From Protaetiibacter larvae (GTDB lineage: Bacteria > Actinomycetota > Actinomycetes > Actinomycetales > Microbacteriaceae), in NCBI RefSeq assembly GCF_008365275.1, contig NZ_CP043504.1:682001-746000 (forward strand): a stretch of DNA of 64,000 nucleotides. The letters are read 5' to 3'. The translations under genes and the position numbers were made by a program. The number at the start of each line of letters is the position of its first letter. Position 1 is the first letter of the stretch. The notes under the pieces were generated by a model, which saw only the letters and a list, made by a program, of their open reading frames with translations, did no database searches and had not been told where the DNA came from. Positions 1 to 64,000 of this stretch are shown here, one piece after another.

Positions 1-352
1 GCCCGACGTCGCCGCCCGTGCCCTCACCCACCTCACCGCCAAGTGGGGCTGGCTCGCGGAGGCGACCCCGTTGCAGCTCATCCGGCTCTCCTACGACGAG
101 GGGGTCGAGGTCACACCGGAGCGGGCGCATCGCGATGCCGAGCGCCTTCTCGGCGCCCCCCTTCCGGCACCGGTCGACGCCGCGATCGTCGACTGGGAGC
201 GGGTCGGCCGCCGCGCGGATCCAGAACATGCCATTGACGGAATGCACCGGGTGGGGGAGGCTGAGTCGGGCACCGGCCTGGCCGCCGTCATCCGCTTCGC
301 GCGCTCCACGGGGCGCGAGATCCCCTCTGAGGGATCGGCGGACGAGGGTTAG
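1..352 (+). CDS. hemY: Coproporphyrinogen III oxidase, C-terminal part (partial)
   Basis: The gene begins before the window; the first full codon is at base 2, and 116 residues plus a TAG stop remain. The tail contains KWGWLAEA followed by LIRLSYD and, near its end, SGTGLAAVI. These resemble the C-terminal FAD-domain signatures (a KWP-like stretch and a GTGLAxVI stretch) of actinobacterial HemY/CgoX flavoenzymes, which oxidise coproporphyrinogen III to coproporphyrin III. That product is the substrate of the ferrochelatase encoded downstream. The identity is inferred from short motifs plus the heme-gene context, because the catalytic body lies outside the window. The stop codon TAG (350-352) also forms the first half of a -10-like TAGTCT. 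Confidence 0.62.
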   Translation, partial: PDVAARALTHLTAKWGWLAEATPLQLIRLSYDEGVEVTPERAHRDAERLLGAPLPAPVDAAIVDWERVGRRADPEHAIDGMHRVGEAESGTGLAAVIRFARSTGREIPSEGSADEG

Positions 353-355
353 TCT
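350..355 (+). promoter_or_regulatory. -10 box (TAGTCT) for the YtxH-like gene
   Basis: TAGTCT lies 52 bases before the ATG at 408, giving a leader of about 45 bases with a GGAG-type ribosome site. Its first three bases are the stop codon of hemY. No clear -35 was identified. Confidence 0.45.
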
Positions 356-407
356 GGACGGAGCCCCACATGGCCACTGCGGTCAGCCGCAGAGAACGGA
401 GCGCACC

Positions 408-665
408 ATGAAAGGCAAGATCCTCTTCCTGACGGGTCTCGGCGTCGGGTACGTGCTCGGCACGCGCGCCGGGCGCCAGCGCTACGAGCAGATCAAGTCG
501 GCGGCGTCGCGCTTCTGGAAGAGCCCGCAGGTGCAGCGCCGCGTCGACGACGTGCAGGAGTTCGTGAAGGACAAGGCACCGGAGGTCGCCGAGTTCGTCG
601 CCGACGGCGCCAAGAAGGTCGTCTCGCAGGTCTCCGGACGCAAGAAGTCCACCCCCGAGGTCTGA
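408..665 (+). CDS. YtxH-like small membrane-associated protein
   Basis: An 85-residue protein. It opens with a short glycine-rich hydrophobic segment (about residues 4-19, LFLTGLGVGYVLGTRAG), the hallmark of YtxH/DUF948-like small proteins, followed by a basic amphipathic region and a charged, Lys-rich C-terminus. The family is linked to envelope stress and its molecular role is unknown. The ATG was chosen because it has a purine-rich site (AACGGAGC) in front and because the protein then begins directly with the hydrophobic segment. It is the first of three small envelope genes (to 1345) lying between hemY and hemQ. Confidence 0.72.
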   Translation: MKGKILFLTGLGVGYVLGTRAGRQRYEQIKSAASRFWKSPQVQRRVDDVQEFVKDKAPEVAEFVADGAKKVVSQVSGRKKSTPEV

Positions 666-674
666 TCCGCGATC

Positions 675-1109
675 ATGTCCGATCAGAAGCCCGACCCGAA
701 GCGGGAACGCCCGCGCCAGAAGCGTTCGCTCGCCGCCCTGCTCACGAGTGTGCCCACGCAGGTGCAGGAGCTCGTGCAGCGCGAGATCGAGCTGCTGAAG
801 ACGGAGCTCATCGAGAAGCTCAAAGCCCTCGGCATCGGCGTCGGACTCATCGCGGCGGCACTCGTCGTGCTCCTGTTCTTCGTGGGGGTGCTGCTGACCC
901 TCGCCATCATCGGGCTCAGCTACGTGATGCCCGACTGGGCGGCGGCGCTCGTGGTAGCGGGGGTGCTGCTGATCGTCGCCGTCGTGCTCGCGCTCGTCGG
1001 CTACGGCGTCATGAAGCGCGGGATCCCGCCCGTGCCGACCGAGGCGATCGAATCCATCCAGAAGGACATCCGCGCCGTCAGGGGCGTGGGGAAGAGGGGT
1101 GAGCGGTGA
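675..1109 (+). CDS. Actinobacterial holin-X-type (phage holin family) membrane protein
   Basis: A 144-residue protein with a basic N-terminus, an amphipathic helix (about residues 20-55, VPTQVQELVQREIELLKTEL), two strongly hydrophobic segments (about 57-83 and 92-114) and a basic tail. This is the architecture of the Act-Hol-X family (annotated as 'phage holin family protein'). Nothing phage-like surrounds it, so a phage lysis role is unlikely; in actinobacterial chromosomes such proteins usually sit beside YtxH and DUF3618 genes, as here. Its stop overlaps the GTG start of the next gene by four bases, indicating translational coupling. Confidence 0.78.
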   Translation: MSDQKPDPKRERPRQKRSLAALLTSVPTQVQELVQREIELLKTELIEKLKALGIGVGLIAAALVVLLFFVGVLLTLAIIGLSYVMPDWAAALVVAGVLLIVAVVLALVGYGVMKRGIPPVPTEAIESIQKDIRAVRGVGKRGER

Positions 1110-1345
1110 GCGACGCGATGGATGCCGCGAAGGCGAAGGCGCAGGAGGCGCGCGACGCGCTCGCCGAGACCCTCGACGCGATCGAGGACAAGTTCAACGT
1201 GCCCAAGCGCACGGGGGAGTTCGTCGACAAGGCGAAGGCCGCGTACGAGAAGAACCCGGTGCCGTGGATCGCGGGCGGAGCCGCCGTCGCGGCCGTCGTG
1301 ATCGGGCTGGTCGCCTGGGCGGTCTTCGGGCGCGACGACGACTGA
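1106..1345 (+). CDS. DUF3618-like single-pass membrane protein
   Basis: A 79-residue protein starting with GTG inside a GTGA overlap with the preceding stop. The N-terminal half is a charged helix (EARDALAETLDAIEDKFNVP) resembling the DUF3618 signature, followed by one transmembrane segment (about residues 53-74) and a short acidic tail. Its function is unknown. The trio YtxH, holin-X and DUF3618 appears to form one small operon, perhaps structuring the cytoplasmic membrane surface; that is inference from conserved co-occurrence. Confidence 0.65.
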   Translation: MSDAMDAAKAKAQEARDALAETLDAIEDKFNVPKRTGEFVDKAKAAYEKNPVPWIAGGAAVAAVVIGLVAWAVFGRDDD

Positions 1346-1398
1346 CGCTCGCCGGTGGCCGATTCGCGGCCTCCGCGTGAACGGGGGAGGATAGGGGC

Positions 1399-2079
1399 GT
1401 GACGTCCGCAACCCCCGTCCCGTCCGAGAACCCGTCGGGCTTCGCCCTCTGGGCCGTCTGGCGTCGTGATCCCGCCCGATCCGCCGCGAGCCTCGAAGCG
1501 CTCCCGGACGCGGTTGCCGAGATCGAGGCGTCCGGTGTGGTGCTGCGCGGCTTCTACGACGTGTCGGGGCTCCGTGCCGACGCGGACCTCATGGTGTGGC
1601 TGCACGGCGACACCGCGGAGGGGCTGCAGTCCGCCGTGCGCACCCTGCGCAGGGTTCCCGGAGTCGGGGCCCTGCTGCCCACCTGGAACGCGCTCGGCGT
1701 GCACCGCGAGGCCGAGTTCAGCCGGGCGCACGCGCCGAGCTTCCTGCGTGGCCTCCCGCCCAAGGGGTGGGTGACCGTGTACCCCTTCGTGCGCAGCTAC
1801 GACTGGTATCTGCTGCCCGAGGACGAGCGCCGCGGCATGCTCGCCGATCACGGCCGCAAGGGTTCCGAGTATCCGAGCGTGCAGGCCAACACGGTCGCGA
1901 GCTTCGCGCTCGGCGACTACGAGTGGCTGCTGGCGCTCGAGGCGGACGAGGTGGTGGACCTCGTCGACCTCATGCGGCACCTGCGCAACACGGAGGCGCG
2001 CCGCCACGTGCGCGAGGAGGTGCCGTTCTTCACGGGGCGGCGGATCGGTCTCGACGAGATCGCGGAGGTGCTGTCATGA
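1399..2079 (+). CDS. hemQ: Coproheme decarboxylase HemQ (chlorite dismutase-like)
   Basis: A 226-residue protein that performs the last step of the coproporphyrin-dependent heme pathway, the peroxide-driven oxidative decarboxylation of two propionates of coproheme to give heme b. The family core YPFVRSYDWYLL (about residues 132-143) carries the conserved catalytic tyrosine, and MLADHGRKG (about 150-158) supplies a conserved histidine region. The start is GTG at 1399, preceded by GGAGGA. It overlaps hemH by four bases (ATGA). Presence of hemQ rather than a classical protoporphyrin pathway fits a Gram-positive, actinobacterial host. Confidence 0.93.
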   Translation: MTSATPVPSENPSGFALWAVWRRDPARSAASLEALPDAVAEIEASGVVLRGFYDVSGLRADADLMVWLHGDTAEGLQSAVRTLRRVPGVGALLPTWNALGVHREAEFSRAHAPSFLRGLPPKGWVTVYPFVRSYDWYLLPEDERRGMLADHGRKGSEYPSVQANTVASFALGDYEWLLALEADEVVDLVDLMRHLRNTEARRHVREEVPFFTGRRIGLDEIAEVLS

Positions 2080-3200
2080 CCGAGGAGCGGCTCGGCCCCG
2101 AGCACGTGGAGACGCCGGTCGCCTACGACGCGATCGTGCTCGCGAGCTTCGGAGGCCCGGAGGGGCAGGACGATGTCATCCCGTTCCTGCGGAACGTGAC
2201 GCGCGGCCGCGGCATCCCGGATGAGCGCCTCGAGGAGGTGGCGCACCACTACCGGCACTACGGCGGGGTGAGCCCCATCAACCAGCAGAACCGCGAGCTC
2301 AAGGCGGCCCTCGAGGCGGAGCTCGCCGCGCGCGGCATCGAGCTGCCGGTCTACTGGGGCAACCGCAACTGGGGTCCGTACCTGGCCGACACGGTGCGCG
2401 AGGCCTACGACGACGGCCACCGCACCCTCATCGGCGTCGCGACGAGCGCCTACGCGAGCTACTCGAGCTGCCGGCAGTACACCGAGGACTTCGTGAACGC
2501 CCTCGAGGTCACGGGCCTCGCGGGCGAGGTGCGGCTCGACAAGGTGCGCCCCTACTTCGACCACCCCGGCTTCGTGACCCCCTTCGTCGAGGGCCTGCAG
2601 GCGGCGCTCACCGAGTTGCGCGGTCGCGGCATCCCGGGCGAGCGCATCCGGGTGCTGTTCTCGACCCATTCGATCCCCCTGACGGCGGCCACCGCGTCCG
2701 GACCCGAGTTCGGCCCGGGCGGCGCGTACGAGGCGCAGCATCTGGCGGTCGCCGAGGTGATCATGCGCGAGGCGGACGCCGGGGGCGTCGGATGGCGGCT
2801 CGTCTACCAGTCGCGTTCCGGCCCGGCGAGCCAGCCGTGGCTCGAGCCCGACATCAACGACGTGATCGAGACGCTGCCCGCCGAGGGGGTCGAGGCGATC
2901 GTGATCGTGCCGCTCGGCTTCGTCTCCGACCACATGGAGGTGCTCTGGGATCTCGACAACGAGGCCCTCGAGTCGGCGGCCGAGGCGGGGCTCGCGGCCC
3001 TGCGCATCCCGACCCCCGGCATCCACCCGGCGTTCGTGGCGGGGCTCGTGGATCTCGTGCTCGAGCGCGTGAACGGCACCCCGGTGGCGGAGCGGCCGGC
3101 GCTCACCGAGCTCGGCCCGTGGTTCGACGTGTGCCGCCCCGGATGCTGCGTGGGCGTGCAGCGAGCCGCCGAGCCGTCGGTCGCGGGGCGGACGACGTGA
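2076..3200 (+). CDS. hemH: Coproporphyrin ferrochelatase
   Basis: A 374-residue enzyme that inserts Fe(II) into coproporphyrin III. Visible landmarks are SFGGPEG near the N-terminus, the YGGVSPIN segment (about 62-72), the catalytic-histidine motif FSTHSIP (His about residue 198) and GFVSDHMEVLWDLD (about 281-294) with the conserved acidic residue. The C-terminal CRPGCC (about 353-358), together with an internal cysteine in SSCRQY, is the cysteine set that binds a [2Fe-2S] cluster in actinobacterial ferrochelatases. The ATG lies in the ATGA overlap with hemQ, and the end overlaps hemC by four bases. Confidence 0.95.
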   Translation: MTEERLGPEHVETPVAYDAIVLASFGGPEGQDDVIPFLRNVTRGRGIPDERLEEVAHHYRHYGGVSPINQQNRELKAALEAELAARGIELPVYWGNRNWGPYLADTVREAYDDGHRTLIGVATSAYASYSSCRQYTEDFVNALEVTGLAGEVRLDKVRPYFDHPGFVTPFVEGLQAALTELRGRGIPGERIRVLFSTHSIPLTAATASGPEFGPGGAYEAQHLAVAEVIMREADAGGVGWRLVYQSRSGPASQPWLEPDINDVIETLPAEGVEAIVIVPLGFVSDHMEVLWDLDNEALESAAEAGLAALRIPTPGIHPAFVAGLVDLVLERVNGTPVAERPALTELGPWFDVCRPGCCVGVQRAAEPSVAGRTT

Positions 3201-4111
3201 CCCTGCGACTCGGCACCCGGGGCAGCGCGCTCGCGCTCGCCCAGGCGGGCGCGGTCGCGCAGCGGCTCGGTGCCGAGCTCGTCGTGATCGAGAGCGAGGG
3301 CGACCGGATCGCGACGCCGCTCGCCGAACTGGGCGGGGCGGGGGTGTTCGCGGCCGCCCTGCGCGAGGCGCTGCTGGCCGGCGAGGTGGACGCGGTCGTG
3401 CACTCGTACAAGGACCTCCCCACGGCGCCGCTGCCGGGGTTGTCGGTCGCCGCGGTGCCCAAGCGCGCCGACGCGCGCGACGTGCTGTGCGCCTCCGGGG
3501 GCCGGGAGCTCGACGCGCTGCCCGCGGGCGCCCGGGTCGGCACGGGTTCGCCGCGCCGCCGTGCGCAGCTGCTGCGCCGCCGTCCCGACCTCGAGGTGGT
3601 CGAGGTGCGCGGCAACGTGGATACGCGCCTCGGGCGCCTCGCCGATGAGGATGCGGATCGCCGCCTCGACGCGGTCGTGCTGGCCGCCGCGGGTCTCGAC
3701 CGGCTCGGTCGTCTCGACGCGGTCACCGAGTGGATGAGCCTCACCGCCTGGCCCACCGCCCCCGCGCAGGGCGCGCTCGCGGTGGAGACCCGATCCGGTG
3801 AGGAGAAGAAGGTCGCCAAGCTCGAGCACAAGCCGTCACGCCTCGCCGCCGAGGCCGAGCGTGGCGTCCTGGCGCGGCTCGAGGCCGGATGCGCGGCGCC
3901 CGTCGGCGCGAGCGCGATCCTCGAAGACGGCCTGCTGCTGCTCTCGGCGCGCGTCTACGCGCTCGACGGCTCCCAGCACCTCACCGCCTCTCACGCCCTC
4001 TATCCCGAGGACGCCGTCCGCCCCGCCGCCGAGCTCGCCGAGCGGGTCGCCGGCGAGCTGCTCGCCGCCGGGGCCGCCGAGCTCGCACCGCTCGGGGGTG
4101 GTCGCCCATGA
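3197..4111 (+). CDS. hemC: Porphobilinogen deaminase (hydroxymethylbilane synthase)
   Basis: A 304-residue cytosolic enzyme that polymerises four porphobilinogens to hydroxymethylbilane. It shows the N-terminal LGTRGSALALAQA motif, VHSYKDLPT (family VHSxKDLP), GTGSPRRRAQL, RGNVDTRLGRL and, near the C-terminus, EAGCAAPVGA, whose cysteine anchors the dipyrromethane cofactor. Its length is typical. GTG start inside a GTGA overlap with hemH; the end overlaps hemD (ATGA). Confidence 0.96.
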   Translation: MTLRLGTRGSALALAQAGAVAQRLGAELVVIESEGDRIATPLAELGGAGVFAAALREALLAGEVDAVVHSYKDLPTAPLPGLSVAAVPKRADARDVLCASGGRELDALPAGARVGTGSPRRRAQLLRRRPDLEVVEVRGNVDTRLGRLADEDADRRLDAVVLAAAGLDRLGRLDAVTEWMSLTAWPTAPAQGALAVETRSGEEKKVAKLEHKPSRLAAEAERGVLARLEAGCAAPVGASAILEDGLLLLSARVYALDGSQHLTASHALYPEDAVRPAAELAERVAGELLAAGAAELAPLGGGRP

Positions 4112-4881
4112 CGATCGAGACCCCGCGGCCCGCCAAGCCGCTCGGGGGCTGGCGGGTGCTCGTGCCGCGCGGCGGCAAGTGGGGCGACGGCGTCGCGGCG
4201 ACCGTGCGCGGCTTCGGCGGCATCCCGGTGATCGCCCCCCTCATCAACTTCGCGAGCTCCGACGATCCGGTGAGCCTCGCCAACGCCCTGCACGAACTGC
4301 AGGACGGCCAGTTCGCCTGGCTCGTCGTGACGAGCGCCACCACGGTCGACGTGCTCAACAGCCAGCGGGTGAGGGTGCCCGAGTCGACGCGCATCGCGGC
4401 CGTCGGCGAGACGACCGCGGCCGCGCTTCAGCTGGCCGGCTACCGGGTGGACTTCGTGCCCACCTCCGACAATTCGGCGCGCGGGCTCGTCAAGGAGTGG
4501 CCGGACTCCGGCATCCGCGGGCGTGTGCTCATCCCGCAGTCCGACCTCGCCGAGCCGACGCTCGTGGCGGGGCTGTCGAAGCTGGGCTTCGAGGTCGAGT
4601 TCGTGACCGCCTACCGCACGGTGGGCGTGCCCGCCCGGCCCGAGGTGCTGGCGGATGTCGCATCCGGCCGCATCCGGGCGATCCTCGTGACCTCGGGGTC
4701 GGTGGCGCGGCAGATCGCCGAACAGCTCGCGCCGCTCCCCGACGCGACCGTCGTGGCCTGCATCGGCCCGCGTACCGCCTTCGACACCCGCGCGGCGGGG
4801 CTGCCGGTGCACGTCATCGCGGAGGAGCGCAGCATCGATTCGCTCATCGCGGCCCTCATCGAGTACGCGGAGACCGAGTGA
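4108..4881 (+). CDS. hemD: Uroporphyrinogen-III synthase
   Basis: A 257-residue protein placed between hemC and hemB. HemD enzymes cyclise hydroxymethylbilane with inversion of ring D and are poorly conserved. Supporting features are the two-lobed alpha/beta pattern, the N-terminal [32 protein letters not shown], a central LIPQSDLA segment, and the C-terminal [12 protein letters not shown] and [11 protein letters not shown] typical of the family. The start overlaps the hemC stop (ATGA) and the end overlaps hemB (GTGA). Operon position makes the assignment firm despite low motif content. Confidence 0.92.
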
Positions 4882-5861
4882 GCACCGGCCCGACCATCCG
4901 CCCGCGGCGACTGCGGCAGAGCCCGGCCTGGCGTCGGCTCGCCCAGGAGACCCGCGTGGATGCCGCCCAGCTCGTGCTGCCGATGTTCGTCGCGGAGGGG
5001 GCGGTCGAACCGCGCCCGATCGCCTCGATGCCGGGTGTCGTTCAGCACAGCCTCGACTCCTTCCGCGCCGAGCTGCACCGCGCGGCCGCCGCGGGGGTCG
5101 GCGGCGTCATGCTGTTCGGGGTGCCCGAGCACAAGGACGCGGTCGGCAGCGGTGCGACCGACCCCGACGGCATCCTCAACGCGGCGACCCGCGTCGCGGT
5201 GGCCGAGGTGGGCGATGCGCTCGTCGTGCAGACCGACCTGTGCCTCGACGAGTTCACCGACCACGGGCACTGCGGCGTGCTCGACGCCGCGGGACGCGTC
5301 GACAACGACGCCACCCTGGTGCGCTACCGCGAGATGGCCATCGCGCAGGCCGAGGCCGGCTCGCAGCTCGTGGGGCTCTCGGGGATGATGGACGGCCAGG
5401 TCGCCGCCGTGCGCGCGGCCCTCGACGCGGCCGGCGCGCAGCAGGTGCCGACCCTCGCCTACGCGGCCAAGTACGCCTCCGCCTTCTACGGCCCGTTCCG
5501 CGAGGCGGTGCAGTCCTCGCTCGTCGGCGACCGCCGCAGCTACCAGCTCGACCCGGCGAACCGCCGCGAGGGGCTGCGCGAGCTGGAGCTCGACGTGGAG
5601 GAGGGCGCCGACATCGTCATGGTGAAGCCCGCCATGAGCTACCTCGACGTGCTCGCCGACGCGGCCGCGGCATCCCCGGTGCCGGTGTGGGCGTACCAGG
5701 TGAGCGGCGAGTACGCGATGATCGCGGCCGCCGCCGCGAACGGGTGGATCGACCGCGACCGGGCGGTCGACGAATCGCTCGTCTCGATCCGCCGGGCGGG
5801 CGCCGACGCCGTGCTCAGCTACTTCGCGGTCGAGGCCGCCGAGCGCTGGGCGCGCGCGTGA
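4878..5861 (+). CDS. hemB: Delta-aminolevulinic acid dehydratase (porphobilinogen synthase)
   Basis: A 327-residue enzyme that condenses two 5-aminolevulinates to porphobilinogen. Both Schiff-base lysine regions are present: [14 protein letters not shown] (about 195-208) and [11 protein letters not shown] (about 247-257). The metal-site loop reads [14 protein letters not shown], with two of the three cysteines of the classical zinc site; the middle position is Asp. This is neither the full Cys3 zinc type nor the cysteine-free magnesium type. Start is GTG in a GTGA overlap with hemD; the end overlaps hemL by four bases. Confidence 0.96.
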
Positions 5862-7171
5862 GCGACGCCAACGACGCGGCCTTCGCGCGGGCGCAGGAGG
5901 CGCTGCCGGGCGGCGTCAACTCGCCCGTGCGGGCGTACGGCTCGGTCGGCGGGACGCCGCGGTTCCTGGTGTCGGCGCGCGGGCCGTACGTGACGGATGT
6001 CGCGGGGCGGGAGTACGTCGACCTCGTCGCCTCGTGGGGTCCCGCGCTGCTCGGGCACGCGCATCCGGAGGTCGTGGCCGCCGTGCAGGAGGCCGCTGCG
6101 CGCGGACTCTCGTTCGGGGCGTCCACGCCCGCCGAGACGGAGCTCGCCGAGCTCGTGCGCGAGCGCCTGGGGGCGTCGAGCGGCGTCGAGCGGGTGCGGC
6201 TCGTCTCGACCGGCACCGAGGCCACCATGACCGCCATCCGTCTCGCCCGCGGCGCCACCGGGCGCGAGCTCGTCGTCAAGTTCGCCGGCCACTACCACGG
6301 GCACTCCGACGGGCTCCTCGCGGAGGCAGGATCCGGTGTCGCCACCCAGGGGCTGCCCGGATCGGCGGGAGTCCCCGCGCCGATCGCCGCGCAGACCCTC
6401 GTACTGCCCTACAACGACCTCGATGCGGTGCGGGCGGCGTTCGCCGCGCACCCCGGCCGCATCGCGGCGATCATCAGCGAGGCGGCGGGAGCCAACGCCG
6501 GGGTGCTGCGACCCGATCCCGGGTTCAACGCGGCGCTCGTCGCGCTCGCCCACGAGCACGGCGCGCTCGTGATCCTCGACGAGGTGCTCACCGGCTTCCG
6601 GGTGGGCCCCGCCGGCTGGTGGGGGCTCGAGGGCGCCGCCGAAGGCTGGGCGCCCGACCTGTTCACCTTCGGCAAGGTCATCGGCGGCGGGATGCCGCTC
6701 GCGGCCCTCGGCGGCTCGGCCGCGCTCCTGGGGCTGCTCGCCCCGCTCGGGCCGGTGTACCAGGCGGGCACGCTGAGCGGGAACCCGCTCTCGGTCGCCG
6801 CGGGCCTCGCGACCTTGCGTGCCGCGGATGCCGCGGTCTACGCGCGCGTCGATGCGGCGGCGGATGCCGTGGCCTCGGCCGTCTCCGAGGCGCTCGCGGC
6901 GCAGGGGGTCGCCCACACGATCCCGCGCGCCGGCAGCCTGTTCTCGATCGCGTTCCGCGAGCATCCGGTGCGCGACTACGACGACGCCCGCGCCCAGGAG
7001 GGCTGGCGTTACGCCCCCTTCTTCCACGCACTGCTCGATGCCGGGGTGTCCGCGCCGCCGAGCGTCTTCGAGGCGTGGTTCCTCACGGCCGCCCACGACG
7101 ACGCGGCACTCGACCGCATCCGCGAGGCGCTCCCCGCAGCGGCCCGCGCCGCCGCCGCGGCGACACCCTAG
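5858..7171 (+). CDS. hemL: Glutamate-1-semialdehyde 2,1-aminomutase
   Basis: A 437-residue PLP enzyme of the class III aminotransferase fold that converts glutamate-1-semialdehyde to 5-aminolevulinate, the first committed tetrapyrrole precursor. It begins with the diagnostic [16 protein letters not shown] and has [23 protein letters not shown] and the PLP-lysine motif [15 protein letters not shown]. It is the last gene of the heme operon, GTG start coupled to hemB. The stop TAG (7169-7171) overlaps the opposite-strand stop of the next gene in a shared CTAG. Confidence 0.96.
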
Positions 7172-7572
7172 CCCGCGAGGATCCCCGCCAGCAGGAAGAC
7201 CGCCGCGAGCAGCGGCGCCGTGCCCTGCGTGGCGGCCGAGCGCAGCCGTCCGGGGCCCGACGACACGAGCACGACCGCCGCGAGCAGCATGCTGAGCGTG
7301 CCGAACAGCGCGAGCGTGAGGCCCACGGGGCGCAGCCCGTCCGTCCAGATCAGCACGACGCCCACGGCGACGCCGATCGCGAGGAACAGGTTGTAGAAGC
7401 CCTGGTTGTAGGCGAGGGTGCGCTGGGTCTCGGCCTCCTCGACGGTCGGGATGCCGAAGGTGCGTCGCGTGGACTCGCGCGTCCACAGGATCGACTCGAG
7501 CACCCAGATGTAGACGTGGATGAGGGCCGCGAGGCCGGCGAACACGGAACCGATGATGAGCAGCGCTGCCAT
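7168..7572 (-). CDS. DUF1304 family membrane protein
   Basis: A 134-residue protein with four hydrophobic segments (about residues 2-25, 60-80, 83-103 and 115-132). The N-terminal segment with [14 protein letters not shown] and the following TFGI...[14 protein letters not shown] match the DUF1304 family of small integral membrane proteins of unknown function. It is convergent with hemL and shares a CTAG as reciprocal stop codons, so there is no room for a terminator between them. It starts five bases after the stop of the upstream oxidoreductase gene and is probably co-transcribed with it. Confidence 0.85.
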
Positions 7573-7576
7573 GGCT

Positions 7577-8554
7577 TCAGTGTGCCACGTCGACCACGAT
7601 GCGCCCCCGGGTGTCCCCGGCGAGGATGCGCGTGGAGTAGGCGGCGACCTCGCTCAGCCCGATCCGGGTGGTGGAGGAGTCGAGCAGCCCCAGGTCGAGG
7701 TCGCGTTCGAGGCGATCCCACACGCGGTCGCGGGTGACGAGCGGCGCCTCCACCGAGTTGATGCCGAGCAGCGCCACCCCGCGCAGGATGAACGGCATGA
7801 CGGTCGTCGCGAGCTCGGCGCTCTCGACGAGCCCGCACGAGGCGACCGCGCCGCCGTGGCGGGTCTGCGCGAGCAGGTTGGCGAGCGTCACGCCCCCCGC
7901 CACATCCACCGCCCCCGCCCAGCGGCTCGCCTGCAGCGGCCTGCCGGGCGCCTGCAGCTCGGCGCGGTCGAGCAGCTCGGAGGCCCCGAGCCGCTGCAGG
8001 TAGCCCCGATCGCCGGGGTGGCCGGTCGCGGCGATCACCCGGCGCCCGCTGGTGGCCAGCAGGGCGACGGCGATCGAGCCGAGACCGCCGGTGGCACCCG
8101 TGACGACCACGTCGCCGTCCGGGATGTCGTGATGCTCGAGGGCGAGAACCGCCTGCGCGGCGGTGAAGCCGGCCGTGCCGATGGCGGCCGCCCGCCGCAT
8201 CCCGATCGCGGGGGGCACCCGCACGAGCAGTTCGGCGTCGACGCGGGCGCGGGTGGCGTAGCCGCCGTTGCGGGTCTCCCCCAGTCCGGCACCCGTCAGC
8301 ACGACCTCGTCGCCGGGCGTCCAGCGTCCGTCGCTCGACTCCGCGACGGTGCCGACGACGTCGATGCCGGGCACCAGCGGGCTGATGCGGGCGACCCCGC
8401 GATCCCCGCGGAGGGCGAGGGCGTCCTTGTAGTTGAGGCTCGAATAGGCGACGTCGAGCAGCACCTCGCCGTCGCCGAGCTCCGCGTCGTCGAGTTCGAC
8501 GAAGGCGGCGGTCGCCTGCTCACCCGTCCGGGTCACCTGCAGTGCGCGCGCCAT
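7577..8554 (-). CDS. YhdH/YhfP-type (acrylyl-CoA reductase-like) NADPH oxidoreductase
   Basis: A 325-residue medium-chain reductase without zinc-binding cysteines. The N-terminal GroES-like domain has SLNYKDALAL and PGIDVVGTV, diagnostic of the YhdH/YhfP (AcuI) branch of the quinone oxidoreductase family; the Rossmann nucleotide loop is VTGATGGLGSIAVALL (about 150-165). Members reduce acrylyl-CoA or quinone-like alkenes with NADPH; the substrate here is unknown. The ATG follows a TAGGCT box by exactly six bases, so the mRNA is probably leaderless, and the box uses the stop codon of the upstream hydrolase gene. Confidence 0.88.
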   Translation of the reverse strand: MARALQVTRTGEQATAAFVELDDAELGDGEVLLDVAYSSLNYKDALALRGDRGVARISPLVPGIDVVGTVAESSDGRWTPGDEVVLTGAGLGETRNGGYATRARVDAELLVRVPPAIGMRRAAAIGTAGFTAAQAVLALEHHDIPDGDVVVTGATGGLGSIAVALLATSGRRVIAATGHPGDRGYLQRLGASELLDRAELQAPGRPLQASRWAGAVDVAGGVTLANLLAQTRHGGAVASCGLVESAELATTVMPFILRGVALLGINSVEAPLVTRDRVWDRLERDLDLGLLDSSTTRIGLSEVAAYSTRILAGDTRGRIVVDVAH

Positions 8555-8560
8555 GTCCCG

Positions 8561-8566
8561 AGCCTA
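8561..8566 (-). promoter_or_regulatory. Leaderless -10 box TAGGCT for the YhdH-type gene
   Basis: TAGGCT on the minus strand, six bases before the ATG. Bases 8564-8566 are at the same time the TAG stop codon of the serine hydrolase gene. Confidence 0.6.
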
Positions 8567-9970
8567 GCCAGCGGTCGGCTGCTCGAGCGCGAGGTGAAGC
8601 CGCTGCACCCGCGTCTCGGCGAGCGGGGTCATGAGCAGCTCGCAGCGGATGCCGCCGCGCGGCCCGCGCATGACCCAGGCGGCGTGCGCGGGGGTGCGGT
8701 GCTCGAGTCCGCCGAGCTCCTCGACGCCGCCGATCTCGGCGATCAGCTCCGCGAGCGCGCTCGCGCGCCGATCCAGCGGGGCGTCGGCGTCGACGCAGTC
8801 GTCGAGCAGCGCACGGTCCGGCAGCGCGCCGCCGGCGAGCGCATCCCGCACCCGTTCGGCGGCCGCGACCGTCTCGGGCCAGGCCGGGTACCCGGGCGCA
8901 TCGGGTGACCGCCACTCGCCGGCCGTGGGCGGGAGGACGGCGTCGAACGCCGCGCGCACCGGGATCGCGAGGCCCGTGTAGCCGGCGTTCTCGAAGGCGA
9001 CCGCGCCGACGCGTGATCCGGCCTCCCACTCCATCCGGGCAGCGAAGCCGGGGTAGCCGCCGCTGTGCCCGATGAGCCGTCGGCCGGCGGGGTCGGTGCG
9101 GATCGTCAGCCCGAGCCCGTACCACTCGCCCGCGCCGGCGGGCCCGTCGACCACGCGCGTCTCGGGGCGCTGCATGCGCTCGCCGAGACCGTCCGGCAGC
9201 ACGCCCGCCGCATCCGACCCCGCGAGCGCACCCGCCCAGCGGGTGAGGTCGGCGACGGTGCTGAACAGTCCGCCGATCGGGGAGAAGGCGCCCGGTCCGC
9301 TGAACGGCAGCTGCTCCCAGCCGTCCGGCCCGCGCCGATGGCCCCGGATCGCGGTCGCCGTCGCCTCGAAGCCGGTGCCGGTGAGGCCGAGCGGCTCGAG
9401 CAGCCGGGTCTCGACCACGCGGCGGTACGGCATCCCTGCGCGCAGGCCGATGATGCGGCCGACGATCGCGTAGCCGAGGTTGGAGTACTCGAAGCGGATG
9501 CCGGCCGGCCAGATGGTGCGCACGCCGGCGCCCAGCATCCGGGCGAAGGCCGCGTCGTCGAGCGACTCCTGCCGGTCGGCCCACGGGTCGTCGGTGGGGA
9601 AGCCCGCGCGCATGGCGAGCGCGTCGCGCACCGTCGGGGCGGGGCCGCCGCCGTGGTCGCCGCCGTGCTCGGCGTCGCCCAGGATGCGCAGCGGCACGTC
9701 GAGCGCCTCGGCGAGCGGCTCGTCGAGGTCGAGCACGCCGTCGTCGGCCAGCAGCAGGGCGGCGGCCGCGGTGAAGCTCTTCGTGCAGGAGGCGATCCGG
9801 AACGCGGTTCCGCCCGGGTCGCGCGCGGCATCCCCTTCGCCGTGCACCCGCACGAGCCGCTCCCCGTCGAACACCCCCCACGCCTGCCCGGGCGTGCGCT
9901 CGGGCACCCGTGGCGCGAGCTCATCCGCGAGCGCGGCGGCCAGCCGTGCGGCGAGCGTCCTGTGCGTCAT
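8564..9970 (-). CDS. Serine hydrolase, beta-lactamase/D-Ala-D-Ala peptidase (AmpC/LpqF) family
   Basis: A 468-residue protein. The active-site motif SCTK (SxxK, Ser about residue 61) lies in FRIASCTKSFTAAAALLL, the second motif is YSN in FEYSNLGYAIVG (about 157-168), and IGHSGGYPGF supplies the HxGG-like third motif. These define the class C beta-lactamase-like serine hydrolase fold (beta-lactamase, esterase or D-aminopeptidase activities). No signal peptide is evident, so a cytosolic esterase or peptidase is as likely as an envelope enzyme. The ATG at 9970 was preferred over upstream starts because of a GGAGGGG ribosome site; the upstream extension would be encoded by tandem repeats. Confidence 0.85.
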   Translation of the reverse strand: MTHRTLAARLAAALADELAPRVPERTPGQAWGVFDGERLVRVHGEGDAARDPGGTAFRIASCTKSFTAAAALLLADDGVLDLDEPLAEALDVPLRILGDAEHGGDHGGGPAPTVRDALAMRAGFPTDDPWADRQESLDDAAFARMLGAGVRTIWPAGIRFEYSNLGYAIVGRIIGLRAGMPYRRVVETRLLEPLGLTGTGFEATATAIRGHRRGPDGWEQLPFSGPGAFSPIGGLFSTVADLTRWAGALAGSDAAGVLPDGLGERMQRPETRVVDGPAGAGEWYGLGLTIRTDPAGRRLIGHSGGYPGFAARMEWEAGSRVGAVAFENAGYTGLAIPVRAAFDAVLPPTAGEWRSPDAPGYPAWPETVAAAERVRDALAGGALPDRALLDDCVDADAPLDRRASALAELIAEIGGVEELGGLEHRTPAHAAWVMRGPRGGIRCELLMTPLAETRVQRLHLALEQPTAG

Positions 9971-9979
9971 CCGACCCCT

Positions 9980-10035
9980 CCGCTGCGATCCGTCCGCTGC
10001 GTCCCGTCCGCTGCGTCTCATCCGCTGCGTCCCGT
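9980..10035. repeat. 14-bp tandem repeat, four copies
   Basis: Four adjacent 14-base units of the form CCGCTGCGTCCCGT (9980-9993, 9994-10007, 10008-10021, 10022-10035) with one to three differences between copies. They stand directly upstream of the serine hydrolase start and run straight into the 22-bp repeat array. Confidence 0.85.
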
Positions 10036-10233
10036 CCCATCTCAAGGATCACAGCATCCCATCTCAAGGAGTCCACACCGGATTGCGGCAACTTGCGCCT
10101 CAGCGGGCAACAGAAGTCACACCGACTCCTTGAGATGGGATGCCCGACTCCGTGAGTTGGGATGCCCGACTCCGTGAGTTGGGATGCCCGACTCCTTGAG
10201 TTGGGATGTCCGACTCCGTGAGAGGGGAGGCGG
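10036..10233. repeat. 22-bp periodic repeat array in inverted arrangement
   Basis: On the right, five 22-base units start GACTCC(T/G)TGAG at 10124, 10146, 10168, 10190 and 10212, head to tail with no spacer. On the left, the reverse complement of the same unit occurs at 10054-10073 and, truncated, at 10036-10048, again in 22-base phase. About 50 bases of unique sequence (10074-10123) separate the two orientations, making a large inverted repeat. Together with the 14-bp repeats it fills most of the 310-base gap 9971-10280 between pfkA and the hydrolase; I see no gene there. Confidence 0.85.
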
Positions 10234-10280
10234 GCAGGCGGACGAGGGGGAACCGGGGGCGGGGTCCCGCGGCGGTCCGC

Positions 10281-11303
10281 TCAACCGAAGAGGACGGCGG
10301 CCTCGTCGTAGCGCGACTGCGGCACCGTCTTCAGACGACCCAAGGCGTCCTCGAACGGCACGTTCACGATCTGGGTGCCGCGCAGCGCCACCATCCGGCC
10401 CCAATGCCCCTCGAGGATCGAGTCGACCACGGCCATCCCGTAGCGGGTGGCGAGCACCCGGTCGTACGCCGTCGGGGTGCCGCCTCGCTGGATGTGGCCG
10501 AGGGTCGTGGCGCGCGTCTCGATGCCGGTGCGCGCCTCGATCTCCGGCGCGAGCATGTCGCCGATGCCGCCCAGCCGCGGGCGGCCGAAGGCGTCGAGCC
10601 CGCGCTCCGAGTGGGCGTCGTCCATCGTGTCGAGCTTGAAGCCCTCCGCGACCACGATGAGCGGGGCGCGGCCGCGCTCGCGGGCCGAGTTCACCCATCC
10701 GCAGATCTCGTCCATGCTCGTCTTGCGCTCCGGGATGAGGATCGCGTGGGCACCCGCCGCCATGCCCGAGTGCAGCGCGATCCACCCGACGTGGCGACCC
10801 ATCACCTCGGCCACCATGCAGCGGCCGTGCGAGTCCCCCGTGGTGCGCAGCCGGTCCATCGCCTCGGTGGCGATCTCGACGGCGGTGTCGAAGCCGAAGG
10901 TGTAGTCGGTGGCCGACAGGTCGTTGTCGACCGTCTTCGGCACGCCCACGATCTGGATGCCCTCATCGGTGAGGCGCTTGGCGGCGGCCAGGGTGCCCTC
11001 GCCGCCGATCGCGATGATGGCGTCCATCCCGTTCTCGGCCATGACCTCCTTCACCCGAGCGACGCCCCCGTACTCGAAGGGGTTGGTGCGCGAGGTGCCC
11101 AGGATCGTGCCGCCCTGCTTGGAGATGCCCATCACCTGGGGGCGGGCGAGCGGGATGAGGTCGGCATCGACGAGGCCCTTCCAGCCGTCGCGGATGCCCA
11201 CGAACTCGAGGTCGTGCTGGGTGATGCCCTTGAGCACTGCTCCGCGGATGACCGCGTTGAGCCCCGGACAGTCGCCGCCGCTGGTGAGGATTCCGATCTT
11301 CAC
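10281..11303 (-). CDS. pfkA: 6-phosphofructokinase
   Basis: A 340-residue glycolytic enzyme phosphorylating fructose 6-phosphate. The start is GTG, giving KIGILTSGGDCPGLNA. Further landmarks are AIGGEGTLAAAKRL, GVPKTVDNDL, TTGDSHGRCMVAEVMGRHVGWIA and HIQRGGTPTAYDR. The GGEGT pattern with Lys in PKTVDND is that of the mixed-lineage (group III-like) actinobacterial enzymes; the Gly at the phosphoryl-donor position favours ATP over pyrophosphate, but I cannot prove the donor from sequence. The large repeat array lies directly downstream. Confidence 0.93.
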   Translation of the reverse strand: MKIGILTSGGDCPGLNAVIRGAVLKGITQHDLEFVGIRDGWKGLVDADLIPLARPQVMGISKQGGTILGTSRTNPFEYGGVARVKEVMAENGMDAIIAIGGEGTLAAAKRLTDEGIQIVGVPKTVDNDLSATDYTFGFDTAVEIATEAMDRLRTTGDSHGRCMVAEVMGRHVGWIALHSGMAAGAHAILIPERKTSMDEICGWVNSARERGRAPLIVVAEGFKLDTMDDAHSERGLDAFGRPRLGGIGDMLAPEIEARTGIETRATTLGHIQRGGTPTAYDRVLATRYGMAVVDSILEGHWGRMVALRGTQIVNVPFEDALGRLKTVPQSRYDEAAVLFG

Positions 11304-11361
11304 CCGTTCATCATGCCCTGTTTTCGGGCCCTGCCTCTCGCGCAGCCCGACGCGGGCTCGG

Positions 11362-11367
11362 TAGAGT
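11362..11367 (+). promoter_or_regulatory. -10 box TAGAGT upstream of the DUF4190-like gene
   Basis: TAGAGT sits 50 bases before the ATG at 11418, leaving a leader with GAGGAGAG as ribosome site. The region is divergent from pfkA. Confidence 0.45.
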
Positions 11368-11417
11368 GCCGCGGAGCCGGGTTCTTCCGGCCACCACCAC
11401 TGTTTCCGAGGAGAGTC

Positions 11418-11798
11418 ATGACCGACCCCATCAACCCGGGCGAGGCGCCGCAGCCTGCGCCCGCCGTCCCGCCCGCCTACCAGGCGCCCGTCGCCTCGCC
11501 GGATTCCTTCCCGGGCAAGGGACTCGGCATCGCGGGTCTCATCCTGGCGATCTTCATCCCCGTCATCGGCCTCATCCTGAGCATCGTCGCGAAGGTGCAG
11601 TCGAAGAAGGTCGGCGCGAAGAACACGCCCGCGACCGTCGGCATCGTGATCAGCATCATCCTGATCGTGCTCGGCATCATCGTGGCGATCGTGATCGGTG
11701 TGACCGGCGCGGCGCTGTTCGGCCACATCGTCGAGGTCTGTGCCGAGAACGGCCCGGGCGAGTGGACGATCGACGGCGTCACCTACACCTGCAAGTAG
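11418..11798 (+). CDS. DUF4190-like membrane protein
   Basis: A 126-residue protein. Residues 1-33 are Pro- and Ala-rich, followed by two hydrophobic segments (about 36-57 and 73-102) separated by a short basic loop (KVQSKKVGAKN), the DUF4190 layout, and a small extracytoplasmic C-terminal tail with two cysteines (CAENGPGEW...YTCK) that could form a disulfide. Its function is unknown. The start has a strong GAGGAG site, and a textbook hairpin terminator follows the stop. Confidence 0.75.
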   Translation: MTDPINPGEAPQPAPAVPPAYQAPVASPDSFPGKGLGIAGLILAIFIPVIGLILSIVAKVQSKKVGAKNTPATVGIVISIILIVLGIIVAIVIGVTGAALFGHIVEVCAENGPGEWTIDGVTYTCK

Positions 11799-11810
11799 CA
11801 CGCGCGTCTC

Positions 11811-11840
11811 GGGGCCGGGCGGAGCGATCCGCCCGGCCCC
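11811..11840 (+). terminator. Intrinsic terminator hairpin
   Basis: Perfect 13-bp inverted repeat (11811-11823 with 11828-11840, arm GGGGCCGGGCGGA) with a four-base loop, 12 bases after the stop of the DUF4190-like gene. It lacks a long T-run, as is common for GC-rich actinobacterial terminators. Confidence 0.85.
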
Positions 11841-11875
11841 TTCGCGTGGCGGCGGGCGCGATCGGCCGCGGGGGT

Positions 11876-11881
11876 TAGCCT
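11876..11881 (+). promoter_or_regulatory. Leaderless -10 box TAGCCT for the AlkA-like gene
   Basis: TAGCCT ends seven bases before the ATG at 11889, and no ribosome site is visible between them. Confidence 0.6.
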
Positions 11882-11888
11882 GACCGCG

Positions 11889-12797
11889 ATGGATCCGATC
11901 GTCGCGCGGTACGCCCCCGCCGAGCAGGTGGTGCTGCGGCTCGTGCTCGCGCCGCTCGCGCAGGGCGGCACCGACCCGACCTTCCGGCGGGATGCGGACG
12001 GCTGGTGGCTCACGCTGCGCCTCGCCACCGGTGCCGCGACGCTGCTGCTGCGCGAGCACCGCGACGGCGTCGAGGCGCGGGCCTGGGGTGCGGGCGCCGA
12101 GGAGGCGATCGCCGGGGTGCCTGCGCTGCTCGGCGCGGACGACGACGCCGAGGGCTTCGAGCCCGGGCGTCATCCGCTCGTGGCACGGCTGCACCACGAG
12201 CATCCCGGCCTGCGGCTCACCCGCACCGGGCGCATCCTGCCGTGCCTCGTGCCGAGCGTGCTCGGGCAGAAGGTGACCGGCATCGAGCAGAAGAGCGCCT
12301 GGCGGCAGCTCGTCACCCGGTTCGGCGACCCTGCGCCCGGTCCCGCACCGCTCGGGATGCGCGTCGTGCCGTCCGCGGAGCGCTGGCGCCGCATCCCGTC
12401 CTGGGAGTGGCATCGGGCGGGTGTCGGCCCGCAGCGCGCCGACACCCTCATGCGCGTGTTCGCGGTGGCGGACGCTCTCGAGCGCGCGGCGACGGTGCCG
12501 GCGGACGAGGCGGCGCGTCGGCTGCGGACCCTCGCTGGCATCGGCCCGTGGACGGTCGCGGAGACCGTGCAACGCTCGCACGGCGATCCGGACGCGGTGA
12601 GCGTGGGCGACTTCCACCTGTGCAAGCGGGTGGGCGCCGCGCTCATCGGGCAGCGGGTCGACGACGACGGGATGCTCGAGCTGCTCGAGCCCTGGCGCGG
12701 GCACCGTCAGCGGGTGGTGCGGCTCATCGAGACCGCGGGCCTCGGCTACGAGCGCCACGGTCCGCGGCTGGCGATCCCCGCCCACCGCTCCCGCTGA
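11889..12797 (+). CDS. DNA-3-methyladenine glycosylase II-like (AlkA/HhH-GPD superfamily)
   Basis: A 302-residue base-excision repair protein. The helix-hairpin-helix is LRTLAGIGPWTVAETVQ (about 213-229), followed 12 residues later by the catalytic aspartate in AVSVGDFHLCKR (Asp241), as in AlkA-type glycosylases that remove alkylated purines. There is no Ada-type domain, and the N-terminal 110 residues are a divergent AlkA-N-like region. It is likely a leaderless transcript (TAGCCT seven bases upstream). Its stop lies within a 14-bp duplicated sequence, and repeats follow. Confidence 0.88.
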   Translation: MDPIVARYAPAEQVVLRLVLAPLAQGGTDPTFRRDADGWWLTLRLATGAATLLLREHRDGVEARAWGAGAEEAIAGVPALLGADDDAEGFEPGRHPLVARLHHEHPGLRLTRTGRILPCLVPSVLGQKVTGIEQKSAWRQLVTRFGDPAPGPAPLGMRVVPSAERWRRIPSWEWHRAGVGPQRADTLMRVFAVADALERAATVPADEAARRLRTLAGIGPWTVAETVQRSHGDPDAVSVGDFHLCKRVGAALIGQRVDDDGMLELLEPWRGHRQRVVRLIETAGLGYERHGPRLAIPAHRSR

Positions 12798-12811
12798 CCC
12801 GCTCCCGCTGA

Positions 12812-12856
12812 CCCGCACCGCGCGCATCCGCACCGCGCGCACCCGCACCGCGCGCA
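12812..12856. repeat. 15-bp tandem repeat, three copies
   Basis: Three 15-base units of the form CCCGCACCGCGCGCA (12812-12826, 12827-12841, 12842-12856, one difference). They are preceded by two copies of a 14-base unit (12785-12798, 12799-12812), the first of which contains the stop codon of the glycosylase gene. They belong to the 334-base gap 12798-13131, in which I see no gene. Confidence 0.8.
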
Positions 12857-12903
12857 CCCGCGCCGACCTGCGCCGCGCCGACCCCCGCCAGATTCCGCCC
12901 TCG

Positions 12904-12997
12904 CCACCCCAGAAATGCAGGATCATCGGCCGCCGACCCCCGTGCGGGCGGGCTACCGGCGGATGGCGGAGCGGAATCTCCTGCATTTCTGGGGTGG
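12904..12997. repeat. Inverted repeat of the AGAAATGCAGGA family
   Basis: Arms at 12904-12922 (CCACCCCAGAAATGCAGGA) and 12979-12997 are perfect reverse complements of 19 bases, separated by 56 bases. The core AGAAATGCAGGA recurs four times at 28309-28464. The element lies between two genes on the same strand. Confidence 0.85.
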
Positions 12998-13119
12998 TGG
13001 TGGGGAGGGTGGCGGGGTGGTGGGTGGGCGGATGGACGGATCGTCCGACGTCGGCGGGCAGCTCCTGGCTCGTGTTGTGGATGAGGCACAGCGATCGAGC
13101 GATTCCGCTGCGCAGCGTC

Positions 13120-13125
13120 TAGCGT
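13120..13125 (+). promoter_or_regulatory. Leaderless -10 box TAGCGT for the thioesterase gene
   Basis: TAGCGT stands exactly six bases before the GTG at 13132; a 12-base palindrome CGCTGCGCAGCG (13106-13117) lies just upstream. Confidence 0.6.
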
Positions 13126-13131
13126 GCTCGC

Positions 13132-13689
13132 GTGGGATTCATCCGCCGCTTCTCCCGACTCGCCTGGCTCACGACGCGCGCGCCGAAGCTGCCGCCGCTC
13201 GACCTCTACGACGTGTGCCGGTCGCCGCGCCGCGTGCAGCTCGGCGACCTCGACGAGTTGCGCCACATGAACAACGGCGCCTACCTCAGCAACCTCGACC
13301 ACGCCCGTCAGGAGCTCGTGGTGCGCACGGGGCTCTGGGCGCGGTTGCGTGCCGCCGGCATCTATCCGGTCGTGTCGGCCCAGACGATCGCGTACCGCAA
13401 GTCGCTGCAGTTCGGGCAGCGCTATGTGATCGAGTCGCGGCTGCTCGGCCTCGACGACCGTGCCGTGTATGTGGAGCAGCGTTTCGTGGTGGGCGGCGAG
13501 GTGTACGCGCGGGCGTATGTGCAGGGGCGCTTCCTCTACGACGCGGGGGGCACGGTGCCGATGGAGGCCCTCGTCGAGGTCACCGGGGTCGATCCGGTCG
13601 AGCATCCCGTGCCGGCGTGGCTGCACGACTGGGCCGCCCAGGTGCGGCTGCCCGGCACCCGGCAGCCCGCGCCGAGCGAGTGGGGGTAG
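13132..13689 (+). CDS. Acyl-CoA thioesterase, 4HBT/THEM6-like hot-dog fold
   Basis: A 185-residue single hot-dog-domain protein. The motif VQLGDLDELRHMNNGAYLSNLDHAR (about residues 38-62) is the hot-dog helix with the HMNN signature of 4-hydroxybenzoyl-CoA thioesterase-like and THEM6-like proteins; the catalytic acid is presumably the Asp in that region. It would hydrolyse acyl-CoA esters, with unknown chain specificity. GTG start with a TAGCGT box six bases upstream, so probably leaderless. It is convergent with the FAD oxidoreductase gene, with a hairpin repeat between the two stops. Confidence 0.8.
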   Translation: MGFIRRFSRLAWLTTRAPKLPPLDLYDVCRSPRRVQLGDLDELRHMNNGAYLSNLDHARQELVVRTGLWARLRAAGIYPVVSAQTIAYRKSLQFGQRYVIESRLLGLDDRAVYVEQRFVVGGEVYARAYVQGRFLYDAGGTVPMEALVEVTGVDPVEHPVPAWLHDWAAQVRLPGTRQPAPSEWG

Positions 13690-13699
13690 CTCTGTGCTG

Positions 13700-13762
13700 A
13701 AGTCCGACGCAGCGGGGGCATGAGCTGCTGGCTGCAGGCGATGCCCCCGCTGCGTCGGAGTT
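13700..13762. repeat. Inverted repeat with GTCCGACGCAGCGGGGGCAT arms
   Basis: Arms of 22 bases (13700-13721 and 13741-13762) with a single mismatch and a 19-base loop, between convergent genes. The right arm includes the first two bases of the TAA stop (minus strand, 13761-13763) of the FAD oxidoreductase gene. It can act as a bidirectional terminator. A decayed relative is at 53172-53235. Confidence 0.85.
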
Positions 13763-15308
13763 AGCGCGAGGTCTCGAGGACGGCCATCGCCGCGTGGTAG
13801 CCGCCGAGGCCTGACACGGCGCCGCCGCGGCGCGAACCCGAGCCGCACAGCAGGATGGCGGGGTGCCCGGTGGCGACGCCCCAGCGCTCGGCGGGGGTGC
13901 CGAGCGGGGCGTCGTCCTCGGCGAACGGCCACTCGAGCGGACCGTGGAAGATGTTGCCGCCCGGCATCCGCAGGCTCTGCTCGAGGTCGCGGGTGGTGGC
14001 CGTCTCGATGCACGGTCTGCCGTCGGCGTCGGTGAGCAGCAGCTCGGAGACCGGCTCGGCGAGCACCGAGTCGAGCGACCGCAGGACGGCGGCCTGCAGC
14101 TCGGCGCGCGCCGCATCCGGGTCGCGGCCCTCGAGCAGTCGGTCGGGGGTCTGCAGGGCGAACACCGTGAGGGTGTGGACGCCCGATGCCTGCAGCTCGG
14201 GGGAGAGGATGCCGGGGTCGGTGAGCGAGTGGCAGTAGCTCTCGAGCGGCACAGGTTCGGGCAGCCGCCCGGCGGCCGCCGCGGCGTGCGCCGCGTCGAG
14301 CGCCGCGAAGCCCTCGTGCACGTGGAAGGTTCCGGCGAAGGCGGTCGTCGGATCCGCGGAGGCGTCGCGCAGTCGCGGCAGCCGCTTCAGCAGCAGGTTC
14401 ACCTTGGTCTGCGCGCCCTCCGGGCGGGGCGCCGCCTCGCCGAGCAGCCGCGCGAGCTCGGCGGGCGCGACCCCCGAGAGGATCGTGCGGCCGGCGATGC
14501 GGTGCTCATCGTCGCCTGAGCGGTAGACGACGTCGCCGTCGGGCGTCACGGAGGTCACGTCGGCGTCGGTCACGAGTTCGGCGCCGGCGTCGCGGGCGGC
14601 CCGCGCGAGCGCCCCGGTGACCGCGCCCATCCCGCCCACCGGCACATCCCAGTGGCCGGTTCCTCCGCCGATCACGTGGTACAGGAAGCAGCGGTTGGCG
14701 GCGAGGCTGGTGTCGACGGCGGGGGCGAAGGTGCCGATGAGCGCGTCGGTGAGCACGACGCCGCGGACGAGGTCGTCGGCGAAGCGGTGCTCGATCGTCT
14801 GCCCGATGGGGGCTTCGACGAACGGCGACCAGATCCGGTCGTCGCCGACGGCGCGGCGGGCTTCGGAGCGGGTGAGCAGCGGATCGGTCATGGTGGGCCA
14901 GATCGCCTCGGCGAGCCGCGCCGTGTCGTCGCCGAAGGCGCGCCAGGCGGCGAGCTCGGATGCGGCGCCGATCGAGGCGAAGGAGGCGGCCGTGGCGTCC
15001 GGGTCGCCCGTGTCGACGAGCAGGCCGCGATCGGTGCCGGGAAGCGGCGTGTACGAGGAGTAGCGGCGTCGGGCGAGGGCGATGTCGAGGCGGAGGTCGT
15101 TGCGGATGCGTTCCGGCAGCAGGCTCACGAGGTACGAGTAGCGCGAGAGGCGTGCCTCCACTCCCGGGAACACCTGCGCCGAGACCGCGGCGCCGCCGAG
15201 GTGGTCGAGCCGTTCGAGCACGGTGACGCTGCGGCCGGCGCGCGCGAGATACGCGGCCGCGACGAGCGCGTTGTGGCCGCCGCCGATGATCACCGCGTCG
15301 CGCGTCAT
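13761..15308 (-). CDS. Phytoene-desaturase-like FAD-dependent oxidoreductase (PYROXD2-like)
   Basis: A 515-residue flavoprotein. The N-terminal dinucleotide fold is AVIIGGGHNALVAAAYLARAGRSVTVLERLDHLGGAA (residues 5-41), the CrtI/carotenoid-isomerase type, and the C-terminal FAD motif is GLGGYHAAMAVL. The family includes carotenoid desaturases and the PYROXD2-like group. No other carotenoid gene lies nearby, so a role in pigment synthesis is not supported. The start ATG follows TAGTGT by six bases (leaderless). It lies downstream of the uncharacterised 15407-16789 gene on the same strand. Confidence 0.85.
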   Translation of the reverse strand: MTRDAVIIGGGHNALVAAAYLARAGRSVTVLERLDHLGGAAVSAQVFPGVEARLSRYSYLVSLLPERIRNDLRLDIALARRRYSSYTPLPGTDRGLLVDTGDPDATAASFASIGAASELAAWRAFGDDTARLAEAIWPTMTDPLLTRSEARRAVGDDRIWSPFVEAPIGQTIEHRFADDLVRGVVLTDALIGTFAPAVDTSLAANRCFLYHVIGGGTGHWDVPVGGMGAVTGALARAARDAGAELVTDADVTSVTPDGDVVYRSGDDEHRIAGRTILSGVAPAELARLLGEAAPRPEGAQTKVNLLLKRLPRLRDASADPTTAFAGTFHVHEGFAALDAAHAAAAAGRLPEPVPLESYCHSLTDPGILSPELQASGVHTLTVFALQTPDRLLEGRDPDAARAELQAAVLRSLDSVLAEPVSELLLTDADGRPCIETATTRDLEQSLRMPGGNIFHGPLEWPFAEDDAPLGTPAERWGVATGHPAILLCGSGSRRGGAVSGLGGYHAAMAVLETSR

Positions 15309-15314
15309 GTGGTC

Positions 15315-15320
15315 ACACTA
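15315..15320 (-). promoter_or_regulatory. Leaderless -10 box TAGTGT for the FAD oxidoreductase gene
   Basis: TAGTGT on the minus strand ends exactly six bases before the ATG at 15308. Confidence 0.55.
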
Positions 15321-15342
15321 GGGGGTCGCGGATCTCGATACA

Positions 15343-15359
15343 CCGCGGCTGCGCCGCGG
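15343..15359. repeat. Short GC hairpin CCGCGGC-TGC-GCCGCGG
   Basis: Perfect 7-bp stem with a three-base loop inside the context CTCGATACACCGCGG...CACTCGATCA, in the 98-base gap between two minus-strand genes. It probably serves as terminator for the upstream gene (15407-16789). Confidence 0.65.
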
Positions 15360-15406
15360 CACTCGATCAGCGGAGTAGTCGCGTCGCGCGCCGCCCGACC
15401 ACCGGC

Positions 15407-16789
15407 TCAGCCGGTGATGCCGCGCGTGGATTCGATGGTGGCGGCGAGCTTCCTGCCGAGCGCCTCGTAGAACATCGACAGCGGGAACTCGTCGTCGAGC
15501 ACGGCATCCGTGTAGCCCTTCGGGGCGCCCGCGAGCACCTCGTCGGGCAGGCCGCGCGCCCAGACGGACGCCGGATGCGGGGCGAGCGTACCCCGCACGA
15601 GCTCGTAGGCGGCCAGCCAGTGTGCCGTCTTCGGGCGGTCGATCGAGCGCCAGTAGAGCTCGTCGATCGCGTCGGACAGCGCGATCACCGCATCCGGCAC
15701 CGCGTCCCAGTCGAAGGCGAGTTGCGTGTCGGTCCAGTGCAGCACGCCGCGCTGGTGCAGCCAGGCGAACAGCAGCTGCCCGCCGAGGCCGTCGTAGTTG
15801 CGCACACGCGAACCGGTGAGCGGAAAGCGGAACAGCCGGTCGAACAGGATCGCGTGCTGCACGTGCACCGCGCGATCGCGGGTGTGCTCGTCGGCGTGCG
15901 CGTCGCGTGCGAGCGCGACGCACTCGCGGAATGCGGTGAGGTCGCAGCGCAGCTCCTCGAGCGAGTAGAGGAAGTACGGCATCCGCTGCTTGATCATGAA
16001 CGGATCGAACGGCAGGTCCCCGCGCATGTGGCTGCGGTCGTGGATGAGGTCCCACATCACGAACACCTCCTCGGCGAGCGCCTGGTCGTCGAGGAGTCGC
16101 TGCTGGGAGGGCAGCAGTTCGAGCTTGGTGATCTCGGCGGCGTCGCGCACCACGCGGCGGAAGCGGGCGGCCTCCCGATCCTGGAAGATCGCGCCCCAGG
16201 TGAACGCCGGGATCTCGCGCATCGCGACCGTCTCGGGGAACAGCACCGCCGAGTTGGTGTCGTAGCCGGGGGTGAAGTCGACGAACCGCAGCGAGACGAA
16301 CAGCTTGTTGGTGTAGCGCGCTTCGAGGCGTTCGATGAACTCGGGCCAGATCACCTCGACGAGCACGGCCTCCAGGTGGCGATCCGGGGAGCCGTTCTGG
16401 GTGTACATCGGGAACACCACGAGGTGGCGCAGACCGTCGATGCGGTGGGCGGCGGGGGCGAAGGCGACGAGCGAGTCGAGGAAGTCGGGCACCCCGAAGC
16501 CGTCCTGCTCCCAGCGTGCGAAGTCGAGCGGCAGCGCGGCGAGGTAGGCGGCGTCGTGGGGGAAGGCGGGGGCGAGGGCGCGGATGCCGGCCACGATCGC
16601 GGCGACGTGTTCACGGGCGGCGGCGTGGTCGCCGGCATCCGGCACCGAGCCGTCGGCGCCTTGCAGCGCCTGCAGCGCGATCGCGGCGGCCTTGAGCCCC
16701 CGCCAGGCGGCGCTCTGCTCGGCGGTGGAGGCGTCCTCGACGACCTCCGGTTCTCCGATGATGGACGGGGTGTGGGCGATCGTGCTCAT
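15407..16789 (-). CDS. Uncharacterised conserved protein (possibly DUF6421 family)
   Basis: A 460-residue soluble protein with a GAGGAGG ribosome site seven bases before the ATG. I recognise no catalytic motif. Distinctive conserved-looking blocks are HLVVFPMYTQNGSPDRHLEAVLVEVIWPEF (about 114-143), FTPGYDTNSAVLFPETV (about 165-181), MWDLIHDRSHMRGDLPFDPFMIKQRMPYFLYSLEELRCDL (about 237-276) with an HD and H-rich stretch, and LLFAWLHQRGVLHWTD. The acidic and His-rich central block could bind metal, which is speculation. It resembles an actinobacterial family I believe is catalogued as DUF6421. Its neighbour downstream is the FAD oxidoreductase. Confidence 0.6.
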   Translation of the reverse strand: MSTIAHTPSIIGEPEVVEDASTAEQSAAWRGLKAAAIALQALQGADGSVPDAGDHAAAREHVAAIVAGIRALAPAFPHDAAYLAALPLDFARWEQDGFGVPDFLDSLVAFAPAAHRIDGLRHLVVFPMYTQNGSPDRHLEAVLVEVIWPEFIERLEARYTNKLFVSLRFVDFTPGYDTNSAVLFPETVAMREIPAFTWGAIFQDREAARFRRVVRDAAEITKLELLPSQQRLLDDQALAEEVFVMWDLIHDRSHMRGDLPFDPFMIKQRMPYFLYSLEELRCDLTAFRECVALARDAHADEHTRDRAVHVQHAILFDRLFRFPLTGSRVRNYDGLGGQLLFAWLHQRGVLHWTDTQLAFDWDAVPDAVIALSDAIDELYWRSIDRPKTAHWLAAYELVRGTLAPHPASVWARGLPDEVLAGAPKGYTDAVLDDEFPLSMFYEALGRKLAATIESTRGITG

Positions 16790-16899
16790 GGCGCCTCCTC
16801 TCGCCTTCGAGCCTAGGAAGCATCCTTGTGCGCGGAGTTGCCATCGGCGCTCGATCGTTGCGCGGCACGCGATTCGGCGCACGAGGCGTGCGCCGCGGG

Positions 16900-17721
16900 C
16901 TACAGGCCGTTGCGGGCGAGGAAGTCGCGCAGGATGGCGGTGAAGCGCTCGGGGTGCTCGACGCTCGGCAGGTGGGCGCTGTCGGGGAAGTGCACCTCTT
17001 CCGCGCCCGGGATGCCGCCCGAGAGCAGCGCGGCGGCCACCTTCGCGTCGGTCACGTCGTGGTCGCCGATGACGACGAGCGTGGGCACCGCGAGCTCGCC
17101 GAGCCGGTCGATGGCGGGGCGGGCGGGCGGCGTGGCCGTGCCCGCGAAATCCCAGTGCGCCGCGCCCACGTTGAGCTCGATGGCGCGCTCGACGAAGGCC
17201 GGGTCGACGTCGTCGACGTCGCGGTCGGGCCCGAGGTCCCACAGCTGCACCTCGGTGCGCACGAGCGCGTCGAGGTCTTCCGCGGCGCTCGCCGCGTCGA
17301 TGGCCGCCTCGAGCTCGCGTTCACGGGGGCTGTAGTCGATGCCGTCGTCGCTCATGCCGCTCGGGTTGGAGCCGATCGTCACGAGGCCGGTCACGCGGTC
17401 GGGGTGCGCGAGCGCGGCATCCAGGGCGAAGCGCCCGCCGCGCGAGGCGCCCACGAGCACCGTGCGCTCGATGTCGGCGGCATCCAGGACGCGGATGAGG
17501 TCGTCGACCTCGGAGTACGGGACCGACTCCCCGGGCGACTCGCCGTAGCCGCGCGTGTCGTAGCGCACCACCCGGTGGTCGGAGGACAGGTCCGCGAACT
17601 GCGGGTCCCACATGGCGCGCGTCGCGACGCCCGCGTGGATGAAGGTGACGGCGGGGGATGCGGGGGCGCCGGCGGCGTCGAAGCCGAGGGTCGCACCGGG
17701 CACGGACACGAGGGGGGGCAC
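16900..17721 (-). CDS. Alpha/beta hydrolase
   Basis: A 273-residue hydrolase. The nucleophile elbow is GASRG (Ser about residue 93), the acid lies in VVIGDHDVTD, and the histidine is in DSAHLPSVEHPE near the C-terminus, as in 3-oxoadipate enol-lactonase and haloperoxidase-like hydrolases. The oxyanion region is FIHAGVATRAMWDPQ. The substrate is unknown. GTG start with a TAGTCT box six bases upstream. Both the box and the start codon are embedded in a perfect 12-bp inverted repeat (17716-17745), suggesting hairpin or operator control. Confidence 0.85.
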   Translation of the reverse strand: MPPLVSVPGATLGFDAAGAPASPAVTFIHAGVATRAMWDPQFADLSSDHRVVRYDTRGYGESPGESVPYSEVDDLIRVLDAADIERTVLVGASRGGRFALDAALAHPDRVTGLVTIGSNPSGMSDDGIDYSPRERELEAAIDAASAAEDLDALVRTEVQLWDLGPDRDVDDVDPAFVERAIELNVGAAHWDFAGTATPPARPAIDRLGELAVPTLVVIGDHDVTDAKVAAALLSGGIPGAEEVHFPDSAHLPSVEHPERFTAILRDFLARNGL

Positions 17722-17745
17722 GTCGCCAGACTAGGCGACGTGCCC
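17716..17745 (-). promoter_or_regulatory. Inverted repeat enclosing the hydrolase -10 box and start codon
   Basis: GGGCACGTCGCC (17716-17727) and its exact reverse complement (17734-17745) flank the six bases that read TAGTCT on the minus strand. The downstream arm contains the GTG start of the hydrolase. It can be an operator straddling a leaderless promoter, or the terminator of the permease gene that ends at 17767. Confidence 0.6.
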
Positions 17746-17766
17746 GGCGCAGGCCAGGAGTCCTCG

Positions 17767-19227
17767 CTAGTCGAGCTCGACCTTCGTGCGGAAGAAGCCG
17801 ACGATCGGGCCGACCACGAAGGCCACCACGAGCAGTGCGAGGATCGCGAACTCGATGGGGCCGTAGCTGGTCTCGTTGACGAGCGCGGGCAGGTTCCAGA
17901 GGATGATCGCGAACGCCCCGAGCAGGCCCACGAGCGCGAGGATCGGCGCGATGAGGCGCCGCCAGAGGCTCACCTCGTGCTGCTCCTTGCGGAAGATCCC
18001 GATGACCGCGACGGTCGTGAGGATCAGCAGCAGCACGAAGCCGACCGAGGAGATGCCGCCGAGCCAGGTGTAGAACTGGCCGATCGGGTCGAGCTGCAGG
18101 ATCGCGGCGGCCGCCACGAGCGCGCCGATGATGACGGCGGTCACGAGGGAGGCGCGCGAGGGCGATCCGTGCTTGGTGTGGGCGATGCCGAGCGGCGCGG
18201 CGAGCACCCCGCGGCGGGCGAGCGAGTAGAAGTAGCGCGTCGAGATGTTGTGGAACGACAGGATGCAGGCGAACAGGCTCGTCACGAACAGCACCTGGAT
18301 GATGTGCCCGCCGACGACGCCGAGGTACTGCTCGGTCGTGTCGGCCAGCAGGGTGCCGTAGTTCTCGCTCGCATTCTCGACGATGGTGCTCTCGCCGTTG
18401 GCGCTGATGAGCGCCCAGCTGGAGATCGCATAGAACACGCCGATCGCGATGAGGGCGATGTAGGTGGCCCGCGGGATGGTCTTGTCGGGGTCCTTCGCCT
18501 CGTCACGGAACACGGCGGTCGCCTCGAAGCCGATGAAGCTGAGGACGGCGAACAGGATCGCGAAGCCGGGTGCCCCGGAGACGATCTCGGCGGGGTTGGC
18601 GAATCCGGTGGAGAAGCCTTCGGGACCGCCGCCGGAGAACACGACCGCCGCGTCGAGGGCCAGCACGATGATGACCTCGCCGATGAGCAGCACGGCGAGC
18701 ACGCGTCCGGAGAGCTCGATGTTGAAGTAGGACAGCACCGAGACGATCACGAAGCCGACCGCCGCGTAGGCGAACCACGGCACGGCGGGCACCCCGTACG
18801 ACTGCAGCAGGCTGTCGAGGCCGGGGCCGAAGAGGCCGAACACGCCCGCCTCGAGCACGAGGTACGACAGCAGGGCGGAGAACGCGGTTCCGAGGCCGGC
18901 GCTGCGTCCGATGCCCTTGTCGACGTAGGCGTAGAAGGCGCCGGCGCTGCGCACGTAGGGGGTGGCGGCGGTGAAGCCGACCGCGAACAGCAGCAGCACG
19001 GCGGTCACGACGATGAAGGTGGCGGGGAATCCGGCGCCGTTGCCGAAGGCGATGCCGAGCGGCACGGGGCCGCCGATGACGCCGAGCGGCGAGGCCGCGG
19101 CGACGACGATGAAGACGATGCTGGCGACGCCGAGCGAGCCGCGCAGCTTGCCGGTTCCGGCGCGTTCGGGGGCTCCGTCGCCCGCGGCCGCGTCGGCGGC
19201 CACCGCGGGGGTGGACGTTGTGGTCAT
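17767..19227 (-). CDS. APC-superfamily amino acid permease
   Basis: A 486-residue integral membrane transporter with about 12 hydrophobic segments. The first begins at LGVASIVFIVVAAASPLGVIGG (about residues 33-54), the typical unwound TM1 of APC transporters, followed by TPYVRSAGAFYAYVDKGIG. It imports amino acids or amines by proton symport in this family; the substrate cannot be read from sequence. AAGGAA ribosome site before the ATG. It lies downstream of the three-flavoprotein operon on the same strand with a 105-base gap, so co-transcription is possible but unproven. Confidence 0.88.
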   Translation of the reverse strand: MTTTSTPAVAADAAAGDGAPERAGTGKLRGSLGVASIVFIVVAAASPLGVIGGPVPLGIAFGNGAGFPATFIVVTAVLLLFAVGFTAATPYVRSAGAFYAYVDKGIGRSAGLGTAFSALLSYLVLEAGVFGLFGPGLDSLLQSYGVPAVPWFAYAAVGFVIVSVLSYFNIELSGRVLAVLLIGEVIIVLALDAAVVFSGGGPEGFSTGFANPAEIVSGAPGFAILFAVLSFIGFEATAVFRDEAKDPDKTIPRATYIALIAIGVFYAISSWALISANGESTIVENASENYGTLLADTTEQYLGVVGGHIIQVLFVTSLFACILSFHNISTRYFYSLARRGVLAAPLGIAHTKHGSPSRASLVTAVIIGALVAAAAILQLDPIGQFYTWLGGISSVGFVLLLILTTVAVIGIFRKEQHEVSLWRRLIAPILALVGLLGAFAIILWNLPALVNETSYGPIEFAILALLVVAFVVGPIVGFFRTKVELD

Positions 19228-19332
19228 GGTGGTTCCTTCGGGATGTCGGGTGGGGTTCCGCGTCGCGGATGCGGCACGCTATCGCGCCGCCGCGAGCGGC
19301 CGCGAGCGTGTGTGACGGGGTGCGACGCGCGG

Positions 19333-20697
19333 TTACGGCGTGTGTCGGAAGCCCGCTGCGGGGTGAGTTTCCGTCACCCGGGCGCCCGCTCCGCCGAGCT
19401 TCTCGCGGAGGGTCCCGGAGCGCGGTGCGGCGGGTCGACGGCCGCGCCGACGCAGCTCCGGCACGAGCTGTTGGGTGAGCTGCTCCCAGCCCTCCGGCAC
19501 GACGGTCGCGGCCAGGTTGAAGCCCGCGACGCCGGTGGTCTCGACCGAGCGCTCGAGCGCATCCGCGACCGTCTCGGGCGAGCCGATGATCACCGGACCG
19601 TCGCCGCCGATGCGGGCGTAGTCGGCGATCTCGCGCGGCGTCCACACCCGGCTCGGGTCGGCGGAGGTGAACGCGTCGACGACCGACTGGATGGCGTTGC
19701 TGCCCTGGGCCGCGAGCGGGGCGTCCGGGTCGAGCGCGGAGAAGTCGATGCCGGTCCAGCCGGAGAGCAGCACGGCGGCGCCGATCGGGTCGGCCACGTC
19801 GAGGTACTCGCGGTAGAGGGCGTGGGCCGTGGCATCCGTCTCGGCGATCACGACGGTCTGCTGGTTGATGACCGGCACGGAGTCCGGATCCCGCCCCGCT
19901 TCGGCGACGGCCGCGCGCACGGCGGCCACCTGCTTCGCGAGCACGGCATCGCTCGGAGCGGCCACGAAGACCGCCTCCGCGTGGCGAGCGGCGAAGCGCA
20001 GGCCGCGCGATGAGGCCCCGGCCTGGAAGAGGAACGGGGTCCGCTGCGGTGAGGGCTCGGCCAGGTGGAGCCCCGGCACCCGGAAGAACTCGCCCTGGAA
20101 CGCGATCGGGCGCACCTTCCCGGGGTCGACGTAGACGCCGGATGCGGCATCCGCGAGGACCGCGTCGTCGGACCAGCTGCCCTCCCACAGGCGGTAGCAG
20201 ACCTCCAGGTACTCGTCGGCGATGTCGTAGCGGCGGTCGTGCGCGACCTGCCCGTCGACGCCCAGGTTGAGGGCGCCGCTGGACAGGTAGGAGGTGACGA
20301 TGTTCCAGCCGATGCGGCCGTTCGTGAGGTGGTCGGCGGTCGAGATCCGGCGCGCGAAGGGGAAGGGGTGCTCGAACGAGACGGATGCGGTGATGCCGAA
20401 GCCGAGCGTCTCGGTGACGGATGCCATGGCGGGCACCAACTGCAGCGGGTCGCCGACCGGCACTTGCGCACCGGCCCGGAGGGCGGCATCCGGGGAGCCG
20501 CCGTACACGTCGTAGACGCCCAGCACATCCGCGAGGAACAGCACATCGATGCCGCCCGCCTCGAGGGTGCGCGCCAGGTCGAGCCAGTGCTCGAGGCCGC
20601 GGTAGCCGCGCGAGCGGTCGCGTGGGTGCCGCCACAGTCCCGAAGAGAGGTGGCTCGGGGTGTTCATGCTGAAGGCGTTGAGGATGATCTCGCTCAC
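19333..20697 (-). CDS. NtaA/DszA/DmoA-type FMN-dependent (LLM class) monooxygenase
   Basis: A 454-residue TIM-barrel flavin monooxygenase of the bacterial-luciferase superfamily. NAFSMNTPSHLSSGLWRHPRD (about residues 6-26), DVLFLADVLGVYDVYGG, TASVSFEHPFPFARRISTADHLTNGRIGWNIVTSY and FQAGASSRGLRFAARHAEAVFVA match the NtaA/SnaA/DszA/DmoA branch, which uses FMNH2 from a separate reductase to oxidise sulfones, sulfides or chelates. GTG start in a GTGA overlap with the preceding flavoprotein. With its two neighbours it looks like an organosulfur-scavenging set. Confidence 0.88.
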   Translation of the reverse strand: MSEIILNAFSMNTPSHLSSGLWRHPRDRSRGYRGLEHWLDLARTLEAGGIDVLFLADVLGVYDVYGGSPDAALRAGAQVPVGDPLQLVPAMASVTETLGFGITASVSFEHPFPFARRISTADHLTNGRIGWNIVTSYLSSGALNLGVDGQVAHDRRYDIADEYLEVCYRLWEGSWSDDAVLADAASGVYVDPGKVRPIAFQGEFFRVPGLHLAEPSPQRTPFLFQAGASSRGLRFAARHAEAVFVAAPSDAVLAKQVAAVRAAVAEAGRDPDSVPVINQQTVVIAETDATAHALYREYLDVADPIGAAVLLSGWTGIDFSALDPDAPLAAQGSNAIQSVVDAFTSADPSRVWTPREIADYARIGGDGPVIIGSPETVADALERSVETTGVAGFNLAATVVPEGWEQLTQQLVPELRRRGRRPAAPRSGTLREKLGGAGARVTETHPAAGFRHTP

Positions 20698-21893
20698 GAG
20701 GCGGCCCCGCTCGCGGGGGTGGCGGGCTTCGCGGGCACGCCCACGTACCACTCGTAGGGCGGCTCGGCGTCGTTGACGACGGCGTCGCCGATGATGCGCG
20801 CCTTGAAGGCGACCGGGTTGTGGGATGCCACGGTGCGGGCGTTGCGCCAGTGCCGGTCGAGCGCGCGGCCGGTGCTCGTGGCGGAGGCGCCCAGCACGTC
20901 GAAGAGCGCGGTGGCCTGCCGCAGGGTGAGCTCGGCGACACTCAGCTGGGCGCGCGAGACGGCGAGCTCGGACTCGCGCTTGAGTTCGGCGATCCGCTCG
21001 GGGGAGGCGTCGCGCGCGGCGGCGGCGCGCTCCACGATGCGGGCGGCGTCGAGGGTGATGGCACGGGTGGCCGCCGCGGTCGCGGAGAGCCGCCCGATCG
21101 CCTCGAGCAGCTGCGGGTCGTGACGGCTCTCGGATGCCGCCCCGTGGCTGTAGGCGCGGGCCCGCGTGCGCAGCTCGTGGGCGGCATCCCGCTCCACCTC
21201 CTGCGCGATGCCGGCCAGCACCGCCACGAGCACGAGCTGGTAGAGCGCGGTCTGGTACGGGAAGCGGGTGCGGAACTCGAACACGTCGGCGAGGTCGACG
21301 TGCGCGCCCGCGAACACGGTGGTGCCGGATCCGGTGAGCCGCTGCCCGAATCCGTCCCAGTCGTCGCTCACGGTCACCCCGGGCTGGTTCCGGCGCACCA
21401 GGGCGGCCACCTCGGTGCCGTCGGGGATCACAGCGGATGCGTCGATCCAGTCCGCGAAGATGCTGCCCGTCGTGTAGAACTTGCGGCCGGTGATCGCCCA
21501 GCCATCTCCCGCCGGGTCGAGGCGGGTCTCGGTGGAGCCGAGGGTCACGTTGCCGATCTCGGTGACCGCGTTGCCGACGAGCTCCCCCGCGGCGAAGCGC
21601 GCGAGCCAGCGGTCGCGATCCGGGCCCTCGGGTGCCCACAGGCGGTCCTCGACGAAGGCGATGTGGCCGCGCAGCGCCTGCGGCACGTTGGGGTCGGCGG
21701 CGGCCAGCTCGATGAGGGTGTCGATCAGCTTGACGATGCTCGCGCCCGCCCCGCCCTGCTCGACGGGCACCCGCAGCGCCGCGAAGCCCGCCTCCGTGAG
21801 CCATCCGATCGGCTCGTTCGGCAGCACCCGCTCGCGCTCGCGCTGCACCGCGCCCTCGCGGATGCGGGCGATGACGGCATCCAGCGCGCTCAT
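20694..21893 (-). CDS. Acyl-CoA-dehydrogenase-like flavin monooxygenase (SfnB/DszC-like)
   Basis: A 399-residue protein of the acyl-CoA dehydrogenase fold. EQGGAGASIVKLIDTLIELAAADPNVPQAL, GNAVTEIGN, GWAITGRKFYTTGSIFADWIDASAV and the C-terminal LDVLGASATSTGRALDRHWRNARTVASHNP are characteristic of the SfnB/DszC group, which uses reduced flavin to hydroxylate sulfur compounds rather than acyl-CoA. It overlaps its upstream neighbour (ATGA) and its downstream neighbour (GTGA) by four bases each. The paralogue at 21890-23107 may use a different substrate or act in sequence. Confidence 0.82.
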   Translation of the reverse strand: MSALDAVIARIREGAVQRERERVLPNEPIGWLTEAGFAALRVPVEQGGAGASIVKLIDTLIELAAADPNVPQALRGHIAFVEDRLWAPEGPDRDRWLARFAAGELVGNAVTEIGNVTLGSTETRLDPAGDGWAITGRKFYTTGSIFADWIDASAVIPDGTEVAALVRRNQPGVTVSDDWDGFGQRLTGSGTTVFAGAHVDLADVFEFRTRFPYQTALYQLVLVAVLAGIAQEVERDAAHELRTRARAYSHGAASESRHDPQLLEAIGRLSATAAATRAITLDAARIVERAAAARDASPERIAELKRESELAVSRAQLSVAELTLRQATALFDVLGASATSTGRALDRHWRNARTVASHNPVAFKARIIGDAVVNDAEPPYEWYVGVPAKPATPASGAAS

Positions 21894-23107
21894 GTGTACA
21901 GCGAGACGGGCTGCAGGCGGCCGTCGAGGAAGTGCGCCCCGACCTCGATCGACTTGTAGTCGACCGGATCGTGCAGCGTGTAGGTGCGGACGTTCCGCCA
22001 GAACAGGTCGAGCCCGATCCGGTTGGCGGTGGCGGATGCGCCGGTCACCTCGAACACGCGGCTCGTGACCTCGACGGCGGCGCGGGTGGCCGCGACCTTG
22101 AGGGCCGCGATCTCGACCTCGATGCGGCCGCGATCCGCGGCGGTGGTGTCGGCGCCGCGGGCGACGGCCTCGTCGAAGCGGCGGGCGAGTCGGTCGGCGA
22201 GGGCGTCGACGGCGGCCGTCTGGGCGACCAGCTCGCCGAGCACCCGGTGCACGGTGGGGTCGTCGGCGTAGCGGTCGACGCCGGAGAGGAACCACGCGTT
22301 GCCGCGGGCCAGCACGAGCTCGCGGGCCTGCTCGAGCGCACCCTGCGCGCCGGCGAGGTAGACGTTCGCGAGCAGCAGCTGCACGCCGGGGGTGACGAGC
22401 GCGGCGAACGGCTCCTCGCGGTCGACGCCGATGACATCCGCCTCGGTGATGCGCACATCGGTGAAGCGGATGGAGCCGCTCGCGGAGGCGCGCTGGCCGA
22501 GGTGATCCCAGTCGTCGGGATGCTCGACACCCGCCCGGCGCGAGTCGAAGGCGAAGACGACCAGCTCGCCGTCGTAGACGCCGCCCTCGGCGATCGCGCC
22601 CGAGATCACGACATCCGTCGCCGCGGCGCCGGTCGCGAAGCGCTTGACGCCATTCAGCAGGTAGCCGTCGCCGTCGGCCGTGAAGCTCAGGTCGGGGCTC
22701 ACCGGGTTGAAGGCGTCGCTCCAGAACAAGTTCCGCTCGGCGGACGCGCGGTACCAGCGCTCGCGGCCGGCCGGGTCGCCGTAGAAGGCGATGCAGGCCT
22801 GGTTGAGGTAGTGGTAGCCGAGGATCTGCCCGAGCGAGGCATCCGCCCGCGAGACGGTGCGGATGACGTCGAACGCGGTCTCCCAGTGGGCGCCGTGCCC
22901 GCCGTTCTCGACCGGGATGACGAGGTTCGCGAGCCCAGAGGCGCGCAGCACCTCGAGCGCCTCGCGCGGGTCGCTCGTGCGGTCGCGCTCGAGAGCGCCG
23001 GGGCGCAGCTCGGCCGCCACCCGCTCGGCGACCTCACGCCATCGCGCGAGCTCCTCGGTGGATGCGGTGCCCGACCACGGGCTGCGGGCGAGGGTCTCGG
23101 TGCTCAT
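21890..23107 (-). CDS. Acyl-CoA-dehydrogenase-like flavin monooxygenase (DszC/SfnB-like), first gene of operon
   Basis: A 405-residue protein of the same fold as the next gene. VIPVENGGHGAHWETAFDVIRTVSRADASLGQILGYHYLNQ, FATGAAATDVVI, DDWDHLGQRASASGSIRFTDVRI and VTGASATANRIGLDLFWRNVRTYTLHDPVDYK are typical of dibenzothiophene-monooxygenase-like proteins. It opens the three-gene unit 23107 to 19333 on the minus strand. No flavin reductase or sulfonate ABC transporter is encoded nearby, so reduced flavin must come from elsewhere. A perfect palindrome (23126-23144) sits 19 bases before its ATG. Confidence 0.82.
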   Translation of the reverse strand: MSTETLARSPWSGTASTEELARWREVAERVAAELRPGALERDRTSDPREALEVLRASGLANLVIPVENGGHGAHWETAFDVIRTVSRADASLGQILGYHYLNQACIAFYGDPAGRERWYRASAERNLFWSDAFNPVSPDLSFTADGDGYLLNGVKRFATGAAATDVVISGAIAEGGVYDGELVVFAFDSRRAGVEHPDDWDHLGQRASASGSIRFTDVRITEADVIGVDREEPFAALVTPGVQLLLANVYLAGAQGALEQARELVLARGNAWFLSGVDRYADDPTVHRVLGELVAQTAAVDALADRLARRFDEAVARGADTTAADRGRIEVEIAALKVAATRAAVEVTSRVFEVTGASATANRIGLDLFWRNVRTYTLHDPVDYKSIEVGAHFLDGRLQPVSLYT

Positions 23108-23125
23108 GGCGGTGCTCTCGGGTCG

Positions 23126-23144
23126 ATGACGGGTGCCCCGTCAT
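23126..23144. promoter_or_regulatory. Candidate operator ATGACGGGTGCCCCGTCAT
   Basis: Perfect 8-bp inverted repeat with a three-base centre, 19 bases upstream of the first gene of the flavin-monooxygenase operon. It has the size and symmetry of a dimeric repressor site or a small 5'-UTR hairpin. No regulator gene is adjacent. Confidence 0.45.
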
Positions 23145-23211
23145 GCTCGCCGCTTCTCGGAGAACCGTCGACACAGTCTGCAACACGGCGTAACCGCGTC
23201 CCCTCCCGTGC

Positions 23212-23273
23212 ATCGAGCCGTCGTATCCGGGGCCCTATCCCGGGAGATAGGCCACCGGATACGACGGCTCGAT
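23212..23273. repeat. 62-bp palindrome, copy 1
   Basis: The outer arms (23212-23230 and 23255-23273) are 19-base perfect reverse complements, ATCGAGCCGTCGTATCCGG, and the 24-base interior is itself nearly palindromic (GGCC, TATC, GATA, GGCC). It is identical over 62 bases to the copy at 24292-24353. The right edge touches the stop codon (23273-23275) of the gene between the copies. Confidence 0.92.
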
Positions 23274-24214
23274 CAGCCGGACCAGCCCCGGGAGCGGAGG
23301 TCCGCCGCGATGCGGGCGAGGGCGGCCCGGGATGCGGGGGTGCGCAGGCGCGGGTCGACCTCGTCCGAGGTGAGGCGATGGGTGGACCAGCCGATCGCCG
23401 CGAGCTCCTGCTGCTTGCGGATGTCGCGCCGGAACTTCTCGGGACTCTGGTGGAGGAGGCTCTCGTACTCGGTGCCGACCCGGAACGCGGGGTGGGCGAG
23501 GTCGAGCATGTGGATGAAGCGCCCACCGGGCGCATGCACCCGGAAGTTGAGCTCGGGCTCCGGCAGACCGCCGCGCCAGAACATGAGACGCAGCTGCGTC
23601 TCGCGGCGGGAGAGCGGCCCGTACCGCACGAGCCCGAGTGCCTCGCGCGCGCGACGGATGCCTCGGGCACCGGCCATCGCATCCGTCGCGGCGCTCAACT
23701 CTGCGTGCGTACTGAGCGGCGGCACCGCGTCGAAGGGATGGGTCCCCGTGACGAGGAAGTCGCCCGCGGCGACGAGATCGTCGAGACCGAGCAGTGGTGC
23801 GCTCAGCACCCAGCTGGTCGCCGGGTCCGTGAGGCTCAGCTCGCCGAGGCGGGTGATGGTGGTGCGGTCGGGGTCCAGCTGGTGCGGGATGGTGCTGCGC
23901 GTGCGCGGACGTGATGGCCCGATCGACGACACGTGAATCGCCTCCTGCTGCTCGACCCGCGCCGGCAGTGGCGCGCCCCACAGCACGAGGGCGGTGGTGT
24001 GGCTGATCGCCTGGTCCGGGCCCTGCCGGAGCGCGAAGGCTGCGGCGAGTCTGACCGGATCGAGCGGTCCGTCATCCATCCGCACGGTGTGGAAGGGGGC
24101 ACGGAGGGTCGGCGCCTTCAGCCGGTCGAGCGAGACCCCCAGAGCCTGGGCGGAGCGGACTGTGAAGGCCCCGCTCGCGAGGGGCTCGGGAAGGGGTATC
24201 CGGGTTCTCGGCAT
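23273..24214 (-). CDS. AbiEi-like N-terminus with DUF559/Vsr-like nuclease-fold C-terminus, hypothetical
   Basis: A 313-residue protein of a type frequent in Microbacteriaceae. The N-terminal part (GAFTVRSAQALGVSLDRLKA, then FHTVRM) resembles the AbiEi antitoxin N-domain. The C-terminal part reads HMLDLAHPAFRVGTEYES...HQ...RRDIRKQQELAAIGWSTHRLTSDEV, the D, E-Y and RD spacing of DUF559/very-short-patch-repair endonuclease folds. No toxin partner is adjacent, so a toxin-antitoxin label is not supported. It is bracketed by two identical 62-bp palindromes, and its stop codon abuts one of them. A GAGAGT box six bases before the ATG may be its promoter. Confidence 0.6.
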   Translation of the reverse strand: MPRTRIPLPEPLASGAFTVRSAQALGVSLDRLKAPTLRAPFHTVRMDDGPLDPVRLAAAFALRQGPDQAISHTTALVLWGAPLPARVEQQEAIHVSSIGPSRPRTRSTIPHQLDPDRTTITRLGELSLTDPATSWVLSAPLLGLDDLVAAGDFLVTGTHPFDAVPPLSTHAELSAATDAMAGARGIRRAREALGLVRYGPLSRRETQLRLMFWRGGLPEPELNFRVHAPGGRFIHMLDLAHPAFRVGTEYESLLHQSPEKFRRDIRKQQELAAIGWSTHRLTSDEVDPRLRTPASRAALARIAADLRSRGWSG

Positions 24215-24291
24215 GCCCTCACTCTCCGGCCCGCGCGGCCACAGCTTCTCCCTTTCCCCTTCAGCTGTGGGCATTCCCAGCTGTGGAGGGA

Positions 24292-24353
24292 ATCGAGCCG
24301 TCGTATCCGGGGCCCTATCCCGGGAGATAGGCCACCGGATACGACGGCTCGAT
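24292..24353. repeat. 62-bp palindrome, copy 2
   Basis: Base-for-base identical to 23212-23273, lying 1080 bases away in the divergent promoter region between the nuclease-fold gene and the RidA gene. Its position there shows it cannot be simply a transcription terminator for a converging pair. Confidence 0.92.
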
Positions 24354-24388
24354 GAGCGGGTGTCAGGGGAGGGGGGCACCCTGGAGGC

Positions 24389-24787
24389 ATGTCCACACCA
24401 CTCACCACTCACGTCGACCCGCCGTCCCTGGTCACGAGCCCCGCCTTCGCGCAGGGCGTGATCGTGCCCGCGGGGTCACTGCTCTTCGTCGGAGGCCAGA
24501 ACGGCATCGACGGCGAGGGCAACGTGCTCCAGGGCCTCGGCCCGCAGACCGAGCAGGCGCTGCGCAACGTCAAGGCGGTGCTCGCCGAGGCGGGCACCGG
24601 ACCCGAGCACGTCGCGAAGCTCACCATCTACCTCACGGCGGGCGCCGATCCGAACGAGGCCTACGGGGCGAGCGCCGCCGAGTGGCCGTACCGAACCGCG
24701 GTCACGGTCGTCACGGTGCAGCCCTCGCGTCCCGGCATCCTCGTCGAGATCGAGGCCGTCGCAGCGATCCCCGCGCCCGCACCCTAG
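24389..24787 (+). CDS. RidA family (YjgF/UK114) enamine/imine deaminase-like protein
   Basis: A 132-residue trimer-forming small protein. The core GSLLFVGGQNGIDGEGNVLQGLGPQTEQALRNVKAVLAEAGTGPEHVAKLTIYL and the C-terminal RPGILVEIEAVAAIP match the Rid family. The archetypal RidA arginine before the PGI-VEIEA end is present (SRPG), consistent with hydrolysis of reactive 2-aminoacrylate-type imines. Start ATG has GGAGG upstream. Its stop TAG overlaps the Xth stop in a shared CTAG. Confidence 0.88.
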   Translation: MSTPLTTHVDPPSLVTSPAFAQGVIVPAGSLLFVGGQNGIDGEGNVLQGLGPQTEQALRNVKAVLAEAGTGPEHVAKLTIYLTAGADPNEAYGASAAEWPYRTAVTVVTVQPSRPGILVEIEAVAAIPAPAP

Positions 24788-25623
24788 AAGATCATCGGGC
24801 GGTCGTCGTCGTCCTCGAGCCCCAGGTCGAGGTCGACCACGACGGGCACGTGGTCGCTCGGGCCGTCGCCCTTGCGCTCCTCGCGGTGGATGGAGGCGTC
24901 GACGACCCGGTCGGCGAACGCCTGCGAGCCGAGGATGAAGTCGATGCGCATGCCCTCGTTGCGGGGGAAGCGCAGTTGCTTGTAGTCCCAGAAGGTGAAA
25001 CCGTCGGGGCGGATCGGGCGCACGACATCCCGAAGCCCCGCCTTCTCGAACGCCGAGAACGCCGTGCGCTCGGGGGGCGAGATGTGGGTGGAGAGACCCG
25101 GGATGAAGCTCGGGTCGCCCACATCGGAGTCGAGCGGGGCGATGTTGAAGTCGCCCATGAGGGCGAGCGGCAGCTCAGGATCGGCGGCAAGCCAGTCGCG
25201 GGTGTCGGCGGCGAGGGTGGCGAGCCAGTCCAGCTTGTAGGCGTAGTGCGGGTCGTCGAGCGCGCGGCCGTTCGGCACGTACAGGCTCCACAGCCGCAGC
25301 CCCTCGATCGTGGCGCCGATCGCGCGGGCTTCGAGCGGCGCATCCGGGCCCTCGTGGCCCTTCAGGAAGCCGGGCTGTCCCGGGAAGCCGATCTCGACAT
25401 CCTCGATCGGGTGCCGGGAGGCGATCGCGACCCCGTTCCACTGGTTGAGGCCGTGCAGCACCACCTCGTAACCGGCCTCCTCGAAGGGGGCGAGGGGGAA
25501 CTGCGCCTCGGTGCACTTGATCTCCTGGAAGGCGACCACATCCACGTCTTCCCGCACCATCCAGTCGATCGCGCGGGCGTGCCTGCTGCGGATCGAGTTG
25601 ATGTTCCAGGTGGCGATACGCAT
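24784..25623 (-). CDS. xth: Exodeoxyribonuclease III (AP endonuclease)
   Basis: A 279-residue Mg-dependent nuclease of the exonuclease III family, acting in base-excision repair. It begins MRIATWNINSIRSRHARAIDW; catalytic blocks are VVAFQEIKC (metal-binding Glu), LYVPNGRALDDPHYAYKLDWL, LALMGDFNIAP (GDFN), RIDFILGS and the C-terminal DGPSDHVPVVVDLD (SDH). The ATG lies six bases after TAGCGT (leaderless), divergent from pyrE. The stop is shared with RidA through CTAG. Confidence 0.94.
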   Translation of the reverse strand: MRIATWNINSIRSRHARAIDWMVREDVDVVAFQEIKCTEAQFPLAPFEEAGYEVVLHGLNQWNGVAIASRHPIEDVEIGFPGQPGFLKGHEGPDAPLEARAIGATIEGLRLWSLYVPNGRALDDPHYAYKLDWLATLAADTRDWLAADPELPLALMGDFNIAPLDSDVGDPSFIPGLSTHISPPERTAFSAFEKAGLRDVVRPIRPDGFTFWDYKQLRFPRNEGMRIDFILGSQAFADRVVDASIHREERKGDGPSDHVPVVVDLDLGLEDDDDRPMIF

Positions 25624-25629
25624 GCCACA

Positions 25630-25635
25630 ACGCTA
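25630..25635 (-). promoter_or_regulatory. Leaderless -10 box TAGCGT for xth
   Basis: TAGCGT on the minus strand, six bases before the ATG at 25623. It lies 30 bases from the divergent pyrE box. Confidence 0.6.
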
Positions 25636-25665
25636 GCGGGGACGCCCGATCCCCACGGCTCGCCC

Positions 25666-25671
25666 TAGGCT
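25666..25671 (+). promoter_or_regulatory. Leaderless -10 box TAGGCT for pyrE
   Basis: TAGGCT is seven bases before the GTG at 25679, and no ribosome site intervenes. Confidence 0.62.
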
Positions 25672-25678
25672 GTAGGCC

Positions 25679-26233
25679 GTGACCGACGCGCGCAGCCAGC
25701 TCATCGAGTACATCTCGAAGGAGGCCGTCTTCCACGGCGACTTCACCCTCACGAGCGGCAAGAAGGCCAGCTACTACATCGACCTGCGCAAGGTGAGCCT
25801 CGACCACCGCGTCGCCCCGCTCATCGGGCAGGTCATGGTCGACCTCATCGCGCAGGTGCCCGACGTGGACGCCGTGGGCGGGCTCACGATGGGCGCCGAC
25901 CCGATCGCGGCTGCCGTGCTGCACCAGGCCGCCGCCCAGGGTCTCGGCTACGACGCCTTCGTGGTGCGCAAGGAGCCCAAGGACCACGGCCGCGGCAAGC
26001 AGGTGGAGGGACCGGAACTCGAGGGCAAGCGCGTGATCGTGCTCGAGGACACCTCCACGACGGGCGGTTCGCCGCTCAAGGCCATCGAGGCGCTCGAGAA
26101 GGTGGGAGCCGAGATCGCCGCCGTCGCCGTGGTCGTCGACCGGGCCACCGGCGCGCAGGAGCGCATCGAGGCCGCCGGCTTCCCCTACTTCGCCGCCATC
26201 CGCCTCGACGATCTCGGCCTCGCGCCGCAGTAG
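25679..26233 (+). CDS. pyrE: Orotate phosphoribosyltransferase
   Basis: A 184-residue enzyme joining orotate to PRPP in pyrimidine synthesis. Motifs are DFTLTSGKKASYYIDLRK, VGGLTMGADPIAAAVL, FVVRKEPKDHGRGKQVEG and the PRPP-binding loop VIVLEDTSTTGGSPLKAIE. GTG start, leaderless by the TAGGCT box. It stands alone rather than in a pyr operon; the downstream gene begins 27 bases later on the same strand. Confidence 0.96.
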   Translation: MTDARSQLIEYISKEAVFHGDFTLTSGKKASYYIDLRKVSLDHRVAPLIGQVMVDLIAQVPDVDAVGGLTMGADPIAAAVLHQAAAQGLGYDAFVVRKEPKDHGRGKQVEGPELEGKRVIVLEDTSTTGGSPLKAIEALEKVGAEIAAVAVVVDRATGAQERIEAAGFPYFAAIRLDDLGLAPQ

Positions 26234-26260
26234 GCGCACCTCCCCGCGACACGAGCACCC

Positions 26261-27490
26261 ATGAACGACCGCCCCGGAGACGACGACACCCCGTCCGTTC
26301 CGCCGACCGTGCCGCCGGCATCGGGTGGCGGTTTCGCCTGGGGGCTCACGCCGCGGGCCGCCGAGCCGCAGCCTCCCGCGACGACGCCGGAGCCCGAGCC
26401 GCTGGAGCCGCTCGAACCGCTCGTTCCGGCGTGGACGCCCGCGGTGTCCAACCCGCCCGTGCCTCCCGCGAGTCCTGTGCCGCCGCTGAACCCCGTGCCG
26501 CCCGCGAGCCCTGTGCCGCCGCCGCTCATCGAGCCCGCGCCGACCGTCGCGTGGACTCCTCCGCCCCTCGAGCCGCCGCGGCCGCCGGAGGTCGCCCCGG
26601 ATGCGGTCGACGCGCCCGGATGGGACCAGCCGACCCAGCTCATCGACGAGGTGCCCGAGGCGCCTGCCGTGCCCGCCCCAGCCGACCCGGTCGCCGACCT
26701 CGCCGCGACCGAACTGCTGCTGGGCGCCGGGACGACCGCGCACGATGCCGGCACCACCTCCGCTCTCGACGCCCTCTTCGGCGAACAGAACTTCCGCGAC
26801 TACGACGCCGAACCGGTCACACGGGTGGCGCCCGCCCCGGCCGGGGAGCGGCGCGCCGCGACCGTCGACGTGTCCGAGCGGCCCGGGATCAGCCGCGCCC
26901 AGCGGGTCCTGTTGAGCGTGGTCGGCGGGCTCGTGGCCCTGCTCGCCCTCGCGGCGCTGTTCCTGCTGGGCACCCGGCTGCCCGGTCTCATCGGCCCCGC
27001 GCCGGTCGTCACCCCGAGCGCCTCGCCGTCCCCGTCGCCGAGCCCGTCGCCCACCACCGAGCCGGTCGGACCGGTGGAGCCCGGCACCTGGAGATGGAAC
27101 GAGCTGCGCGGAGGCGAATGCCTCGACCCCTTCGAGGACCCGTGGGCCGAGGAGTTCACGGTCGTCGACTGCGCGAACCCGCATCCCGCGCAGCTCGTCT
27201 ACCGCGGCACCTTCCCGCCCTCCGCGGAGGGCGTGACCGACGACGCATTCCCGGGCGTCGAGGCACTGCAGGGCCAGCTCTCCCTGCTGTGCACGGCGCC
27301 GGGGGTGGTGGATCTGGCCGCCGCGGCGCAGTACCCCGACGTGCAGTTCCAGGGCAGCTACCCGGCGACCCAGGAGCAGTGGGATGCCGGCGAGCGGCAC
27401 TTCTACTGCTTCGTGAGCCGGGGCTCGGGCGAACCGCTCACCGGCTCGATCGCGGTGCCGCCGCCCGCACCCGCCGCACCCGCGGCCTGA
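26261..27490 (+). CDS. Septum-formation-domain membrane protein with proline-rich cytoplasmic region
   Basis: A 409-residue protein. Residues 1-200 are extremely Pro-rich (PVPPASPVPPLNPVPPASPVPPP) and presumably disordered in the cytoplasm; one transmembrane helix follows (about 213-237, VLLSVVGGLVALLALAALFLLG), then a Ser-Pro linker (SPSPSPSPSP) and an extracytoplasmic domain with RGGECLDPFEDPW...VVDCANPHPAQLVYRG, the septum_form pattern (GxCL...V.C..PH..qlv). Four extracytoplasmic cysteines could form disulfides. The family is associated with actinobacterial septation; the exact role is unknown. Confidence 0.8.
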   Translation: MNDRPGDDDTPSVPPTVPPASGGGFAWGLTPRAAEPQPPATTPEPEPLEPLEPLVPAWTPAVSNPPVPPASPVPPLNPVPPASPVPPPLIEPAPTVAWTPPPLEPPRPPEVAPDAVDAPGWDQPTQLIDEVPEAPAVPAPADPVADLAATELLLGAGTTAHDAGTTSALDALFGEQNFRDYDAEPVTRVAPAPAGERRAATVDVSERPGISRAQRVLLSVVGGLVALLALAALFLLGTRLPGLIGPAPVVTPSASPSPSPSPSPTTEPVGPVEPGTWRWNELRGGECLDPFEDPWAEEFTVVDCANPHPAQLVYRGTFPPSAEGVTDDAFPGVEALQGQLSLLCTAPGVVDLAAAAQYPDVQFQGSYPATQEQWDAGERHFYCFVSRGSGEPLTGSIAVPPPAPAAPAA

Positions 27491-27493
27491 GCC

Positions 27494-28279
27494 TCACGGC
27501 AGCAGTTCGTGCACCCCGGCGAGGATCTCGTCGGGACGGAACGGGTAACGCTCGATCTCGGTCTGGTCGCTGATGCCGGTGAGCACGAGCACCGTGTGCA
27601 GGCCCGCCTCGATGCCCGCCACGATGTCGGTGTCCATCCGGTCGCCGATCATGGCGGTGGTCTCGGAGTGGGCGCCGATCTTGTTCATCGCGGATCGGAA
27701 CATCATGGGGTTCGGCTTGCCCACGATGTAGGGGTCCTTGCCGGTCGCCTTCGTGATGAGCGCCGCGATGGCACCCGTCGCAGGGAGCACGCCGTCCGCG
27801 GACGGGCCGGTCGCGTCCGGGTTGGTGGCGATGAAGCGCGCGCCGTCGTTGATGAGACGGATCGCCTTCGTGATCGCCTCGAAGGAGTAGTTGCGGGTCT
27901 CGCCCACCACCACGAAGTCGGGGGCGGTCTCGGTCATCACGAAACCGGCCTCGTGCAACGCCGTGGTGAGCCCCGCCTCGCCGATCACGAACGCCGAGCC
28001 GCCGGGGATCTGGCTCTTGCAGAACTCGGCGGTCGCGAGGGCGCTCGTCCAGATGCGCTCCTCGGGGACCTCGAGACCGGATGCGCGCAGCCGCGCCGCG
28101 AGGTCCCGCGGCGTGAAGATCGAGTTGTTCGTCAGAACGAGGAACGGGGTGGCCGCCTCCACCCAGCTGCGGATGAGCTCGGGTGCGCCGGGAAGCGGGT
28201 TGTTCTCATGGACGAGCACGCCGTCCATGTCGGTCAGCCAGCTCTCGATCGGGGGGCGGGCGTCGTGGCGCGGGTTCAT
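27494..28279 (-). CDS. HAD-IIA family phosphatase (NagD-like)
   Basis: A 261-residue cytosolic haloacid-dehalogenase hydrolase. Motif I is LTDMDGVLVHEN (nucleophile Asp about residue 18), motif II PFLVLTNNS, motif III Lys in VGKPNPMMF, motif IV MIGDRMDTDIVAGIEAGL. This is the NagD/4-nitrophenylphosphatase/nucleotidase group that dephosphorylates small phosphomonoesters such as UMP or glycolytic by-products. The ATG follows TAGCCT by six bases (leaderless). Its stop is three bases from the septum-protein stop on the other strand. Confidence 0.9.
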   Translation of the reverse strand: MNPRHDARPPIESWLTDMDGVLVHENNPLPGAPELIRSWVEAATPFLVLTNNSIFTPRDLAARLRASGLEVPEERIWTSALATAEFCKSQIPGGSAFVIGEAGLTTALHEAGFVMTETAPDFVVVGETRNYSFEAITKAIRLINDGARFIATNPDATGPSADGVLPATGAIAALITKATGKDPYIVGKPNPMMFRSAMNKIGAHSETTAMIGDRMDTDIVAGIEAGLHTVLVLTGISDQTEIERYPFRPDEILAGVHELLP

Positions 28280-28285
28280 GCCCCC

Positions 28286-28291
28286 AGGCTA
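28286..28291 (-). promoter_or_regulatory. Leaderless -10 box TAGCCT for the NagD-like gene
   Basis: TAGCCT on the minus strand is separated by six G/C bases from the ATG at 28279. Confidence 0.6.
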
Positions 28292-28308
28292 CCGATCGCG
28301 CTCCGGTG

Positions 28309-28470
28309 AGAAATGCAGGAGCCGTCGGCGGATCGCCCTCCCGCCCGGTCCAGAAATGCAGGAGGCTTCTGCCGCATCCCGCCGGTTTTCGGCCCACAGC
28401 ATCCGCCCGGGGCAGATTCTCCTGCATTTCTGAGGGGGCGCGGCGCGTCACTCCTGCATTTCTGGACCGG
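28309..28470. repeat. AGAAATGCAGGA repeat cluster, two nested inverted pairs
   Basis: Four copies of the 12-base core: forward at 28309-28320 and 28352-28363, reverse at 28420-28431 and 28452-28463. The second and fourth copies extend to a perfect 20-base inverted repeat (28345-28364 with 28451-28470). The same core forms the pair at 12904-12997. The right arm encodes the last residues and stop codon of the methyltransferase gene. Confidence 0.88.
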
Positions 28471-29356
28471 ATCCGCCCGAGGTGGACGCGGTGAGGATGC
28501 GCGCCCGTGGCAGCCGGGCGCGCATGACGTCCACGGCGTCCGGGCTCTGGTCGACGAGCAGGAAGCGGCGGCCGAGGGCTGCGGCGACGGCGCCCGTGGT
28601 GCCCGAACCCGCGAACAGGTCGAGCACGGCATCCCCCGGCGCCGAGGATGCCTGCACGATGCGCCGCAGGATGCCTTCGGGCTTCTGGGTGGGGTATCCG
28701 GTGCGCTCCGAGCCGTTGGTGGCGACGATCGTGTGCCACCACACGTCGGTCGGCAGCTTGCCGCGTTGCACCTTCTCGGGCGTGACGAGGCCGGGCGCCA
28801 TGTACGGCTCGCGGTCGACGGATGCGTTGTCGAAGTAGTAGGCGAGCGGATCCTTCACGTACACGAGGATCGTGTCGTGCTTCGCCGGCCAGCGGCGGTT
28901 GGTCTTGCCGCCGTAGTCGTAGGCCCAGATGAGCTCGTTGAGGAAGCTGTCGCGGCCGAACAGCGCGTCGAGCGCGACCTTCGCGTAGTGCGCCTCGCGA
29001 TAGTCGAGGTGCAGGTAGAGGGTGCCGCGGGCATCCAGCAGTCGCCAGGCCTCGGCGAGCCGTGGCTCGAGGAAGCCCCAGTAGTCCTCGAAGCGGTCGT
29101 CGTAGCCGTAGAGGGTGCGGGTGACCGAGCGGTAGCGCTCGCCGCCGAAGCCGGAGCGGTCGCCGTCCGGGTCGCGCACGGTCTCGAGGCGCTGGTGCTG
29201 CTGGGTGCGCCCGGTGTTGAACGGCGGATCGAGGTAGATGAGGCGGAAGCTCGCGTCGGGCAGGTGGCGGGCTACCGCGAGGTTGTCGCCGAGCACGATC
29301 GTGTCCGGGCTCGCGGCGTCCCACGCGCCCGCGCTCCAGCGCGCATCCGCAGACAT
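28448..29356 (-). CDS. Site-specific DNA methyltransferase (beta-type amino-methyltransferase)
   Basis: A 302-residue adenine-N6 or cytosine-N4 methyltransferase. Motif IV is LDPPFNTG (about residues 42-49) near the N-terminus, and motif I is LDLFAGSGTTG near the C-terminus, with TGYPTQKPE (motif X-like) between, i.e. the beta-group order IV...X-I. No restriction endonuclease gene lies nearby, so it is an orphan. The ATG follows TAAGGT by six bases. The final residues PEMQE and the stop are encoded by one arm of the AGAAATGCAGGA inverted repeat, suggesting the original 3' end was replaced. Confidence 0.85.
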   Translation of the reverse strand: MSADARWSAGAWDAASPDTIVLGDNLAVARHLPDASFRLIYLDPPFNTGRTQQHQRLETVRDPDGDRSGFGGERYRSVTRTLYGYDDRFEDYWGFLEPRLAEAWRLLDARGTLYLHLDYREAHYAKVALDALFGRDSFLNELIWAYDYGGKTNRRWPAKHDTILVYVKDPLAYYFDNASVDREPYMAPGLVTPEKVQRGKLPTDVWWHTIVATNGSERTGYPTQKPEGILRRIVQASSAPGDAVLDLFAGSGTTGAVAAALGRRFLLVDQSPDAVDVMRARLPRARILTASTSGGSGPEMQE

Positions 29357-29362
29357 GCGCCG

Positions 29363-29368
29363 ACCTTA
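29363..29368 (-). promoter_or_regulatory. Leaderless -10 box TAAGGT for the methyltransferase gene
   Basis: TAAGGT on the minus strand, exactly six bases before the ATG at 29356. Confidence 0.55.
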
Positions 29369-29394
29369 ACAGCCCCCACCGCCTCGGGTGTTCA

Positions 29395-29468
29395 TGGCGC
29401 GGCTGGAGCCGTGCCCTCGCGGCGGGAGGCGTTTCCCCCGCCGCGAGGGCACGGCTCCAGCCGCGCCA
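29395..29468. repeat. Inverted repeat with perfect 32-bp arms (TGGCGCGGCTGGAGCC family)
   Basis: Arms 29395-29426 and 29437-29468 are exact reverse complements over 32 bases with a 10-base loop, beginning TGGCGCGGCTGGAGCCGTGC. It lies exactly between the two divergent leaderless promoters of the DNA and RNA methyltransferase genes. Related elements are at 36924-36997 and 57259-57290. Confidence 0.93.
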
Positions 29469-29473
29469 CGATC

Positions 29474-29479
29474 TACGCT
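29474..29479 (+). promoter_or_regulatory. Leaderless -10 box TACGCT for the RNA methyltransferase gene
   Basis: TACGCT is six bases before the GTG at 29486. Confidence 0.58.
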
Positions 29480-29485
29480 CGGGAT

Positions 29486-30106
29486 GTGGAGGAAGCGGAC
29501 CGCGCACCCGTCGGGGTGGGGCCGTGGCCGGGCGGGCGCGCGGCCTGGCCGAGCGACCCGCGGTACGACCCGGAGCTGCTGGAGAACGGCGATGCGCGCA
29601 ACGTAGTCGACCGCTACCGCTACTGGCGGCTCGAGGCGATCGTGGCCGACCTCGACGCGCGCCGGCACCCGTTCCACGTGGCGATCGAGAACTGGCAGCA
29701 CGACCTCAACATCGGCTCGATCGTGCGTACCGCGAACGCCTTCGCCGCCGAGGCGGTGCACATCGTGGGTCGTCGGCGCTGGAACCGTCGCGGGGCGATG
29801 GTGACCGACCGCTACCAGCACATCGAGCACCAACCGACGATCGACGACCTCGTCGCGTGGGCGGCGGAGCGCGGACTGCCGATCGTGGCCGTCGACAACA
29901 CCGAGGGCGCCGTCGACCTCGATGCGTTCCGGATGCCGGAGCGCTGCATCCTGCTGTTCGGCCAGGAGGGACCGGGCCTCACGGATGCCGCGCTCACCGC
30001 CGCATCCGCCCACGTGCAGATCCGCCAGTTCGGCTCGACGCGCTCGATCAACGCCGCTGCCGCCGCCGCGATCGTCATGCACTCCTGGATCCGCCAGCAC
30101 GCCTAG
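29486..30106 (+). CDS. TrmH/SpoU-family RNA 2'-O-methyltransferase
   Basis: A 206-residue SPOUT methyltransferase. The three family motifs are ENWQHDLNIGSIVRTANAF (motif 1, about 69-87), CILLFGQEGPGLTDAAL (motif 2) and FGSTRSINAAAAAAIVMHSW (motif 3), forming the trefoil knot that binds S-adenosylmethionine. It modifies a ribose in tRNA or rRNA; the target is unknown. GTG start at 29486 chosen because TACGCT lies six bases upstream and the ATG two bases earlier is out of frame. Confidence 0.9.
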   Translation: MEEADRAPVGVGPWPGGRAAWPSDPRYDPELLENGDARNVVDRYRYWRLEAIVADLDARRHPFHVAIENWQHDLNIGSIVRTANAFAAEAVHIVGRRRWNRRGAMVTDRYQHIEHQPTIDDLVAWAAERGLPIVAVDNTEGAVDLDAFRMPERCILLFGQEGPGLTDAALTAASAHVQIRQFGSTRSINAAAAAAIVMHSWIRQHA

Positions 30107-30109
30107 AGT

Positions 30110-30175
30110 CCCCGAAAGTACGCACTTCGGGGGCTCCCAGCGGCGTGTCGACCCCAGAAGTACGTGCTTTCGGGG
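30110..30175. repeat. Inverted repeat, CCCCGAAAGTACG family, copy 1
   Basis: Arms 30110-30128 (CCCCGAAAGTACGCACTTC) and 30157-30175 pair with two mismatches around a 28-base spacer, between the stops of the convergent RNA methyltransferase and YhgE-like genes. Related copies are at 33250-33315 and 41150-41223. Confidence 0.88.
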
Positions 30176-30195
30176 AGATCGCGGAGGGGGCGGGC

Positions 30196-31923
30196 TCAGC
30201 CGATGAGCGAGGGCTCCAGGTCGCGCAGGGTGCGGAAGTGCGTCATGCGGGTCACGCCGAGCGCCGCGAAGCCGAGCGCCACGAGCGTCCAGCCGGCCAG
30301 CACGAGGGCGTCGATCAGCGCGCGGCCCACATCGCCCCCGTACATGAACTGCCGGATGGCGTCCACCGCGTAGCCCATCGGCAGCACGTGGTGCAGGCTC
30401 GCGAGCGGCTCCGGCAGCGTCTGCCACGGGAACGTCCCGCCCGCCGTCACGAGCTGCAGCACCATGAGCACGAGGCCCGTGAACTGGCCCACCGACCCGA
30501 GCCACACGTTGAGCGCCAGGATGATCGCCGCGAAGCACAGCGCGGCGAGCGCCATCATCCCGAACACCCCCCACGGCACCGCCATGGCGAAGCCGAGCGG
30601 GCCGGCCACCACCAGGAACAGCGCCGCCATCTGCAGCACCCCCAGGATGCCGGGGGTGAGCCAGCCGGCGAGCGTCACCTTGATCGGCGAGTGCAGCGCC
30701 GTGATCGCGCGGCGCGATACGGGCTTCACGATGAGGAACAGCGCGTAGATGCCGATCCATGCGGCGAGCGACACGAAGAACGGCGCGAGCCCCGCCCCGT
30801 AGTTGGACGCCTGCGCGAGGTTGGAGGTCTCGAGTGCGACCGGGTCGGCGAGTGCCGCGGCCTGCGTCGCCCGTGCGTCGGCGTCCTGGTCGGGCAGCTG
30901 CGCGAGCCCGGCGTCGAGCCCGTCGCGCAACTCCCGGGCGCCCGTGTCGAGGGCGCCGAGCCCGTCGCGCAGCTGGGCGGCACCCGACGCCGCGGAGGCC
31001 GCGCCGTCGGCCACCTGACGCGCGCCGGCCGCGAGCTGGTCGATCCGATCCACGGTCGTGCGGACGGTCGCGTCGGCGTCGTCGATCGCCGAGCCGACCG
31101 AATCGAGGCGCGCGAGCACCGCGTCCGCCTGCTCGGGGGTGAGTCCGGCGGCGGCCAGCTGCGCGGCGATGTCGGCGCGTGCCCGCGGCAGGCTCGCGTA
31201 CACCTGGTGCTCGGCGGCGGCGAGCCGGTCGGCCTGCGCCGCGAGCGCGGCGTTGCCGTCGGCCACCTGGGCGGCTCCCGCGGCGAGCGTGCTCGTGCCG
31301 TCGGCGAGGCTCGTGGCCCCCGACGCCGCATCCGCGGTGCCGTCGGCGAGTCGCACGGCCCCGGAGGCGGCATCCGCCATGCCCACCCGGATGTCGGCCA
31401 CGCCGTCGAGCAGTTGCCGCACCGCCTGCTCGGTCACCTGGCGGGTCACCGAGCCGAGCACGGTCTCGGCTGCCTGGTTGCCGATCGTGGTCGCGAGGTA
31501 GCTGCCCGCGTCGTTGGTGGCGAGCTCGAGTCGGGCCGGGTGGGGTGCGTCGTCCGCTGCGGAGAGCAGGGAGGCGGTGAAGTCCTGCGGGATCGTCACC
31601 GCGAAGTCGTAGCGCGAGGCGGCGAGCCCGGAGGCGGCGTCGGCGGCGCTCACCTCCCGCCAGTCGAAGGTGCCGTCGTCGAGCAGCTCGTCGGCGACCT
31701 CGCGGCCCACGACCACGTGCTCGCCGTCGCGCTCGCCGCCGGCATCCTGCATGACGAGCGCGACCGGGATCCGGTCGAAGTGCGCGTCCGGGTCCTGGTT
31801 GGCCCACAGGTAGAGGCCCCCGTAGAGCACGGGGACGGTGCACAGCGCGAGGAGTGCGACGAGCGCCATCGGGGTGGCGGTGAGACGACGGAACTCGGCC
31901 TGGATCATGGCGGGGATCTTCAC
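30196..31923 (-). CDS. YhgE/Pip-type membrane protein (ABC-2 permease-like)
   Basis: A 575-residue protein with the YhgE/Pip layout: one transmembrane helix near residue 20-37, a large extracytoplasmic domain with repeated ADGTADAASGATSLADG-like units (about 190-320, the X3LADG repeats typical of this group), and five C-terminal transmembrane helices (about 355-560) of ABC-2 permease type. Such proteins relate to the phage-infection protein Pip and to ESX/type VII-like secretion accessories; the role here is unknown. GTG start overlapping the stop of the ABC-like gene (GTGA). Last gene of the TetR operon. Confidence 0.85.
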   Translation of the reverse strand: MKIPAMIQAEFRRLTATPMALVALLALCTVPVLYGGLYLWANQDPDAHFDRIPVALVMQDAGGERDGEHVVVGREVADELLDDGTFDWREVSAADAASGLAASRYDFAVTIPQDFTASLLSAADDAPHPARLELATNDAGSYLATTIGNQAAETVLGSVTRQVTEQAVRQLLDGVADIRVGMADAASGAVRLADGTADAASGATSLADGTSTLAAGAAQVADGNAALAAQADRLAAAEHQVYASLPRARADIAAQLAAAGLTPEQADAVLARLDSVGSAIDDADATVRTTVDRIDQLAAGARQVADGAASAASGAAQLRDGLGALDTGARELRDGLDAGLAQLPDQDADARATQAAALADPVALETSNLAQASNYGAGLAPFFVSLAAWIGIYALFLIVKPVSRRAITALHSPIKVTLAGWLTPGILGVLQMAALFLVVAGPLGFAMAVPWGVFGMMALAALCFAAIILALNVWLGSVGQFTGLVLMVLQLVTAGGTFPWQTLPEPLASLHHVLPMGYAVDAIRQFMYGGDVGRALIDALVLAGWTLVALGFAALGVTRMTHFRTLRDLEPSLIG

Positions 31924-32537
31924 GCGGCATCCCTCCCGGCCGGGGTGTCGCGGAGGGTCAGCGCACTCATCGCGGGTCGGCCGATGATGGCGAGCACGGC
32001 CACGTCGCGCTCGGCGATCGCCGCGAGGGCTCGATGCCATCGCGCGGCCTCGCCCCCGTGCCGGTCGGGGGAGACGACGACGAGGCCCTGCACGCCGGGA
32101 CGCAGCAGGGCGAGCTCGCTCAGGATGCGCACCCGGGTGGCGGGATGGAGGTCGGCCAAGCGCGTGTCGGCGGCGCCGGGTGCGCCGAGGCTCTCGAGCA
32201 CCCGCCGGGCGGCGGCTCGCGTGGACGGGCGCCCCGCGAACATGAGCTCCTCGGTCGCGACCGCGAGCAGCGTCACACCGGGGGGCGGTTCGCTCACGCT
32301 CGGCGCGTCGACGAGCGCGACCTCGCGGCGGATGCGGGCGGCATCCGCGCGTCCGTCGATGCGGACGGTGCCGCGGTCGGGCCGCATGCGACCGGTCGCG
32401 ATGAGGCCCAGCACGGTGGGGCGCTCGGCGGTCTCGGCCTCGATGAGGGCGAGGCGTCCGCTCGCGAGTTCGAGGCTCGTGGCGGGGAGGGCGGCGCCGT
32501 CGCGGCCTTTCGCGACGCCGGAGAGTTCGATCCTCAC
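31920..32537 (-). CDS. Degenerate ABC-transporter ATP-binding-like protein
   Basis: A 205-residue protein with the outline of an ABC ATPase: N-terminal strands MRIELSGVAKGRDGAAL, a middle PDRGTVRIDGRADAARIRREVALVD (the region after Walker A and around the Q-loop), and LADLHPATRVRILSELALLRPGVQGLVVVSPDRHGG where signature and Walker B belong. The Walker A position reads EAETAERPTVL, with no GxxGxGKS/T, and no LSGGQ or DE pair is seen. It is probably unable to hydrolyse ATP and may be a structural partner of the YhgE-like protein. Coupled by four-base overlaps on both sides. Confidence 0.72.
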   Translation of the reverse strand: MRIELSGVAKGRDGAALPATSLELASGRLALIEAETAERPTVLGLIATGRMRPDRGTVRIDGRADAARIRREVALVDAPSVSEPPPGVTLLAVATEELMFAGRPSTRAAARRVLESLGAPGAADTRLADLHPATRVRILSELALLRPGVQGLVVVSPDRHGGEAARWHRALAAIAERDVAVLAIIGRPAMSALTLRDTPAGRDAA

Positions 32538-33169
32538 GCGCTCAGCTCCGGGATCCGGGCGATGAGGGCGCTCGCGCTCGCGGCGTCGAGCCCGGCGATC
32601 GCGAGCACCGAGAGCGCGACGAGACGCTCGCCGAGCGCGCCGTCGAGCGGGGTGCGCGCGGCCTCGTCGAGCACGGTGAGCGCCGCGCCTTCGATGAGGC
32701 GGGCGAGCAGGGCGGGCGGGATGTCGGAGCGCACCGTGCTGGCGGCGATGCCCTCGTCGACGGTGCGTCGCACCCGGTCCCGCAGCGGTTCGAGGGCGAG
32801 GGCGAGTTCGTGCTGGTGCGGGCCGCGCACCGCGAACTGGGCCATCACGCGCACCGCTTCCACCTCGCGCCAGAGGCGCACGCCGATGAGGGCGAGTCGC
32901 ACGAGCGGCTCGGGGTGCTCCACGTCGTCGACGGCCGCCAGCACGCGGCTGGCGCCGTGGGCGAGCAGCGAGCGCACGAGCTCGTCGCGGGTGGCGAAGT
33001 GGCCGTAGACCGCGCGACGGCTGAGGCCGGCTTCGGCGGCGATCGCGTCGAGCGAGGCGTCGGGGTCGCGGTTGAGCACGACGCCGGCGGCCGCGAGGAG
33101 GGCGAGGCGGTTCTCTTCGGCGTCGCGGCGCCTCGTCCGGGTGGGCGCGCCGCTCTCGATCAAGGTCAT
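32534..33169 (-). CDS. TetR-family transcriptional regulator
   Basis: A 211-residue repressor-type protein. The N-terminal helix-turn-helix is NRDPDASLDAIAAEAGLSRRAVYGHFATRDEL (about residues 32-63); the rest is a ligand-binding helical domain. It heads the operon with the ABC-like and YhgE-like genes. The start ATG follows TACGAT by six bases (leaderless), and a perfect TGCACA-TCTG-TGTGCA palindrome stands just upstream, where a bound dimer would block the promoter, so autorepression of the operon is likely. Confidence 0.9.
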   Translation of the reverse strand: MTLIESGAPTRTRRRDAEENRLALLAAAGVVLNRDPDASLDAIAAEAGLSRRAVYGHFATRDELVRSLLAHGASRVLAAVDDVEHPEPLVRLALIGVRLWREVEAVRVMAQFAVRGPHQHELALALEPLRDRVRRTVDEGIAASTVRSDIPPALLARLIEGAALTVLDEAARTPLDGALGERLVALSVLAIAGLDAASASALIARIPELSA

Positions 33170-33175
33170 GCCCTC

Positions 33176-33181
33176 ATCGTA
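33176..33181 (-). promoter_or_regulatory. Leaderless -10 box TACGAT for the TetR gene
   Basis: TACGAT on the minus strand, six bases before the ATG at 33169. Confidence 0.58.
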
Positions 33182-33190
33182 CGCCTAACT

Positions 33191-33206
33191 TGCACATCTG
33201 TGTGCA
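33191..33206. promoter_or_regulatory. Candidate TetR operator TGCACATCTGTGTGCA
   Basis: Perfect 6-bp inverted repeat with a four-base centre, starting ten bases upstream of the -10 box of the TetR-ABC-YhgE operon. It is AT-richer than its surroundings and has the usual size of a TetR operator. Confidence 0.65.
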
Positions 33207-33249
33207 CATTATTCGCGCCCCGGCATCCCCGGCTCCCTCTCCCCTTTCT

Positions 33250-33315
33250 CCCCGAAAGTACGTACTTCTGCGCCCCCGGGCGGCGTTTCGACCCCAGAAG
33301 TACGTACTCTCGCGG
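33250..33315. repeat. Inverted repeat, CCCCGAAAGTACG family, copy 2
   Basis: Arms 33250-33268 (CCCCGAAAGTACGTACTTC) and 33297-33315 pair with two mismatches around a 28-base spacer. It lies in the divergent region between the TetR and purA promoters. Spacing and arms match copy 1 at 30110-30175. Confidence 0.88.
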
Positions 33316-33330
33316 AGATCGGGGAGCCGA

Positions 33331-33336
33331 TAGGCT
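33331..33336 (+). promoter_or_regulatory. -10 box TAGGCT for purA
   Basis: TAGGCT lies 35 bases before the ATG at 33372, giving a short leader with an AAAGGGAG ribosome site. Confidence 0.55.
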
Positions 33337-33371
33337 GGGGTGTAATCCCCCGTCGAACAAAGGGAGACGCT

Positions 33372-34658
33372 ATGCCCGCGATCGTGCTCATCGGTGCCCA
33401 GTGGGGCGACGAAGGCAAAGGCAAGGCGACCGACCTGCTCGGCGACCGCGTCGACTACGTCGTCAAGTTCAACGGCGGCAACAACGCCGGCCACACCGTC
33501 GTCGTCGGCGACCAGAAGTACGCGCTGCACCTGCTGCCCTCCGGCATCCTGAGCCCCGGCGTCGTACCCGTCATCGCTAACGGCGTCGTCGTCGACATCG
33601 AGGTGCTGTTCTCGGAGCTGGAGGCGCTCAGCGCCCGCGGCGTCGACGTCTCGAAGCTGCTCATCTCGGCCAACGCGCACGTCATCACCGCGTACCACCG
33701 CACCCTCGACCGCGTCACGGAGCGCTTCCTCGGCAAGCGCCAGATCGGCACCACCGGCCGCGGAATCGGCCCCGCGTACGCCGACAAGATCAACCGAGTC
33801 GGCATCCGGATGCAGGACCTCTTCGACGAGAACATCCTGCGTCAGAAGGTCGAGGGCGCCCTCGACCAGAAGAACCACCTGCTGCTGAAGGTCTACAACC
33901 GGCGCGCGATCGCCGTCGACGAGGTCGTCGACGACCTGCTGTCGTACGTCGAACGGCTGCGCCCGATGGTGGCCGACACGAGCCTCGAACTCAACCGCGC
34001 CCTCGACGCCGGCAAGACGGTGCTCTTCGAAGGCGGCCAGGCGACCATGCTGGATGTCGACCACGGCACCTACCCCTTCGTCACCTCCTCGAACGCCACG
34101 AGCGGCGGGGCCGCCACCGGATCCGGCGTCGCCCCCAACCGCTTCGACCGCGTCATCGCCGTCGTGAAGGCGTACACCACGCGCGTCGGCTCGGGACCGT
34201 TCCCCACCGAGCTCTTCGACGAGTCGGGCGAGTTCCTGCGCTCCGCCGGCTTCGAGTTCGGCACCACCACCGGCCGCCCCCGACGCACCGGCTGGTACGA
34301 CGCCCCCATCGCCCGCTACGCGAGCCGCATCAACGGCGTCACCGACTTCGTGCTCACCAAGCTCGACGTGCTGACCGGCCTCGAGCGCATCCCCGTCGCG
34401 GTCGCCTACGACGTCGACGGCACCCGCTTCGACGAGGTGCCCGTCAACCAGAGCGACTTCCACCACGCGAAACCGATCTACGAAGAGTTCCCGGGGTGGA
34501 GCGAGGACATCACGGGCGCGCGCGAGTTCTCCGAGCTGCCCCAGGCGGCGCAGGACTACGCGCTCGCCCTCGAGCGGATGTCCGGATCGCGCATCTCGGC
34601 GATCGGCGTCGGCCCCGGCCGTGACGCCATCGTGGTGCGCCACGACCTGATCGGCTGA
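33372..34658 (+). CDS. purA: Adenylosuccinate synthetase
   Basis: A 428-residue enzyme making adenylosuccinate from IMP, aspartate and GTP. It begins with [21 protein letters not shown] (GTP-binding loop and catalytic Asp), followed by [65 protein letters not shown] and GVGPGRD. Strong AAAGGGAG ribosome site five bases before the ATG. Monocistronic by appearance. Confidence 0.97.
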
Positions 34659-34697
34659 GACCGCCTCCGCGCGGGCCTCGGCCGGGGCCGCTTTCCG

Positions 34698-34916
34698 TCA
34701 CTCGTTGCCGATGGCGCCGTCCGCGGCGTCGCGGGCGCCCTTCAGCTGCTCCGCGAACTTGCCGCCCGTGATCTTGTCGCCGAGGCTCTCGGCGCCGTCG
34801 AGCACCTTGTCGCTGACCTCCTCGGCCTGCTCGCTCTTCAGCGCGTCGCCGATCTTGTCCTTGTTGTCGTCGATGAATTCGGCGGCCTTCTTGCTCAGAT
34901 CCTCGAATGCGCTCAT
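34698..34916 (-). CDS. MT0933-like (Rv0909-type) antitoxin-family small protein
   Basis: A 72-residue acidic, helix-rich protein: SAFEDLSKKAAEFIDDNKDKIGDAL, then DKITGGKFAEQLKGARDAADGAIG. The TGGK segment followed by a predicted helix resembles the MT0933/Rv0909 antitoxin family. No partner toxin gene is adjacent, so it may act alone or be a general stress protein of the same fold. GGAAGGAAC-type purine-rich ribosome site upstream of the ATG. It is convergent with purA. Confidence 0.62.
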   Translation of the reverse strand: MSAFEDLSKKAAEFIDDNKDKIGDALKSEQAEEVSDKVLDGAESLGDKITGGKFAEQLKGARDAADGAIGNE

Positions 34917-35034
34917 CGTCGTTCCTTCCCTCGGGGGCGACGGCTGTCGCTCCTGGGGGCATCGTAGGCTCGTCGCCCGCCGCGCGGTACCCCGTTGCCG
35001 AAGCGGCTGCAGGATCGCCTGTCAGGATGGGGGG

Positions 35035-35670
35035 ATGACCGCACGACGCCCCGAACGGGGAAGCCTGGTCGGCCGCTACGTGCGGCTCGACCCCTTCACC
35101 CTCGACGACCTCCCCGCCCTCTGGCGCGCGCTCGGACACCCGGAGGTGTTCGCGGGCGGGTACGGCGGCGGTCCCGCCGGGCTGCCCGCCGACGAGGCGG
35201 CCTACGCGGAGTGGGCGCCCCGCTACTTCCCGCACGAGACCGGCAACACCTACGTCGTGCGCATCGCGGCCGGGCCGCACACGGGCGAGGTGGTGGGCGC
35301 CACGAGCCTCGCCGACTTCGACGAGGCGCGCGAGTCGGCGCACATCGGCTGGACCGCCTACGACCCGCGCGTCTGGGGCACCCAGGTGAACGTGGAGGCG
35401 AAGCTCCTGCTGCTCGGGCTCGCCTTCGACCACGGCTTCGGCCGGGTGAAGCTGCAGGCGGATGCCCTCAACGCACGTTCGCGGGCCGCGATCGAGAAGA
35501 TCGGCGCCTCCTTCGAGGGCATCACCCGGCGCGACCAGCGTCGCGCGGACGGGTCGTGGCGCGATGCCGCGATCTTCTCGGTGCTCGCCGAGGAGTGGCC
35601 CGAGGTGCGCGCGGGGCTCGAGCGGCGCCTGCAGGACTGGGGCGACCGCCCGGTATCCTTCAGATCATGA
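35035..35670 (+). CDS. GNAT-family (RimJ/RimL-like) N-acetyltransferase
   Basis: A 211-residue acetyltransferase. LVGRYVRLDPFTLDDLPALWRAL (about 11-33) is the RimJ/RimL-type opening; the acetyl-CoA region is ESAHIGWTAYDPRVWGTQVNVEAKLLLLGLAFDHGFGRVKLQADALNARSRAAIEKIGASFEG (about 101-163). The substrate is unknown. The ATG follows a CAGGAT box by six bases. It overlaps the chorismate mutase start (ATGA) and opens a three-gene coupled set. Confidence 0.88.
   Translation: MTARRPERGSLVGRYVRLDPFTLDDLPALWRALGHPEVFAGGYGGGPAGLPADEAAYAEWAPRYFPHETGNTYVVRIAAGPHTGEVVGATSLADFDEARESAHIGWTAYDPRVWGTQVNVEAKLLLLGLAFDHGFGRVKLQADALNARSRAAIEKIGASFEGITRRDQRRADGSWRDAAIFSVLAEEWPEVRAGLERRLQDWGDRPVSFRS
35654..35659 (+). 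promoter_or_regulatory. Possible internal leaderless -10 box TATCCT for chorismate mutase
   Basis: TATCCT lies within the end of the GNAT gene, seven bases before the ATG at 35667, and could give an independent leaderless transcript. Confidence 0.4.
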
Positions 35671-35993
35671 CGGATGCCGCCCACCTCGACCCTCTCGACG
35701 AGCTCGCCGGCATCCGACAGTCGATCGACAACATCGACGCGGCCCTCATCCACCTGCTCGCGGAGCGGTTCAAGTTCACCCAGCAGGTGGGGCGGCTGAA
35801 GGCATCCAGCGGCCTCCCGGCCTCGGATCCGGATCGCGAGCGCGTGCAGGTCGCCCGGCTGCGGGCACTGGCTTCGGAGTCGCACCTCGACCCCGAGTTC
35901 GCCGAGAAGTGGTTCACCTTCGTGGTGGCGGAGGTCATCCACCACCACGAACGGCTCGCGAACGGCGCGAAGAGCGCCGGCGATCCGGCGTGA
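35667..35993 (+). CDS. Chorismate mutase (AroQ type)
   Basis: A 108-residue all-helical protein converting chorismate to prephenate for Phe and Tyr synthesis. LAGIRQSIDNIDAALIHLLAERFKFTQQVGRLKASSGLPASDPDRERVQVARLRAL shows the conserved arginines and lysine (RxxIDxID, KxxxxxxVGxxK, DxxRE) of actinobacterial AroQ-delta mutases. Such short enzymes often need DAHP synthase as an activating partner; that gene is not in view. Start and stop overlap both neighbours by four bases. Confidence 0.9.
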   Translation: MTDAAHLDPLDELAGIRQSIDNIDAALIHLLAERFKFTQQVGRLKASSGLPASDPDRERVQVARLRALASESHLDPEFAEKWFTFVVAEVIHHHERLANGAKSAGDPA

Positions 35994-36910
35994 CGGGCTG
36001 GGATCCGCGGGCGATTCCTTCGCTCGCCGGGCGCTGCGTCGTGGTCACCGGCGGCAATGCCGGGATCGGCTACTTCACGTCCGAGCAGCTCGCGCGGGCG
36101 GGGGCGCGCGTGGTGATCGCGGCGCGGTCCGCCGAGAAGGCCGAGGCGGCGATCCGATCGATCCGCGCGCAGGCGCCGGATGCCGAGCTCGCGCACGTGC
36201 GGCTGGATCTGGCCTCGCTCGCCTCGGTGCGGGAGGCGGCGGAGGAGCTCGCCGCGTTCCGTCCGCTGCACGCGCTCGTCAACAACGCGGGGCGTGTGCT
36301 GCCGTCGCGCGTGCGGCAGCTGACCGAGGACGGCTTCGAGGCGATCGTGGGCGGCAACTTCCTCGGGCATTTCGCCCTCACGACCCTGCTGTTCCCGGCG
36401 CTCGCGGCGGACGGGCGGGTGGTGGGTCTCGGCAGCGACTCGACGCGCATGGTGCGGCTCGAGGCCGACGACCTGTGGTCTGAGCGGCGCTATGCGCCGT
36501 TCCGCGCCTACGCGTTCTCCAAGCACGCCGTGCAGGGCTTCCATCTCGAGCTGGCCCGTCGGCTCGCCGCGGCGGGTGACGGGCGCCGCTCGCTGCTCGC
36601 GCATCCGGGCTGGGCGACGAACGCGTACGCCGCGAAACGGGTCGGGATCACGGATCGCGACCCGCGGTCGCAGCGGGTGTTCGAGGCGGTCACGGGATGG
36701 GCGGGCCAGGGCAAGGATCGCGGTGCCTGGCCCTCGGTGCGTGCCGTCGCCGATCCGGATGCCGCGAGCGGCACCTTCTTCGGCCCTTCGCGTCAGCTCG
36801 CGGGTCGCCCGGTGCCGGTCACCCCGGTCGCCTCCTCCGCGTCTCCCGCCTTCGGCGCCGCCCTGTGGGCCAACGCCGAGCAGAAGTCCGGCATCCGCTT
36901 CCCCCTCTGA
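35990..36910 (+). CDS. Short-chain dehydrogenase/reductase
   Basis: A 306-residue SDR. Cofactor loop VVVTGGNAGIGYFTSEQLA (about 17-35), LVNNAGRVL and catalytic YAFSKHA (YxxxK) are present. Longer than classical SDRs, it resembles the retinol-dehydrogenase/WW-oxidoreductase-like group; substrate unknown. GTG start in a GTGA overlap with chorismate mutase, and the end faces the purL stop across an imperfect 33-bp hairpin repeat. Confidence 0.88.
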   Translation: MTGWDPRAIPSLAGRCVVVTGGNAGIGYFTSEQLARAGARVVIAARSAEKAEAAIRSIRAQAPDAELAHVRLDLASLASVREAAEELAAFRPLHALVNNAGRVLPSRVRQLTEDGFEAIVGGNFLGHFALTTLLFPALAADGRVVGLGSDSTRMVRLEADDLWSERRYAPFRAYAFSKHAVQGFHLELARRLAAAGDGRRSLLAHPGWATNAYAAKRVGITDRDPRSQRVFEAVTGWAGQGKDRGAWPSVRAVADPDAASGTFFGPSRQLAGRPVPVTPVASSASPAFGAALWANAEQKSGIRFPL

Positions 36911-36923
36911 CTTCGGGGGTTCA

Positions 36924-36997
36924 TGGCGTAGCTGGAGCTACGACCTCACGGCGGGAGGCGTTTCTCCCGCCGCCAGGTCACGGCTCCAGCCGCGCCA
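36924..36997. repeat. Imperfect inverted repeat of the TGGCGCGGCTGGAGCC family, copy 2
   Basis: Arms 36924-36956 and 36965-36997, about 33 bases each with several mismatches, between the stops of the convergent SDR and purL genes. Clearly related in sequence and loop (AGGCGTTT) to the perfect copy at 29395-29468, which is 7.5 kb away. Confidence 0.88.
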
Positions 36998-37006
36998 CGG
37001 AACCAG

Positions 37007-39298
37007 TCACGCGAAGTGGGTGCGGAGGGGGGTGCGGAAGGTGGTGGCGAGGTCGGCGACGGATGCGGTGAAGAGTCCCTGAACCTCGAGCGCGGGCTCC
37101 GAGTCGGTGACGCCGACGCGCAGCACGGGGTAGCCGCGGCCCTCGCAGAGGCGCGTGAACTTGACGTCCTCCTCACGCGGCACGGCGACGAGCACGCGGC
37201 CGGTCGACTCCGAGAAGAGCGCCGTGGCGGCGTCCACACCGTCGCGCTCGAGCAGATCGTCGAGGAACACCCGCGCGCCGACGCCGAAGCGCAGCACGCC
37301 CTCGGCGAGCGCGATCGCGAGACCGCCGTCGGCGAGGTCGTGGGCCGCGTTGAGCAGCCCCTCGTGGGCCGCCGCCGAGAGCAGCGAGGCGAGATCCTTC
37401 TCCCGGTCGAGGTCGACAGCCGGCGGGCGTCCGCCCAGGTGACCGTGCACGATGCCCGCCCAGGCGGATCCGTCGAGCTCGAGCGCGGTGGTGCCGAGCA
37501 GGTAGAGGTTGTCGCCGGCATCCTGCCAGCCGGAGGGCACGCGGCGGCCGACGTCGTCGATGGTGCCCATGACGGCGACCACGGGGGTCGGATGGATGGG
37601 CACGTCGCCGGTCTGGTTGTAGAACGACACGTTGCCGCCGGTCACCGGGATGCCGAGCTGCAGGCAGCCGTCGGCGAGTCCTTCGACCGCCTTCGAGAAC
37701 TGCCACATGACCTCGGGGTTCTCGGGGCTGCCGAAGTTGAGGCAGTCGGAGACCGCCACCGGGGTGGCGCCCGTGACGGCGACGTTGCGGTACGCCTCGG
37801 CGAGCGCCAGCTGCGCGCCCTGGTACGGGTCGAGGTAGCAGTACCGGCCGTTGGCGTCGGTCGCGAGGGCGAAGCCGAGGCCCGAGTTCTCGTCGACGCG
37901 CACCATTCCGCCGTCATCCGGATACGACAGCGCCGTGTTGCCGAGCACGTACTTGTCGTACTGCGAGGTGATCCAGCTCTTGTCGGCGAGGTTCGCCGAA
38001 CCGAGCAGCTGTAGCAGCTGCGCCTGGAGCGCGGGGCCATCGGTGGGCCGGGCGAGCACGGATGCCGTGTCGGCGTTCACATGGTCGATCCACGTCGGGT
38101 AGGCCACGGGCCGCTCGTACACGGGCCCGTCGACCGCGACCGTGCGCGGGTCGACGTCGACGATCGTCTCGCCCTTCCAGTCGATGACGAGCCGCCCCGA
38201 GTCGGTGACCTCGCCGAGCACGCTCGCCTCGACATCCCACTTGGCCGTCACCGCGAGGAAGCCCTCGAGCTTGTCGGGGTGCACGACGGCCATCATGCGC
38301 TCCTGGCTCTCCGACATGAGGATCTCCTCGGCGGTGAGCGACGGGTCGCGCAGCAGCACCTCGTCGAGCACGATGTGCATGCCGCCGTCGCCGTTGCTCG
38401 CCAGCTCGGAGGTGGCGCAGGAGATGCCGGCGGCGCCGAGATCCTGGATGCCCTCGACGAGTCCGCCGCGGTACAGCTCGAGGCAGCACTCGATGAGCAC
38501 CTTCTCCATGAAGGGGTCGCCCACCTGCACGGCGGGGCGCTTGCGTCCGGAGCCCTCGTCGAACGACTCGGAGGCGAGGATCGATGCCCCGCCGATGCCG
38601 TCGCCGCCCGTCCGCGCGCCGAACAGCACGACCTTGTTGCCGACGCCGCGCGCGTTGGCGAGGTGCAGGTCCTCGTGGCGCAGCACGCCCACCGCGAGCG
38701 CGTTGACGAGCGGGTTGGCCTGGTAGATGGGGTCGAACCAGGTCTCGCCGCCGATGTTCGGCAGGCCCAGGCAGTTGCCGTAGAACGAGATGCCGGAGAC
38801 GACGCCTGGCACGACGCGCGCGGTGTCGGGGTGGTCGATGGCGCCGAAGCGGAGGGCGTCCATGACGGCGACCGGGCGGGCGCCCATCGAGATGATGTCG
38901 CGCACGATGCCGCCGACGCCCGTCGCGGCGCCCTGGAAGGGCTCGACGTAGCTCGGGTGGTTGTGGCTCTCGATCTTGAAGGTGACCGCCCAGCCCTCGC
39001 CGATGTCGACGACGCCCGCGTTCTCGCCCATGCCGACCATGAGGTTCTTGGTCATCTCGGGGCTGACCTTCTGCCCGAACTGCCGCAGCCACACCTTGCT
39101 CGACTTGTAGGAGCAGTGCTCGCTCCACATGACCGAGTACATGGCGAGCTCGCCGCTCGTGGGGCGGCGACCCAGGATGTCGCGGATGCGCAGGTACTCG
39201 TCGGTCTTGAGGCCGAGGGCGGCGTAGGGCTGCTCGCGTTCGGGGGTGGCGGCGGCGTTCTCGACGGTGTCGACGACGTGCGTCGAGGGGGTGCTCAC
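37007..39298 (-). CDS. purL: Phosphoribosylformylglycinamidine synthase, PurL subunit
   Basis: A 763-residue ATP-dependent FGAM synthase catalytic subunit of the PurSQL type. Landmarks are [73 protein letters not shown] and [39 protein letters not shown]. It works with PurQ and PurS, which are encoded 5.6 kb away (44886-45835). GTG start with AAGGAG nine bases upstream and a TAGACT box 44 bases before it. Confidence 0.97.
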
Positions 39299-39342
39299 GG
39301 GGGAGTGCTCCTTGAAGACGGGGCGGATGCGGCAGCCCTCCG

Positions 39343-39348
39343 AGTCTA
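39343..39348 (-). promoter_or_regulatory. -10 box TAGACT for purL
   Basis: TAGACT on the minus strand, 44 bases before the GTG at 39298; the leader carries AAGGAG. Confidence 0.5.
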
Positions 39349-39393
39349 CCGGGGCCCGTGAACGGGGTGGCGCCCAGGACCGACGTTCGTGGC

Positions 39394-39399
39394 TAGGGT
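39394..39399 (+). promoter_or_regulatory. -10 box TAGGGT for the glycine-rich surface protein gene
   Basis: TAGGGT lies 33 bases before the GTG at 39433, with TGGAG as ribosome site. Confidence 0.45.
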
Positions 39400-39432
39400 G
39401 AGGGCAGCTTGCTTCCCAACCCTGGAGTCATT

Positions 39433-40548
39433 GTGTCGCGTGCCGCCTACCCCGCCCGTCCTCTGCGCACGGCGGGTGCCGCTGCCCTCGCGGCGGGAGT
39501 GCTGCTCGCGGCGGCCCCCGTGCCGGCATTCGCGGCATCGAGTGAGAGCTGCGCGGCGGGGGTGTGCACGGTGACCTTCACGACCCCCTCGGCCGCGACG
39601 CTCGATCGCTGGACGGTGCCGGCGGGCGTCGCCTCGGTGACGGTCGAGCTGTACGGCGCGAACTCGTCGGCGAGCACCGGCGCCGCATTCAGCGCTGTGC
39701 TCGCGGTGAGCCCCGGCGATGACCTCGCGGTGTTCGTCGGCACGCCCGGCCTGCCCGGGAGCTCCAGCAACTTGGGCGCGCCCGGGATCGCCGGCACCTT
39801 CGTGGCGGGTGGCGCGGGCGGCGCTGGCGGCGCGTCTTCCGCGGGTGGCGCCGGAGGTGCACCGGGAGCCTCCGCGGGCGGCAGTGGCGGCGCGGGCGGC
39901 GGGGGAGGCAACGGTGGCGCGCCCATCGTCTTGGGTATTCCCGGCACCACGGGGGGCGTCGGCGGTGCCTCGGGGCCCGGCGGTGAGGGCGGTTCGGGAG
40001 GGACGTTCGTGTTCCTCGGCGATGGGGCCGCCTGGCTGCCGGTGCTCGTGGCGGGCGGGGCGGGAGGCGGCGCCGCGGCGGACGCGGCGGCACCGGGCGA
40101 CGCCTTCACGCCCGCGCCGGTCTCGCCCGCACCGGTCTTCGACGGCACGATCTTGACGGTGGCGACCGCGGCGTCGGCAAACGGCTCGAATGCCGCCACC
40201 GGTTCGGTGGGTACCTTCTCCGATCCCGGAGGTCCGGGCGGGGCGGGCGCGCCCGGAGAGAACGGACGCGGCAGCGGCTACCTCGTGGCAGCGGCCGCGG
40301 GTGGCGGCGGCGCGAGCTTCGCGGATGCGACGGTCGCCTCCGCGGTGGCGCCGCTCGCCCGGGTGGCGACACCCTCCACGGCGGGTTCGGTCACGCTCCG
40401 CTACACGCAACCCGTTGCGGCCGCCCCGGCGCCGCGTCCGGCCCTCGCCGACACGGGTGCCGAACTCGGCTCGCTCGCCGTCGCCATCCCGCTGCTCGCG
40501 CTCGGCGGGCTGCTGTTGGCGGGATCTCGTCGGCGCCTGACGCACTGA
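39433..40548 (+). CDS. Glycine-rich secreted protein with LAxTG (class E sortase-type) anchor
   Basis: A 371-residue protein with a signal peptide (basic start, hydrophobic run to about residue 31, cleavage near PAFA-A), a beta-type domain of about residues 34-110 with one cysteine pair (CAAGVC), then a long Gly/Ala-rich region (GGAGGAGGASSAGGAGG and similar, about 125-205). The C-terminus is a sorting signal: LADTG (338-342), a hydrophobic helix and a basic tail (SRRRLTH). LAxTG rather than LPxTG is the motif preferred by class E sortases of high-GC actinobacteria. Wall anchoring is inferred; the sortase is not in the window. GTG start with a TGGAG site. Confidence 0.82.
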   Translation: MSRAAYPARPLRTAGAAALAAGVLLAAAPVPAFAASSESCAAGVCTVTFTTPSAATLDRWTVPAGVASVTVELYGANSSASTGAAFSAVLAVSPGDDLAVFVGTPGLPGSSSNLGAPGIAGTFVAGGAGGAGGASSAGGAGGAPGASAGGSGGAGGGGGNGGAPIVLGIPGTTGGVGGASGPGGEGGSGGTFVFLGDGAAWLPVLVAGGAGGGAAADAAAPGDAFTPAPVSPAPVFDGTILTVATAASANGSNAATGSVGTFSDPGGPGGAGAPGENGRGSGYLVAAAAGGGGASFADATVASAVAPLARVATPSTAGSVTLRYTQPVAAAPAPRPALADTGAELGSLAVAIPLLALGGLLLAGSRRRLTH

Positions 40549-40586
40549 CGGCGGCGGGGTCGAGCGGCAGGAGGCAGCATGGAGCC

Positions 40587-41159
40587 ATGCCCCTGCGCCG
40601 CGTCGTGATCCTGCACGGCTACACCGCCCATCCCGGCAAGCACTGGTTCGGCTGGCTGCGGGAGCAGCTCGCCCCGCTCGGCGTCGTCACCGAGGTTCCC
40701 GCTCTGCCCGATACCGAGCATCCGGATGCCGCCGCCTGGACGGATGCCGCGGTCGCGGCGATCGGCCGCATCGATGCGCACACCGCGGTGGTCGGCCACA
40801 GCCTCGGCACGATCACCGCCATCCGAGCTCTCGGCCGCGTGGTCGCCGAGCAGCCGGATGCGCGCCTCGGCGCCCTCGCCCTCGTCGCGTCCTTCGTCGA
40901 TCCGGTGCCGATCTACCCCGAGCTCGACCCGTTCACCCGAGGCCTGCCGAGCCTGCCGGGCCTCGCGGCACGCATCGACCGGCGCCTCGTGCTGCGTTCC
41001 GACGACGACCCCGAGGTGCCGATCGCGCTGACCCCGCCGGTCGCCGCGGGGCTCGACGCCGAGCTCGTGGTGGTGCCCGGTGCGGCCCATTTCTGCGAGT
41101 CGCAGGGCGTCACGACCCTCCCCCCGCTCGCCGCCTGGCTGCGCCAGACGGCTCCGTGA
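40587..41159 (+). CDS. RBBP9/YdeN-type alpha/beta hydrolase
   Basis: A 190-residue small serine hydrolase. VVILHGYTAHPGKHWFGWL is the RBBP9/YdeN opening, VVGHSLGT holds the nucleophile (Ser about 72), DDDPEVP supplies an acidic residue and PGAAHFCESQG the histidine. Substrate unknown. The last residues (RQTAP) and stop are encoded by the arm of a perfect 27-bp inverted repeat shared with the opposing PadR gene. Confidence 0.87.
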   Translation: MPLRRVVILHGYTAHPGKHWFGWLREQLAPLGVVTEVPALPDTEHPDAAAWTDAAVAAIGRIDAHTAVVGHSLGTITAIRALGRVVAEQPDARLGALALVASFVDPVPIYPELDPFTRGLPSLPGLAARIDRRLVLRSDDDPEVPIALTPPVAAGLDAELVVVPGAAHFCESQGVTTLPPLAAWLRQTAP

Positions 41160-41223
41160 GAGTACGCACTTCGGGGCCTCGCGACGGCGTGTCGCGCCCC
41201 GAAGTGCGTACTCTCACGGAGCC
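41150..41223. repeat. Inverted repeat, AGTACGCACTTCGGGG family, copy 3 (perfect 27-bp arms)
   Basis: Arms 41150-41176 and 41197-41223 are exact reverse complements of 27 bases with a 20-base loop. Both arms run into the coding ends of the two convergent genes, so each protein ends Thr-Ala-Pro-stop encoded by the same arm sequence. The inner part (AGTACGCACTTCGGGG) matches copies 1 and 2 at 30110 and 33250. Confidence 0.93.
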
Positions 41224-41759
41224 GTGAGCGCGGTGAGGGCCGCGAGGGTCTCGTCGGCCCAGGCGATCGAGGCGCGAGCGGTGTGCTCGCCCGCCGAGAT
41301 CGTCATGAGCCAGTAGGCGCGCTGGGGGAGCTCGGCCGGCTCCGCCTCGGTCTCGCGTCGGGCCGCCGCGAGCGCCGCGAGCTGGGCGACCGCCTGCTCC
41401 CGCGCCTCCCCCACGAGCGCCCGGCACGCCTCCGCCCCGATCACGTCGCCGAAGAACAGCCGCAGCAGCATCCCGTTGCGCGGCGGTGTCATGACGGCGG
41501 GTTCGCGCATGAGTTCGACGAGCCGCGCCCGCCCGGCCGCGGTGAGCCGATGCACGCTCGACCCGGTGCGCTCGCCCGCATCCACCTCGACGAGTCCCTC
41601 CGTGCGCAGGCGCGCGAGCGCGGGGTAGATCTGCCCGAAGCTCTCGTTCCAGAAGGAGCCGAGGTGCGTGCGGATGGCGTCGCGCACGGCGTAGCCGGTC
41701 ATCGGCGCGACGCTCAGTGCGGCGAGCACCGCGAGGTCGGTCTGGGTGGCGCGTGGCAT
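41214..41759 (-). CDS. PadR-family transcriptional regulator
   Basis: A 181-residue regulator. The winged helix spans residues 8-75 (LAVLAALSVAPMTGYAVRDAI, NESFGQIYPALARLRTEGLVEV, HRLTAAGRARL), the PadR signature, and a helical dimerisation region follows. The ATG follows TATACT by six bases. AT-rich repeated TATATCT motifs cover the promoter region shared with the divergent membrane-protein gene, so it probably controls both itself and that gene. Confidence 0.9.
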   Translation of the reverse strand: MPRATQTDLAVLAALSVAPMTGYAVRDAIRTHLGSFWNESFGQIYPALARLRTEGLVEVDAGERTGSSVHRLTAAGRARLVELMREPAVMTPPRNGMLLRLFFGDVIGAEACRALVGEAREQAVAQLAALAAARRETEAEPAELPQRAYWLMTISAGEHTARASIAWADETLAALTALTAP

Positions 41760-41765
41760 GGAGCG

Positions 41766-41795
41766 AGTATATCTGCTAGACATATTGATATATCT
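41766..41795. promoter_or_regulatory. PadR promoter and candidate operator region
   Basis: TATACT (minus strand, 41766-41771) is six bases before the PadR ATG. TATATCT occurs twice in the same orientation (41768-41774, 41789-41795), 21 bases apart, and ATATCTGCTAGACATAT is an imperfect palindrome. Such an AT-rich stretch stands out in this genome and overlaps both divergent promoters. Confidence 0.55.
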
Positions 41796-41811
41796 CTCAG
41801 AGAGGAATCGG

Positions 41812-42228
41812 ATGTCGATCGACCCCGCCCTGATCGCACGCATCGCCGCGATCGCCGCCGCCGTGCTGTTCGCGGGGCTCGTGCTGTTCCAGCTCGCCCT
41901 CGCGCTCGGGGCGCCGTGGGGGCGCGCCGCATACGGCGGCCAGACCGCCGAGCTCTCCGTGCCGTTGCGCGTCACGAGCGCCGTCGCCGCGGTGATCTGG
42001 ACGGGTGTCACGCTCGCGGTGCTTCGCCGCGCCGGATTCGAGGTGTGGGCGCCGGTGCCGAGCTCCTGGCTCCCGGTCGTGATCTGGGTCGTCGTGGGGC
42101 TCGCGGCGATCGCGGTCGTCATGAACGCCATCACCCCCTCGGCCCTCGAGCGGGCGATCTGGCTGCCGGTCGCGATCGTGCTGCTCGCGTCCACGACGAC
42201 CGTCGCCCTCGCGGCGTCGCACCGATGA
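41812..42228 (+). CDS. Four-helix hypothetical membrane protein
   Basis: A 138-residue protein with four hydrophobic segments (about residues 10-32, 52-70, 84-104 and 116-134) and hardly any loops. I recognise no family motif. It is divergent from the PadR gene and likely its regulatory target, as PadR regulators often control adjacent small membrane proteins or efflux components. Ribosome site AGAGGAA five bases before the ATG. Confidence 0.72.
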   Translation: MSIDPALIARIAAIAAAVLFAGLVLFQLALALGAPWGRAAYGGQTAELSVPLRVTSAVAAVIWTGVTLAVLRRAGFEVWAPVPSSWLPVVIWVVVGLAAIAVVMNAITPSALERAIWLPVAIVLLASTTTVALAASHR

Positions 42229-42236
42229 GTTGGCGG

Positions 42237-42242
42237 TAATCT
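42237..42242 (+). promoter_or_regulatory. -10 box TAATCT upstream of the GlxA-type regulator
   Basis: TAATCT lies 90 bases before the ATG at 42332; the leader ends in a strong GGAGG ribosome site (42323-42327). Confidence 0.4.
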
Positions 42243-42331
42243 TGCGATGGATGGCGTTCGCGCCACTGTCGGCCGCCATCCGCATCCGGGAATCTGGGCG
42301 GGGTCGCGCGCGCGACCGGAACGGAGGGGAC

Positions 42332-43279
42332 ATGCGGCGGCATCGGGTCGTCGTGCTCGTGCTCGACGGGGCGCAACCGCTCGACGTCGGGATCCCCGCG
42401 CAGACCTTCCAGTCGCGAGACGAGCTGCCCTACGACGTGCTCATGTGCGGCGTCGAGCCCGGCATCGTGCGCTCCGGCGAGGGCCTCTCCTACGCCGTCG
42501 AGCACGGGGTGGAGGCGCTCGCGACCGCCGACACCGTGATCGTGCCCGGCTACCGCGACCCGGTGCGCCCCGTCGACCCGCGAGCACTCGAGGCCCTGCG
42601 CGCCGCCGCGGCCCGCGGTGCCCGCATCGCCGCCATCTGCACGGGCGTGTTCGCGGTCGCCGCCGCGGGACTCCTCGACGGACGCCGCGCGACCACCCAC
42701 TGGCGCCACGCACCCGACCTCGCGCGACTGCATCCCGAGGTCGAGGTGGACGGCAGCGTGCTCTTCATCGACGAGGGTCAGCTGCTCACCTCGGCAGGGG
42801 TCGCCTCCGGCATCGACCTCTGCCTGCATCTCATCCGCCGCGACCACGGCGTGCGGATGTCGAATGTCGCCGCGCGTCGGCTCGTCGCCGCGCCCTACCG
42901 CAGCGGCGGCCAATCGCAGTACGTGCCGCGCTCGGTGCCGCAGGAGCTCGGCGACCGTTTCGCCGCGACGCGGGCCTGGGCGATCGAGCACCTCGCCGAG
43001 CCGCTCACGGTCAGCGAGCTGGCTCGCCACGCGAACGTCTCCGCCCGCACCTTCTCGCGCCGTTTCGTCGAGGACACCGGATACACGCCGCTGCAGTGGA
43101 TGCTGCGCGCCCGGGTGGATCTGGCGCGGGAGCTGCTGGAGCGCACCGAGCTCGGCGTGGAGCAGATCGCCGCCGAGGTGGGGCTCGGCACGGGGGCCAA
43201 TCTGCGACTGCACTTCCACCGCATCCTCGGCACGAGCCCGAGCGAGTACCGGCACATCTTCGCCCGCGTCCCCGCGTAG
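42332..43279 (+). CDS. GlxA-type transcriptional regulator (DJ-1/PfpI domain plus AraC HTH)
   Basis: A 315-residue two-domain regulator. The N-terminal class I glutamine-amidotransferase-like domain (about 1-170) has VLVLDGAQPLDVGIPAQTF and the nucleophile-elbow-like IAAICTGVFAVAAAGLLDGRRATTHW; the C-terminal AraC domain (about 210-312) reads EPLTVSELARHANVSARTFSRRF and GVEQIAAEVGLGTGANLRLHFHRILGTSPSEYR. The start was set at 42332 because of a GGAGGGG site and because the protein then opens on the first beta-strand. Effector unknown; gapdh follows downstream. Confidence 0.9.
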   Translation: MRRHRVVVLVLDGAQPLDVGIPAQTFQSRDELPYDVLMCGVEPGIVRSGEGLSYAVEHGVEALATADTVIVPGYRDPVRPVDPRALEALRAAAARGARIAAICTGVFAVAAAGLLDGRRATTHWRHAPDLARLHPEVEVDGSVLFIDEGQLLTSAGVASGIDLCLHLIRRDHGVRMSNVAARRLVAAPYRSGGQSQYVPRSVPQELGDRFAATRAWAIEHLAEPLTVSELARHANVSARTFSRRFVEDTGYTPLQWMLRARVDLARELLERTELGVEQIAAEVGLGTGANLRLHFHRILGTSPSEYRHIFARVPA

Positions 43280-43448
43280 CCGGCGGTCGCGACCGCCGGA
43301 CACCGCCGTGCGGATGTCTGCGACGGCCGAGACATGTCGATGCGAGGTGGCGGGATGCTCGCGGAAGCTGGCCGCGAGAGGCCTGTCGCGGGCGGGGGTC
43401 GGCGGGCGAGCCTGGAGGTGCATCATCCGCACCACGAAAGGGACCCCC

Positions 43449-44450
43449 ATGACCACCCGCGTCGCGATCAACGGCTTCGGACGGATCGGCCGCAACGTGC
43501 TCCGCGCGCTCCTCGAGCGCGACACCGACCTCGAGGTCGTCGCGATCAACGACCTCACCTCGCCCGCCGCGCTCGCACAGCTGTTGCGCTACGACTCGAC
43601 GCTCGGTCGTCTGGGCCGGCCGGTCGCCGCAGCCGTCGATCACCTCGTCGTCGACGGACGGCGGATCGCGGTGCTCGCCGAGCGCGAGCCCGCGCAGCTG
43701 CCCTGGGCCGAGCTCGGGGTCGACCTGGTCCTCGAGTCGACCGGCCGTTTCACGGCCGCGACCGCGGCGGCCGCCCACCTCGAGGCGGGCGCCGGGCGCG
43801 TGCTCGTGAGCGCCCCCTCCGACGGCGCCGACGTGACGATCGCCTACGGCGTCAATCACGACGTCTACGATCCGGCTGCCCACCGGATCGTGTCGAACGC
43901 GTCCTGCACGACGAACGCGCTCGCCCCCTTGGCCGCCGTCCTGGATGACACGGCCGGGATCGAGGGCGGTTTCATGACCACGGTGCACGCGTACACGCAG
44001 GAGCAGAACCTGCAGGACGGCCCGCACCGCGATCCGCGCCGCGCTCGTGCGGCCGCCCTCAACATCGCCCCGACCACGACGGGCGCCGCGAAGGCGATCG
44101 GTCTCGTGCTGCCGCGCCTGGATGGGCGGCTCTCGGGGTACTCGGTGCGGGTGCCGGTGCCGGTCGGCTCGCTCGTCGAGCTCAACGTCACGGTCGAGCG
44201 CGACACGAGCGTCGACGAACTGCGCAGCGCCTACCGGGAGGCGTCCGAGGGGCGCCTCGCCGGCGTGCTCGCCTACTCGGAGGATCCGCTCGTCTCGACC
44301 GACATCGTGGGCGACCCGGCGTCCTCGATCTTCGATGCCGAGCTCACCCGCGTGCACGGCCGCCACGTGAAGGTGGTCGCCTGGTACGACAACGAGTGGG
44401 GCTTCTCGAACCGCGTCGTCGACACTCTCTCGCTGCTCGCGGGCTCCTGA
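43449..44450 (+). CDS. gap: Glyceraldehyde-3-phosphate dehydrogenase, type I
   Basis: A 333-residue NAD-dependent glycolytic enzyme. INGFGRIGRNVLRALLE binds NAD, SNASCTTNALAPL holds the catalytic cysteine (Cys153), followed by HAYTQEQNLQDGPHRDPRRARAAALNI and WYDNEWGFSNRVVDTL. GAAAGGG ribosome site. There is no pgk or tpiA beside it, so this may be a second or solitary gap copy rather than the glycolytic-operon gene. The 169-base gap upstream holds no gene that I can see. A 9-bp hairpin follows the stop. Confidence 0.94.
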   Translation: MTTRVAINGFGRIGRNVLRALLERDTDLEVVAINDLTSPAALAQLLRYDSTLGRLGRPVAAAVDHLVVDGRRIAVLAEREPAQLPWAELGVDLVLESTGRFTAATAAAAHLEAGAGRVLVSAPSDGADVTIAYGVNHDVYDPAAHRIVSNASCTTNALAPLAAVLDDTAGIEGGFMTTVHAYTQEQNLQDGPHRDPRRARAAALNIAPTTTGAAKAIGLVLPRLDGRLSGYSVRVPVPVGSLVELNVTVERDTSVDELRSAYREASEGRLAGVLAYSEDPLVSTDIVGDPASSIFDAELTRVHGRHVKVVAWYDNEWGFSNRVVDTLSLLAGS

Positions 44451-44461
44451 CCCGCGCACCC

Positions 44462-44484
44462 GGGGGCAGGCGTACCCTGCCCCC
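44462..44484 (+). terminator. Hairpin downstream of gap containing the next gene's -10 box
   Basis: GGGGGCAGG (44462-44470) pairs perfectly with CCTGCCCCC (44476-44484) around a five-base loop. TACCCT (44473-44478), the presumed -10 of the DUF1801 gene, overlaps loop and descending arm, and the ATG follows immediately. It probably terminates gap transcription. Confidence 0.6.
44473..44478 (+). promoter_or_regulatory. Leaderless -10 box TACCCT for the DUF1801 gene
   Basis: TACCCT stands six bases before the ATG at 44485. Confidence 0.5.
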
Positions 44485-44885
44485 ATGGCGACGATCAAGA
44501 CGCGGCCGACGGATGCGGACGTCACCGCGTTCCTCGACGCGGTGCCGAACGCGCGGCGTCGGGCGGAGGGGCACGCGATCCGGGCGCTCATGGAGCGCGT
44601 GACGGGTGCACCCGCGGTGATGTGGGGTCCCTCGATGGTCGGGTTCGGCTCGACCCCGTACACGAACACGCTCGGCACGAACGACTGGCCGGTCGTCGCC
44701 TTCTCGCCCCGGCGCGACGCCCTCACCCTCTACGGGGTGCACGACGGCTACGGGCCGCCCGAACCGCTGTTCGACGCCCTCGGACCGCACTCCCTCAGCA
44801 GGGGATGCCTCTACATCACGCGACTCGACGCGGTCGACCCGGCCGTGCTCGAGCAGCTCGTGCGGCAGGCCTGGGAGCGCGGAAG

Positions 44886-44889
<4 letters not shown>
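44485..44889 (+). CDS. DUF1801 (YdhG-like) domain protein
   Basis: A 134-residue soluble protein. [48 protein letters not shown] and the later [18 protein letters not shown] match the DUF1801/YdhG fold, related to the frataxin-like iron-chaperone family YdhG; biochemical role unproven. Probably leaderless (TACCCT six bases upstream). Its stop TAG overlaps the purQ stop in a shared CTAG (44886-44889). Confidence 0.85.
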
Positions 44890-45589
<700 letters not shown>

Positions 45590-45590
<1 letters not shown>

Positions 45591-45835
45591 CAGGCGACCT
45601 TCACGGCCACGACGTCTTCGATGACCTGGTTGGAGAGGAACTCCTCGGCGAGCCGCTGAGCCTCGGCGAGCACGGCATCCGTGACCTCGCCGTCGACCGT
45701 GAGCTCGAAGCGCTTGCCGATGCGGACGGCGCTGAACGCGGTGGACCCCTGCTTGGTCAGGGCGCCCGCGGTCGCCTTGCCCGCGGGGTCCAGCAGTTCG
45801 GGCTTGGGCATGACTTCGACGACGATCGTGGGCAC
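45590..45835 (-). CDS. purS: Phosphoribosylformylglycinamidine synthase, PurS subunit
   Basis: An 81-residue protein that bridges PurL and Pur[23 protein letters not shown] and FELTVDG...[14 protein letters not shown] are the PurS signature. The GTG start is preceded by TAGACT at exactly six bases, so the purSQ transcript appears leaderless. The gene stops five bases from the stop of the facing... upstream-lying kinase gene, which shares its direction. Confidence 0.95.
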
Positions 45836-45839
45836 GGCT

Positions 45840-46496
45840 TCAGTCTACGCGGAGCACCCGATCGGCACGCCCGCGCCCGCGGGCGACGAGCAGGGCGTTC
45901 GGCTCGTCGACGGAGCGCACCCAGGCGGCGGCGGCCGCCGGATCCTTGCCGAACGCCAGGTGCCGTTCGACGAGTCGGCGTCGCCGGAGCGCGTCGTCGA
46001 TCTCGAGCAGCACGGTGAGCTCGAGCAGCGGGCGGACGCGCTCCCAGCCGCCCGCGTCGTGCAGCAGGTAGTTGCCCTCGACCACCACGATCCGGATCTC
46101 GGGGCCGATGCGGATGGCGCCGGGGATCGGCTCCTCGACCCCGCGGTCGAATCCGGGCGCCTCGACCGTCCCCGCGGAGTCCCGCAGCGCGCCGAGCGTC
46201 GCGATGAAGCCGTCGACGTCGAAGGTGTCCGGCGCCCCCATCCGCTCGCGACGCCCCAGCGCCACGAGGCGCGCCTGCGGCAGATGGAAGCCGTCCATGG
46301 GGAGCACGGATGCCGAGGGACCGAGCGCGGCGACGAGCTGCGCCGCGGCGGTCGACTTGCCCGAGCCGGGCGCCCCCGCGATCCCCACGAGCAGCCGTCG
46401 ACCGGCGTCCGCTGCCGCGTGCGAGGTCACGTACTGGACAAGTGGGGAGATGCCGTTGTTGGTCGACACGTCGCCGGGCGTTGGCAGGGCGTTCAC
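45840..46496 (-). CDS. P-loop nucleoside/sugar kinase of the uridine kinase-like (FrcK/PanK-like) family
   Basis: A 218-residue P-loop kinase. Walker A is VGIAGAPGSGKSTAAAQL (about 37-54), then SVLPMDGFHLPQARL (the substrate Asp and His), RMGAPDTFDVDGF and VVEGNYLLHD. This is the uridine kinase/pantothenate kinase-like family often annotated 'nucleoside/nucleotide kinase' or fructose-transport kinase. GTG start with AAGGAGGT four to five bases upstream. It is divergent from the phosphonate operon; whether it acts with it is unknown. Confidence 0.87.
   Translation of the reverse strand: MNALPTPGDVSTNNGISPLVQYVTSHAAADAGRRLLVGIAGAPGSGKSTAAAQLVAALGPSASVLPMDGFHLPQARLVALGRRERMGAPDTFDVDGFIATLGALRDSAGTVEAPGFDRGVEEPIPGAIRIGPEIRIVVVEGNYLLHDAGGWERVRPLLELTVLLEIDDALRRRRLVERHLAFGKDPAAAAAWVRSVDEPNALLVARGRGRADRVLRVD
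45842..45847 (-). promoter_or_regulatory. Leaderless -10 box TAGACT for purS-purQ
   Basis: TAGACT on the minus strand, six bases before the GTG at 45835. It overlaps the 3' end of the kinase gene. Confidence 0.6.
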
Positions 46497-46529
46497 CGAA
46501 CCTCCTTAGCGTCCGAGAGTCACATTCCG

Positions 46530-46543
46530 TCGACTTCGGTCGA
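46530..46543. promoter_or_regulatory. Short palindrome TCGAC-TTCG-GTCGA in the divergent region
   Basis: Perfect 5-bp arms with a TTCG loop, between the kinase start (46496) and the phnD start (46573). It may be an operator or a stable RNA hairpin in the phnD leader; the arms are short, so this is weak. Confidence 0.3.
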
Positions 46544-46572
46544 ACGACCAGACCTGAGAAAGGTAACAACCC

Positions 46573-47511
46573 ATGCGCATCCGTTCCCGCTTGCTGGGTG
46601 TCGGCGCGGGCGTCGCCCTCGCCGCCCTCGCCCTCACCGGCTGTTCCACCGACCCCGCGCCCGCCGATGGCGGCAAGGCGGCCCCCGCGGCCGACGAGGG
46701 CACCTTCGCCAAGGACGCCGACACCCTGGTGTTCGTGGTCCTCCCCGACCACGAGGGCTCCGACCAGGACGCCGAGCCGATCGCCGACTACATCGCCGAG
46801 ATCACCGGCAAGAAGGTCGAGTTCTTCGAGGCCACCGACTACACCGCCGCCATCCAGGCGCTCGCCTCGGGTCAGGCCGACATCGGCCAGATCTCGGCCT
46901 TCACCTACTACCAGTCGAAGAACGCCGGCGCGGACATCTCGCCGATCGGTGCGCAGATCACCAAGGAGGGCGCCGAGCCCGGCTACTACTCGGTGGCCAT
47001 CAAGAACCCGGCCTCCTCGGCCTCCTCGCTCGCGGACTTCGCCGACCAGCCGGTCTGCTTCGTGAACCCGGAGTCCACCTCGGGCTTCCTGATCCCGAAC
47101 AGCCAGCTCCTCAAGGCCGGCGTGACGGTCCCCGAGGACAAGCAGGTCTTCGGTGAGAAGCACCCGGCCACCGCGGCGCTCGTCGCCGAGGGCGCCCAGT
47201 GCCAGGTGGGCTTCGCCCAGGACATCGACGCCGACCCGCTCATCGCGTCCGGCCAGCTCGAGGAGGTCGACCGCTACCTGGTTCCGGCCGCCCCGATCGT
47301 GCTGCAGAACGCGCTCCCGCAGGACGTCAAGGACGCGCTCTTCGCCGGCCTCCAGGGTTCGACCCAGAAGTCGCTGACCGACAAGGGCATCGAGCTGAAC
47401 GACTTCCTGCTCAACGGCTGGTTCGGCTTCGGCGCGGTGGATGACGCGTACTACGACACCATCACCGCGGTGTGCGAGCAGCTGCCCGACGTCGAGGCCT
47501 GCAAGGCCTAA
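46573..47511 (+). CDS. phnD: Phosphonate/phosphite ABC transporter substrate-binding lipoprotein
   Basis: A 312-residue lipoprotein. The signal peptide ends in lipobox LTGC (Cys24). The PhnD-type fold shows LVFVVLPDHEGSDQDAEPIADYIAEITGKKVEFFEATDYTAAIQALASGQADIGQISAFTYYQSK and later PVCFVNPESTSGFLIPN, where PhnD proteins have the Ser-Thr-Ser-Gly phosph(on)ate-binding loop. First gene of the operon, with GAAAGG in front. It would capture phosphonates outside the membrane and deliver them to the PhnCE transporter. Confidence 0.92.
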   Translation: MRIRSRLLGVGAGVALAALALTGCSTDPAPADGGKAAPAADEGTFAKDADTLVFVVLPDHEGSDQDAEPIADYIAEITGKKVEFFEATDYTAAIQALASGQADIGQISAFTYYQSKNAGADISPIGAQITKEGAEPGYYSVAIKNPASSASSLADFADQPVCFVNPESTSGFLIPNSQLLKAGVTVPEDKQVFGEKHPATAALVAEGAQCQVGFAQDIDADPLIASGQLEEVDRYLVPAAPIVLQNALPQDVKDALFAGLQGSTQKSLTDKGIELNDFLLNGWFGFGAVDDAYYDTITAVCEQLPDVEACKA

Positions 47512-47526
47512 CGGGACGCACGCGAC

Positions 47527-48411
47527 ATGACGAACAGCGGCACCTCAGCGGTCCAGATCACGGACCTCGGAAAAACCTATCCGGGGGCCACGGATCCGGC
47601 ACTCACTGGGGTGTCGCTGTCCGTCGCCCGCGGCGAGATCGTCGTCCTGCTCGGGCTCTCCGGCTCGGGCAAGTCGACCCTCCTGCGGCACATCAACGGG
47701 CTCGAGCACCCCAGCACGGGGAGCGTCGTCTCCCTCGGCGAGGACGTGCCGACCCTCACCGGCCGAGCCCTGCGCGAACTGCGCGGGCGCATCGGCTTCA
47801 TCTTCCAGCAGTTCGAGATCGTCGGCCCGCTGACCGTGCTCGAGAACGTGCTGACCGGCTCGCTCGCGACCCTCCGGGGTCCGCGGGTGGGCATCTGGAG
47901 CTACCCGAAGCAGCTGCGGCTCAAGGCCCTCGGCCACCTCGACCGGGTGGGCCTCCTCGAGCGGGCCTATCAGCGCGCCGACACCCTCTCGGGCGGTCAG
48001 CAGCAGCGCGTCGCGATCGCGCGCGCGCTCATGCAGGATCCCGAGATCCTGCTCGCCGACGAGCCGGTCGCCTCGCTCGACCCGGAGTCGAGCGGGCAGG
48101 TGATGGGCCTCATCCGGGAGATCGCCGCCGAGCGCGGCCTCACGGTCGTGTGCTCGCTGCACCAGGTGGAGCTCGCGCTCGGCTGGGGCGATCGGATCGT
48201 GGGCCTGCGCGCGGGCCAGGTGGTGCTCGACACGACCACCGACGGCCTCTCGAAGGACCAGGTCATGGAGATCTACGGCCGCGTCGCGACGACCACGGGC
48301 GAGATCGCGGCCCTCGAGCAGGAGCTCGCGGATGTGCGCGAGCAGCTGCTCACCGAGGAGCTCGGCCGGGCGGCGAAGGACCCCGACGTCGTCGACGGGG
48401 ACCTCACGTGA
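47527..48411 (+). CDS. phnC: Phosphonate ABC transporter ATPase
   Basis: A 294-residue ATPase with Walker A GLSGSGKST (about 44-52), Q-loop IFQQFEIVG, signature LSGGQQQRVAIARALMQ and Walker B ILLADEPVASLDPESS, followed by the switch His in SLHQVELAL. KTYPGATDPALTGVSLSV near the start is typical of PhnC. The C-terminal 60 residues are an extra charged helical tail (EQELADVREQLLTEELGRAAKD). Its stop overlaps the permease start (GTGA). Confidence 0.94.
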   Translation: MTNSGTSAVQITDLGKTYPGATDPALTGVSLSVARGEIVVLLGLSGSGKSTLLRHINGLEHPSTGSVVSLGEDVPTLTGRALRELRGRIGFIFQQFEIVGPLTVLENVLTGSLATLRGPRVGIWSYPKQLRLKALGHLDRVGLLERAYQRADTLSGGQQQRVAIARALMQDPEILLADEPVASLDPESSGQVMGLIREIAAERGLTVVCSLHQVELALGWGDRIVGLRAGQVVLDTTTDGLSKDQVMEIYGRVATTTGEIAALEQELADVREQLLTEELGRAAKDPDVVDGDLT

Positions 48412-50210
48412 CCTCCCTCGCGGAGCGCGTCGCCGCGGTGCCGCGGCCGCGGCCGCGCAGCTCCACGATCACCGCCTACGCGGTCGTGATCGGCATCGGC
48501 GTGCTCGGCGTCTGGTCGCTCGTCGCCCTCGACTACAACCTGCAGAACTGGGATCGCACCGTCGCCAACCTGCAGCGCTTCATCAGCTCCGCGACGCCGC
48601 TCGTGTGGCCCGGCTTCACCTCCGAGAAGCTCGCCGACGGCACCGTCGAGATCACCTTCGAGGGCTGGGGCGAGGTGGGCGTGTTCGTCAGCCACGTCTT
48701 CATCACGCTCGCCATCACGATCGCCGCGACGGCGCTCGCGGCCCTGCTGTCGATCCCGGTCGCCTACGGTGCGGCGCGCAACACCTCGCCGCATCCGACC
48801 GTCATGGCGTTCTGCCGCGGCATCGGCGTGGTCGCCCGCGCGATCCCGGATGTCGCCCTGATCAGCTTCCTCGCCTACCTCTGGTTCGGGGCGGGCACGC
48901 TCGTCGCGATCATCGCCGTCGCCCTGCACTCGGTCGGCATGATCTCGAAGATGATGGCCGACGCGATCGAGCAGACGGATGCCGGACCGCGCACCGCGAT
49001 CACCTCGGTGGGGGCCACCAAGGCCCAGCAGTTCTGGACCGGCATCGTGCCGCAGGCGCTCCCCGCCTGGATCGCCGTCGCGCTGCACCGGGCCGACATC
49101 AACCTGCGGGCGAGCGTCATCCTCGGTGTCGTGGGCGTCGTCGGCCTCGGCTACGACCTCTGGCAGGCGCTGCACACGGCGGCCGGGATGCGTCGCTCGA
49201 TCCCGCTCGTCATCGTGATCGTGGCGCTCTGCATCCTGTTCGAGATCATCTCCTCGAGCCTGCGCGCCCGGCTGCTCGGCGTGCGGCCGACGGGGAAGGG
49301 CATCGGCGACACCGTCGTGCGGAACGTCGCGAAGGCGTCCGATCGGGTGGCCGCCGCGCTCGTGCGCAGCGACGCCGCGACCGAGCGCAACGCCCGCATC
49401 GAGGCGGCGCTGCATCGACCGTGGACGCGCGAGCGCCGCCAGACGAGCTTCTGGATCTGGCTCGCCGCCGCGATCGTGGTCGGCTCGTTCGTGTTCGCGG
49501 CGATGGACGACCGCAGCGAGTGGGCGAAGATCTTCGTCTGGCGGTGGGATCTCGTGCACAACCCCGACCTCAACATCTCGGTCTGGCCCCCGAACTTCGG
49601 CAGCCGCGACTGGGGTGACGTGCTCGGCGCGGTGCTCGTGACGATCCAGGTGGCCTTCGCGGCCACGCTGCTGAGCGCGATCGTCTCGGCGGTGGTCGGC
49701 CCGCTGTCGGCCCGCAACGTGGCGCCGAACGGGTTCGTGCGCAACTTCTTCCGCGTCTTCGCGCTCATCCTGCGGGCGATCCCGGATCTCGTCATCGCGA
49801 TCATCTTCATCATCGCGACGGGCCTCGGCCCGCAGGCGGGTACGCTCGCGCTCGCCTTCGGCGGCATCGGCCTCCTCGCGAAGCTCATCGGCGACTCCAT
49901 GGAGGAGGTGCCGAACGGGCCCGAGAAGGCGATCCAGACGGTCGGCGGCACCCGCCCGCAGGTCTTCTTCTCCTCGACGGTGGCGCTGTCGGTGCCCGCG
50001 CTCGTGAGCCATCTGCTCTACATGCTCGAGCAGAACATCCGCTCGGCGACCCTGCTCGGCATCGTCGGCGGTGGCGGCATCGGCTTCCTGCTCATCAACC
50101 AGATCGACGCGCGCCACTTCGATCAGGTGATGGCGTTCCTGCTCGTGATCATCGCCCTCGTGGTGGTCGTGGAGGGCGTCTCGATCCTGCTGCGGCACGC
50201 CCTGCGATAG
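48408..50210 (+). CDS. phnE: Phosphonate ABC transporter permease, two PhnE domains fused
   Basis: A 600-residue protein made of two complete PhnE-type permease modules. Module 1 (about residues 1-290) has FVSHVFITLAITIAATALAALLSIPVAYGAARN and the coupling loop GATKAQQFWTGIVPQALPAW; module 2 (about 330-600) has TIQVAFAATLLSAIVSAVVGPLSARNVAPNG and GGTRPQVFFSSTVALSVPAL. Usual systems encode one permease that dimerises or two separate genes, so the fusion fixes a one-to-one heterodimer. A module boundary of charged sequence (about 290-345) links them. GTG start coupled to phnC. Confidence 0.93.
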   Translation: MTSLAERVAAVPRPRPRSSTITAYAVVIGIGVLGVWSLVALDYNLQNWDRTVANLQRFISSATPLVWPGFTSEKLADGTVEITFEGWGEVGVFVSHVFITLAITIAATALAALLSIPVAYGAARNTSPHPTVMAFCRGIGVVARAIPDVALISFLAYLWFGAGTLVAIIAVALHSVGMISKMMADAIEQTDAGPRTAITSVGATKAQQFWTGIVPQALPAWIAVALHRADINLRASVILGVVGVVGLGYDLWQALHTAAGMRRSIPLVIVIVALCILFEIISSSLRARLLGVRPTGKGIGDTVVRNVAKASDRVAAALVRSDAATERNARIEAALHRPWTRERRQTSFWIWLAAAIVVGSFVFAAMDDRSEWAKIFVWRWDLVHNPDLNISVWPPNFGSRDWGDVLGAVLVTIQVAFAATLLSAIVSAVVGPLSARNVAPNGFVRNFFRVFALILRAIPDLVIAIIFIIATGLGPQAGTLALAFGGIGLLAKLIGDSMEEVPNGPEKAIQTVGGTRPQVFFSSTVALSVPALVSHLLYMLEQNIRSATLLGIVGGGGIGFLLINQIDARHFDQVMAFLLVIIALVVVVEGVSILLRHALR

Positions 50211-50218
50211 TGGCGGGC

Positions 50219-51298
50219 ATGGATCGCTTCGACCTCGCCGTCGTCGGTGCGGGCATCGTGGGGCTGGGGCACGCGGCGGCCGCGGTCGAGCGCGGGCTGA
50301 GCGTCGTGGTGGTCGATCGGGCGACCGCGATCACGGGCTCGACGGTGCGCAACTTCGGGCACATCGGCACCGGGGTGCAGGCGGGTCGCGCGCTCGAGTA
50401 CGCGGAGCGCGCCCGCGAGGTGTGGCTGCGGCTCGCGGAGCGCGCCGGGTTCTGGGTGCGCGAGGCGGGCACCCTGGTGGTGGCTCGGCACGAGGACGAG
50501 CTCGCGCTGCTGGAGGAGTCCGGGATCGGCGAACTGCTGACCGCGTCCCAGGTCGCCGAGCGGGCGCCCGTGGTCGGGGCGCTCGGCGGGATGCTGCGTC
50601 CACGCGACCTGCAGGTCGACCCGCGCGAGGCCGGCCCGGCGATCGCCCGCCACCTCGCCGAACGGGGCGTCGAGTTCCGCTGGCGCACGACCGCGTTCGG
50701 CGCCGAGACGGGGGTGCTGCACACGAGCCGGGGCGACATCCGGGCCGAGGCGATCGTGGTGGCCGTCAACGTCGACGTGGATCAGCTCTACCCCGAGATC
50801 GCCGAGGAGCACGCCGTCGTCCGCTGCGGGCTCGACATGCTGCTCACGGACGGCGTGGGGCTCGGTCTGCCGCTGCTGACGGGTTCATCGCTGCTGCGCT
50901 ATTCGGCGTTCGCCGGCACGCCGAGCGCCGCCGCCGTGCGCGCCCGCTTCGCCGCCGAGGAGCCGGAACTGCTCGAGCGCGACGTCAACCAGATGTACAC
51001 CGAGCGACCCGACGGCACGCTCGTGGTGGGCGACACCCACTACCGCGGCACCGCGGTGCCGCCGTTCCAGGATGAGCGCGCCTTCGCGCTCCTGGAACGT
51101 CTCGGCGCCGAGATCTTCGGCCGCGAGCTCCGCGTGCGGGAGCGTTGGCAGGGCGTCTACGCCTCGGCGCCCGAGGACTTCCTCCGCGTCGCCCCGGCCG
51201 ATGGCGTGCGTGTCGTCGCCGTCACCACCGGCATCGGCATGACGACCGGGCTCGGGCTCGGCGACTCCGTGATCACCGAACTCTGGGGAGCATCCTGA
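50219..51298 (+). CDS. FAD-dependent oxidoreductase of the phosphonate-associated TIGR03364 type
   Basis: A 359-residue DAAO-fold flavoprotein. RFDLAVVGAGIVGLGHAAAAVERGLSVVVVDR binds FAD; ITGSTVRNFGHIG and the C-terminal GIGMTTGLGLGDSV are typical of the group TIGR03364 found in phosphonate loci. By family knowledge these oxidise aminoethylphosphonate or its N-methyl derivative to phosphonoacetaldehyde, which would explain why no PhnW transaminase is encoded here. ATG at 50219 is preferred; a GTG at 50210 overlapping the permease stop would add three residues. The stop is joined to the next ATG (TGATG). Confidence 0.85.
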   Translation: MDRFDLAVVGAGIVGLGHAAAAVERGLSVVVVDRATAITGSTVRNFGHIGTGVQAGRALEYAERAREVWLRLAERAGFWVREAGTLVVARHEDELALLEESGIGELLTASQVAERAPVVGALGGMLRPRDLQVDPREAGPAIARHLAERGVEFRWRTTAFGAETGVLHTSRGDIRAEAIVVAVNVDVDQLYPEIAEEHAVVRCGLDMLLTDGVGLGLPLLTGSSLLRYSAFAGTPSAAAVRARFAAEEPELLERDVNQMYTERPDGTLVVGDTHYRGTAVPPFQDERAFALLERLGAEIFGRELRVRERWQGVYASAPEDFLRVAPADGVRVVAVTTGIGMTTGLGLGDSVITELWGAS

Positions 51299-51981
51299 TG
51301 GGCACCGCATCTCGCATCGAACTCGTCGTCCTCGACCTGGCCGGCACGACCGTCGTCGATGACGGTCTCGTGGAGGAGGCTTTCGTGCGCGCCTGGGACC
51401 GCGTGCGCGCCACCGAGGAGGGCAAGGACGCCGCGATCGACTGGGTGCGGCAGACGATGGGCCAGTCGAAGATCGAGGTGTTCCGGCACCTCGTCGACGA
51501 GGAGACCGCGCAGGCATTGCGCGCCGCCTTCGAGGAGGCACTCGACGAACTCGTCGCCGAGGGGCGGGTGACCGCCATCCCCGGGGCGGAGGAGACCGTG
51601 CGCCGGCTGCGCGCGGCGGGCCGCTCCGTGGTGTTCACGACCGGCTTCTCGCGGGCGACCGCGGACGCCGTGCTCGCGTCCCTCGGCTGGCAGGAGCTCG
51701 CCGAGCTGTCGCTCACGCCCGCCGACGCGGGCCGTGGTCGCCCCGCACCGGACCTCAACCTGACCGCGCTCCTGCGCGCGGGGGCGTCCTCGGTGTCGGC
51801 GATCGCCGTCGTGGGCGACACCGAGTCGGATGCCGAGAGCGGCGTGCGCGCCGGTGCGGGCTATGTCGCGGGCGTGCTCACCGGCGGGCGGGAGGCCGAA
51901 CGGCTGCTCGCCGCCGGAGCCCACGAGGTGCTCGCCGACGTCACCGCGCTCCCTGCGGCCCTGGAACGGCACGAGCGATGA
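51298..51981 (+). CDS. Phosphonatase-like HAD hydrolase (TIGR03351 type)
   Basis: A 227-residue HAD enzyme. Motif I is VLDLAGTTV (nucleophile Asp13); the second residue of the usual DxD is Ala, as in phosphonoacetaldehyde hydrolase (DxAGT). MGQSKIEVFRHL places a lysine (Lys58) where the cap-domain Schiff-base lysine of PhnX lies (MGxxKxxHVR). Motif IV is VVGDTESDAESG. It is likely to cleave the C-P bond of phosphonoacetaldehyde or a close analogue, releasing phosphate. Starts at the last base of the FAD-gene stop and overlaps the dehydrogenase by four bases (ATGA). Confidence 0.86.
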   Translation: MGTASRIELVVLDLAGTTVVDDGLVEEAFVRAWDRVRATEEGKDAAIDWVRQTMGQSKIEVFRHLVDEETAQALRAAFEEALDELVAEGRVTAIPGAEETVRRLRAAGRSVVFTTGFSRATADAVLASLGWQELAELSLTPADAGRGRPAPDLNLTALLRAGASSVSAIAVVGDTESDAESGVRAGAGYVAGVLTGGREAERLLAAGAHEVLADVTALPAALERHER

Positions 51982-53150
51982 GGTCCCGCACGGCGACGCC
52001 GCATCACGCCCCGCCGCCGGGCACCATCCTGCAGCGGATCGAACCGCCCGCCGAGGCGCTCGTGTTCCGCGGACTCAGCCATCCCTTCGAGCGCATCGCG
52101 GTCCCCGAGCTCGTGCTGCATCCCGGCGAGGCCCTCGTGCAGGTCGAGCTCGCGACGGTCTGCGGTTCCGACCTGCACACGGTCTCCGGCGCGCGCAGCG
52201 CCCCGGCGCCTCTCGTGCTCGGGCACGAGCAGGTGGGGCGCATCGTCGCCCTCGGGCCGGGCCGCGCCGCGCGCACGATCGACGGCGAGCGGCTCGCCGT
52301 CGGCGATCGCGTCGTCTGGGGCGTCGCGGTCGACTGCGGCGCGTGCCGGATGTGCCGCCGCGGCATGCCCCACAAGTGCGAGTCGCTGCAGAAGTACGGG
52401 CACCAGCGGATGCGCCGCGGCTGGGAGCTGAACGGCGGCATCGCCACTCATGTGCACCTCATCGCCCGCACCCCCGTCATGCGCGTCCCCGAGACGCTGC
52501 CCGCCGAGGTGCTCGCGCCCGCATCCTGTGCGACGGCGACCGTGATGGCGGCGCTCGCAGCGGCCGAGGAGCAGCGTCCGCTCGCCGGGGAGCTCGCGGT
52601 GGTGTCGGGGTGCGGGATGCTGGGGCTGACCGCCGTCGCCGCGGCCTCCGAGGCGGGCGCGACCGTCGTGGCGATCGATCCCGACCCGCAACGGCGTGCG
52701 CTGGCGCAGGAGTTCGGGGCGGCCGTCGTGGCCGAACCCGGGGTGGGGGCCTTGCGGGCGGCGCTCCTGGCGGCGAGCCGCCGCGGCCGCAGCCGCGGGG
52801 AGGCGTCGGCGCCCGGCTTCGGGGTGGCGTGGGAGCTCTCGGGCGCGAACCGGGCGATCGAGACGCTCTTCGACTGCGCCGACATCGGGGCGAGCATCGT
52901 GCTGGTCGGCAGCGTCTTCCCCGCCCCGCCCGTGTCGTTCTCGGCGGAGGGGGTGGTGCGCCGGCTGCTGACCGTGCGCGGGGTGCACAACTACCGTCCC
53001 GAGCATCTCGAACGCGCGGTGCGGTTCCTGGAGCGGGTCGACGCGTCCGCATTCGCGGCGCTCGTCGGCCAGGTCGTGCCGCTGGATCGGGCCGAGGAGG
53101 CGCTCTCCGCGCCGGCCGCCGTCGGCACGCGCATCGGCGTGCGCCCCTAG
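51978..53150 (+). CDS. Zinc alcohol dehydrogenase of the phosphonate-associated type (TIGR03366-like)
   Basis: A 390-residue medium-chain dehydrogenase. ATVCGSDLHTVSG supplies the catalytic-zinc cysteine, LVLGHEQVGRI the histidine-glutamate pair, and DCGACRMCRRGMPHKC the four structural-zinc cysteines. NAD fold is VVSGCGMLGLTAVAAASEAGATVVAID. The family occurs next to phosphonatase-like genes; it may reduce or oxidise the aldehyde released by C-P cleavage. Last gene of the operon. A decayed hairpin repeat (53172-53235) follows, facing the SGNH gene. Confidence 0.86.
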   Translation: MRSRTATPHHAPPPGTILQRIEPPAEALVFRGLSHPFERIAVPELVLHPGEALVQVELATVCGSDLHTVSGARSAPAPLVLGHEQVGRIVALGPGRAARTIDGERLAVGDRVVWGVAVDCGACRMCRRGMPHKCESLQKYGHQRMRRGWELNGGIATHVHLIARTPVMRVPETLPAEVLAPASCATATVMAALAAAEEQRPLAGELAVVSGCGMLGLTAVAAASEAGATVVAIDPDPQRRALAQEFGAAVVAEPGVGALRAALLAASRRGRSRGEASAPGFGVAWELSGANRAIETLFDCADIGASIVLVGSVFPAPPVSFSAEGVVRRLLTVRGVHNYRPEHLERAVRFLERVDASAFAALVGQVVPLDRAEEALSAPAAVGTRIGVRP

Positions 53151-53171
53151 CCGCCGCTCCCGCCGCGTTCC

Positions 53172-53235
53172 GAACTCCGACCCGGGCGGGGCGTCGCCTG
53201 CACGCTGCAGGCAAGGCTCCTGCTGCGTCGGATCT
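53172..53235. repeat. Decayed inverted repeat related to 13700-13762
   Basis: AACTCCGAC on the left and GCTGCGTCGGATCT on the right resemble the ends of the element at 13700-13762, and a central perfect GCCTGCA-CGC-TGCAGGC hairpin (53196-53212) matches its loop region. It again lies between two convergent genes. Confidence 0.6.
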
Positions 53236-53247
53236 TGCCCCAGCTCG

Positions 53248-54036
53248 CTACTCGGCCCCGGTGGTCTCGGCCCCCGTGGTCGCGATCTCGGAGAGCCCCC
53301 GCGACCACGCCTCATCGACCGCCCACACCGCCCAGTCGGTGTAGCCCGACGCCGAGGGGTGGAAGAGGTCGCTCGCGAAGAAGTCCGGACCGTAGGGCGG
53401 TGGTGTCTGCTCGGTGCGCATCCACCGCGGATCCCGCGCGATGACGCGCGCGGCGGCCCGCTCGAGGTTGCGCGCGTGCCGGTAGAGGGTGGTGCGCGTG
53501 GGCTCGGGCAGCAACGCGAATCGCGCGAAGACGGGCAGGTTGGCCATCAGGATGCGGGCCTGCGGCAGCCGGTCGCTGAGGGTTTCGAGCAGCACGCGCA
53601 GGTCGCGGGCGAAGGCGCGGGCGCTGCGGGCGTGGAGGGCGTCGTTCGCGCCGAGCGAGACGAACACCAGGTCGGCCGGTCGGGCGAGCGCGTCGGTGAG
53701 GTGCCGCTCGAGGAACTGCCGGGTGTCGGCCCCGTTCTCGGCCACCGAGCGCCAGATGACCCCGCGTCCGGTGCGCGCCTGCAGGGCTCGGGCGAGCGCC
53801 CCCGGCAGCGCCTCGTTCTGGGTCGGGGCGCCCGTTCCGGCCGCCGTCGAGTCGCCCACCACGAGCAGGCGCAGCGGCGCGGGACCGTCGAGCTTGCCCT
53901 CCCAGGGTAGCGCCGCATCCGGCAGGCGCGGGGTGTCGCGCTCGAGTCGGCGCTTCTGCGCGAGGATGCGCGGACCGTGCAGCACGAGGAACGCGCGGCT
54001 GGCGCGCAGCAGCCGAGGCTGGGCGGGGTCGGTCAC
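53248..54036 (-). CDS. SGNH/GDSL-type esterase
   Basis: A 262-residue hydrolase. Block I is VVGDSTAAGTGA (Ser about 63), block III SLGANDALHA, block V DLFHPSASGY (Asp and His). The N-terminal LHGPRILAQKRRLERDTPRLPDAALPWEG is typical of actinobacterial cytosolic SGNH hydrolases. Substrate unknown. GTG start at 54036 chosen because TAGACT stands seven bases upstream; longer versions would extend into a repeat-free antisense of the VOC gene. Confidence 0.86.
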   Translation of the reverse strand: MTDPAQPRLLRASRAFLVLHGPRILAQKRRLERDTPRLPDAALPWEGKLDGPAPLRLLVVGDSTAAGTGAPTQNEALPGALARALQARTGRGVIWRSVAENGADTRQFLERHLTDALARPADLVFVSLGANDALHARSARAFARDLRVLLETLSDRLPQARILMANLPVFARFALLPEPTRTTLYRHARNLERAAARVIARDPRWMRTEQTPPPYGPDFFASDLFHPSASGYTDWAVWAVDEAWSRGLSEIATTGAETTGAE

Positions 54037-54043
54037 GGCCGGG

Positions 54044-54049
54044 AGTCTA
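54044..54049 (-). promoter_or_regulatory. Leaderless -10 box TAGACT for the SGNH gene
   Basis: TAGACT on the minus strand, seven bases before the GTG at 54036. Confidence 0.58.
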
Positions 54050-54082
54050 CGGGAGCAGATCCTGCGGGATGCTGCGAGCGGC

Positions 54083-54955
54083 TCAGCCGCGGCCCTCGGC
54101 GGTGACCAGGATGCGGTTGCCCCACGGATCGTCGAGCTCGACCGTGCGCCCGTCGTCGCGGCTGTCGATGCCGAAGTGGGCGAGGCGCTCGCCGAGTTCG
54201 CCCAGCGCATCGCCGTCCGGCACCTCGATGTCGACCCGGCCGAGCCCGAGGGTCTGCTGGCGTCGGCCCGCGCCGCGGCTGTTCCACACGTTCATCGCCA
54301 TGTGGTGGTGGTATCCGCCCGCGCTCACGAAGACCGCCTGACCGGGGATGCTGATGGTCTCGTCGAAGCCCAGCCGGTCGACGTAGAAGGCGCGGGCGGT
54401 GTCGACGTCGCCCACCGAGAGGTGCACGTGGCCGACGCGGGCGTCCCCGGGGAGGGCGTGCTCCATCCCCTCCTCGGTGAGGTTCTCGGCGAGGAAGCGG
54501 TTGGGGTCGAGGTAGACGGTGCCCATCTCGATCGTGCCGTGCACCCAGCTCCACTGGCTGCGGTCGCGATCCCAGTAGAGCTCGACGCCGTTGCCTTCGG
54601 GGTCGTCGAAGTAGAAGGCGTTCGAGACGAAGTGGTCGCTGGATCCGGTGAAGGTGCCGGGATGCTTCTGGGCGACCGAGTAGACGGCGGAGGCGAGTGC
54701 GGCTTTGCTGTCGAAGAGGATCGCGGTGTGGAACAGTCCCGCCTCGCGCGGCCCGGCGTGGCGCAGTTCGGGCGAGTGCACGAGCACGATCACCGGCCGC
54801 GTGCCGCGACCGAGCACGACGCGGGGGTCGGCTTCGTCGATCACCTCGAGGCCGACGGCGTCGCGGTAGTAGCGGGTCATGGCGTCGAGGTCGGCGACGT
54901 TGAGGGTCACCGCGCCCATGGCGGTGTCGGCGGCGAAGCGGCTGGTCTCGGTCAT
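54083..54955 (-). CDS. VOC-family (CatE-like) two-domain metalloprotein
   Basis: A 290-residue protein with two vicinal-oxygen-chelate repeats. The first has GAVTLNVADLDAMTRYYRDAVGLEVI and DPEGNGVELYWDR; the second has VGHVHLSVGDVDTARAFYVDRLGFD, GGYHHHMAMNVW and DDPWGNRI. The histidines in FHTAIL and GHVHLS and the glutamate in VELYWD are the usual metal ligands of catechol 2,3-dioxygenase (CatE-like) enzymes. It may open catechol or quinol rings; the substrate is unproven. GGAG ribosome site before the ATG. Confidence 0.87.
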   Translation of the reverse strand: MTETSRFAADTAMGAVTLNVADLDAMTRYYRDAVGLEVIDEADPRVVLGRGTRPVIVLVHSPELRHAGPREAGLFHTAILFDSKAALASAVYSVAQKHPGTFTGSSDHFVSNAFYFDDPEGNGVELYWDRDRSQWSWVHGTIEMGTVYLDPNRFLAENLTEEGMEHALPGDARVGHVHLSVGDVDTARAFYVDRLGFDETISIPGQAVFVSAGGYHHHMAMNVWNSRGAGRRQQTLGLGRVDIEVPDGDALGELGERLAHFGIDSRDDGRTVELDDPWGNRILVTAEGRG

Positions 54956-54993
54956 GTCGACTCCAACTTACTTGACGCAACAACTATTCCGCA

Positions 54994-55055
54994 ATGGTGC
55001 GGTTTCGGCTGGATGGCGCGCATTCGCGCGTGCCATCCAGCCGAAACCGCACCAT
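54994..55055. repeat. Inverted repeat with perfect 24-bp arms (ATGGTGCGGTTTCGGCTGGA)
   Basis: Arms 54994-55017 and 55032-55055 are exact reverse complements with a 14-base loop that extends the stem by GCGC. It lies between purC (stop at 55055-55057) and the VOC gene start, both on the minus strand, and could terminate the pur transcript. Confidence 0.92.
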
Positions 55056-55957
55056 CAGCGGGGGAGAGTCAGCCGCTCGATGAGCTCGCGGTACCGCGCC
55101 GCCGTGCGCTCGACGATCTCGGCCGGCAGCTCGGGCGGGGTGCCCTGCTTGTCCCAGTGGGCGGCGAGCCAGTCCCGCACGATCTGCTTGTCGAAGCTGT
55201 CGAGCCGGTTCGCCCCGCCCGCCGCGTAGGCCTCGGCATCCCAGTAGCGGCTCGAGTCGGAGGTGAGCACCTCGTCGGCGAGCGTGATCTCGCCGCTCGC
55301 CGCATCCCGCCCGAACTCGAACTTGGTGTCGGCGAGGATCACCCCGCGCTCCTCCGCGATCGCGGACGCGGTCGAGAACACGTGCAGGCTGAGGTCGCGG
55401 ATGGCCGCCGCATCCGTGGCGCCCACGAGCTCGACGGTCTGCGCGAAGGTGATGTTCTCGTCGTGCTCGCCGAGCGGCGCCTTGTACGCGGGGGTGTAGA
55501 TGGGCTCCGGCAGGCGGTCGCCGTTCGAGAGGCCGGCCGGCAGCGGGATGCCGCACACCGATCGGCTCGCCTGGTACTCGACCCAGCCCGAGCCCACGAG
55601 GTAGCCGCGCACGACCGCCTCGATGGGGAACATGTCGAGCCGCTTGACGAGCATCGCGCGCGCCGCCACATCCGGCGGCAGCGGCGACTCGAGCGCGGCG
55701 AGCCCACCCGCGGTCGGCTCGACCAGATGGTTGGGCACCTCGAGCCGCGAGAACCACCACAGGCTCAACTGCGTCAGCAGTGCTCCCTTGCCGGGAATCC
55801 CGGGGCTCAGCACGTGGTCGAAGGCGCTCACCCGGTCGGATGCGACGACGAGCGCGCGGCCCGGCTCCGCATCCGAGAGGTAGAGGTCGCGCACCTTGCC
55901 GGCGTACTCGTGGCGCCAGCGCAGCGCCTCGAGGCGGGGGTCGCCGATGCCGCTCAT
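55055..55957 (-). CDS. purC: Phosphoribosylaminoimidazole-succinocarboxamide synthase (SAICAR synthetase)
   Basis: A 300-residue enzyme adding aspartate to CAIR with ATP. YAGKVRDLYLSDAEPGRALVVASDRVSAFDHVLSPGIPGKGALLTQLS is the nucleotide and substrate region, and KRLDMFPIEAVVRGYLVGSGWVEYQ, LILADTKFEFG-like VILADTKFEFGRD, LADEVLTSDSSRYW and SFDKQIVRDWL complete the signature. Its ATG overlaps the purD stop by four bases. Confidence 0.97.
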   Translation of the reverse strand: MSGIGDPRLEALRWRHEYAGKVRDLYLSDAEPGRALVVASDRVSAFDHVLSPGIPGKGALLTQLSLWWFSRLEVPNHLVEPTAGGLAALESPLPPDVAARAMLVKRLDMFPIEAVVRGYLVGSGWVEYQASRSVCGIPLPAGLSNGDRLPEPIYTPAYKAPLGEHDENITFAQTVELVGATDAAAIRDLSLHVFSTASAIAEERGVILADTKFEFGRDAASGEITLADEVLTSDSSRYWDAEAYAAGGANRLDSFDKQIVRDWLAAHWDKQGTPPELPAEIVERTAARYRELIERLTLPR

Positions 55958-57240
55958 CGGGCCACCCGCTCCGCGATGTCGGTGCGGTGCTGCCCGCCCT
56001 CGAGCCGGATGAGGCCGATCGCCTGGTAGGCCGCCGCGCGCGCCGCGCGGAAGTCGTCGCCGCGCGCGACGACCCCGAGCACGCGCCCGCCGGTCGCCAC
56101 ATAGCCGCCGTCGACGAGTGCGGTCGAGGCGTGCGCGATCGTCACACCCGGGACCGCGGCGGCATCCTCGAGCCCCGCGAGCGCCCGCCCGGTCACCGGA
56201 TCCTCCGGGTAGCCTTCGCTCGCGAGCACGACCACCACGGCCACCTCGTCGGAGAACGCGGGATACGGCAGCCGGCCGAGCGAGCCGGTCGCGGCCGCGA
56301 GCAGCAGCTCGGAGAGCGGGGTGCGCAGGCGCGGCAGCACCACCTGGGTCTCGGGGTCGCCGAAGCGCGCATTGAACTCGATGACCCGCACAGCGCCACC
56401 GCCGGGCCCGCCCTCGTCGCTCACGATGAGTCCGCAGTACAGCAGCCCGATGAAGGGGGTGCCCTCCGCCTCGAGCGCGCGGACCGTCGGCAGGGCGATC
56501 GTGTCGAGCACCTCGTCCACGAACGCCGCCTCGGAGCCCCAGCGCGCCGAAAGCCACGGCAGCGGCGAGTAGGCGCCCATGCCGCCCGTGTTGGGGCCTT
56601 CGTCGCCGTCGTAGGCGCGCTTGTAGTCCTGGGCGGGGCTCAGCGGCACCACGTCGTGGCCGTCCGCGAGGAAGAACAGCGACACCTCCTGGCCCGAGAG
56701 GAACTCCTCGACGAGCACCGGGCCGTACTGCAGGTAGTGGTCGGCGTGGGCGATCGCCGCATCCCGGTCCTCCGTGACGAGCACGCCCTTGCCGGCCGCG
56801 AGGCCGTCGGCCTTCACGACGTGCGGGGCGCCCAGTGCGTCGAGCGCGGCCACCAGTTCGTCGTGGCTGGTGGCGCGGACCGCGCGGCCGGTGGGCACCT
56901 GCGCCGCCTCCATGATCCGTTTCGCGAACGCCTTCGAGCCCTCGAGCGCCGCGGCCGCCTTGCCGGGGCCGAAGACGGGCACCCCGCTCGCACGCAGCAC
57001 ATCCGCCACGCCCGCCACGAGCGGTGCCTCCGGGCCGACCACGACGAGCTCGACGTCGTTGTCGAGGGCGTATTGCGCGACGATCCGACCGTTGCTCGGG
57101 TCGAGGGCCACCGTCTCCACCTGGGCGGCGATGCCGGCGTTGCCGGGCGCGACGGTGATCTGGTGGTCGGCGCCCTCGGCGAGGAGGGCTTCGACGATGG
57201 CGTGCTCACGGGCACCGGATCCGAGGACGAGGATCTTCAC
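55954..57240 (-). CDS. purD: Phosphoribosylamine-glycine ligase (GAR synthetase)
   Basis: A 428-residue ATP-grasp ligase. MKILVLGSGAREHAIVEALLAEG begins the protein, with KADGLAAGKGVLVTEDRDAAIAH as the grasp loop, FLADGHDVVPLSPAQDYKRAYDGDEGPNTGGMGAYSPLPW and VIEFNARFGDPETQVVLPRL. GTG start exactly six bases after TAGCCT (leaderless). It forms an operon with purC, and is divergent from the sterol-carrier-like gene across a palindromic repeat. Confidence 0.97.
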   Translation of the reverse strand: MKILVLGSGAREHAIVEALLAEGADHQITVAPGNAGIAAQVETVALDPSNGRIVAQYALDNDVELVVVGPEAPLVAGVADVLRASGVPVFGPGKAAAALEGSKAFAKRIMEAAQVPTGRAVRATSHDELVAALDALGAPHVVKADGLAAGKGVLVTEDRDAAIAHADHYLQYGPVLVEEFLSGQEVSLFFLADGHDVVPLSPAQDYKRAYDGDEGPNTGGMGAYSPLPWLSARWGSEAAFVDEVLDTIALPTVRALEAEGTPFIGLLYCGLIVSDEGGPGGGAVRVIEFNARFGDPETQVVLPRLRTPLSELLLAAATGSLGRLPYPAFSDEVAVVVVLASEGYPEDPVTGRALAGLEDAAAVPGVTIAHASTALVDGGYVATGGRVLGVVARGDDFRAARAAAYQAIGLIRLEGGQHRTDIAERVAR

Positions 57241-57246
57241 TCGGAC

Positions 57247-57252
57247 AGGCTA
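57247..57252 (-). promoter_or_regulatory. Leaderless -10 box TAGCCT for purD-purC
   Basis: TAGCCT on the minus strand, six bases before the GTG at 57240. Confidence 0.6.
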
Positions 57253-57258
57253 CCGGCC

Positions 57259-57290
57259 CGTCGTGGCGCGGCTGGAGCCGCGCCACGACG
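57259..57290. repeat. Palindrome of the TGGCGCGGCTGGAGCC family, copy 3
   Basis: CGTCGTGGCGCGGCT (57259-57273) pairs perfectly with 57276-57290 around two bases. It shares TGGCGCGGCTGGAGCC with the elements at 29395 and 36924, and the following bases up to about 57335 contain further CTCCCGCCG pieces of that family. It lies between divergent purD and sterol-carrier-like promoters. Confidence 0.82.
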
Positions 57291-57342
57291 GCGGGGGGCG
57301 TGCCTCCCGCCGTGCGGGTGCTTCTCCCGCCGTCGCGCGCGG

Positions 57343-57348
57343 TAGCGT
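57343..57348 (+). promoter_or_regulatory. Leaderless -10 box TAGCGT for the sterol-carrier-like gene
   Basis: TAGCGT is six bases before the GTG at 57355. Confidence 0.6.
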
Positions 57349-57354
57349 CGATCC

Positions 57355-57720
57355 GTGGCGGTGAGGCGGCGGATCGATCCGGATGCGGGGCGCGCGGCTG
57401 TGCGCGCCTGGCAGCAGGGCGCGGGCGATCGACCCACGGTGGCCACCGCCGTGCGCTTCCTGCTCGAGCAACTGGCGACCGATCACGAGGGGAACTCCGT
57501 CGAGGTGCGGGTGCCGCCGTTCGGGGCGACTCAGGCGATCGAGGGCCCGCGGCACACCCGCGGCACCCCGCCCAACGTGGTCGAGATGGATGCCGCCACC
57601 TGGCTCGCGCTCGCGACCGGCGCGCTCGGCTGGGCCGAGGCGGTGTCGGATGCCCAGGTGGCGGCATCCGGGACCCGCGCCGACCTCTCCGGGGTGCTGC
57701 CGATCCGGTGGGTCGCCTAG
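57355..57720 (+). CDS. Sterol-carrier-family-like small protein (SCP2-type, actinobacterial)
   Basis: A 121-residue protein. VATAVRFLLEQLATDHEGNSVEVRVPPFGATQAIEGPRHTRGTPPNVVEMDAATWLALATGALGWAEAV is a strongly recognisable actinobacterial block, annotated as sterol carrier family, that often sits by purine genes. It may bind a hydrophobic or CoA ligand; no activity is known to me. GTG start, leaderless by TAGCGT. Confidence 0.8.
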   Translation: MAVRRRIDPDAGRAAVRAWQQGAGDRPTVATAVRFLLEQLATDHEGNSVEVRVPPFGATQAIEGPRHTRGTPPNVVEMDAATWLALATGALGWAEAVSDAQVAASGTRADLSGVLPIRWVA

Positions 57721-57764
57721 TTCGTGGCGCGGCGCAGGCGCCACGGAGGCGTCGCGCGACCACG

Positions 57765-57770
57765 TAGCGT
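57765..57770 (+). promoter_or_regulatory. Leaderless -10 box TAGCGT for the 118-residue protein
   Basis: TAGCGT is six bases before the ATG at 57777. Confidence 0.58.
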
Positions 57771-57776
57771 TGCCGC

Positions 57777-58133
57777 ATGACCGACACCGAGCTCTGGCAC
57801 CTGCTCATCCACACCCCCGGCCCGCTCGCCGATCCCGCGGTGCCGTTCGAGCAGGCCTCGTGGTACCCGCTGCACCGCAAGCTGCACATCCGACTCGCCG
57901 AGGCCGGGTACCTCATCGCCTCGGGTCCGCTGCCCGGTCGCCCGGGCGCGGTGCAGACCCTCGTGCGCGGCGCCGACACCGAGGAGCTCAGCTGGGTGGC
58001 GACCGAACTGGATCGTGCGGTGGTCGACGGCTTCCTCGAGGTGGAGATCGTGCCGTGGGCGATCGCCGATTCCATGTTCGACTTCGACGACGAGGACGAC
58101 GACGAGGACGTTCAGCCGGGTGGAGGACAATAG
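57777..58133 (+). CDS. Hypothetical YciI-like small protein with acidic tail
   Basis: A 118-residue protein. ELWHLLIHTPGPLADPAVPFEQASWYPLHRKLHIRLAEAGYLIASGPLPG resembles the ferredoxin-like YciI/DGPF fold, and the C-terminus is a run of Asp and Glu (DFDDEDDDEDV) of unknown use. I cannot assign a reaction. Leaderless by TAGCGT. It is followed four bases later by a membrane-protein gene on the same strand. Confidence 0.7.
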   Translation: MTDTELWHLLIHTPGPLADPAVPFEQASWYPLHRKLHIRLAEAGYLIASGPLPGRPGAVQTLVRGADTEELSWVATELDRAVVDGFLEVEIVPWAIADSMFDFDDEDDDEDVQPGGGQ

Positions 58134-58137
58134 CCGG

Positions 58138-58485
58138 GTGAGCGAACCCGACGCGACCCCCCACGGCGATCCCGAGGTGCCCGAGGTGCCCGTGGACCCC
58201 GAGGTGCCCGAGAGCACGGGACCGAGCGAGGCCACCATCCGCCGCGCGCCGAAGCTCGGGGTGTTCCTCGTGGTCGGCGGGGTGCTCGGGGCGCTCGTGA
58301 CGCTCATCCTCACGAGCCTCTTCCCGGTCGACGAGAACGTGGGCTTCGCGGCCCTCTACGGCTACTTCCTGGTCTACGGCATCCCCGCGGGGGTGCTCGT
58401 CGGCGCCCTCATCGGCCTCGCCTTCGACCGGCGCAGCAAGCGCCGGGCCCGCACCGTGACCGTCGAGCACGAACGCATCGACTGA
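58138..58485 (+). CDS. Two-helix hypothetical membrane protein
   Basis: A 115-residue protein. Residues 1-38 are Pro/Glu-rich (PEVPEVPVDPEVPES) and probably disordered; two transmembrane segments follow (about 41-62 and 71-94), and the C-terminus is basic (FDRRSKRRARTVTVEHE). No domain recognised. GTG start with GGAGG 11 bases upstream inside the preceding gene, so it is likely co-transcribed with it. It is convergent with purF. Confidence 0.7.
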   Translation: MSEPDATPHGDPEVPEVPVDPEVPESTGPSEATIRRAPKLGVFLVVGGVLGALVTLILTSLFPVDENVGFAALYGYFLVYGIPAGVLVGALIGLAFDRRSKRRARTVTVEHERID

Positions 58486-58513
58486 CGGCCCGCACCGGCC
58501 GCCGGCGTGACGC

Positions 58514-59971
58514 TCAGCTGAGCTGGTTCTTCTCCACCCACTCGAGGTACTCGGGGGTGACCGTGCCGGTCACGTACTCGCCGGTGAAGCAGCTCATCTC
58601 GAGCTCGGTGATCGGGGAGCCCTCGAGGATCGCCGACTTCATGTCCTCGACCTCCTGATAGATGAGGTAGTCGGCGCCGAGCGCCGTCGCGATCTCCGGG
58701 ATCTTGCGGCCGGATGCGATGAGCTCGGCCCGCGTCGGCATGTTGATGCCGTACACGTGCGGGTAGCGCACGGGCGGGGCCGCCGAGGTGAAGGTGACCG
58801 AGTGGGCGCCGGCCTGGCGGGCCATGTCGACGATCTCCTTCGAGGTCGTGCCGCGCACGATCGAGTCGTCGACGATGAGCACGTTCTTGCCGGCGAACTC
58901 GCTCGACATGGCGTTGAGCTTCTGCTTGACGCTCTTCTTGCGCTGCTCCTGGCCCGGCATGATGAACGTCCGGCCCACGTAGCGGTTCTTGTAGAAGCCC
59001 TCGCGGTACTCGATGCCGAGCTTGCGGGCCACCTGCATGGCGGCCGGGCGGGAGGAGTCCGGGATCGGCATCACGACGTCGATCGCCCCGGATGGCGTGT
59101 ACTTGGCGATGGTGTCGGCGAGCCGGTCGCCGAGGCGCAGGCGCGCGTCGTACACCGAGATGCCGTTCATGATCGAGTCGGGGCGCGCGAGGTACACGTA
59201 CTCGAAGGAGCAGGGGATGAGGCGCGGGTTCTTGGCGCACTGGCGCGAGTACAGCTCGCCGCTGCGGGTGATGAAGACCGCCTCGCCGGGCGCCACATCC
59301 CGCACCACCTCGTAGCCGCCCGACTCGAGCACGAGCGACTCGCTCGCCACGACCCATTCGTCGCCGACGAGCCCCTCGGTGCGTCGACCCAGGATGAGCG
59401 GGCGGATGCCGAAGGGGTCGCGGAAGGCGAGCATCCCCTGCCCCGCGATGAGCGCGATGGCGGCGTAGGAGCCCTCGACGCGTTCGTGCAGGGTCTCGAT
59501 GGCGTCGAACACCTGGTCGGGGTCGAGGTCGTCGCCCCGGATCTGCGCCTGCAGCTCGTTGGCGAGCACGTTGACGAGCAGCTCGGTGTCGGAGCTCGTG
59601 TTGAGGTGCCGGCGGTCGGTGTGGAACAGCTCCTGGGTGAGCTCGCGCGTGTTGGTGAGGTTGCCGTTGTGCACGAGGACGATGCCGTACGGCGCGTTCA
59701 CGTAGAACGGCTGAGCCTCCTGCTCCTTGGAGGCGTCGCCGCGGGTCGCGTAGCGCACGTGGCCGAGGCCCATGGTGCCGAGCAGGGTGCGCATGTCGCG
59801 CGTGCGATACGCCTCGCGCACCTGGCCCTTGGCTTTGAACATGTGCACGATCGAGCCTTCGGCGGTCGCGATACCCGTGGAGTCCTGGCCGCGGTGCTGG
59901 AGGAGGGACAGGCTGTCGTACACCTGCTGGTTGACGGGGCTCGATGAGACGATGCCGACGATGCCGCACAT
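58514..59971 (-). CDS. purF: Amidophosphoribosyltransferase
   Basis: A 485-residue enzyme committing PRPP to purines. The N-terminal nucleophile is Cys2 (MCGIVGIVS), with no propeptide; QHRGQDSTGIAT, GHVRYATRGDAS and VHNGNLTN complete the glutaminase half. The PRTase half has VVMPIPDSSRPAAMQVARKLGIEYREGFYKNRYVGRTFIMPGQ and NVLIVDDSIVRGTTSKEIVDMARQAGA. C-terminal cysteines are few (SCFTGEY), so an iron-sulfur cluster of the B. subtilis type is uncertain. Divergent from purM. Confidence 0.97.
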   Translation of the reverse strand: MCGIVGIVSSSPVNQQVYDSLSLLQHRGQDSTGIATAEGSIVHMFKAKGQVREAYRTRDMRTLLGTMGLGHVRYATRGDASKEQEAQPFYVNAPYGIVLVHNGNLTNTRELTQELFHTDRRHLNTSSDTELLVNVLANELQAQIRGDDLDPDQVFDAIETLHERVEGSYAAIALIAGQGMLAFRDPFGIRPLILGRRTEGLVGDEWVVASESLVLESGGYEVVRDVAPGEAVFITRSGELYSRQCAKNPRLIPCSFEYVYLARPDSIMNGISVYDARLRLGDRLADTIAKYTPSGAIDVVMPIPDSSRPAAMQVARKLGIEYREGFYKNRYVGRTFIMPGQEQRKKSVKQKLNAMSSEFAGKNVLIVDDSIVRGTTSKEIVDMARQAGAHSVTFTSAAPPVRYPHVYGINMPTRAELIASGRKIPEIATALGADYLIYQEVEDMKSAILEGSPITELEMSCFTGEYVTGTVTPEYLEWVEKNQLS

Positions 59972-60063
59972 GCTGCGGGCTGCTCCTGGGGTTCGAGAGG
60001 CGCGCACCGGAAGAGGTACGCCCCATCCTCCCACACGGAATCCGGATGCCGCCTGGGCGCCGG

Positions 60064-60069
60064 TACGCT
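60064..60069 (+). promoter_or_regulatory. Leaderless -10 box TACGCT for purM
   Basis: TACGCT is six bases before the GTG at 60076. Confidence 0.55.
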
Positions 60070-60075
60070 GGGCGG

Positions 60076-61194
60076 GTGACGAGCACCCCCGCAGCCCACG
60101 GCGACTCCAGCTACGCCGCCGCCGGCGTCGACACCGCGGCGGGCGACCGCGCGGTCGAGCTCATGAAGGCGTCCGTGGCGCGCACCCACGGCCCCGAGGT
60201 GCTCGGCGGGGTGGGCGGATTCGCGGGACTCTTCGACGTCTCCGCGCTGCTCGGCTACCGCCGTCCGCTGCTCGCGACCAGCACGGATGGCGTGGGCACC
60301 AAGATCGCGCTCGCGCTCGCGGTCGACAAGCACGACACGATCGGCCAGGACCTCGTGGCGATGGTCGTCGACGACATCGTCGTGGTGGGCGCGAAACCGC
60401 TGTTCATGACCGACTACATCGCCACCGGCAAGGTGCACCCCGAGCGCATCGCGACGCTGGTCGCGGGCGTCGCCCGGGCGTGCGAGGCCACCGGCACGGC
60501 CCTCGTCGGCGGCGAGACGGCCGAGCATCCCGGCCTCATGGCACCCGACGACTACGACATCGCGGGCGCCGCGGTGGGCGTCGTCGAGGCGGATGCGGTG
60601 CTCGGCCCGGACCGCGTGCAGCATGGCGACGTCGTGGTGGCGATCGCTTCGAGCGGCCTGCACTCGAACGGCTTCTCGCTCGTGCGGCACATCCTCGACG
60701 GGCGCGGCCTCTCGTACACCGACCACGCCCAGGAGCTCGGCGGCATCGTGGGCGAGGTGCTGCTCGAGCCGACCCGGCTGTACACGGCACCTCTGCTGAC
60801 GGTCATCGACGCGCTGCCGGGCGCCATCCACGCCCTCAGCCATGTGACGGGCGGCGGGATCGCGGCGAACCTCGCGCGCGTGCTGCCGAAGGGCGCGTGG
60901 GTCGAGCTCGACCGCTCCACCTGGAGCCCGCAGCCGGTGTTCCGCACACTCGCCGAGTGGGGTGGACTGAGCCTCGGTGACACCGAGGCGACGTGGAATC
61001 TCGGGGTCGGATTCTTCGCGGTGGTCGCACAGGACGCCGCGAGTTCGGTCACGCGCGCGCTCGAGGCGGCGGGTCTGCCCGCCTGGGTCGCCGGACGGGT
61101 CTCGACGGCGTCCCACGATCTCGCGGGCTTCGAGCAGGGGGCGAAGGGCGTCGACGGCGGCGCGGTGCGGCTCGTCGGTTCGTTCGCCGACTGA
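60076..61194 (+). CDS. purM: Phosphoribosylformylglycinamidine cyclo-ligase (AIR synthetase)
   Basis: A 372-residue ATP-dependent enzyme closing the imidazole ring. SYAAAGVDTAAGDRAVELMK, GGFAGLFDV, TSTDGVGTKIALAL, QDLVAMVVDDIVVVGAKPLFMTDYIATGK, LVGGETAEHPG, SSGLHSNGFSLVR and HVTGGGIAANLARVLP form the full signature. GTG start, leaderless by TACGCT. It is divergent from purF, so the two can share regulation. Confidence 0.97.
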   Translation: MTSTPAAHGDSSYAAAGVDTAAGDRAVELMKASVARTHGPEVLGGVGGFAGLFDVSALLGYRRPLLATSTDGVGTKIALALAVDKHDTIGQDLVAMVVDDIVVVGAKPLFMTDYIATGKVHPERIATLVAGVARACEATGTALVGGETAEHPGLMAPDDYDIAGAAVGVVEADAVLGPDRVQHGDVVVAIASSGLHSNGFSLVRHILDGRGLSYTDHAQELGGIVGEVLLEPTRLYTAPLLTVIDALPGAIHALSHVTGGGIAANLARVLPKGAWVELDRSTWSPQPVFRTLAEWGGLSLGDTEATWNLGVGFFAVVAQDAASSVTRALEAAGLPAWVAGRVSTASHDLAGFEQGAKGVDGGAVRLVGSFAD

Positions 61195-61249
61195 GGCGAA
61201 GCGATCGGCACTACGCCGACTGACCCTGCACGACGACCGCACCCCGACC

Positions 61250-61255
61250 TAGAGT
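61250..61255 (+). promoter_or_regulatory. Leaderless -10 box TAGAGT for the SDR gene
   Basis: TAGAGT is six bases before the GTG at 61262. Confidence 0.6.
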
Positions 61256-61261
61256 CGACGG

Positions 61262-62059
61262 GTGCGCATCGAACTGAGCGGCCGGACCGCGCTCGTCACC
61301 GGATCCACCCAGGGCATCGGGCTCGCCATCGCGGCAGCGCTCGCGGACGCCGGGGCGGCGGTCGCGATCAACGGCCGCGGAGAGGCGTCGGTCGCGACGG
61401 CGATCGGGCAGCTCTCGGCGGACGGCCCGGAGCGGCGACTGCTCGCGGCGCCCGGCGACGTCACGACCGAGGAGGGCGCCGCGGCGGTGCTCGGCGCGCT
61501 GCCGGGCGGCGTCGACATCCTCGTCAACAACCTCGGCATCTTCGAGGCGCGCCCCGCGCTCGAGATCGACGACGCCGAGTGGCGGCGCTTCTTCGAGACG
61601 AACGTGTTCTCGGCGGTGCGCCTCATCCGGCAGACCCTCCCCGGCATGATCGCGCGCGGCTGGGGCCGCGTGATCGACATCACGAGCGACTCGGCCATCG
61701 TGATCCCCGCCGAGATGATCCACTACGGCGCCACCAAGACGGCACTGCTCGCCGTCACCCGCGGCTTCGCGAAAGAGGCGGCCGGATCCGGGGTCACCGT
61801 GAACTCGGTCATCGCGGGGCCGACGCACACGGGCGGAGTCGAGGACCTCGTCTACCAGCTCGTCGATCGGGCGCTCCCGTGGGACGAGGCGCAGCGCGAG
61901 TTCATGCGCCTGCACCGCCCTCAGTCGCTGCTCGGCAGGCTCATCGAGCCCGAGGAGATCGCGAACCTGGTCGCCTACCTCGCGTCACCGCTCGCCTCGG
62001 CGACCACCGGGGCCGCCGTGCGGGTCGACGGTGGCTACGTGGACTCGATCCTGCCGTAG
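61262..62059 (+). CDS. Short-chain dehydrogenase/reductase (FabG-like)
   Basis: A 265-residue classical SDR. Cofactor loop ALVTGSTQGIGLAIAAALADAGA (about 9-31), LVNNLGIFEA, catalytic SDSAI...YGATKTALLAVTRGFA (YxxxK) and C-terminal PEEIANLVAYLASPLASATTGAAVRVDGG all fit. Substrate unknown; FabG-like redox of a hydroxyl or keto group. GTG start, leaderless by TAGAGT. Confidence 0.9.
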   Translation: MRIELSGRTALVTGSTQGIGLAIAAALADAGAAVAINGRGEASVATAIGQLSADGPERRLLAAPGDVTTEEGAAAVLGALPGGVDILVNNLGIFEARPALEIDDAEWRRFFETNVFSAVRLIRQTLPGMIARGWGRVIDITSDSAIVIPAEMIHYGATKTALLAVTRGFAKEAAGSGVTVNSVIAGPTHTGGVEDLVYQLVDRALPWDEAQREFMRLHRPQSLLGRLIEPEEIANLVAYLASPLASATTGAAVRVDGGYVDSILP

Positions 62060-62074
62060 CGGCGGGGGTACGGT

Positions 62075-62278
62075 TCAGGCGGTCTTGACGTCGTCGTCGA
62101 CGTCTTCCTCGTCGTCACCGTAGGTGTCGGCGTACTCCGGCCACTTCTCGAGGTCTTCCTCCAGGCGGGGGTTGCCGCCGAGTTCGCGCTCGAGTGCGCC
62201 GTAGTTCGTGTCCGGGCTGAAGTACTTCAGATCCCGGGCGACCTTGGTGTGCTTTGCCTTCTGACGGCCGCGCCCCAT
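62075..62278 (-). CDS. DUF3073 domain protein
   Basis: A 67-residue protein, MGRGRQKAKHTKVARDLKYFSPDTNYGALERELGG followed by an acidic tail (DDEEDVDDDV). The basic start and the YFSPDTNY block are unmistakable for DUF3073, a small actinobacterium-restricted family of unknown role. GAGGGGGT ribosome site and a TAGACT box (62331-62336) on its strand. It supports the taxonomic call. Confidence 0.92.
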   Translation of the reverse strand: MGRGRQKAKHTKVARDLKYFSPDTNYGALERELGGNPRLEEDLEKWPEYADTYGDDEEDVDDDVKTA

Positions 62279-62330
62279 GCGTGACCCCCTCGTGATTCAG
62301 GATGCCGGGTAGGGAAAAGACTCGGGCGGG

Positions 62331-62336
62331 AGTCTA
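62331..62336 (-). promoter_or_regulatory. -10 box TAGACT for the DUF3073 gene
   Basis: TAGACT on the minus strand, 52 bases before the ATG at 62278. Confidence 0.45.
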
Positions 62337-62403
62337 TCACGCACGCGGCATCCGCCCGGGTGCGGGGGCCCCGCTCCGCCGCCCACGAAGGGGCCGCGCC
62401 GGG

Positions 62404-62409
62404 TAACGT
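62404..62409 (+). promoter_or_regulatory. Leaderless -10 box TAACGT for the flavin monooxygenase gene
   Basis: TAACGT is seven bases before the GTG at 62417. Confidence 0.52.
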
Positions 62410-62416
62410 GGAGCGG

Positions 62417-63517
62417 GTGACCGACCGTCCCACCGACACCGCCGTCGTGATCATCGGCGCCGGTCAGGCGGGCCTCTCGGTCGGCTATTTCCTGCGCAAG
62501 CTCGGGCTCGATCCGGGCAACGACTTCGTGCTCCTGGATCGCGGTCCGGGTGCGGGGGGCGCGTGGCAGTTCCGGTGGGAGGCGCTGCGGCTCGGCTACG
62601 CGCACCGGGTGAACGACCTTCCCGGCATGGAGGAGCTCGGGCTGAGCTTCGACACCGCCGATCGGCATGCCCCCGCGCGCGAGGTGGTGGCCGACTACTA
62701 CCGGCAGTACGAGGAGCACTTCGGGCTGCAGGTGGTGCGCCCGGCGGATGTGACGCGCGTGACCGCGACCTTCGACGGCTTCGCGGTGACCTTCGACGAC
62801 GCATACGGCGATCAGACCGTGTCCACCCAGGTGCTGGTCAATGCGACCGGAACGTGGGGGGCGCCCTTCGTGCCCTGGTATCCGGGCATGAACGGCTTCC
62901 AGGGACGTCAGCTGCACACCGTCGACTATCGGGATGCAGAGGAGTTCCGCGGCCGCGACGTGGTCGTGGTCGGCGGCGGCACGAGCGCGATCGGCTTCCT
63001 CCTGGAGCTCGAGGGGGTCGCCGGCAGCACCACCTGGGTGGCGCGGCGCCCGGTCGAGTTCCTCGAGGAGCAGGAGCTCAACATCGAGGGCGGCACGCGC
63101 GCCGTCACGCTGCAGGATGCCGCCGCGCGCGAGGGGCTCGCGCTGCCGAGCATCGTGTCGACCACGGGCGTTCCGCGCACCCGGCGCATCCAGTCGGCGA
63201 TCGACCGCGGCCTGCTGGTCGCGAAACCCATGTTCGCCTCGATCGAGGCCGATGGCGTGCGCTGGGCGGATGGCGGCTTCCAGCACGCCGACGCCATCAT
63301 CTGGGCCACCGGCTTCCGCCCCGAGCTGCGCCATCTCGCACCGCTCAAGCTCCGCGAGCGGGCGGGCGGCGTGACGGTCGCCGGCGGTGCCGCCTACCGC
63401 AATGCGAACATCTTCTTCGCGGGCTACGGCCCCACGGCATCCACGATCGGGGCGAGTCGCGCCGGGCGCACGATCGCGCGGCAGATCGTCTCGGCGCTCA
63501 GCGCCCGCGGTTTCTGA
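62417..63517 (+). CDS. NAD(P)/FAD-dependent oxidoreductase (flavin-containing monooxygenase/CzcO-like)
   Basis: A 366-residue two-dinucleotide-fold flavoprotein. VVIIGAGQAGLSVGYFLRKLG (about 10-30) binds FAD, and VVVVGGGTSAIGFLLELE (about 192-209) binds NADPH; the ATGFRPEL stretch near the end is the FMO/CzcO ATG motif. Likely a class B monooxygenase or a putative oxidoreductase of the CzcO group; the substrate is unknown. GTG start, leaderless by TAACGT. It is divergent from DUF3073 and convergent with the permease gene. Confidence 0.86.
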   Translation: MTDRPTDTAVVIIGAGQAGLSVGYFLRKLGLDPGNDFVLLDRGPGAGGAWQFRWEALRLGYAHRVNDLPGMEELGLSFDTADRHAPAREVVADYYRQYEEHFGLQVVRPADVTRVTATFDGFAVTFDDAYGDQTVSTQVLVNATGTWGAPFVPWYPGMNGFQGRQLHTVDYRDAEEFRGRDVVVVGGGTSAIGFLLELEGVAGSTTWVARRPVEFLEEQELNIEGGTRAVTLQDAAAREGLALPSIVSTTGVPRTRRIQSAIDRGLLVAKPMFASIEADGVRWADGGFQHADAIIWATGFRPELRHLAPLKLRERAGGVTVAGGAAYRNANIFFAGYGPTASTIGASRAGRTIARQIVSALSARGF

Positions 63518-63526
63518 CCCCGGGGC

Positions 63527-64000
63527 TCAGTCCCGGCGCGTCGTGCTGCGGTTGCGGGAGTTCGCGTCGGCGGGTGCCTTCGGGGCGCGCAACGGCGGCC
63601 GCACGGGCTCGCCGCGGCGATCCTGGCCGGGCAGCGGCCGCGATCGGCGACCGTAGATGAGGTCGGAGGAGTCGAGCAGCCACGGCACGAGCGCCACCAC
63701 GACGCCGTGCACGAGCATGAGCTTGTGCCGGATGCGGCGGGCCTTGTGGTTGTGCAGCACGGTCTCCCACCAGTGCCCGACGATGTACTCGGGCAGGTAG
63801 ACGGTGACGACCTCCGCACCGTGGTCGGCGCGGTGCTGCTTGATGTACTTGATGAGCGGCATCGAGATGTCGCGGTACGGCGAGGCGAGGATGCGCATCG
63901 GCACCGTGATGTTGTGCGCCGCCCACTGGTCCAGCAGGGTGTCGCTCGCTGCGTCGTCGATCGACACGTGCACCGCCTCGATCGACTCGTGCCGCGCGGC
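63527..64000 (-). CDS. APC-family permease, C-terminal cytoplasmic region (partial)
   Basis: The start lies beyond the window; 157 residues and the stop are visible. ESIEAVHVSIDD, VPMRILASPYRDISMPLIKYIKQHRADHGAEVVTVYLPEYIVGHWWETVLHNHKARRIRHKLMLVHGVVVALVPWLL is the C-terminal domain (after the transmembrane part) of actinobacterial APC permeases that carry a USP-like soluble tail. A short Arg/Pro-rich end follows. The transmembrane body is not in view, so substrate cannot be judged. Confidence 0.72.
   Translation of the reverse strand, partial: AARHESIEAVHVSIDDAASDTLLDQWAAHNITVPMRILASPYRDISMPLIKYIKQHRADHGAEVVTVYLPEYIVGHWWETVLHNHKARRIRHKLMLVHGVVVALVPWLLDSSDLIYGRRSRPLPGQDRRGEPVRPPLRAPKAPADANSRNRSTTRRD

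Follow-up and report, generated by a model that had tools for sequence, protein, structure and literature searches.

Results

Palindromes and a nuclease gene in the window

The window, a stretch of 64,000 nucleotides from the Protaetiibacter larvae genome, carries one gene for a protein with an AbiEi-like part and a Vsr-like nuclease domain, together with palindromic repeats of families A to H at its gene boundaries. The elements are as follows (palindromes have no strand):

23273..24214, minus strand: E-type nuclease gene (protein P0001, 313 aa), between two identical E palindromes
23212..23273: E palindrome, downstream copy, 62 bp, touching the stop codon
24292..24353: upstream E palindrome, the same sequence as 23212-23273
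29392..29471: A palindrome, family of nuclease G000:C1:910955-911911
36917..37004: A palindrome between convergent genes
57259..57350: partial A palindrome between divergent genes; the orthologous gap of G008 is 36 bp and empty
30109..30176: B palindrome, convergent gap, family of nuclease G000:C1:147737-148636
33239..33326: B palindrome, divergent gap; in relatives the same gap holds a B-like palindrome, another family or none
41148..41225: B palindrome spanning the stop codons of both convergent genes; G002, the sole comparable relative, has a gap of -4 bp
12904..12997: C palindrome, family of nuclease G000:C1:1307248-1308108
28308..28470: cluster of C palindromes with arms at 28308, 28351, 28420 and 28452
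13700..13762: D palindrome, family of nuclease G000:C1:2431278-2432054
53172..53235: D palindrome, degenerate
54994..55055: F palindrome, family of broken nuclease gene G000:C1:856346-857020
10035..10246: G palindrome that includes half-units in tandem, family of nuclease G000:C1:1571543-1572391; orthologous gaps are 3, 3 and 8 bp
15330..15375: H, a weak, sub-threshold inverted repeat resembling the GGTTGAGTAGC..TCGAAAC repeats of G002/G003

The gene downstream of the B palindrome at 33239..33326 is presumably purA.

A previous sequence-only reading of this DNA had described families of near-perfect inverted repeats lying only between genes, and family members were found at 14 of the 15 places that it named. 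With strong inverted repeats defined by a score of at least 16, the window contained 13, as compared to one in ten dinucleotide-preserving shuffles combined; 12 of the 13 lie at places already noticed, and the remaining one, at 57588, is intragenic. The proposed recurrence was recovered for A (29395, 36924, 57264), B (30110, 33250, 41154), C (12910, 28308-28452), D (13703, 53222) and E (23212, 24292). The elements at 10036 (G) and 54994 (F), taken earlier for single members, instead belong to multicopy families, with 7 and 6 strong copies, respectively, in a 464-kb sample. The repeat at 15343 (H) is weak and that at 53172 (D) degenerate, both below threshold, and the A element at 57259 is a partial copy. 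The intergenic location holds for nearly all elements, but B at 41148-41225 (which overlaps both convergent gene ends by ~12 bp) and C at 28451-28470 run into genes, and E touches a stop codon at 23273.

The sample used for repeat counts, window included, covers ~18% of the P. larvae genome and contains 36 strong repeats, of which 30 were placed in gaps and six were left out of the orientation count. As had been claimed, all gap types are occupied, with 12 elements in convergent, 12 in tandem and 6 in divergent gaps. Because gaps of at least 30 bp in the sample number 35 convergent, 138 tandem and 57 divergent, convergent gaps are enriched for strong repeats (p = 3e-4, one element being treated as one gap), yet they are not the exclusive location. 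The gap lies downstream of at least one gene for 24 of the 30 placed elements. Intrinsic terminators should lie downstream of genes and be conserved in place, a pattern that these elements do not show: 6 of 30 elements occupied divergent gaps, and the relative lacked an inverted repeat in 19 of 31 gap comparisons.

Dispersed families have a fixed architecture

The sequence-only reading had also raised the question of whether the arms recur elsewhere. Genome-wide, they form multicopy families, for example A at 40 places, a count that omits isolated near-match A arms, and C at 35. Arm spacing was tested for families A, C and F, and the dispersed copies of all three keep it fixed: 67-69 bp in 28/28 neighbouring plus/minus pairs for C, and, at a search tolerance of 1-2 bp, 74 bp in 22/22 copies for A and 60 bp in 10/10 for F. 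A separate recount of exact A arms alone gave 58-59 bp in 21/21. The palindrome units measure 60-90 bp.

Alignments of A and F revealed recurrent stem mismatches. We considered whether these reflect a T:G-mismatch rule for a Vsr-like enzyme; the mismatches of E differ, and so no general rule emerged. No GTAG-like unpaired end tag was conspicuous when copies of A and F were aligned. Two further candidates were rejected. A close B pair at 522.1/523.3 kb probably represents two solo copies, since the enclosed gene resembles that of an ordinary oxidoreductase. An autonomous insertion sequence was considered between the A arms at 910.8 kb, where the enclosed gene proved to be a nuclease.

Ten families pair with ten nuclease loci

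With the exception of H, the families, ten in number, each bracket one gene for an AbiEi-like plus Vsr/EDxHD-like nuclease, nine of these genes being intact and one broken; the pairing of family and nuclease locus is one-to-one. All nine intact genes in the P. larvae genome are bracketed at a score of at least 14, and seven of nine at 16 or more. The broken tenth gene sits between two identical F palindromes. Every strong intergenic inverted repeat of the 464-kb sample (32/32; 30 labelled by script and 2 by eye) falls in one of these ten families. H could be assigned to no nuclease; an H-like repeat occurred in the flank of only one of 78 nucleases (L103), on one side.

We extended the bracket test to nuclease genes from many genomes. 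The test set of 79, reduced to 78 when L108 was dropped for a short flank, included 60 further members drawn mostly, though not strictly, by rank from at least ~150 listed places. At a score of 16 or more, 49 of the 78 nuclease genes shared a flank repeat, versus 2 of 119 neighbouring genes, namely the gene adjoining the A nuclease and that at 46573-47511 of the window. Mismatched-flank controls passed in 1/272 cases within and 5/300 between genomes. Outside the genus, 19 of 40 nucleases passed versus 0 of 26, and across the phylum 14 of 27, with no pass among 14 neighbours or 702 mismatched flanks. Counting against the pairing, 29 of the 78 genes fell short of 16, two G002 loci (L103 and L104) had no clear bracket, and the phylum set includes several brackets formed by direct repeats whose palindromic arms are short.

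The earlier suggestion that a RAYT (Y1) enzyme might accompany the repeats found no match in this genome: a search with Y1_Tnp PF01797 gave 0 hits in its one contig and 3 among the other 59 genomes, none within the genus, with matches in 5 of 14 control genomes, E. coli included. The partner is instead an unrelated AbiEi plus Vsr-like nuclease, one per family. Thus, the palindromes are protein-linked, as proposed, but the partner itself had been missed, although the E-type gene (23273-24214) lies between coordinates that the sequence-only reading had listed.

The nuclease protein

P0001 has an AbiEi-like N-terminal part, seen in alignment with its family, and a C-terminal MTES_1575/Vsr-like nuclease domain, whose Pfam MTES_1575 match (E=2.4e-4, 21.5 bits) is below the curated cut-off of 38.2. 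Its relatives number at least 307 proteins at E<=0.001, itself included. Among 17 diverse members, E205, D238 and H255 (P0001 numbering) are invariant and E249 is nearly so, and these four are the predicted catalytic residues. MTES_1575 matches 15 of the 17 members and DUF559 nine, while PF13338 matches the N-terminal region in eight (all at E<=0.01). NCBIfam provided no name for the nine intact proteins and only two weak hits below cut-off.

The structural model of the C-type protein matched the catalytic domain of the homing endonuclease I-Bth0305I (3r3p chain A, E 5.3e-5, TM 0.83 by target) and also AbiEi (6y8q). Counting against this assignment, the AF2 model of P0001 (pLDDT 84.8) had no PDB match below E 0.001, with I-Bth0305I at E 0.18 and Vsr at E 0.64. 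No partner toxin (AbiEii included) or methylase was noticed by eye among the called neighbours of the nuclease genes in the P. larvae genome. The nuclease is under purifying selection (dN/dS 0.12-0.15 in three pairs). A family match is present in 67 of 149 Actinomycetota genomes; alignment A1 was too diverse for a genome-wide scan, and the narrower A3 gave 6 loci.

Palindromes diverge with the nuclease and turn over in orthologous gaps

Among cross-genome pairs of similar nucleases, 19 of 29 share palindromes, as compared to 15 of 1246 for all other pairs (Mantel 0/2000). Palindromes and nucleases thus co-diverge, and the palindromes follow the nuclease clade, not the genome. In the genus, 88 of 97 exact A arms lie in the three genomes that have an A nuclease at 67% or more. 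Several observations loosen this link. In five E-clade pairs with bit-score similarity of 0.53-0.62, the palindromes are dissimilar (scores 6-9). G004 carries 8 A arms alongside an A-like nuclease at only 42%, and in G001 there are 22 C arms but no C nuclease hit. The arms in G004 and G001 can be leftovers, like F beside its broken gene. In 60-kb stretches of four relatives, compared with part of their nuclease genes, 28 intergenic inverted repeats (score >=14) were found, of which 10 match the flank pair of a nuclease gene in their own genome, 8 that of one in another genus member and 10 none.

The nuclease loci are syntenic and conserved, and most, but not all, share neighbours. Solo palindromes turn over, with orthologous gaps found empty, and in the 19 cases of a repeat-free gap in the relative, the P. 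larvae gap exceeds it by a median of 68 bp. The outcomes named beforehand as speaking against mobility did not appear, the arms being multicopy and most orthologous gaps being different, but the C site at 28308 is shared in place with G008, which carries a C palindrome there; in G005 and G006 this gap is -4 bp. The E site, at which the P. larvae gene lies between two copies, holds a solo palindrome in G006 and in G008, in each case from that genome's E-like family. No transposition event was seen, and no target-site duplications were recognised by eye in the filled/empty comparisons, for which the species are too distant to give a clean test.

Discussion

The best explanation for these results, to which we assign a probability of about 0.7, is that P. 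larvae contains ten sequence-specific palindrome families, each bracketing one AbiEi-Vsr-like nuclease gene whose product likely binds, cuts and disperses its own family. We infer that the spread of the palindromes is nuclease-driven. The AbiEi-like part and the nuclease would recognise the 60-90-bp palindrome, probably as a dimer across the two arms, and the conserved E-D-E-H nuclease would nick or break it. Repair of the break could then copy the palindrome, in a homing-like manner, to a gap that had none or to a palindrome already in place, and rarely the palindrome-gene-palindrome unit might be copied instead of the palindrome alone. Copies persist mainly downstream of at least one gene, and some of them supply stop codons there. 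Some copies may also serve as terminators.

Alternatively, the proteins could be AbiEi-like DNA-binding regulators, with the palindromes acting as operators and bidirectional terminators that were spread by ordinary recombination and kept for expression control, the nuclease domain not being the mover. The similarity to AbiEi, the enrichment of convergent gaps and the greater frequency of relatives' inverted repeats in palindrome-bearing gaps (12/31 versus 5/78 gap comparisons) are consistent with this explanation. We nevertheless consider it unlikely, in view of nuclease residues that are invariant or nearly so in 17 diverse members, of copies in tandem and divergent gaps, of the shorter repeat-free gaps of relatives, and of a nuclease gene bracketed on both sides, not at its promoter alone.

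Still less probable is an origin of the palindromes as MITE-like remnants of ordinary insertion sequences, with the nuclease as a passenger caught between two copies. Such relics would be small, dispersed, intergenic and inverted, with empty sites, as these repeats are, and the E nuclease unit spans ~1.1 kb between two repeats. In contrast, a single nuclease family supplies a separate member to each of ten distinct palindrome brackets, neighbouring genes pass at 16 or more in only 2 of 119 cases, and the nuclease loci are syntenic and conserved, unlike mobile cargo. A classic REP/RAYT system, its Y1 HUH enzyme having escaped the search or acting in trans, would explain the REPIN-like architecture and genomics, with two inverted ends, a variable spacer and a single-copy, vertically inherited enzyme (PMC8049555, in the portion available), but is very improbable given the PF01797 results in this genome, the genus and the controls. 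We give equally little credence to a nuclease defence system that reads the palindromes as a label of self DNA and cuts or spares accordingly; the Vsr-like REase domain named after MTES_1575 has been treated in connection with defence (PMC3710099, from its accessible text), but no toxin or methylase was noticed by eye beside the nuclease genes of this genome, and copy numbers differ widely among species.

The nuclease-palindrome pairs resemble REPIN/RAYT in consisting of short intergenic palindromes, with two inverted ends at a fixed distance, a diverse spacer and tens of copies, and in the single-copy, vertically inherited enzyme gene that lies near its own repeats and co-evolves with them, here with the nuclease in the place of RAYT. 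The stem mismatches of A and F also recall the REP bulge (PMC8266576, as excerpted). They differ in that the enzyme joins a Vsr/EDxHD-like nuclease to an AbiEi-like part, with no Y1 HUH enzyme found, and in having ten parallel families in this one genome, with units of 60-90 bp. Thus, the system works like REPIN/RAYT and fails its defining Y1 HUH test. The REP/BIME-like concept of the sequence-only reading is supported, in that the small palindromes are dispersed, specific to their family and linked to a protein, with orthologous gaps that stand empty; its interpretation as a whole is partly supported.

CGTC-tagged REPs form a class apparently without a dedicated transposase, and differ in having been reported mainly in alphaproteobacteria (Di Nocera et al. 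2013, PMC3733652, available text); that text contains 'actinobacteria' and 'DUF' zero times and 'endonuclease' once, with regard to insertion sequences. I-Bth0305I, described as a phage-derived EDxHD homing endonuclease, is reported to dimerise on a target of nearly 60 bp (PMC3943268, in the accessible part). Its catalytic domain is matched by the C-type model; the nucleases described here differ in binding DNA through an AbiEi-like part and in having genes that stand between repeats with further copies in the same genome. AbiEi and AbiEi_4 share the N-terminal region (PF13338; 6y8q), which is here joined to a nuclease, with no AbiEii toxin gene noticed next door by eye. Among titles and abstract openings from an open-access collection that excludes bioRxiv and most subscription journals, we recognised no report of a palindrome/AbiEi-Vsr nuclease pairing.

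Recognition and spread of such palindromes have so far been known as the work of an unrelated enzyme, in other bacteria. There is an even chance, in our estimate, that a second RAYT/REPIN-like system with a non-homologous enzyme exists across Actinomycetota. Its AbiEi-Vsr 'palindrome nucleases', of which a genome may have as many as ten or more, would each maintain and spread one palindrome population and could insert their own genes into solo copies of it by homing. The ten families account for the origin of all 32 strong intergenic hairpins in the sampled 18% of the genome, which could otherwise be read as terminators, and a widespread, functionally unnamed DUF559/MTES_1575-like plus AbiEi-like nuclease family gains a partner and a function that can be tested. 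Should the nuclease indeed drive the spread, REPIN-like populations would have arisen at least twice, with unrelated enzymes, and the ten parallel nuclease-palindrome pairs of this one genome would be a ready set for a DNA-recognition code.

The palindromes belong to dispersed, multicopy families

Inverted repeats had been reported in the sequence-only reading at about fourteen places in the window, and scanning of the window found them there: 13 repeats scored at least 16, 12 of these at the places named in that reading, as compared to a single repeat in total in ten dinucleotide shuffles of the window. The repeats were also dispersed, as had been proposed, in the genome of Protaetiibacter larvae (G000; one contig of 2.56 Mb, 99.94% complete), in which the window spans C1:682001-746000. 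When 60 genomes were searched, the exact 15-base arm of family A was found in this genome at 61 sites in 40 places, and in its genus relatives at 20 (G002), 7 (G003), 8 (G004) and 1 (G008) sites, with none in G001, G005, G006 and G007 and two in all of the remaining genomes. Exact sites of the family C arm numbered 67 in the own genome, spread over 35 places (reversed pattern as control, none), with one site beyond the genus among 30 genomes searched, the own included. When the chromosome is divided into tenths, the seventh and eighth (G000:C1, ~1.53-2.05 Mb) have almost no A or C palindromes: 1 and 0 places for A and 1 and 1 for C.

A sample was made up of the window and 20 roughly evenly spaced 20-kb stretches, in total 464 kb or 18% of the genome, and 91.3% of it was called as coding. 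It contained 36 inverted repeats scoring at least 16, of which 32 were intergenic. All 32 were assigned to ten families, 30 by script label; the other two, B at 41148 and K at L193:9135, were placed by comparing them by eye with nuclease flanks. The four repeats within genes were members of none of the ten families; for two of them the script gave a false D label, its pattern for D being short and loose.

A and F elements are uniform in length, within the search tolerance of 1-2 bp: 74 bp in 22/22 copies of A and 60 bp in 10/10 copies of F. Arm spacing is kept in C and A. The A stem is unpaired at pairs 16, 17, 18 and 33 in 16, 15, 12 and 16 of 22 copies, respectively, and its loop is identical in 21; the F stem has G.T at pair 24 in nine of ten copies. 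At several sites (including L094, L095 and L098) a palindrome arm includes the adjacent gene's stop codon, and at 41148-41225 the arms supply the stop codons of two convergent genes at once.

Palindrome families are paired with nuclease genes

The RAYT gene that the sequence-only reading suggested seeking was not found: the PF01797 profile had no match in the own genome and matched 3 of 59 other genomes searched, none of them in the genus. Between the two identical 62-bp palindromes of the window lies a gene whose product has a weak MTES_1575 (Vsr-like) match. At 911 kb, A arms enclose another gene, and its product gave an AbiEi_4 match. Family members were collected by a PF18741 search followed by a search with the family alignment. 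The own genome has nine open single-unit nuclease genes and one broken copy with two internal stops, and reading of their flanks showed one palindrome family per locus.

Nuclease loci of the own genome
A, 911.0 kb, palindrome family A in flanks
B, 147.7 kb, palindrome family B in flanks
C, 1307.2 kb, palindrome family C in flanks
D, 2431.3 kb, palindrome family D in flanks
E, 705.3 kb (window 23273-24214, 313-aa product), palindrome family E in flanks
F, 856.3 kb, broken copy, F palindrome on either side
G, 1571.5 kb, palindrome family G in flanks
I, 221.5 kb, palindrome family I in flanks
J, 1332.8 kb, palindrome family J in flanks
K, 1529.6 kb, palindrome family K in flanks

Since each of window families A-G flanks such a locus, all are accounted for, with the exception of H, a weak repeat at 15330-15375. 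Repeats resembling H (GGTTGAGTAGC..TCGAAAC type) are found repeatedly in gaps of G002 and G003 (L207-L209, L219-L220); among the nuclease genes read, none is bracketed by them. A further open frame of 1798 residues, separate from the single-unit members, bears the same nuclease domain (G000:C1:1441979-1442293, L228), and the two forms may have a common origin.

Among 17 aligned members, E205, D238 and H255 were invariant and E249 nearly so. The predicted C-type model (pLDDT 84.9) matched an AbiEi antitoxin as well as the catalytic domain of I-Bth0305I; that of the window protein (pLDDT 84.8) had no significant structural match, its weak ones including I-Bth0305I and Vsr.

Bracketing was compared with controls over 78 nuclease genes from many genomes, each scored by its best ungapped alignment of the upstream flank with the downstream one.

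Flank matches scoring at least 14 and at least 16
Nuclease genes: 54/78; 49/78
Neighbour genes: 7/119; 2/119
Mismatched flanks, different nuclease genes of one genome: 9/272; 1/272
Mismatched flanks, different genomes: 12/300; 5/300
Phylum search, nuclease loci: 15/27; 14/27
Phylum neighbours: 1/14; 0/14
Phylum mismatched flanks: 9/702; 0/702

At the lower threshold, nuclease genes exceeded neighbours both within the genus (33/38 vs 5/93) and beyond it (21/40 vs 2/26). Several of the distant brackets in the phylum search were not strong palindromes; they consisted of direct repeats whose palindromic arms were short. The only neighbour genes reaching 16 were one adjoining the A nuclease and an ordinary gene at window 46573-47511, whose flanks have an inverted match of score 20.

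Nuclease loci are stable and solo palindromes turn over

Many nuclease loci have neighbours that are common across the genus. The C locus is syntenic in six genomes, and in seven the B locus lies beside one and the same gene, its palindromes being of two types. At the syntenic site by the L094 gene, the nuclease is bracketed by a GCGAAAGTACG-type or a GAGGTGTCA-type palindrome depending on the species. Nuclease dN/dS was 0.12-0.15 (three pairs).

The empty orthologous gaps that mobility had been proposed to leave were observed at the G site, where three relatives have gaps of 3, 3 and 8 bp against 310 bp in the own genome, and at B 41148, where the single relative compared has -4 bp against 54. 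At the C site the gap was likewise closed in two relatives (168 vs -4 and -4), but G008 keeps the C palindrome there. Where the relative had no inverted repeat, the own gap exceeded that of the relative by a median of 68 bp (range -108 to 307; n=19), as compared to a median difference of 0 where neither genome had one (n=73). The divergent gap at 33170-33371 holds a B-type palindrome in the own genome and G002, GAGG(T/C)GTCAC-type palindromes in G003 and G008, and none in G005.

At the E site, where the nuclease of the own genome stands between two E copies, G006 has one solo palindrome of its own E-like family, as does G008, where the same right-hand gene adjoins; both carry an E-type nuclease elsewhere. 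Two histories would give this difference: insertion of the gene into a palindrome, or its loss from between two copies. No other observation hints more strongly at homing-like exchange. G002 has other genes at this site and a palindrome outside the assigned families, a strong CATAGTTCCCGTTCCGCG-type repeat (L207, 9961-10026) that matches no fetched nuclease flank.

Palindromes diverge together with their nucleases

Among 51 bracketed members (score at least 15), a palindrome segment (score at least 11) was held in common by 19/29 cross-genome pairs with a protein bit-score similarity of at least 0.5, by 15/1246 of all other pairs and by 2/74 same-genome pairs (Mantel rho 0.17; 0/2000 permutations as high). 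An exception was the E clade, in which five of six pairs (similarity 0.53-0.62) had dissimilar palindromes.

The A nuclease occurs at 67% identity or more only in G002 and G003 besides the own genome, and these three carry 88/97 of the exact A arms of the genus. The C nuclease is present at 79% or more in G008, G003 and G006 (58, 9 and 18 C arms), at 62-63% in G005 and G004 (36 and 2), and at 45% or less, or not at all, in G001, G002 and G007 (22, 4 and 0). G004 has eight exact A arms, yet its closest A nuclease relative has only 42% identity; G004 for A and G001 for C count against a strict link between enzyme and repeat. Their repeats could be leftovers following enzyme loss, as with F.

In 60-kb stretches of G002, G005, G006 and G008, 28 intergenic inverted repeats scoring at least 14 were compared with part of these genomes' nuclease genes (score at least 13 to both flanks). 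Ten matched a nuclease of the same genome, eight that of another genus member and ten none, so the one-to-one picture has been cleanly established in the own genome only.

That nuclease genes and palindrome families are paired has been demonstrated. The palindrome-nuclease system works like REPIN/RAYT and falls outside it, because the Y1 enzyme was not found. Co-divergence, conservation and analogy suggest that each nuclease would recognise, cut and spread its palindromes.
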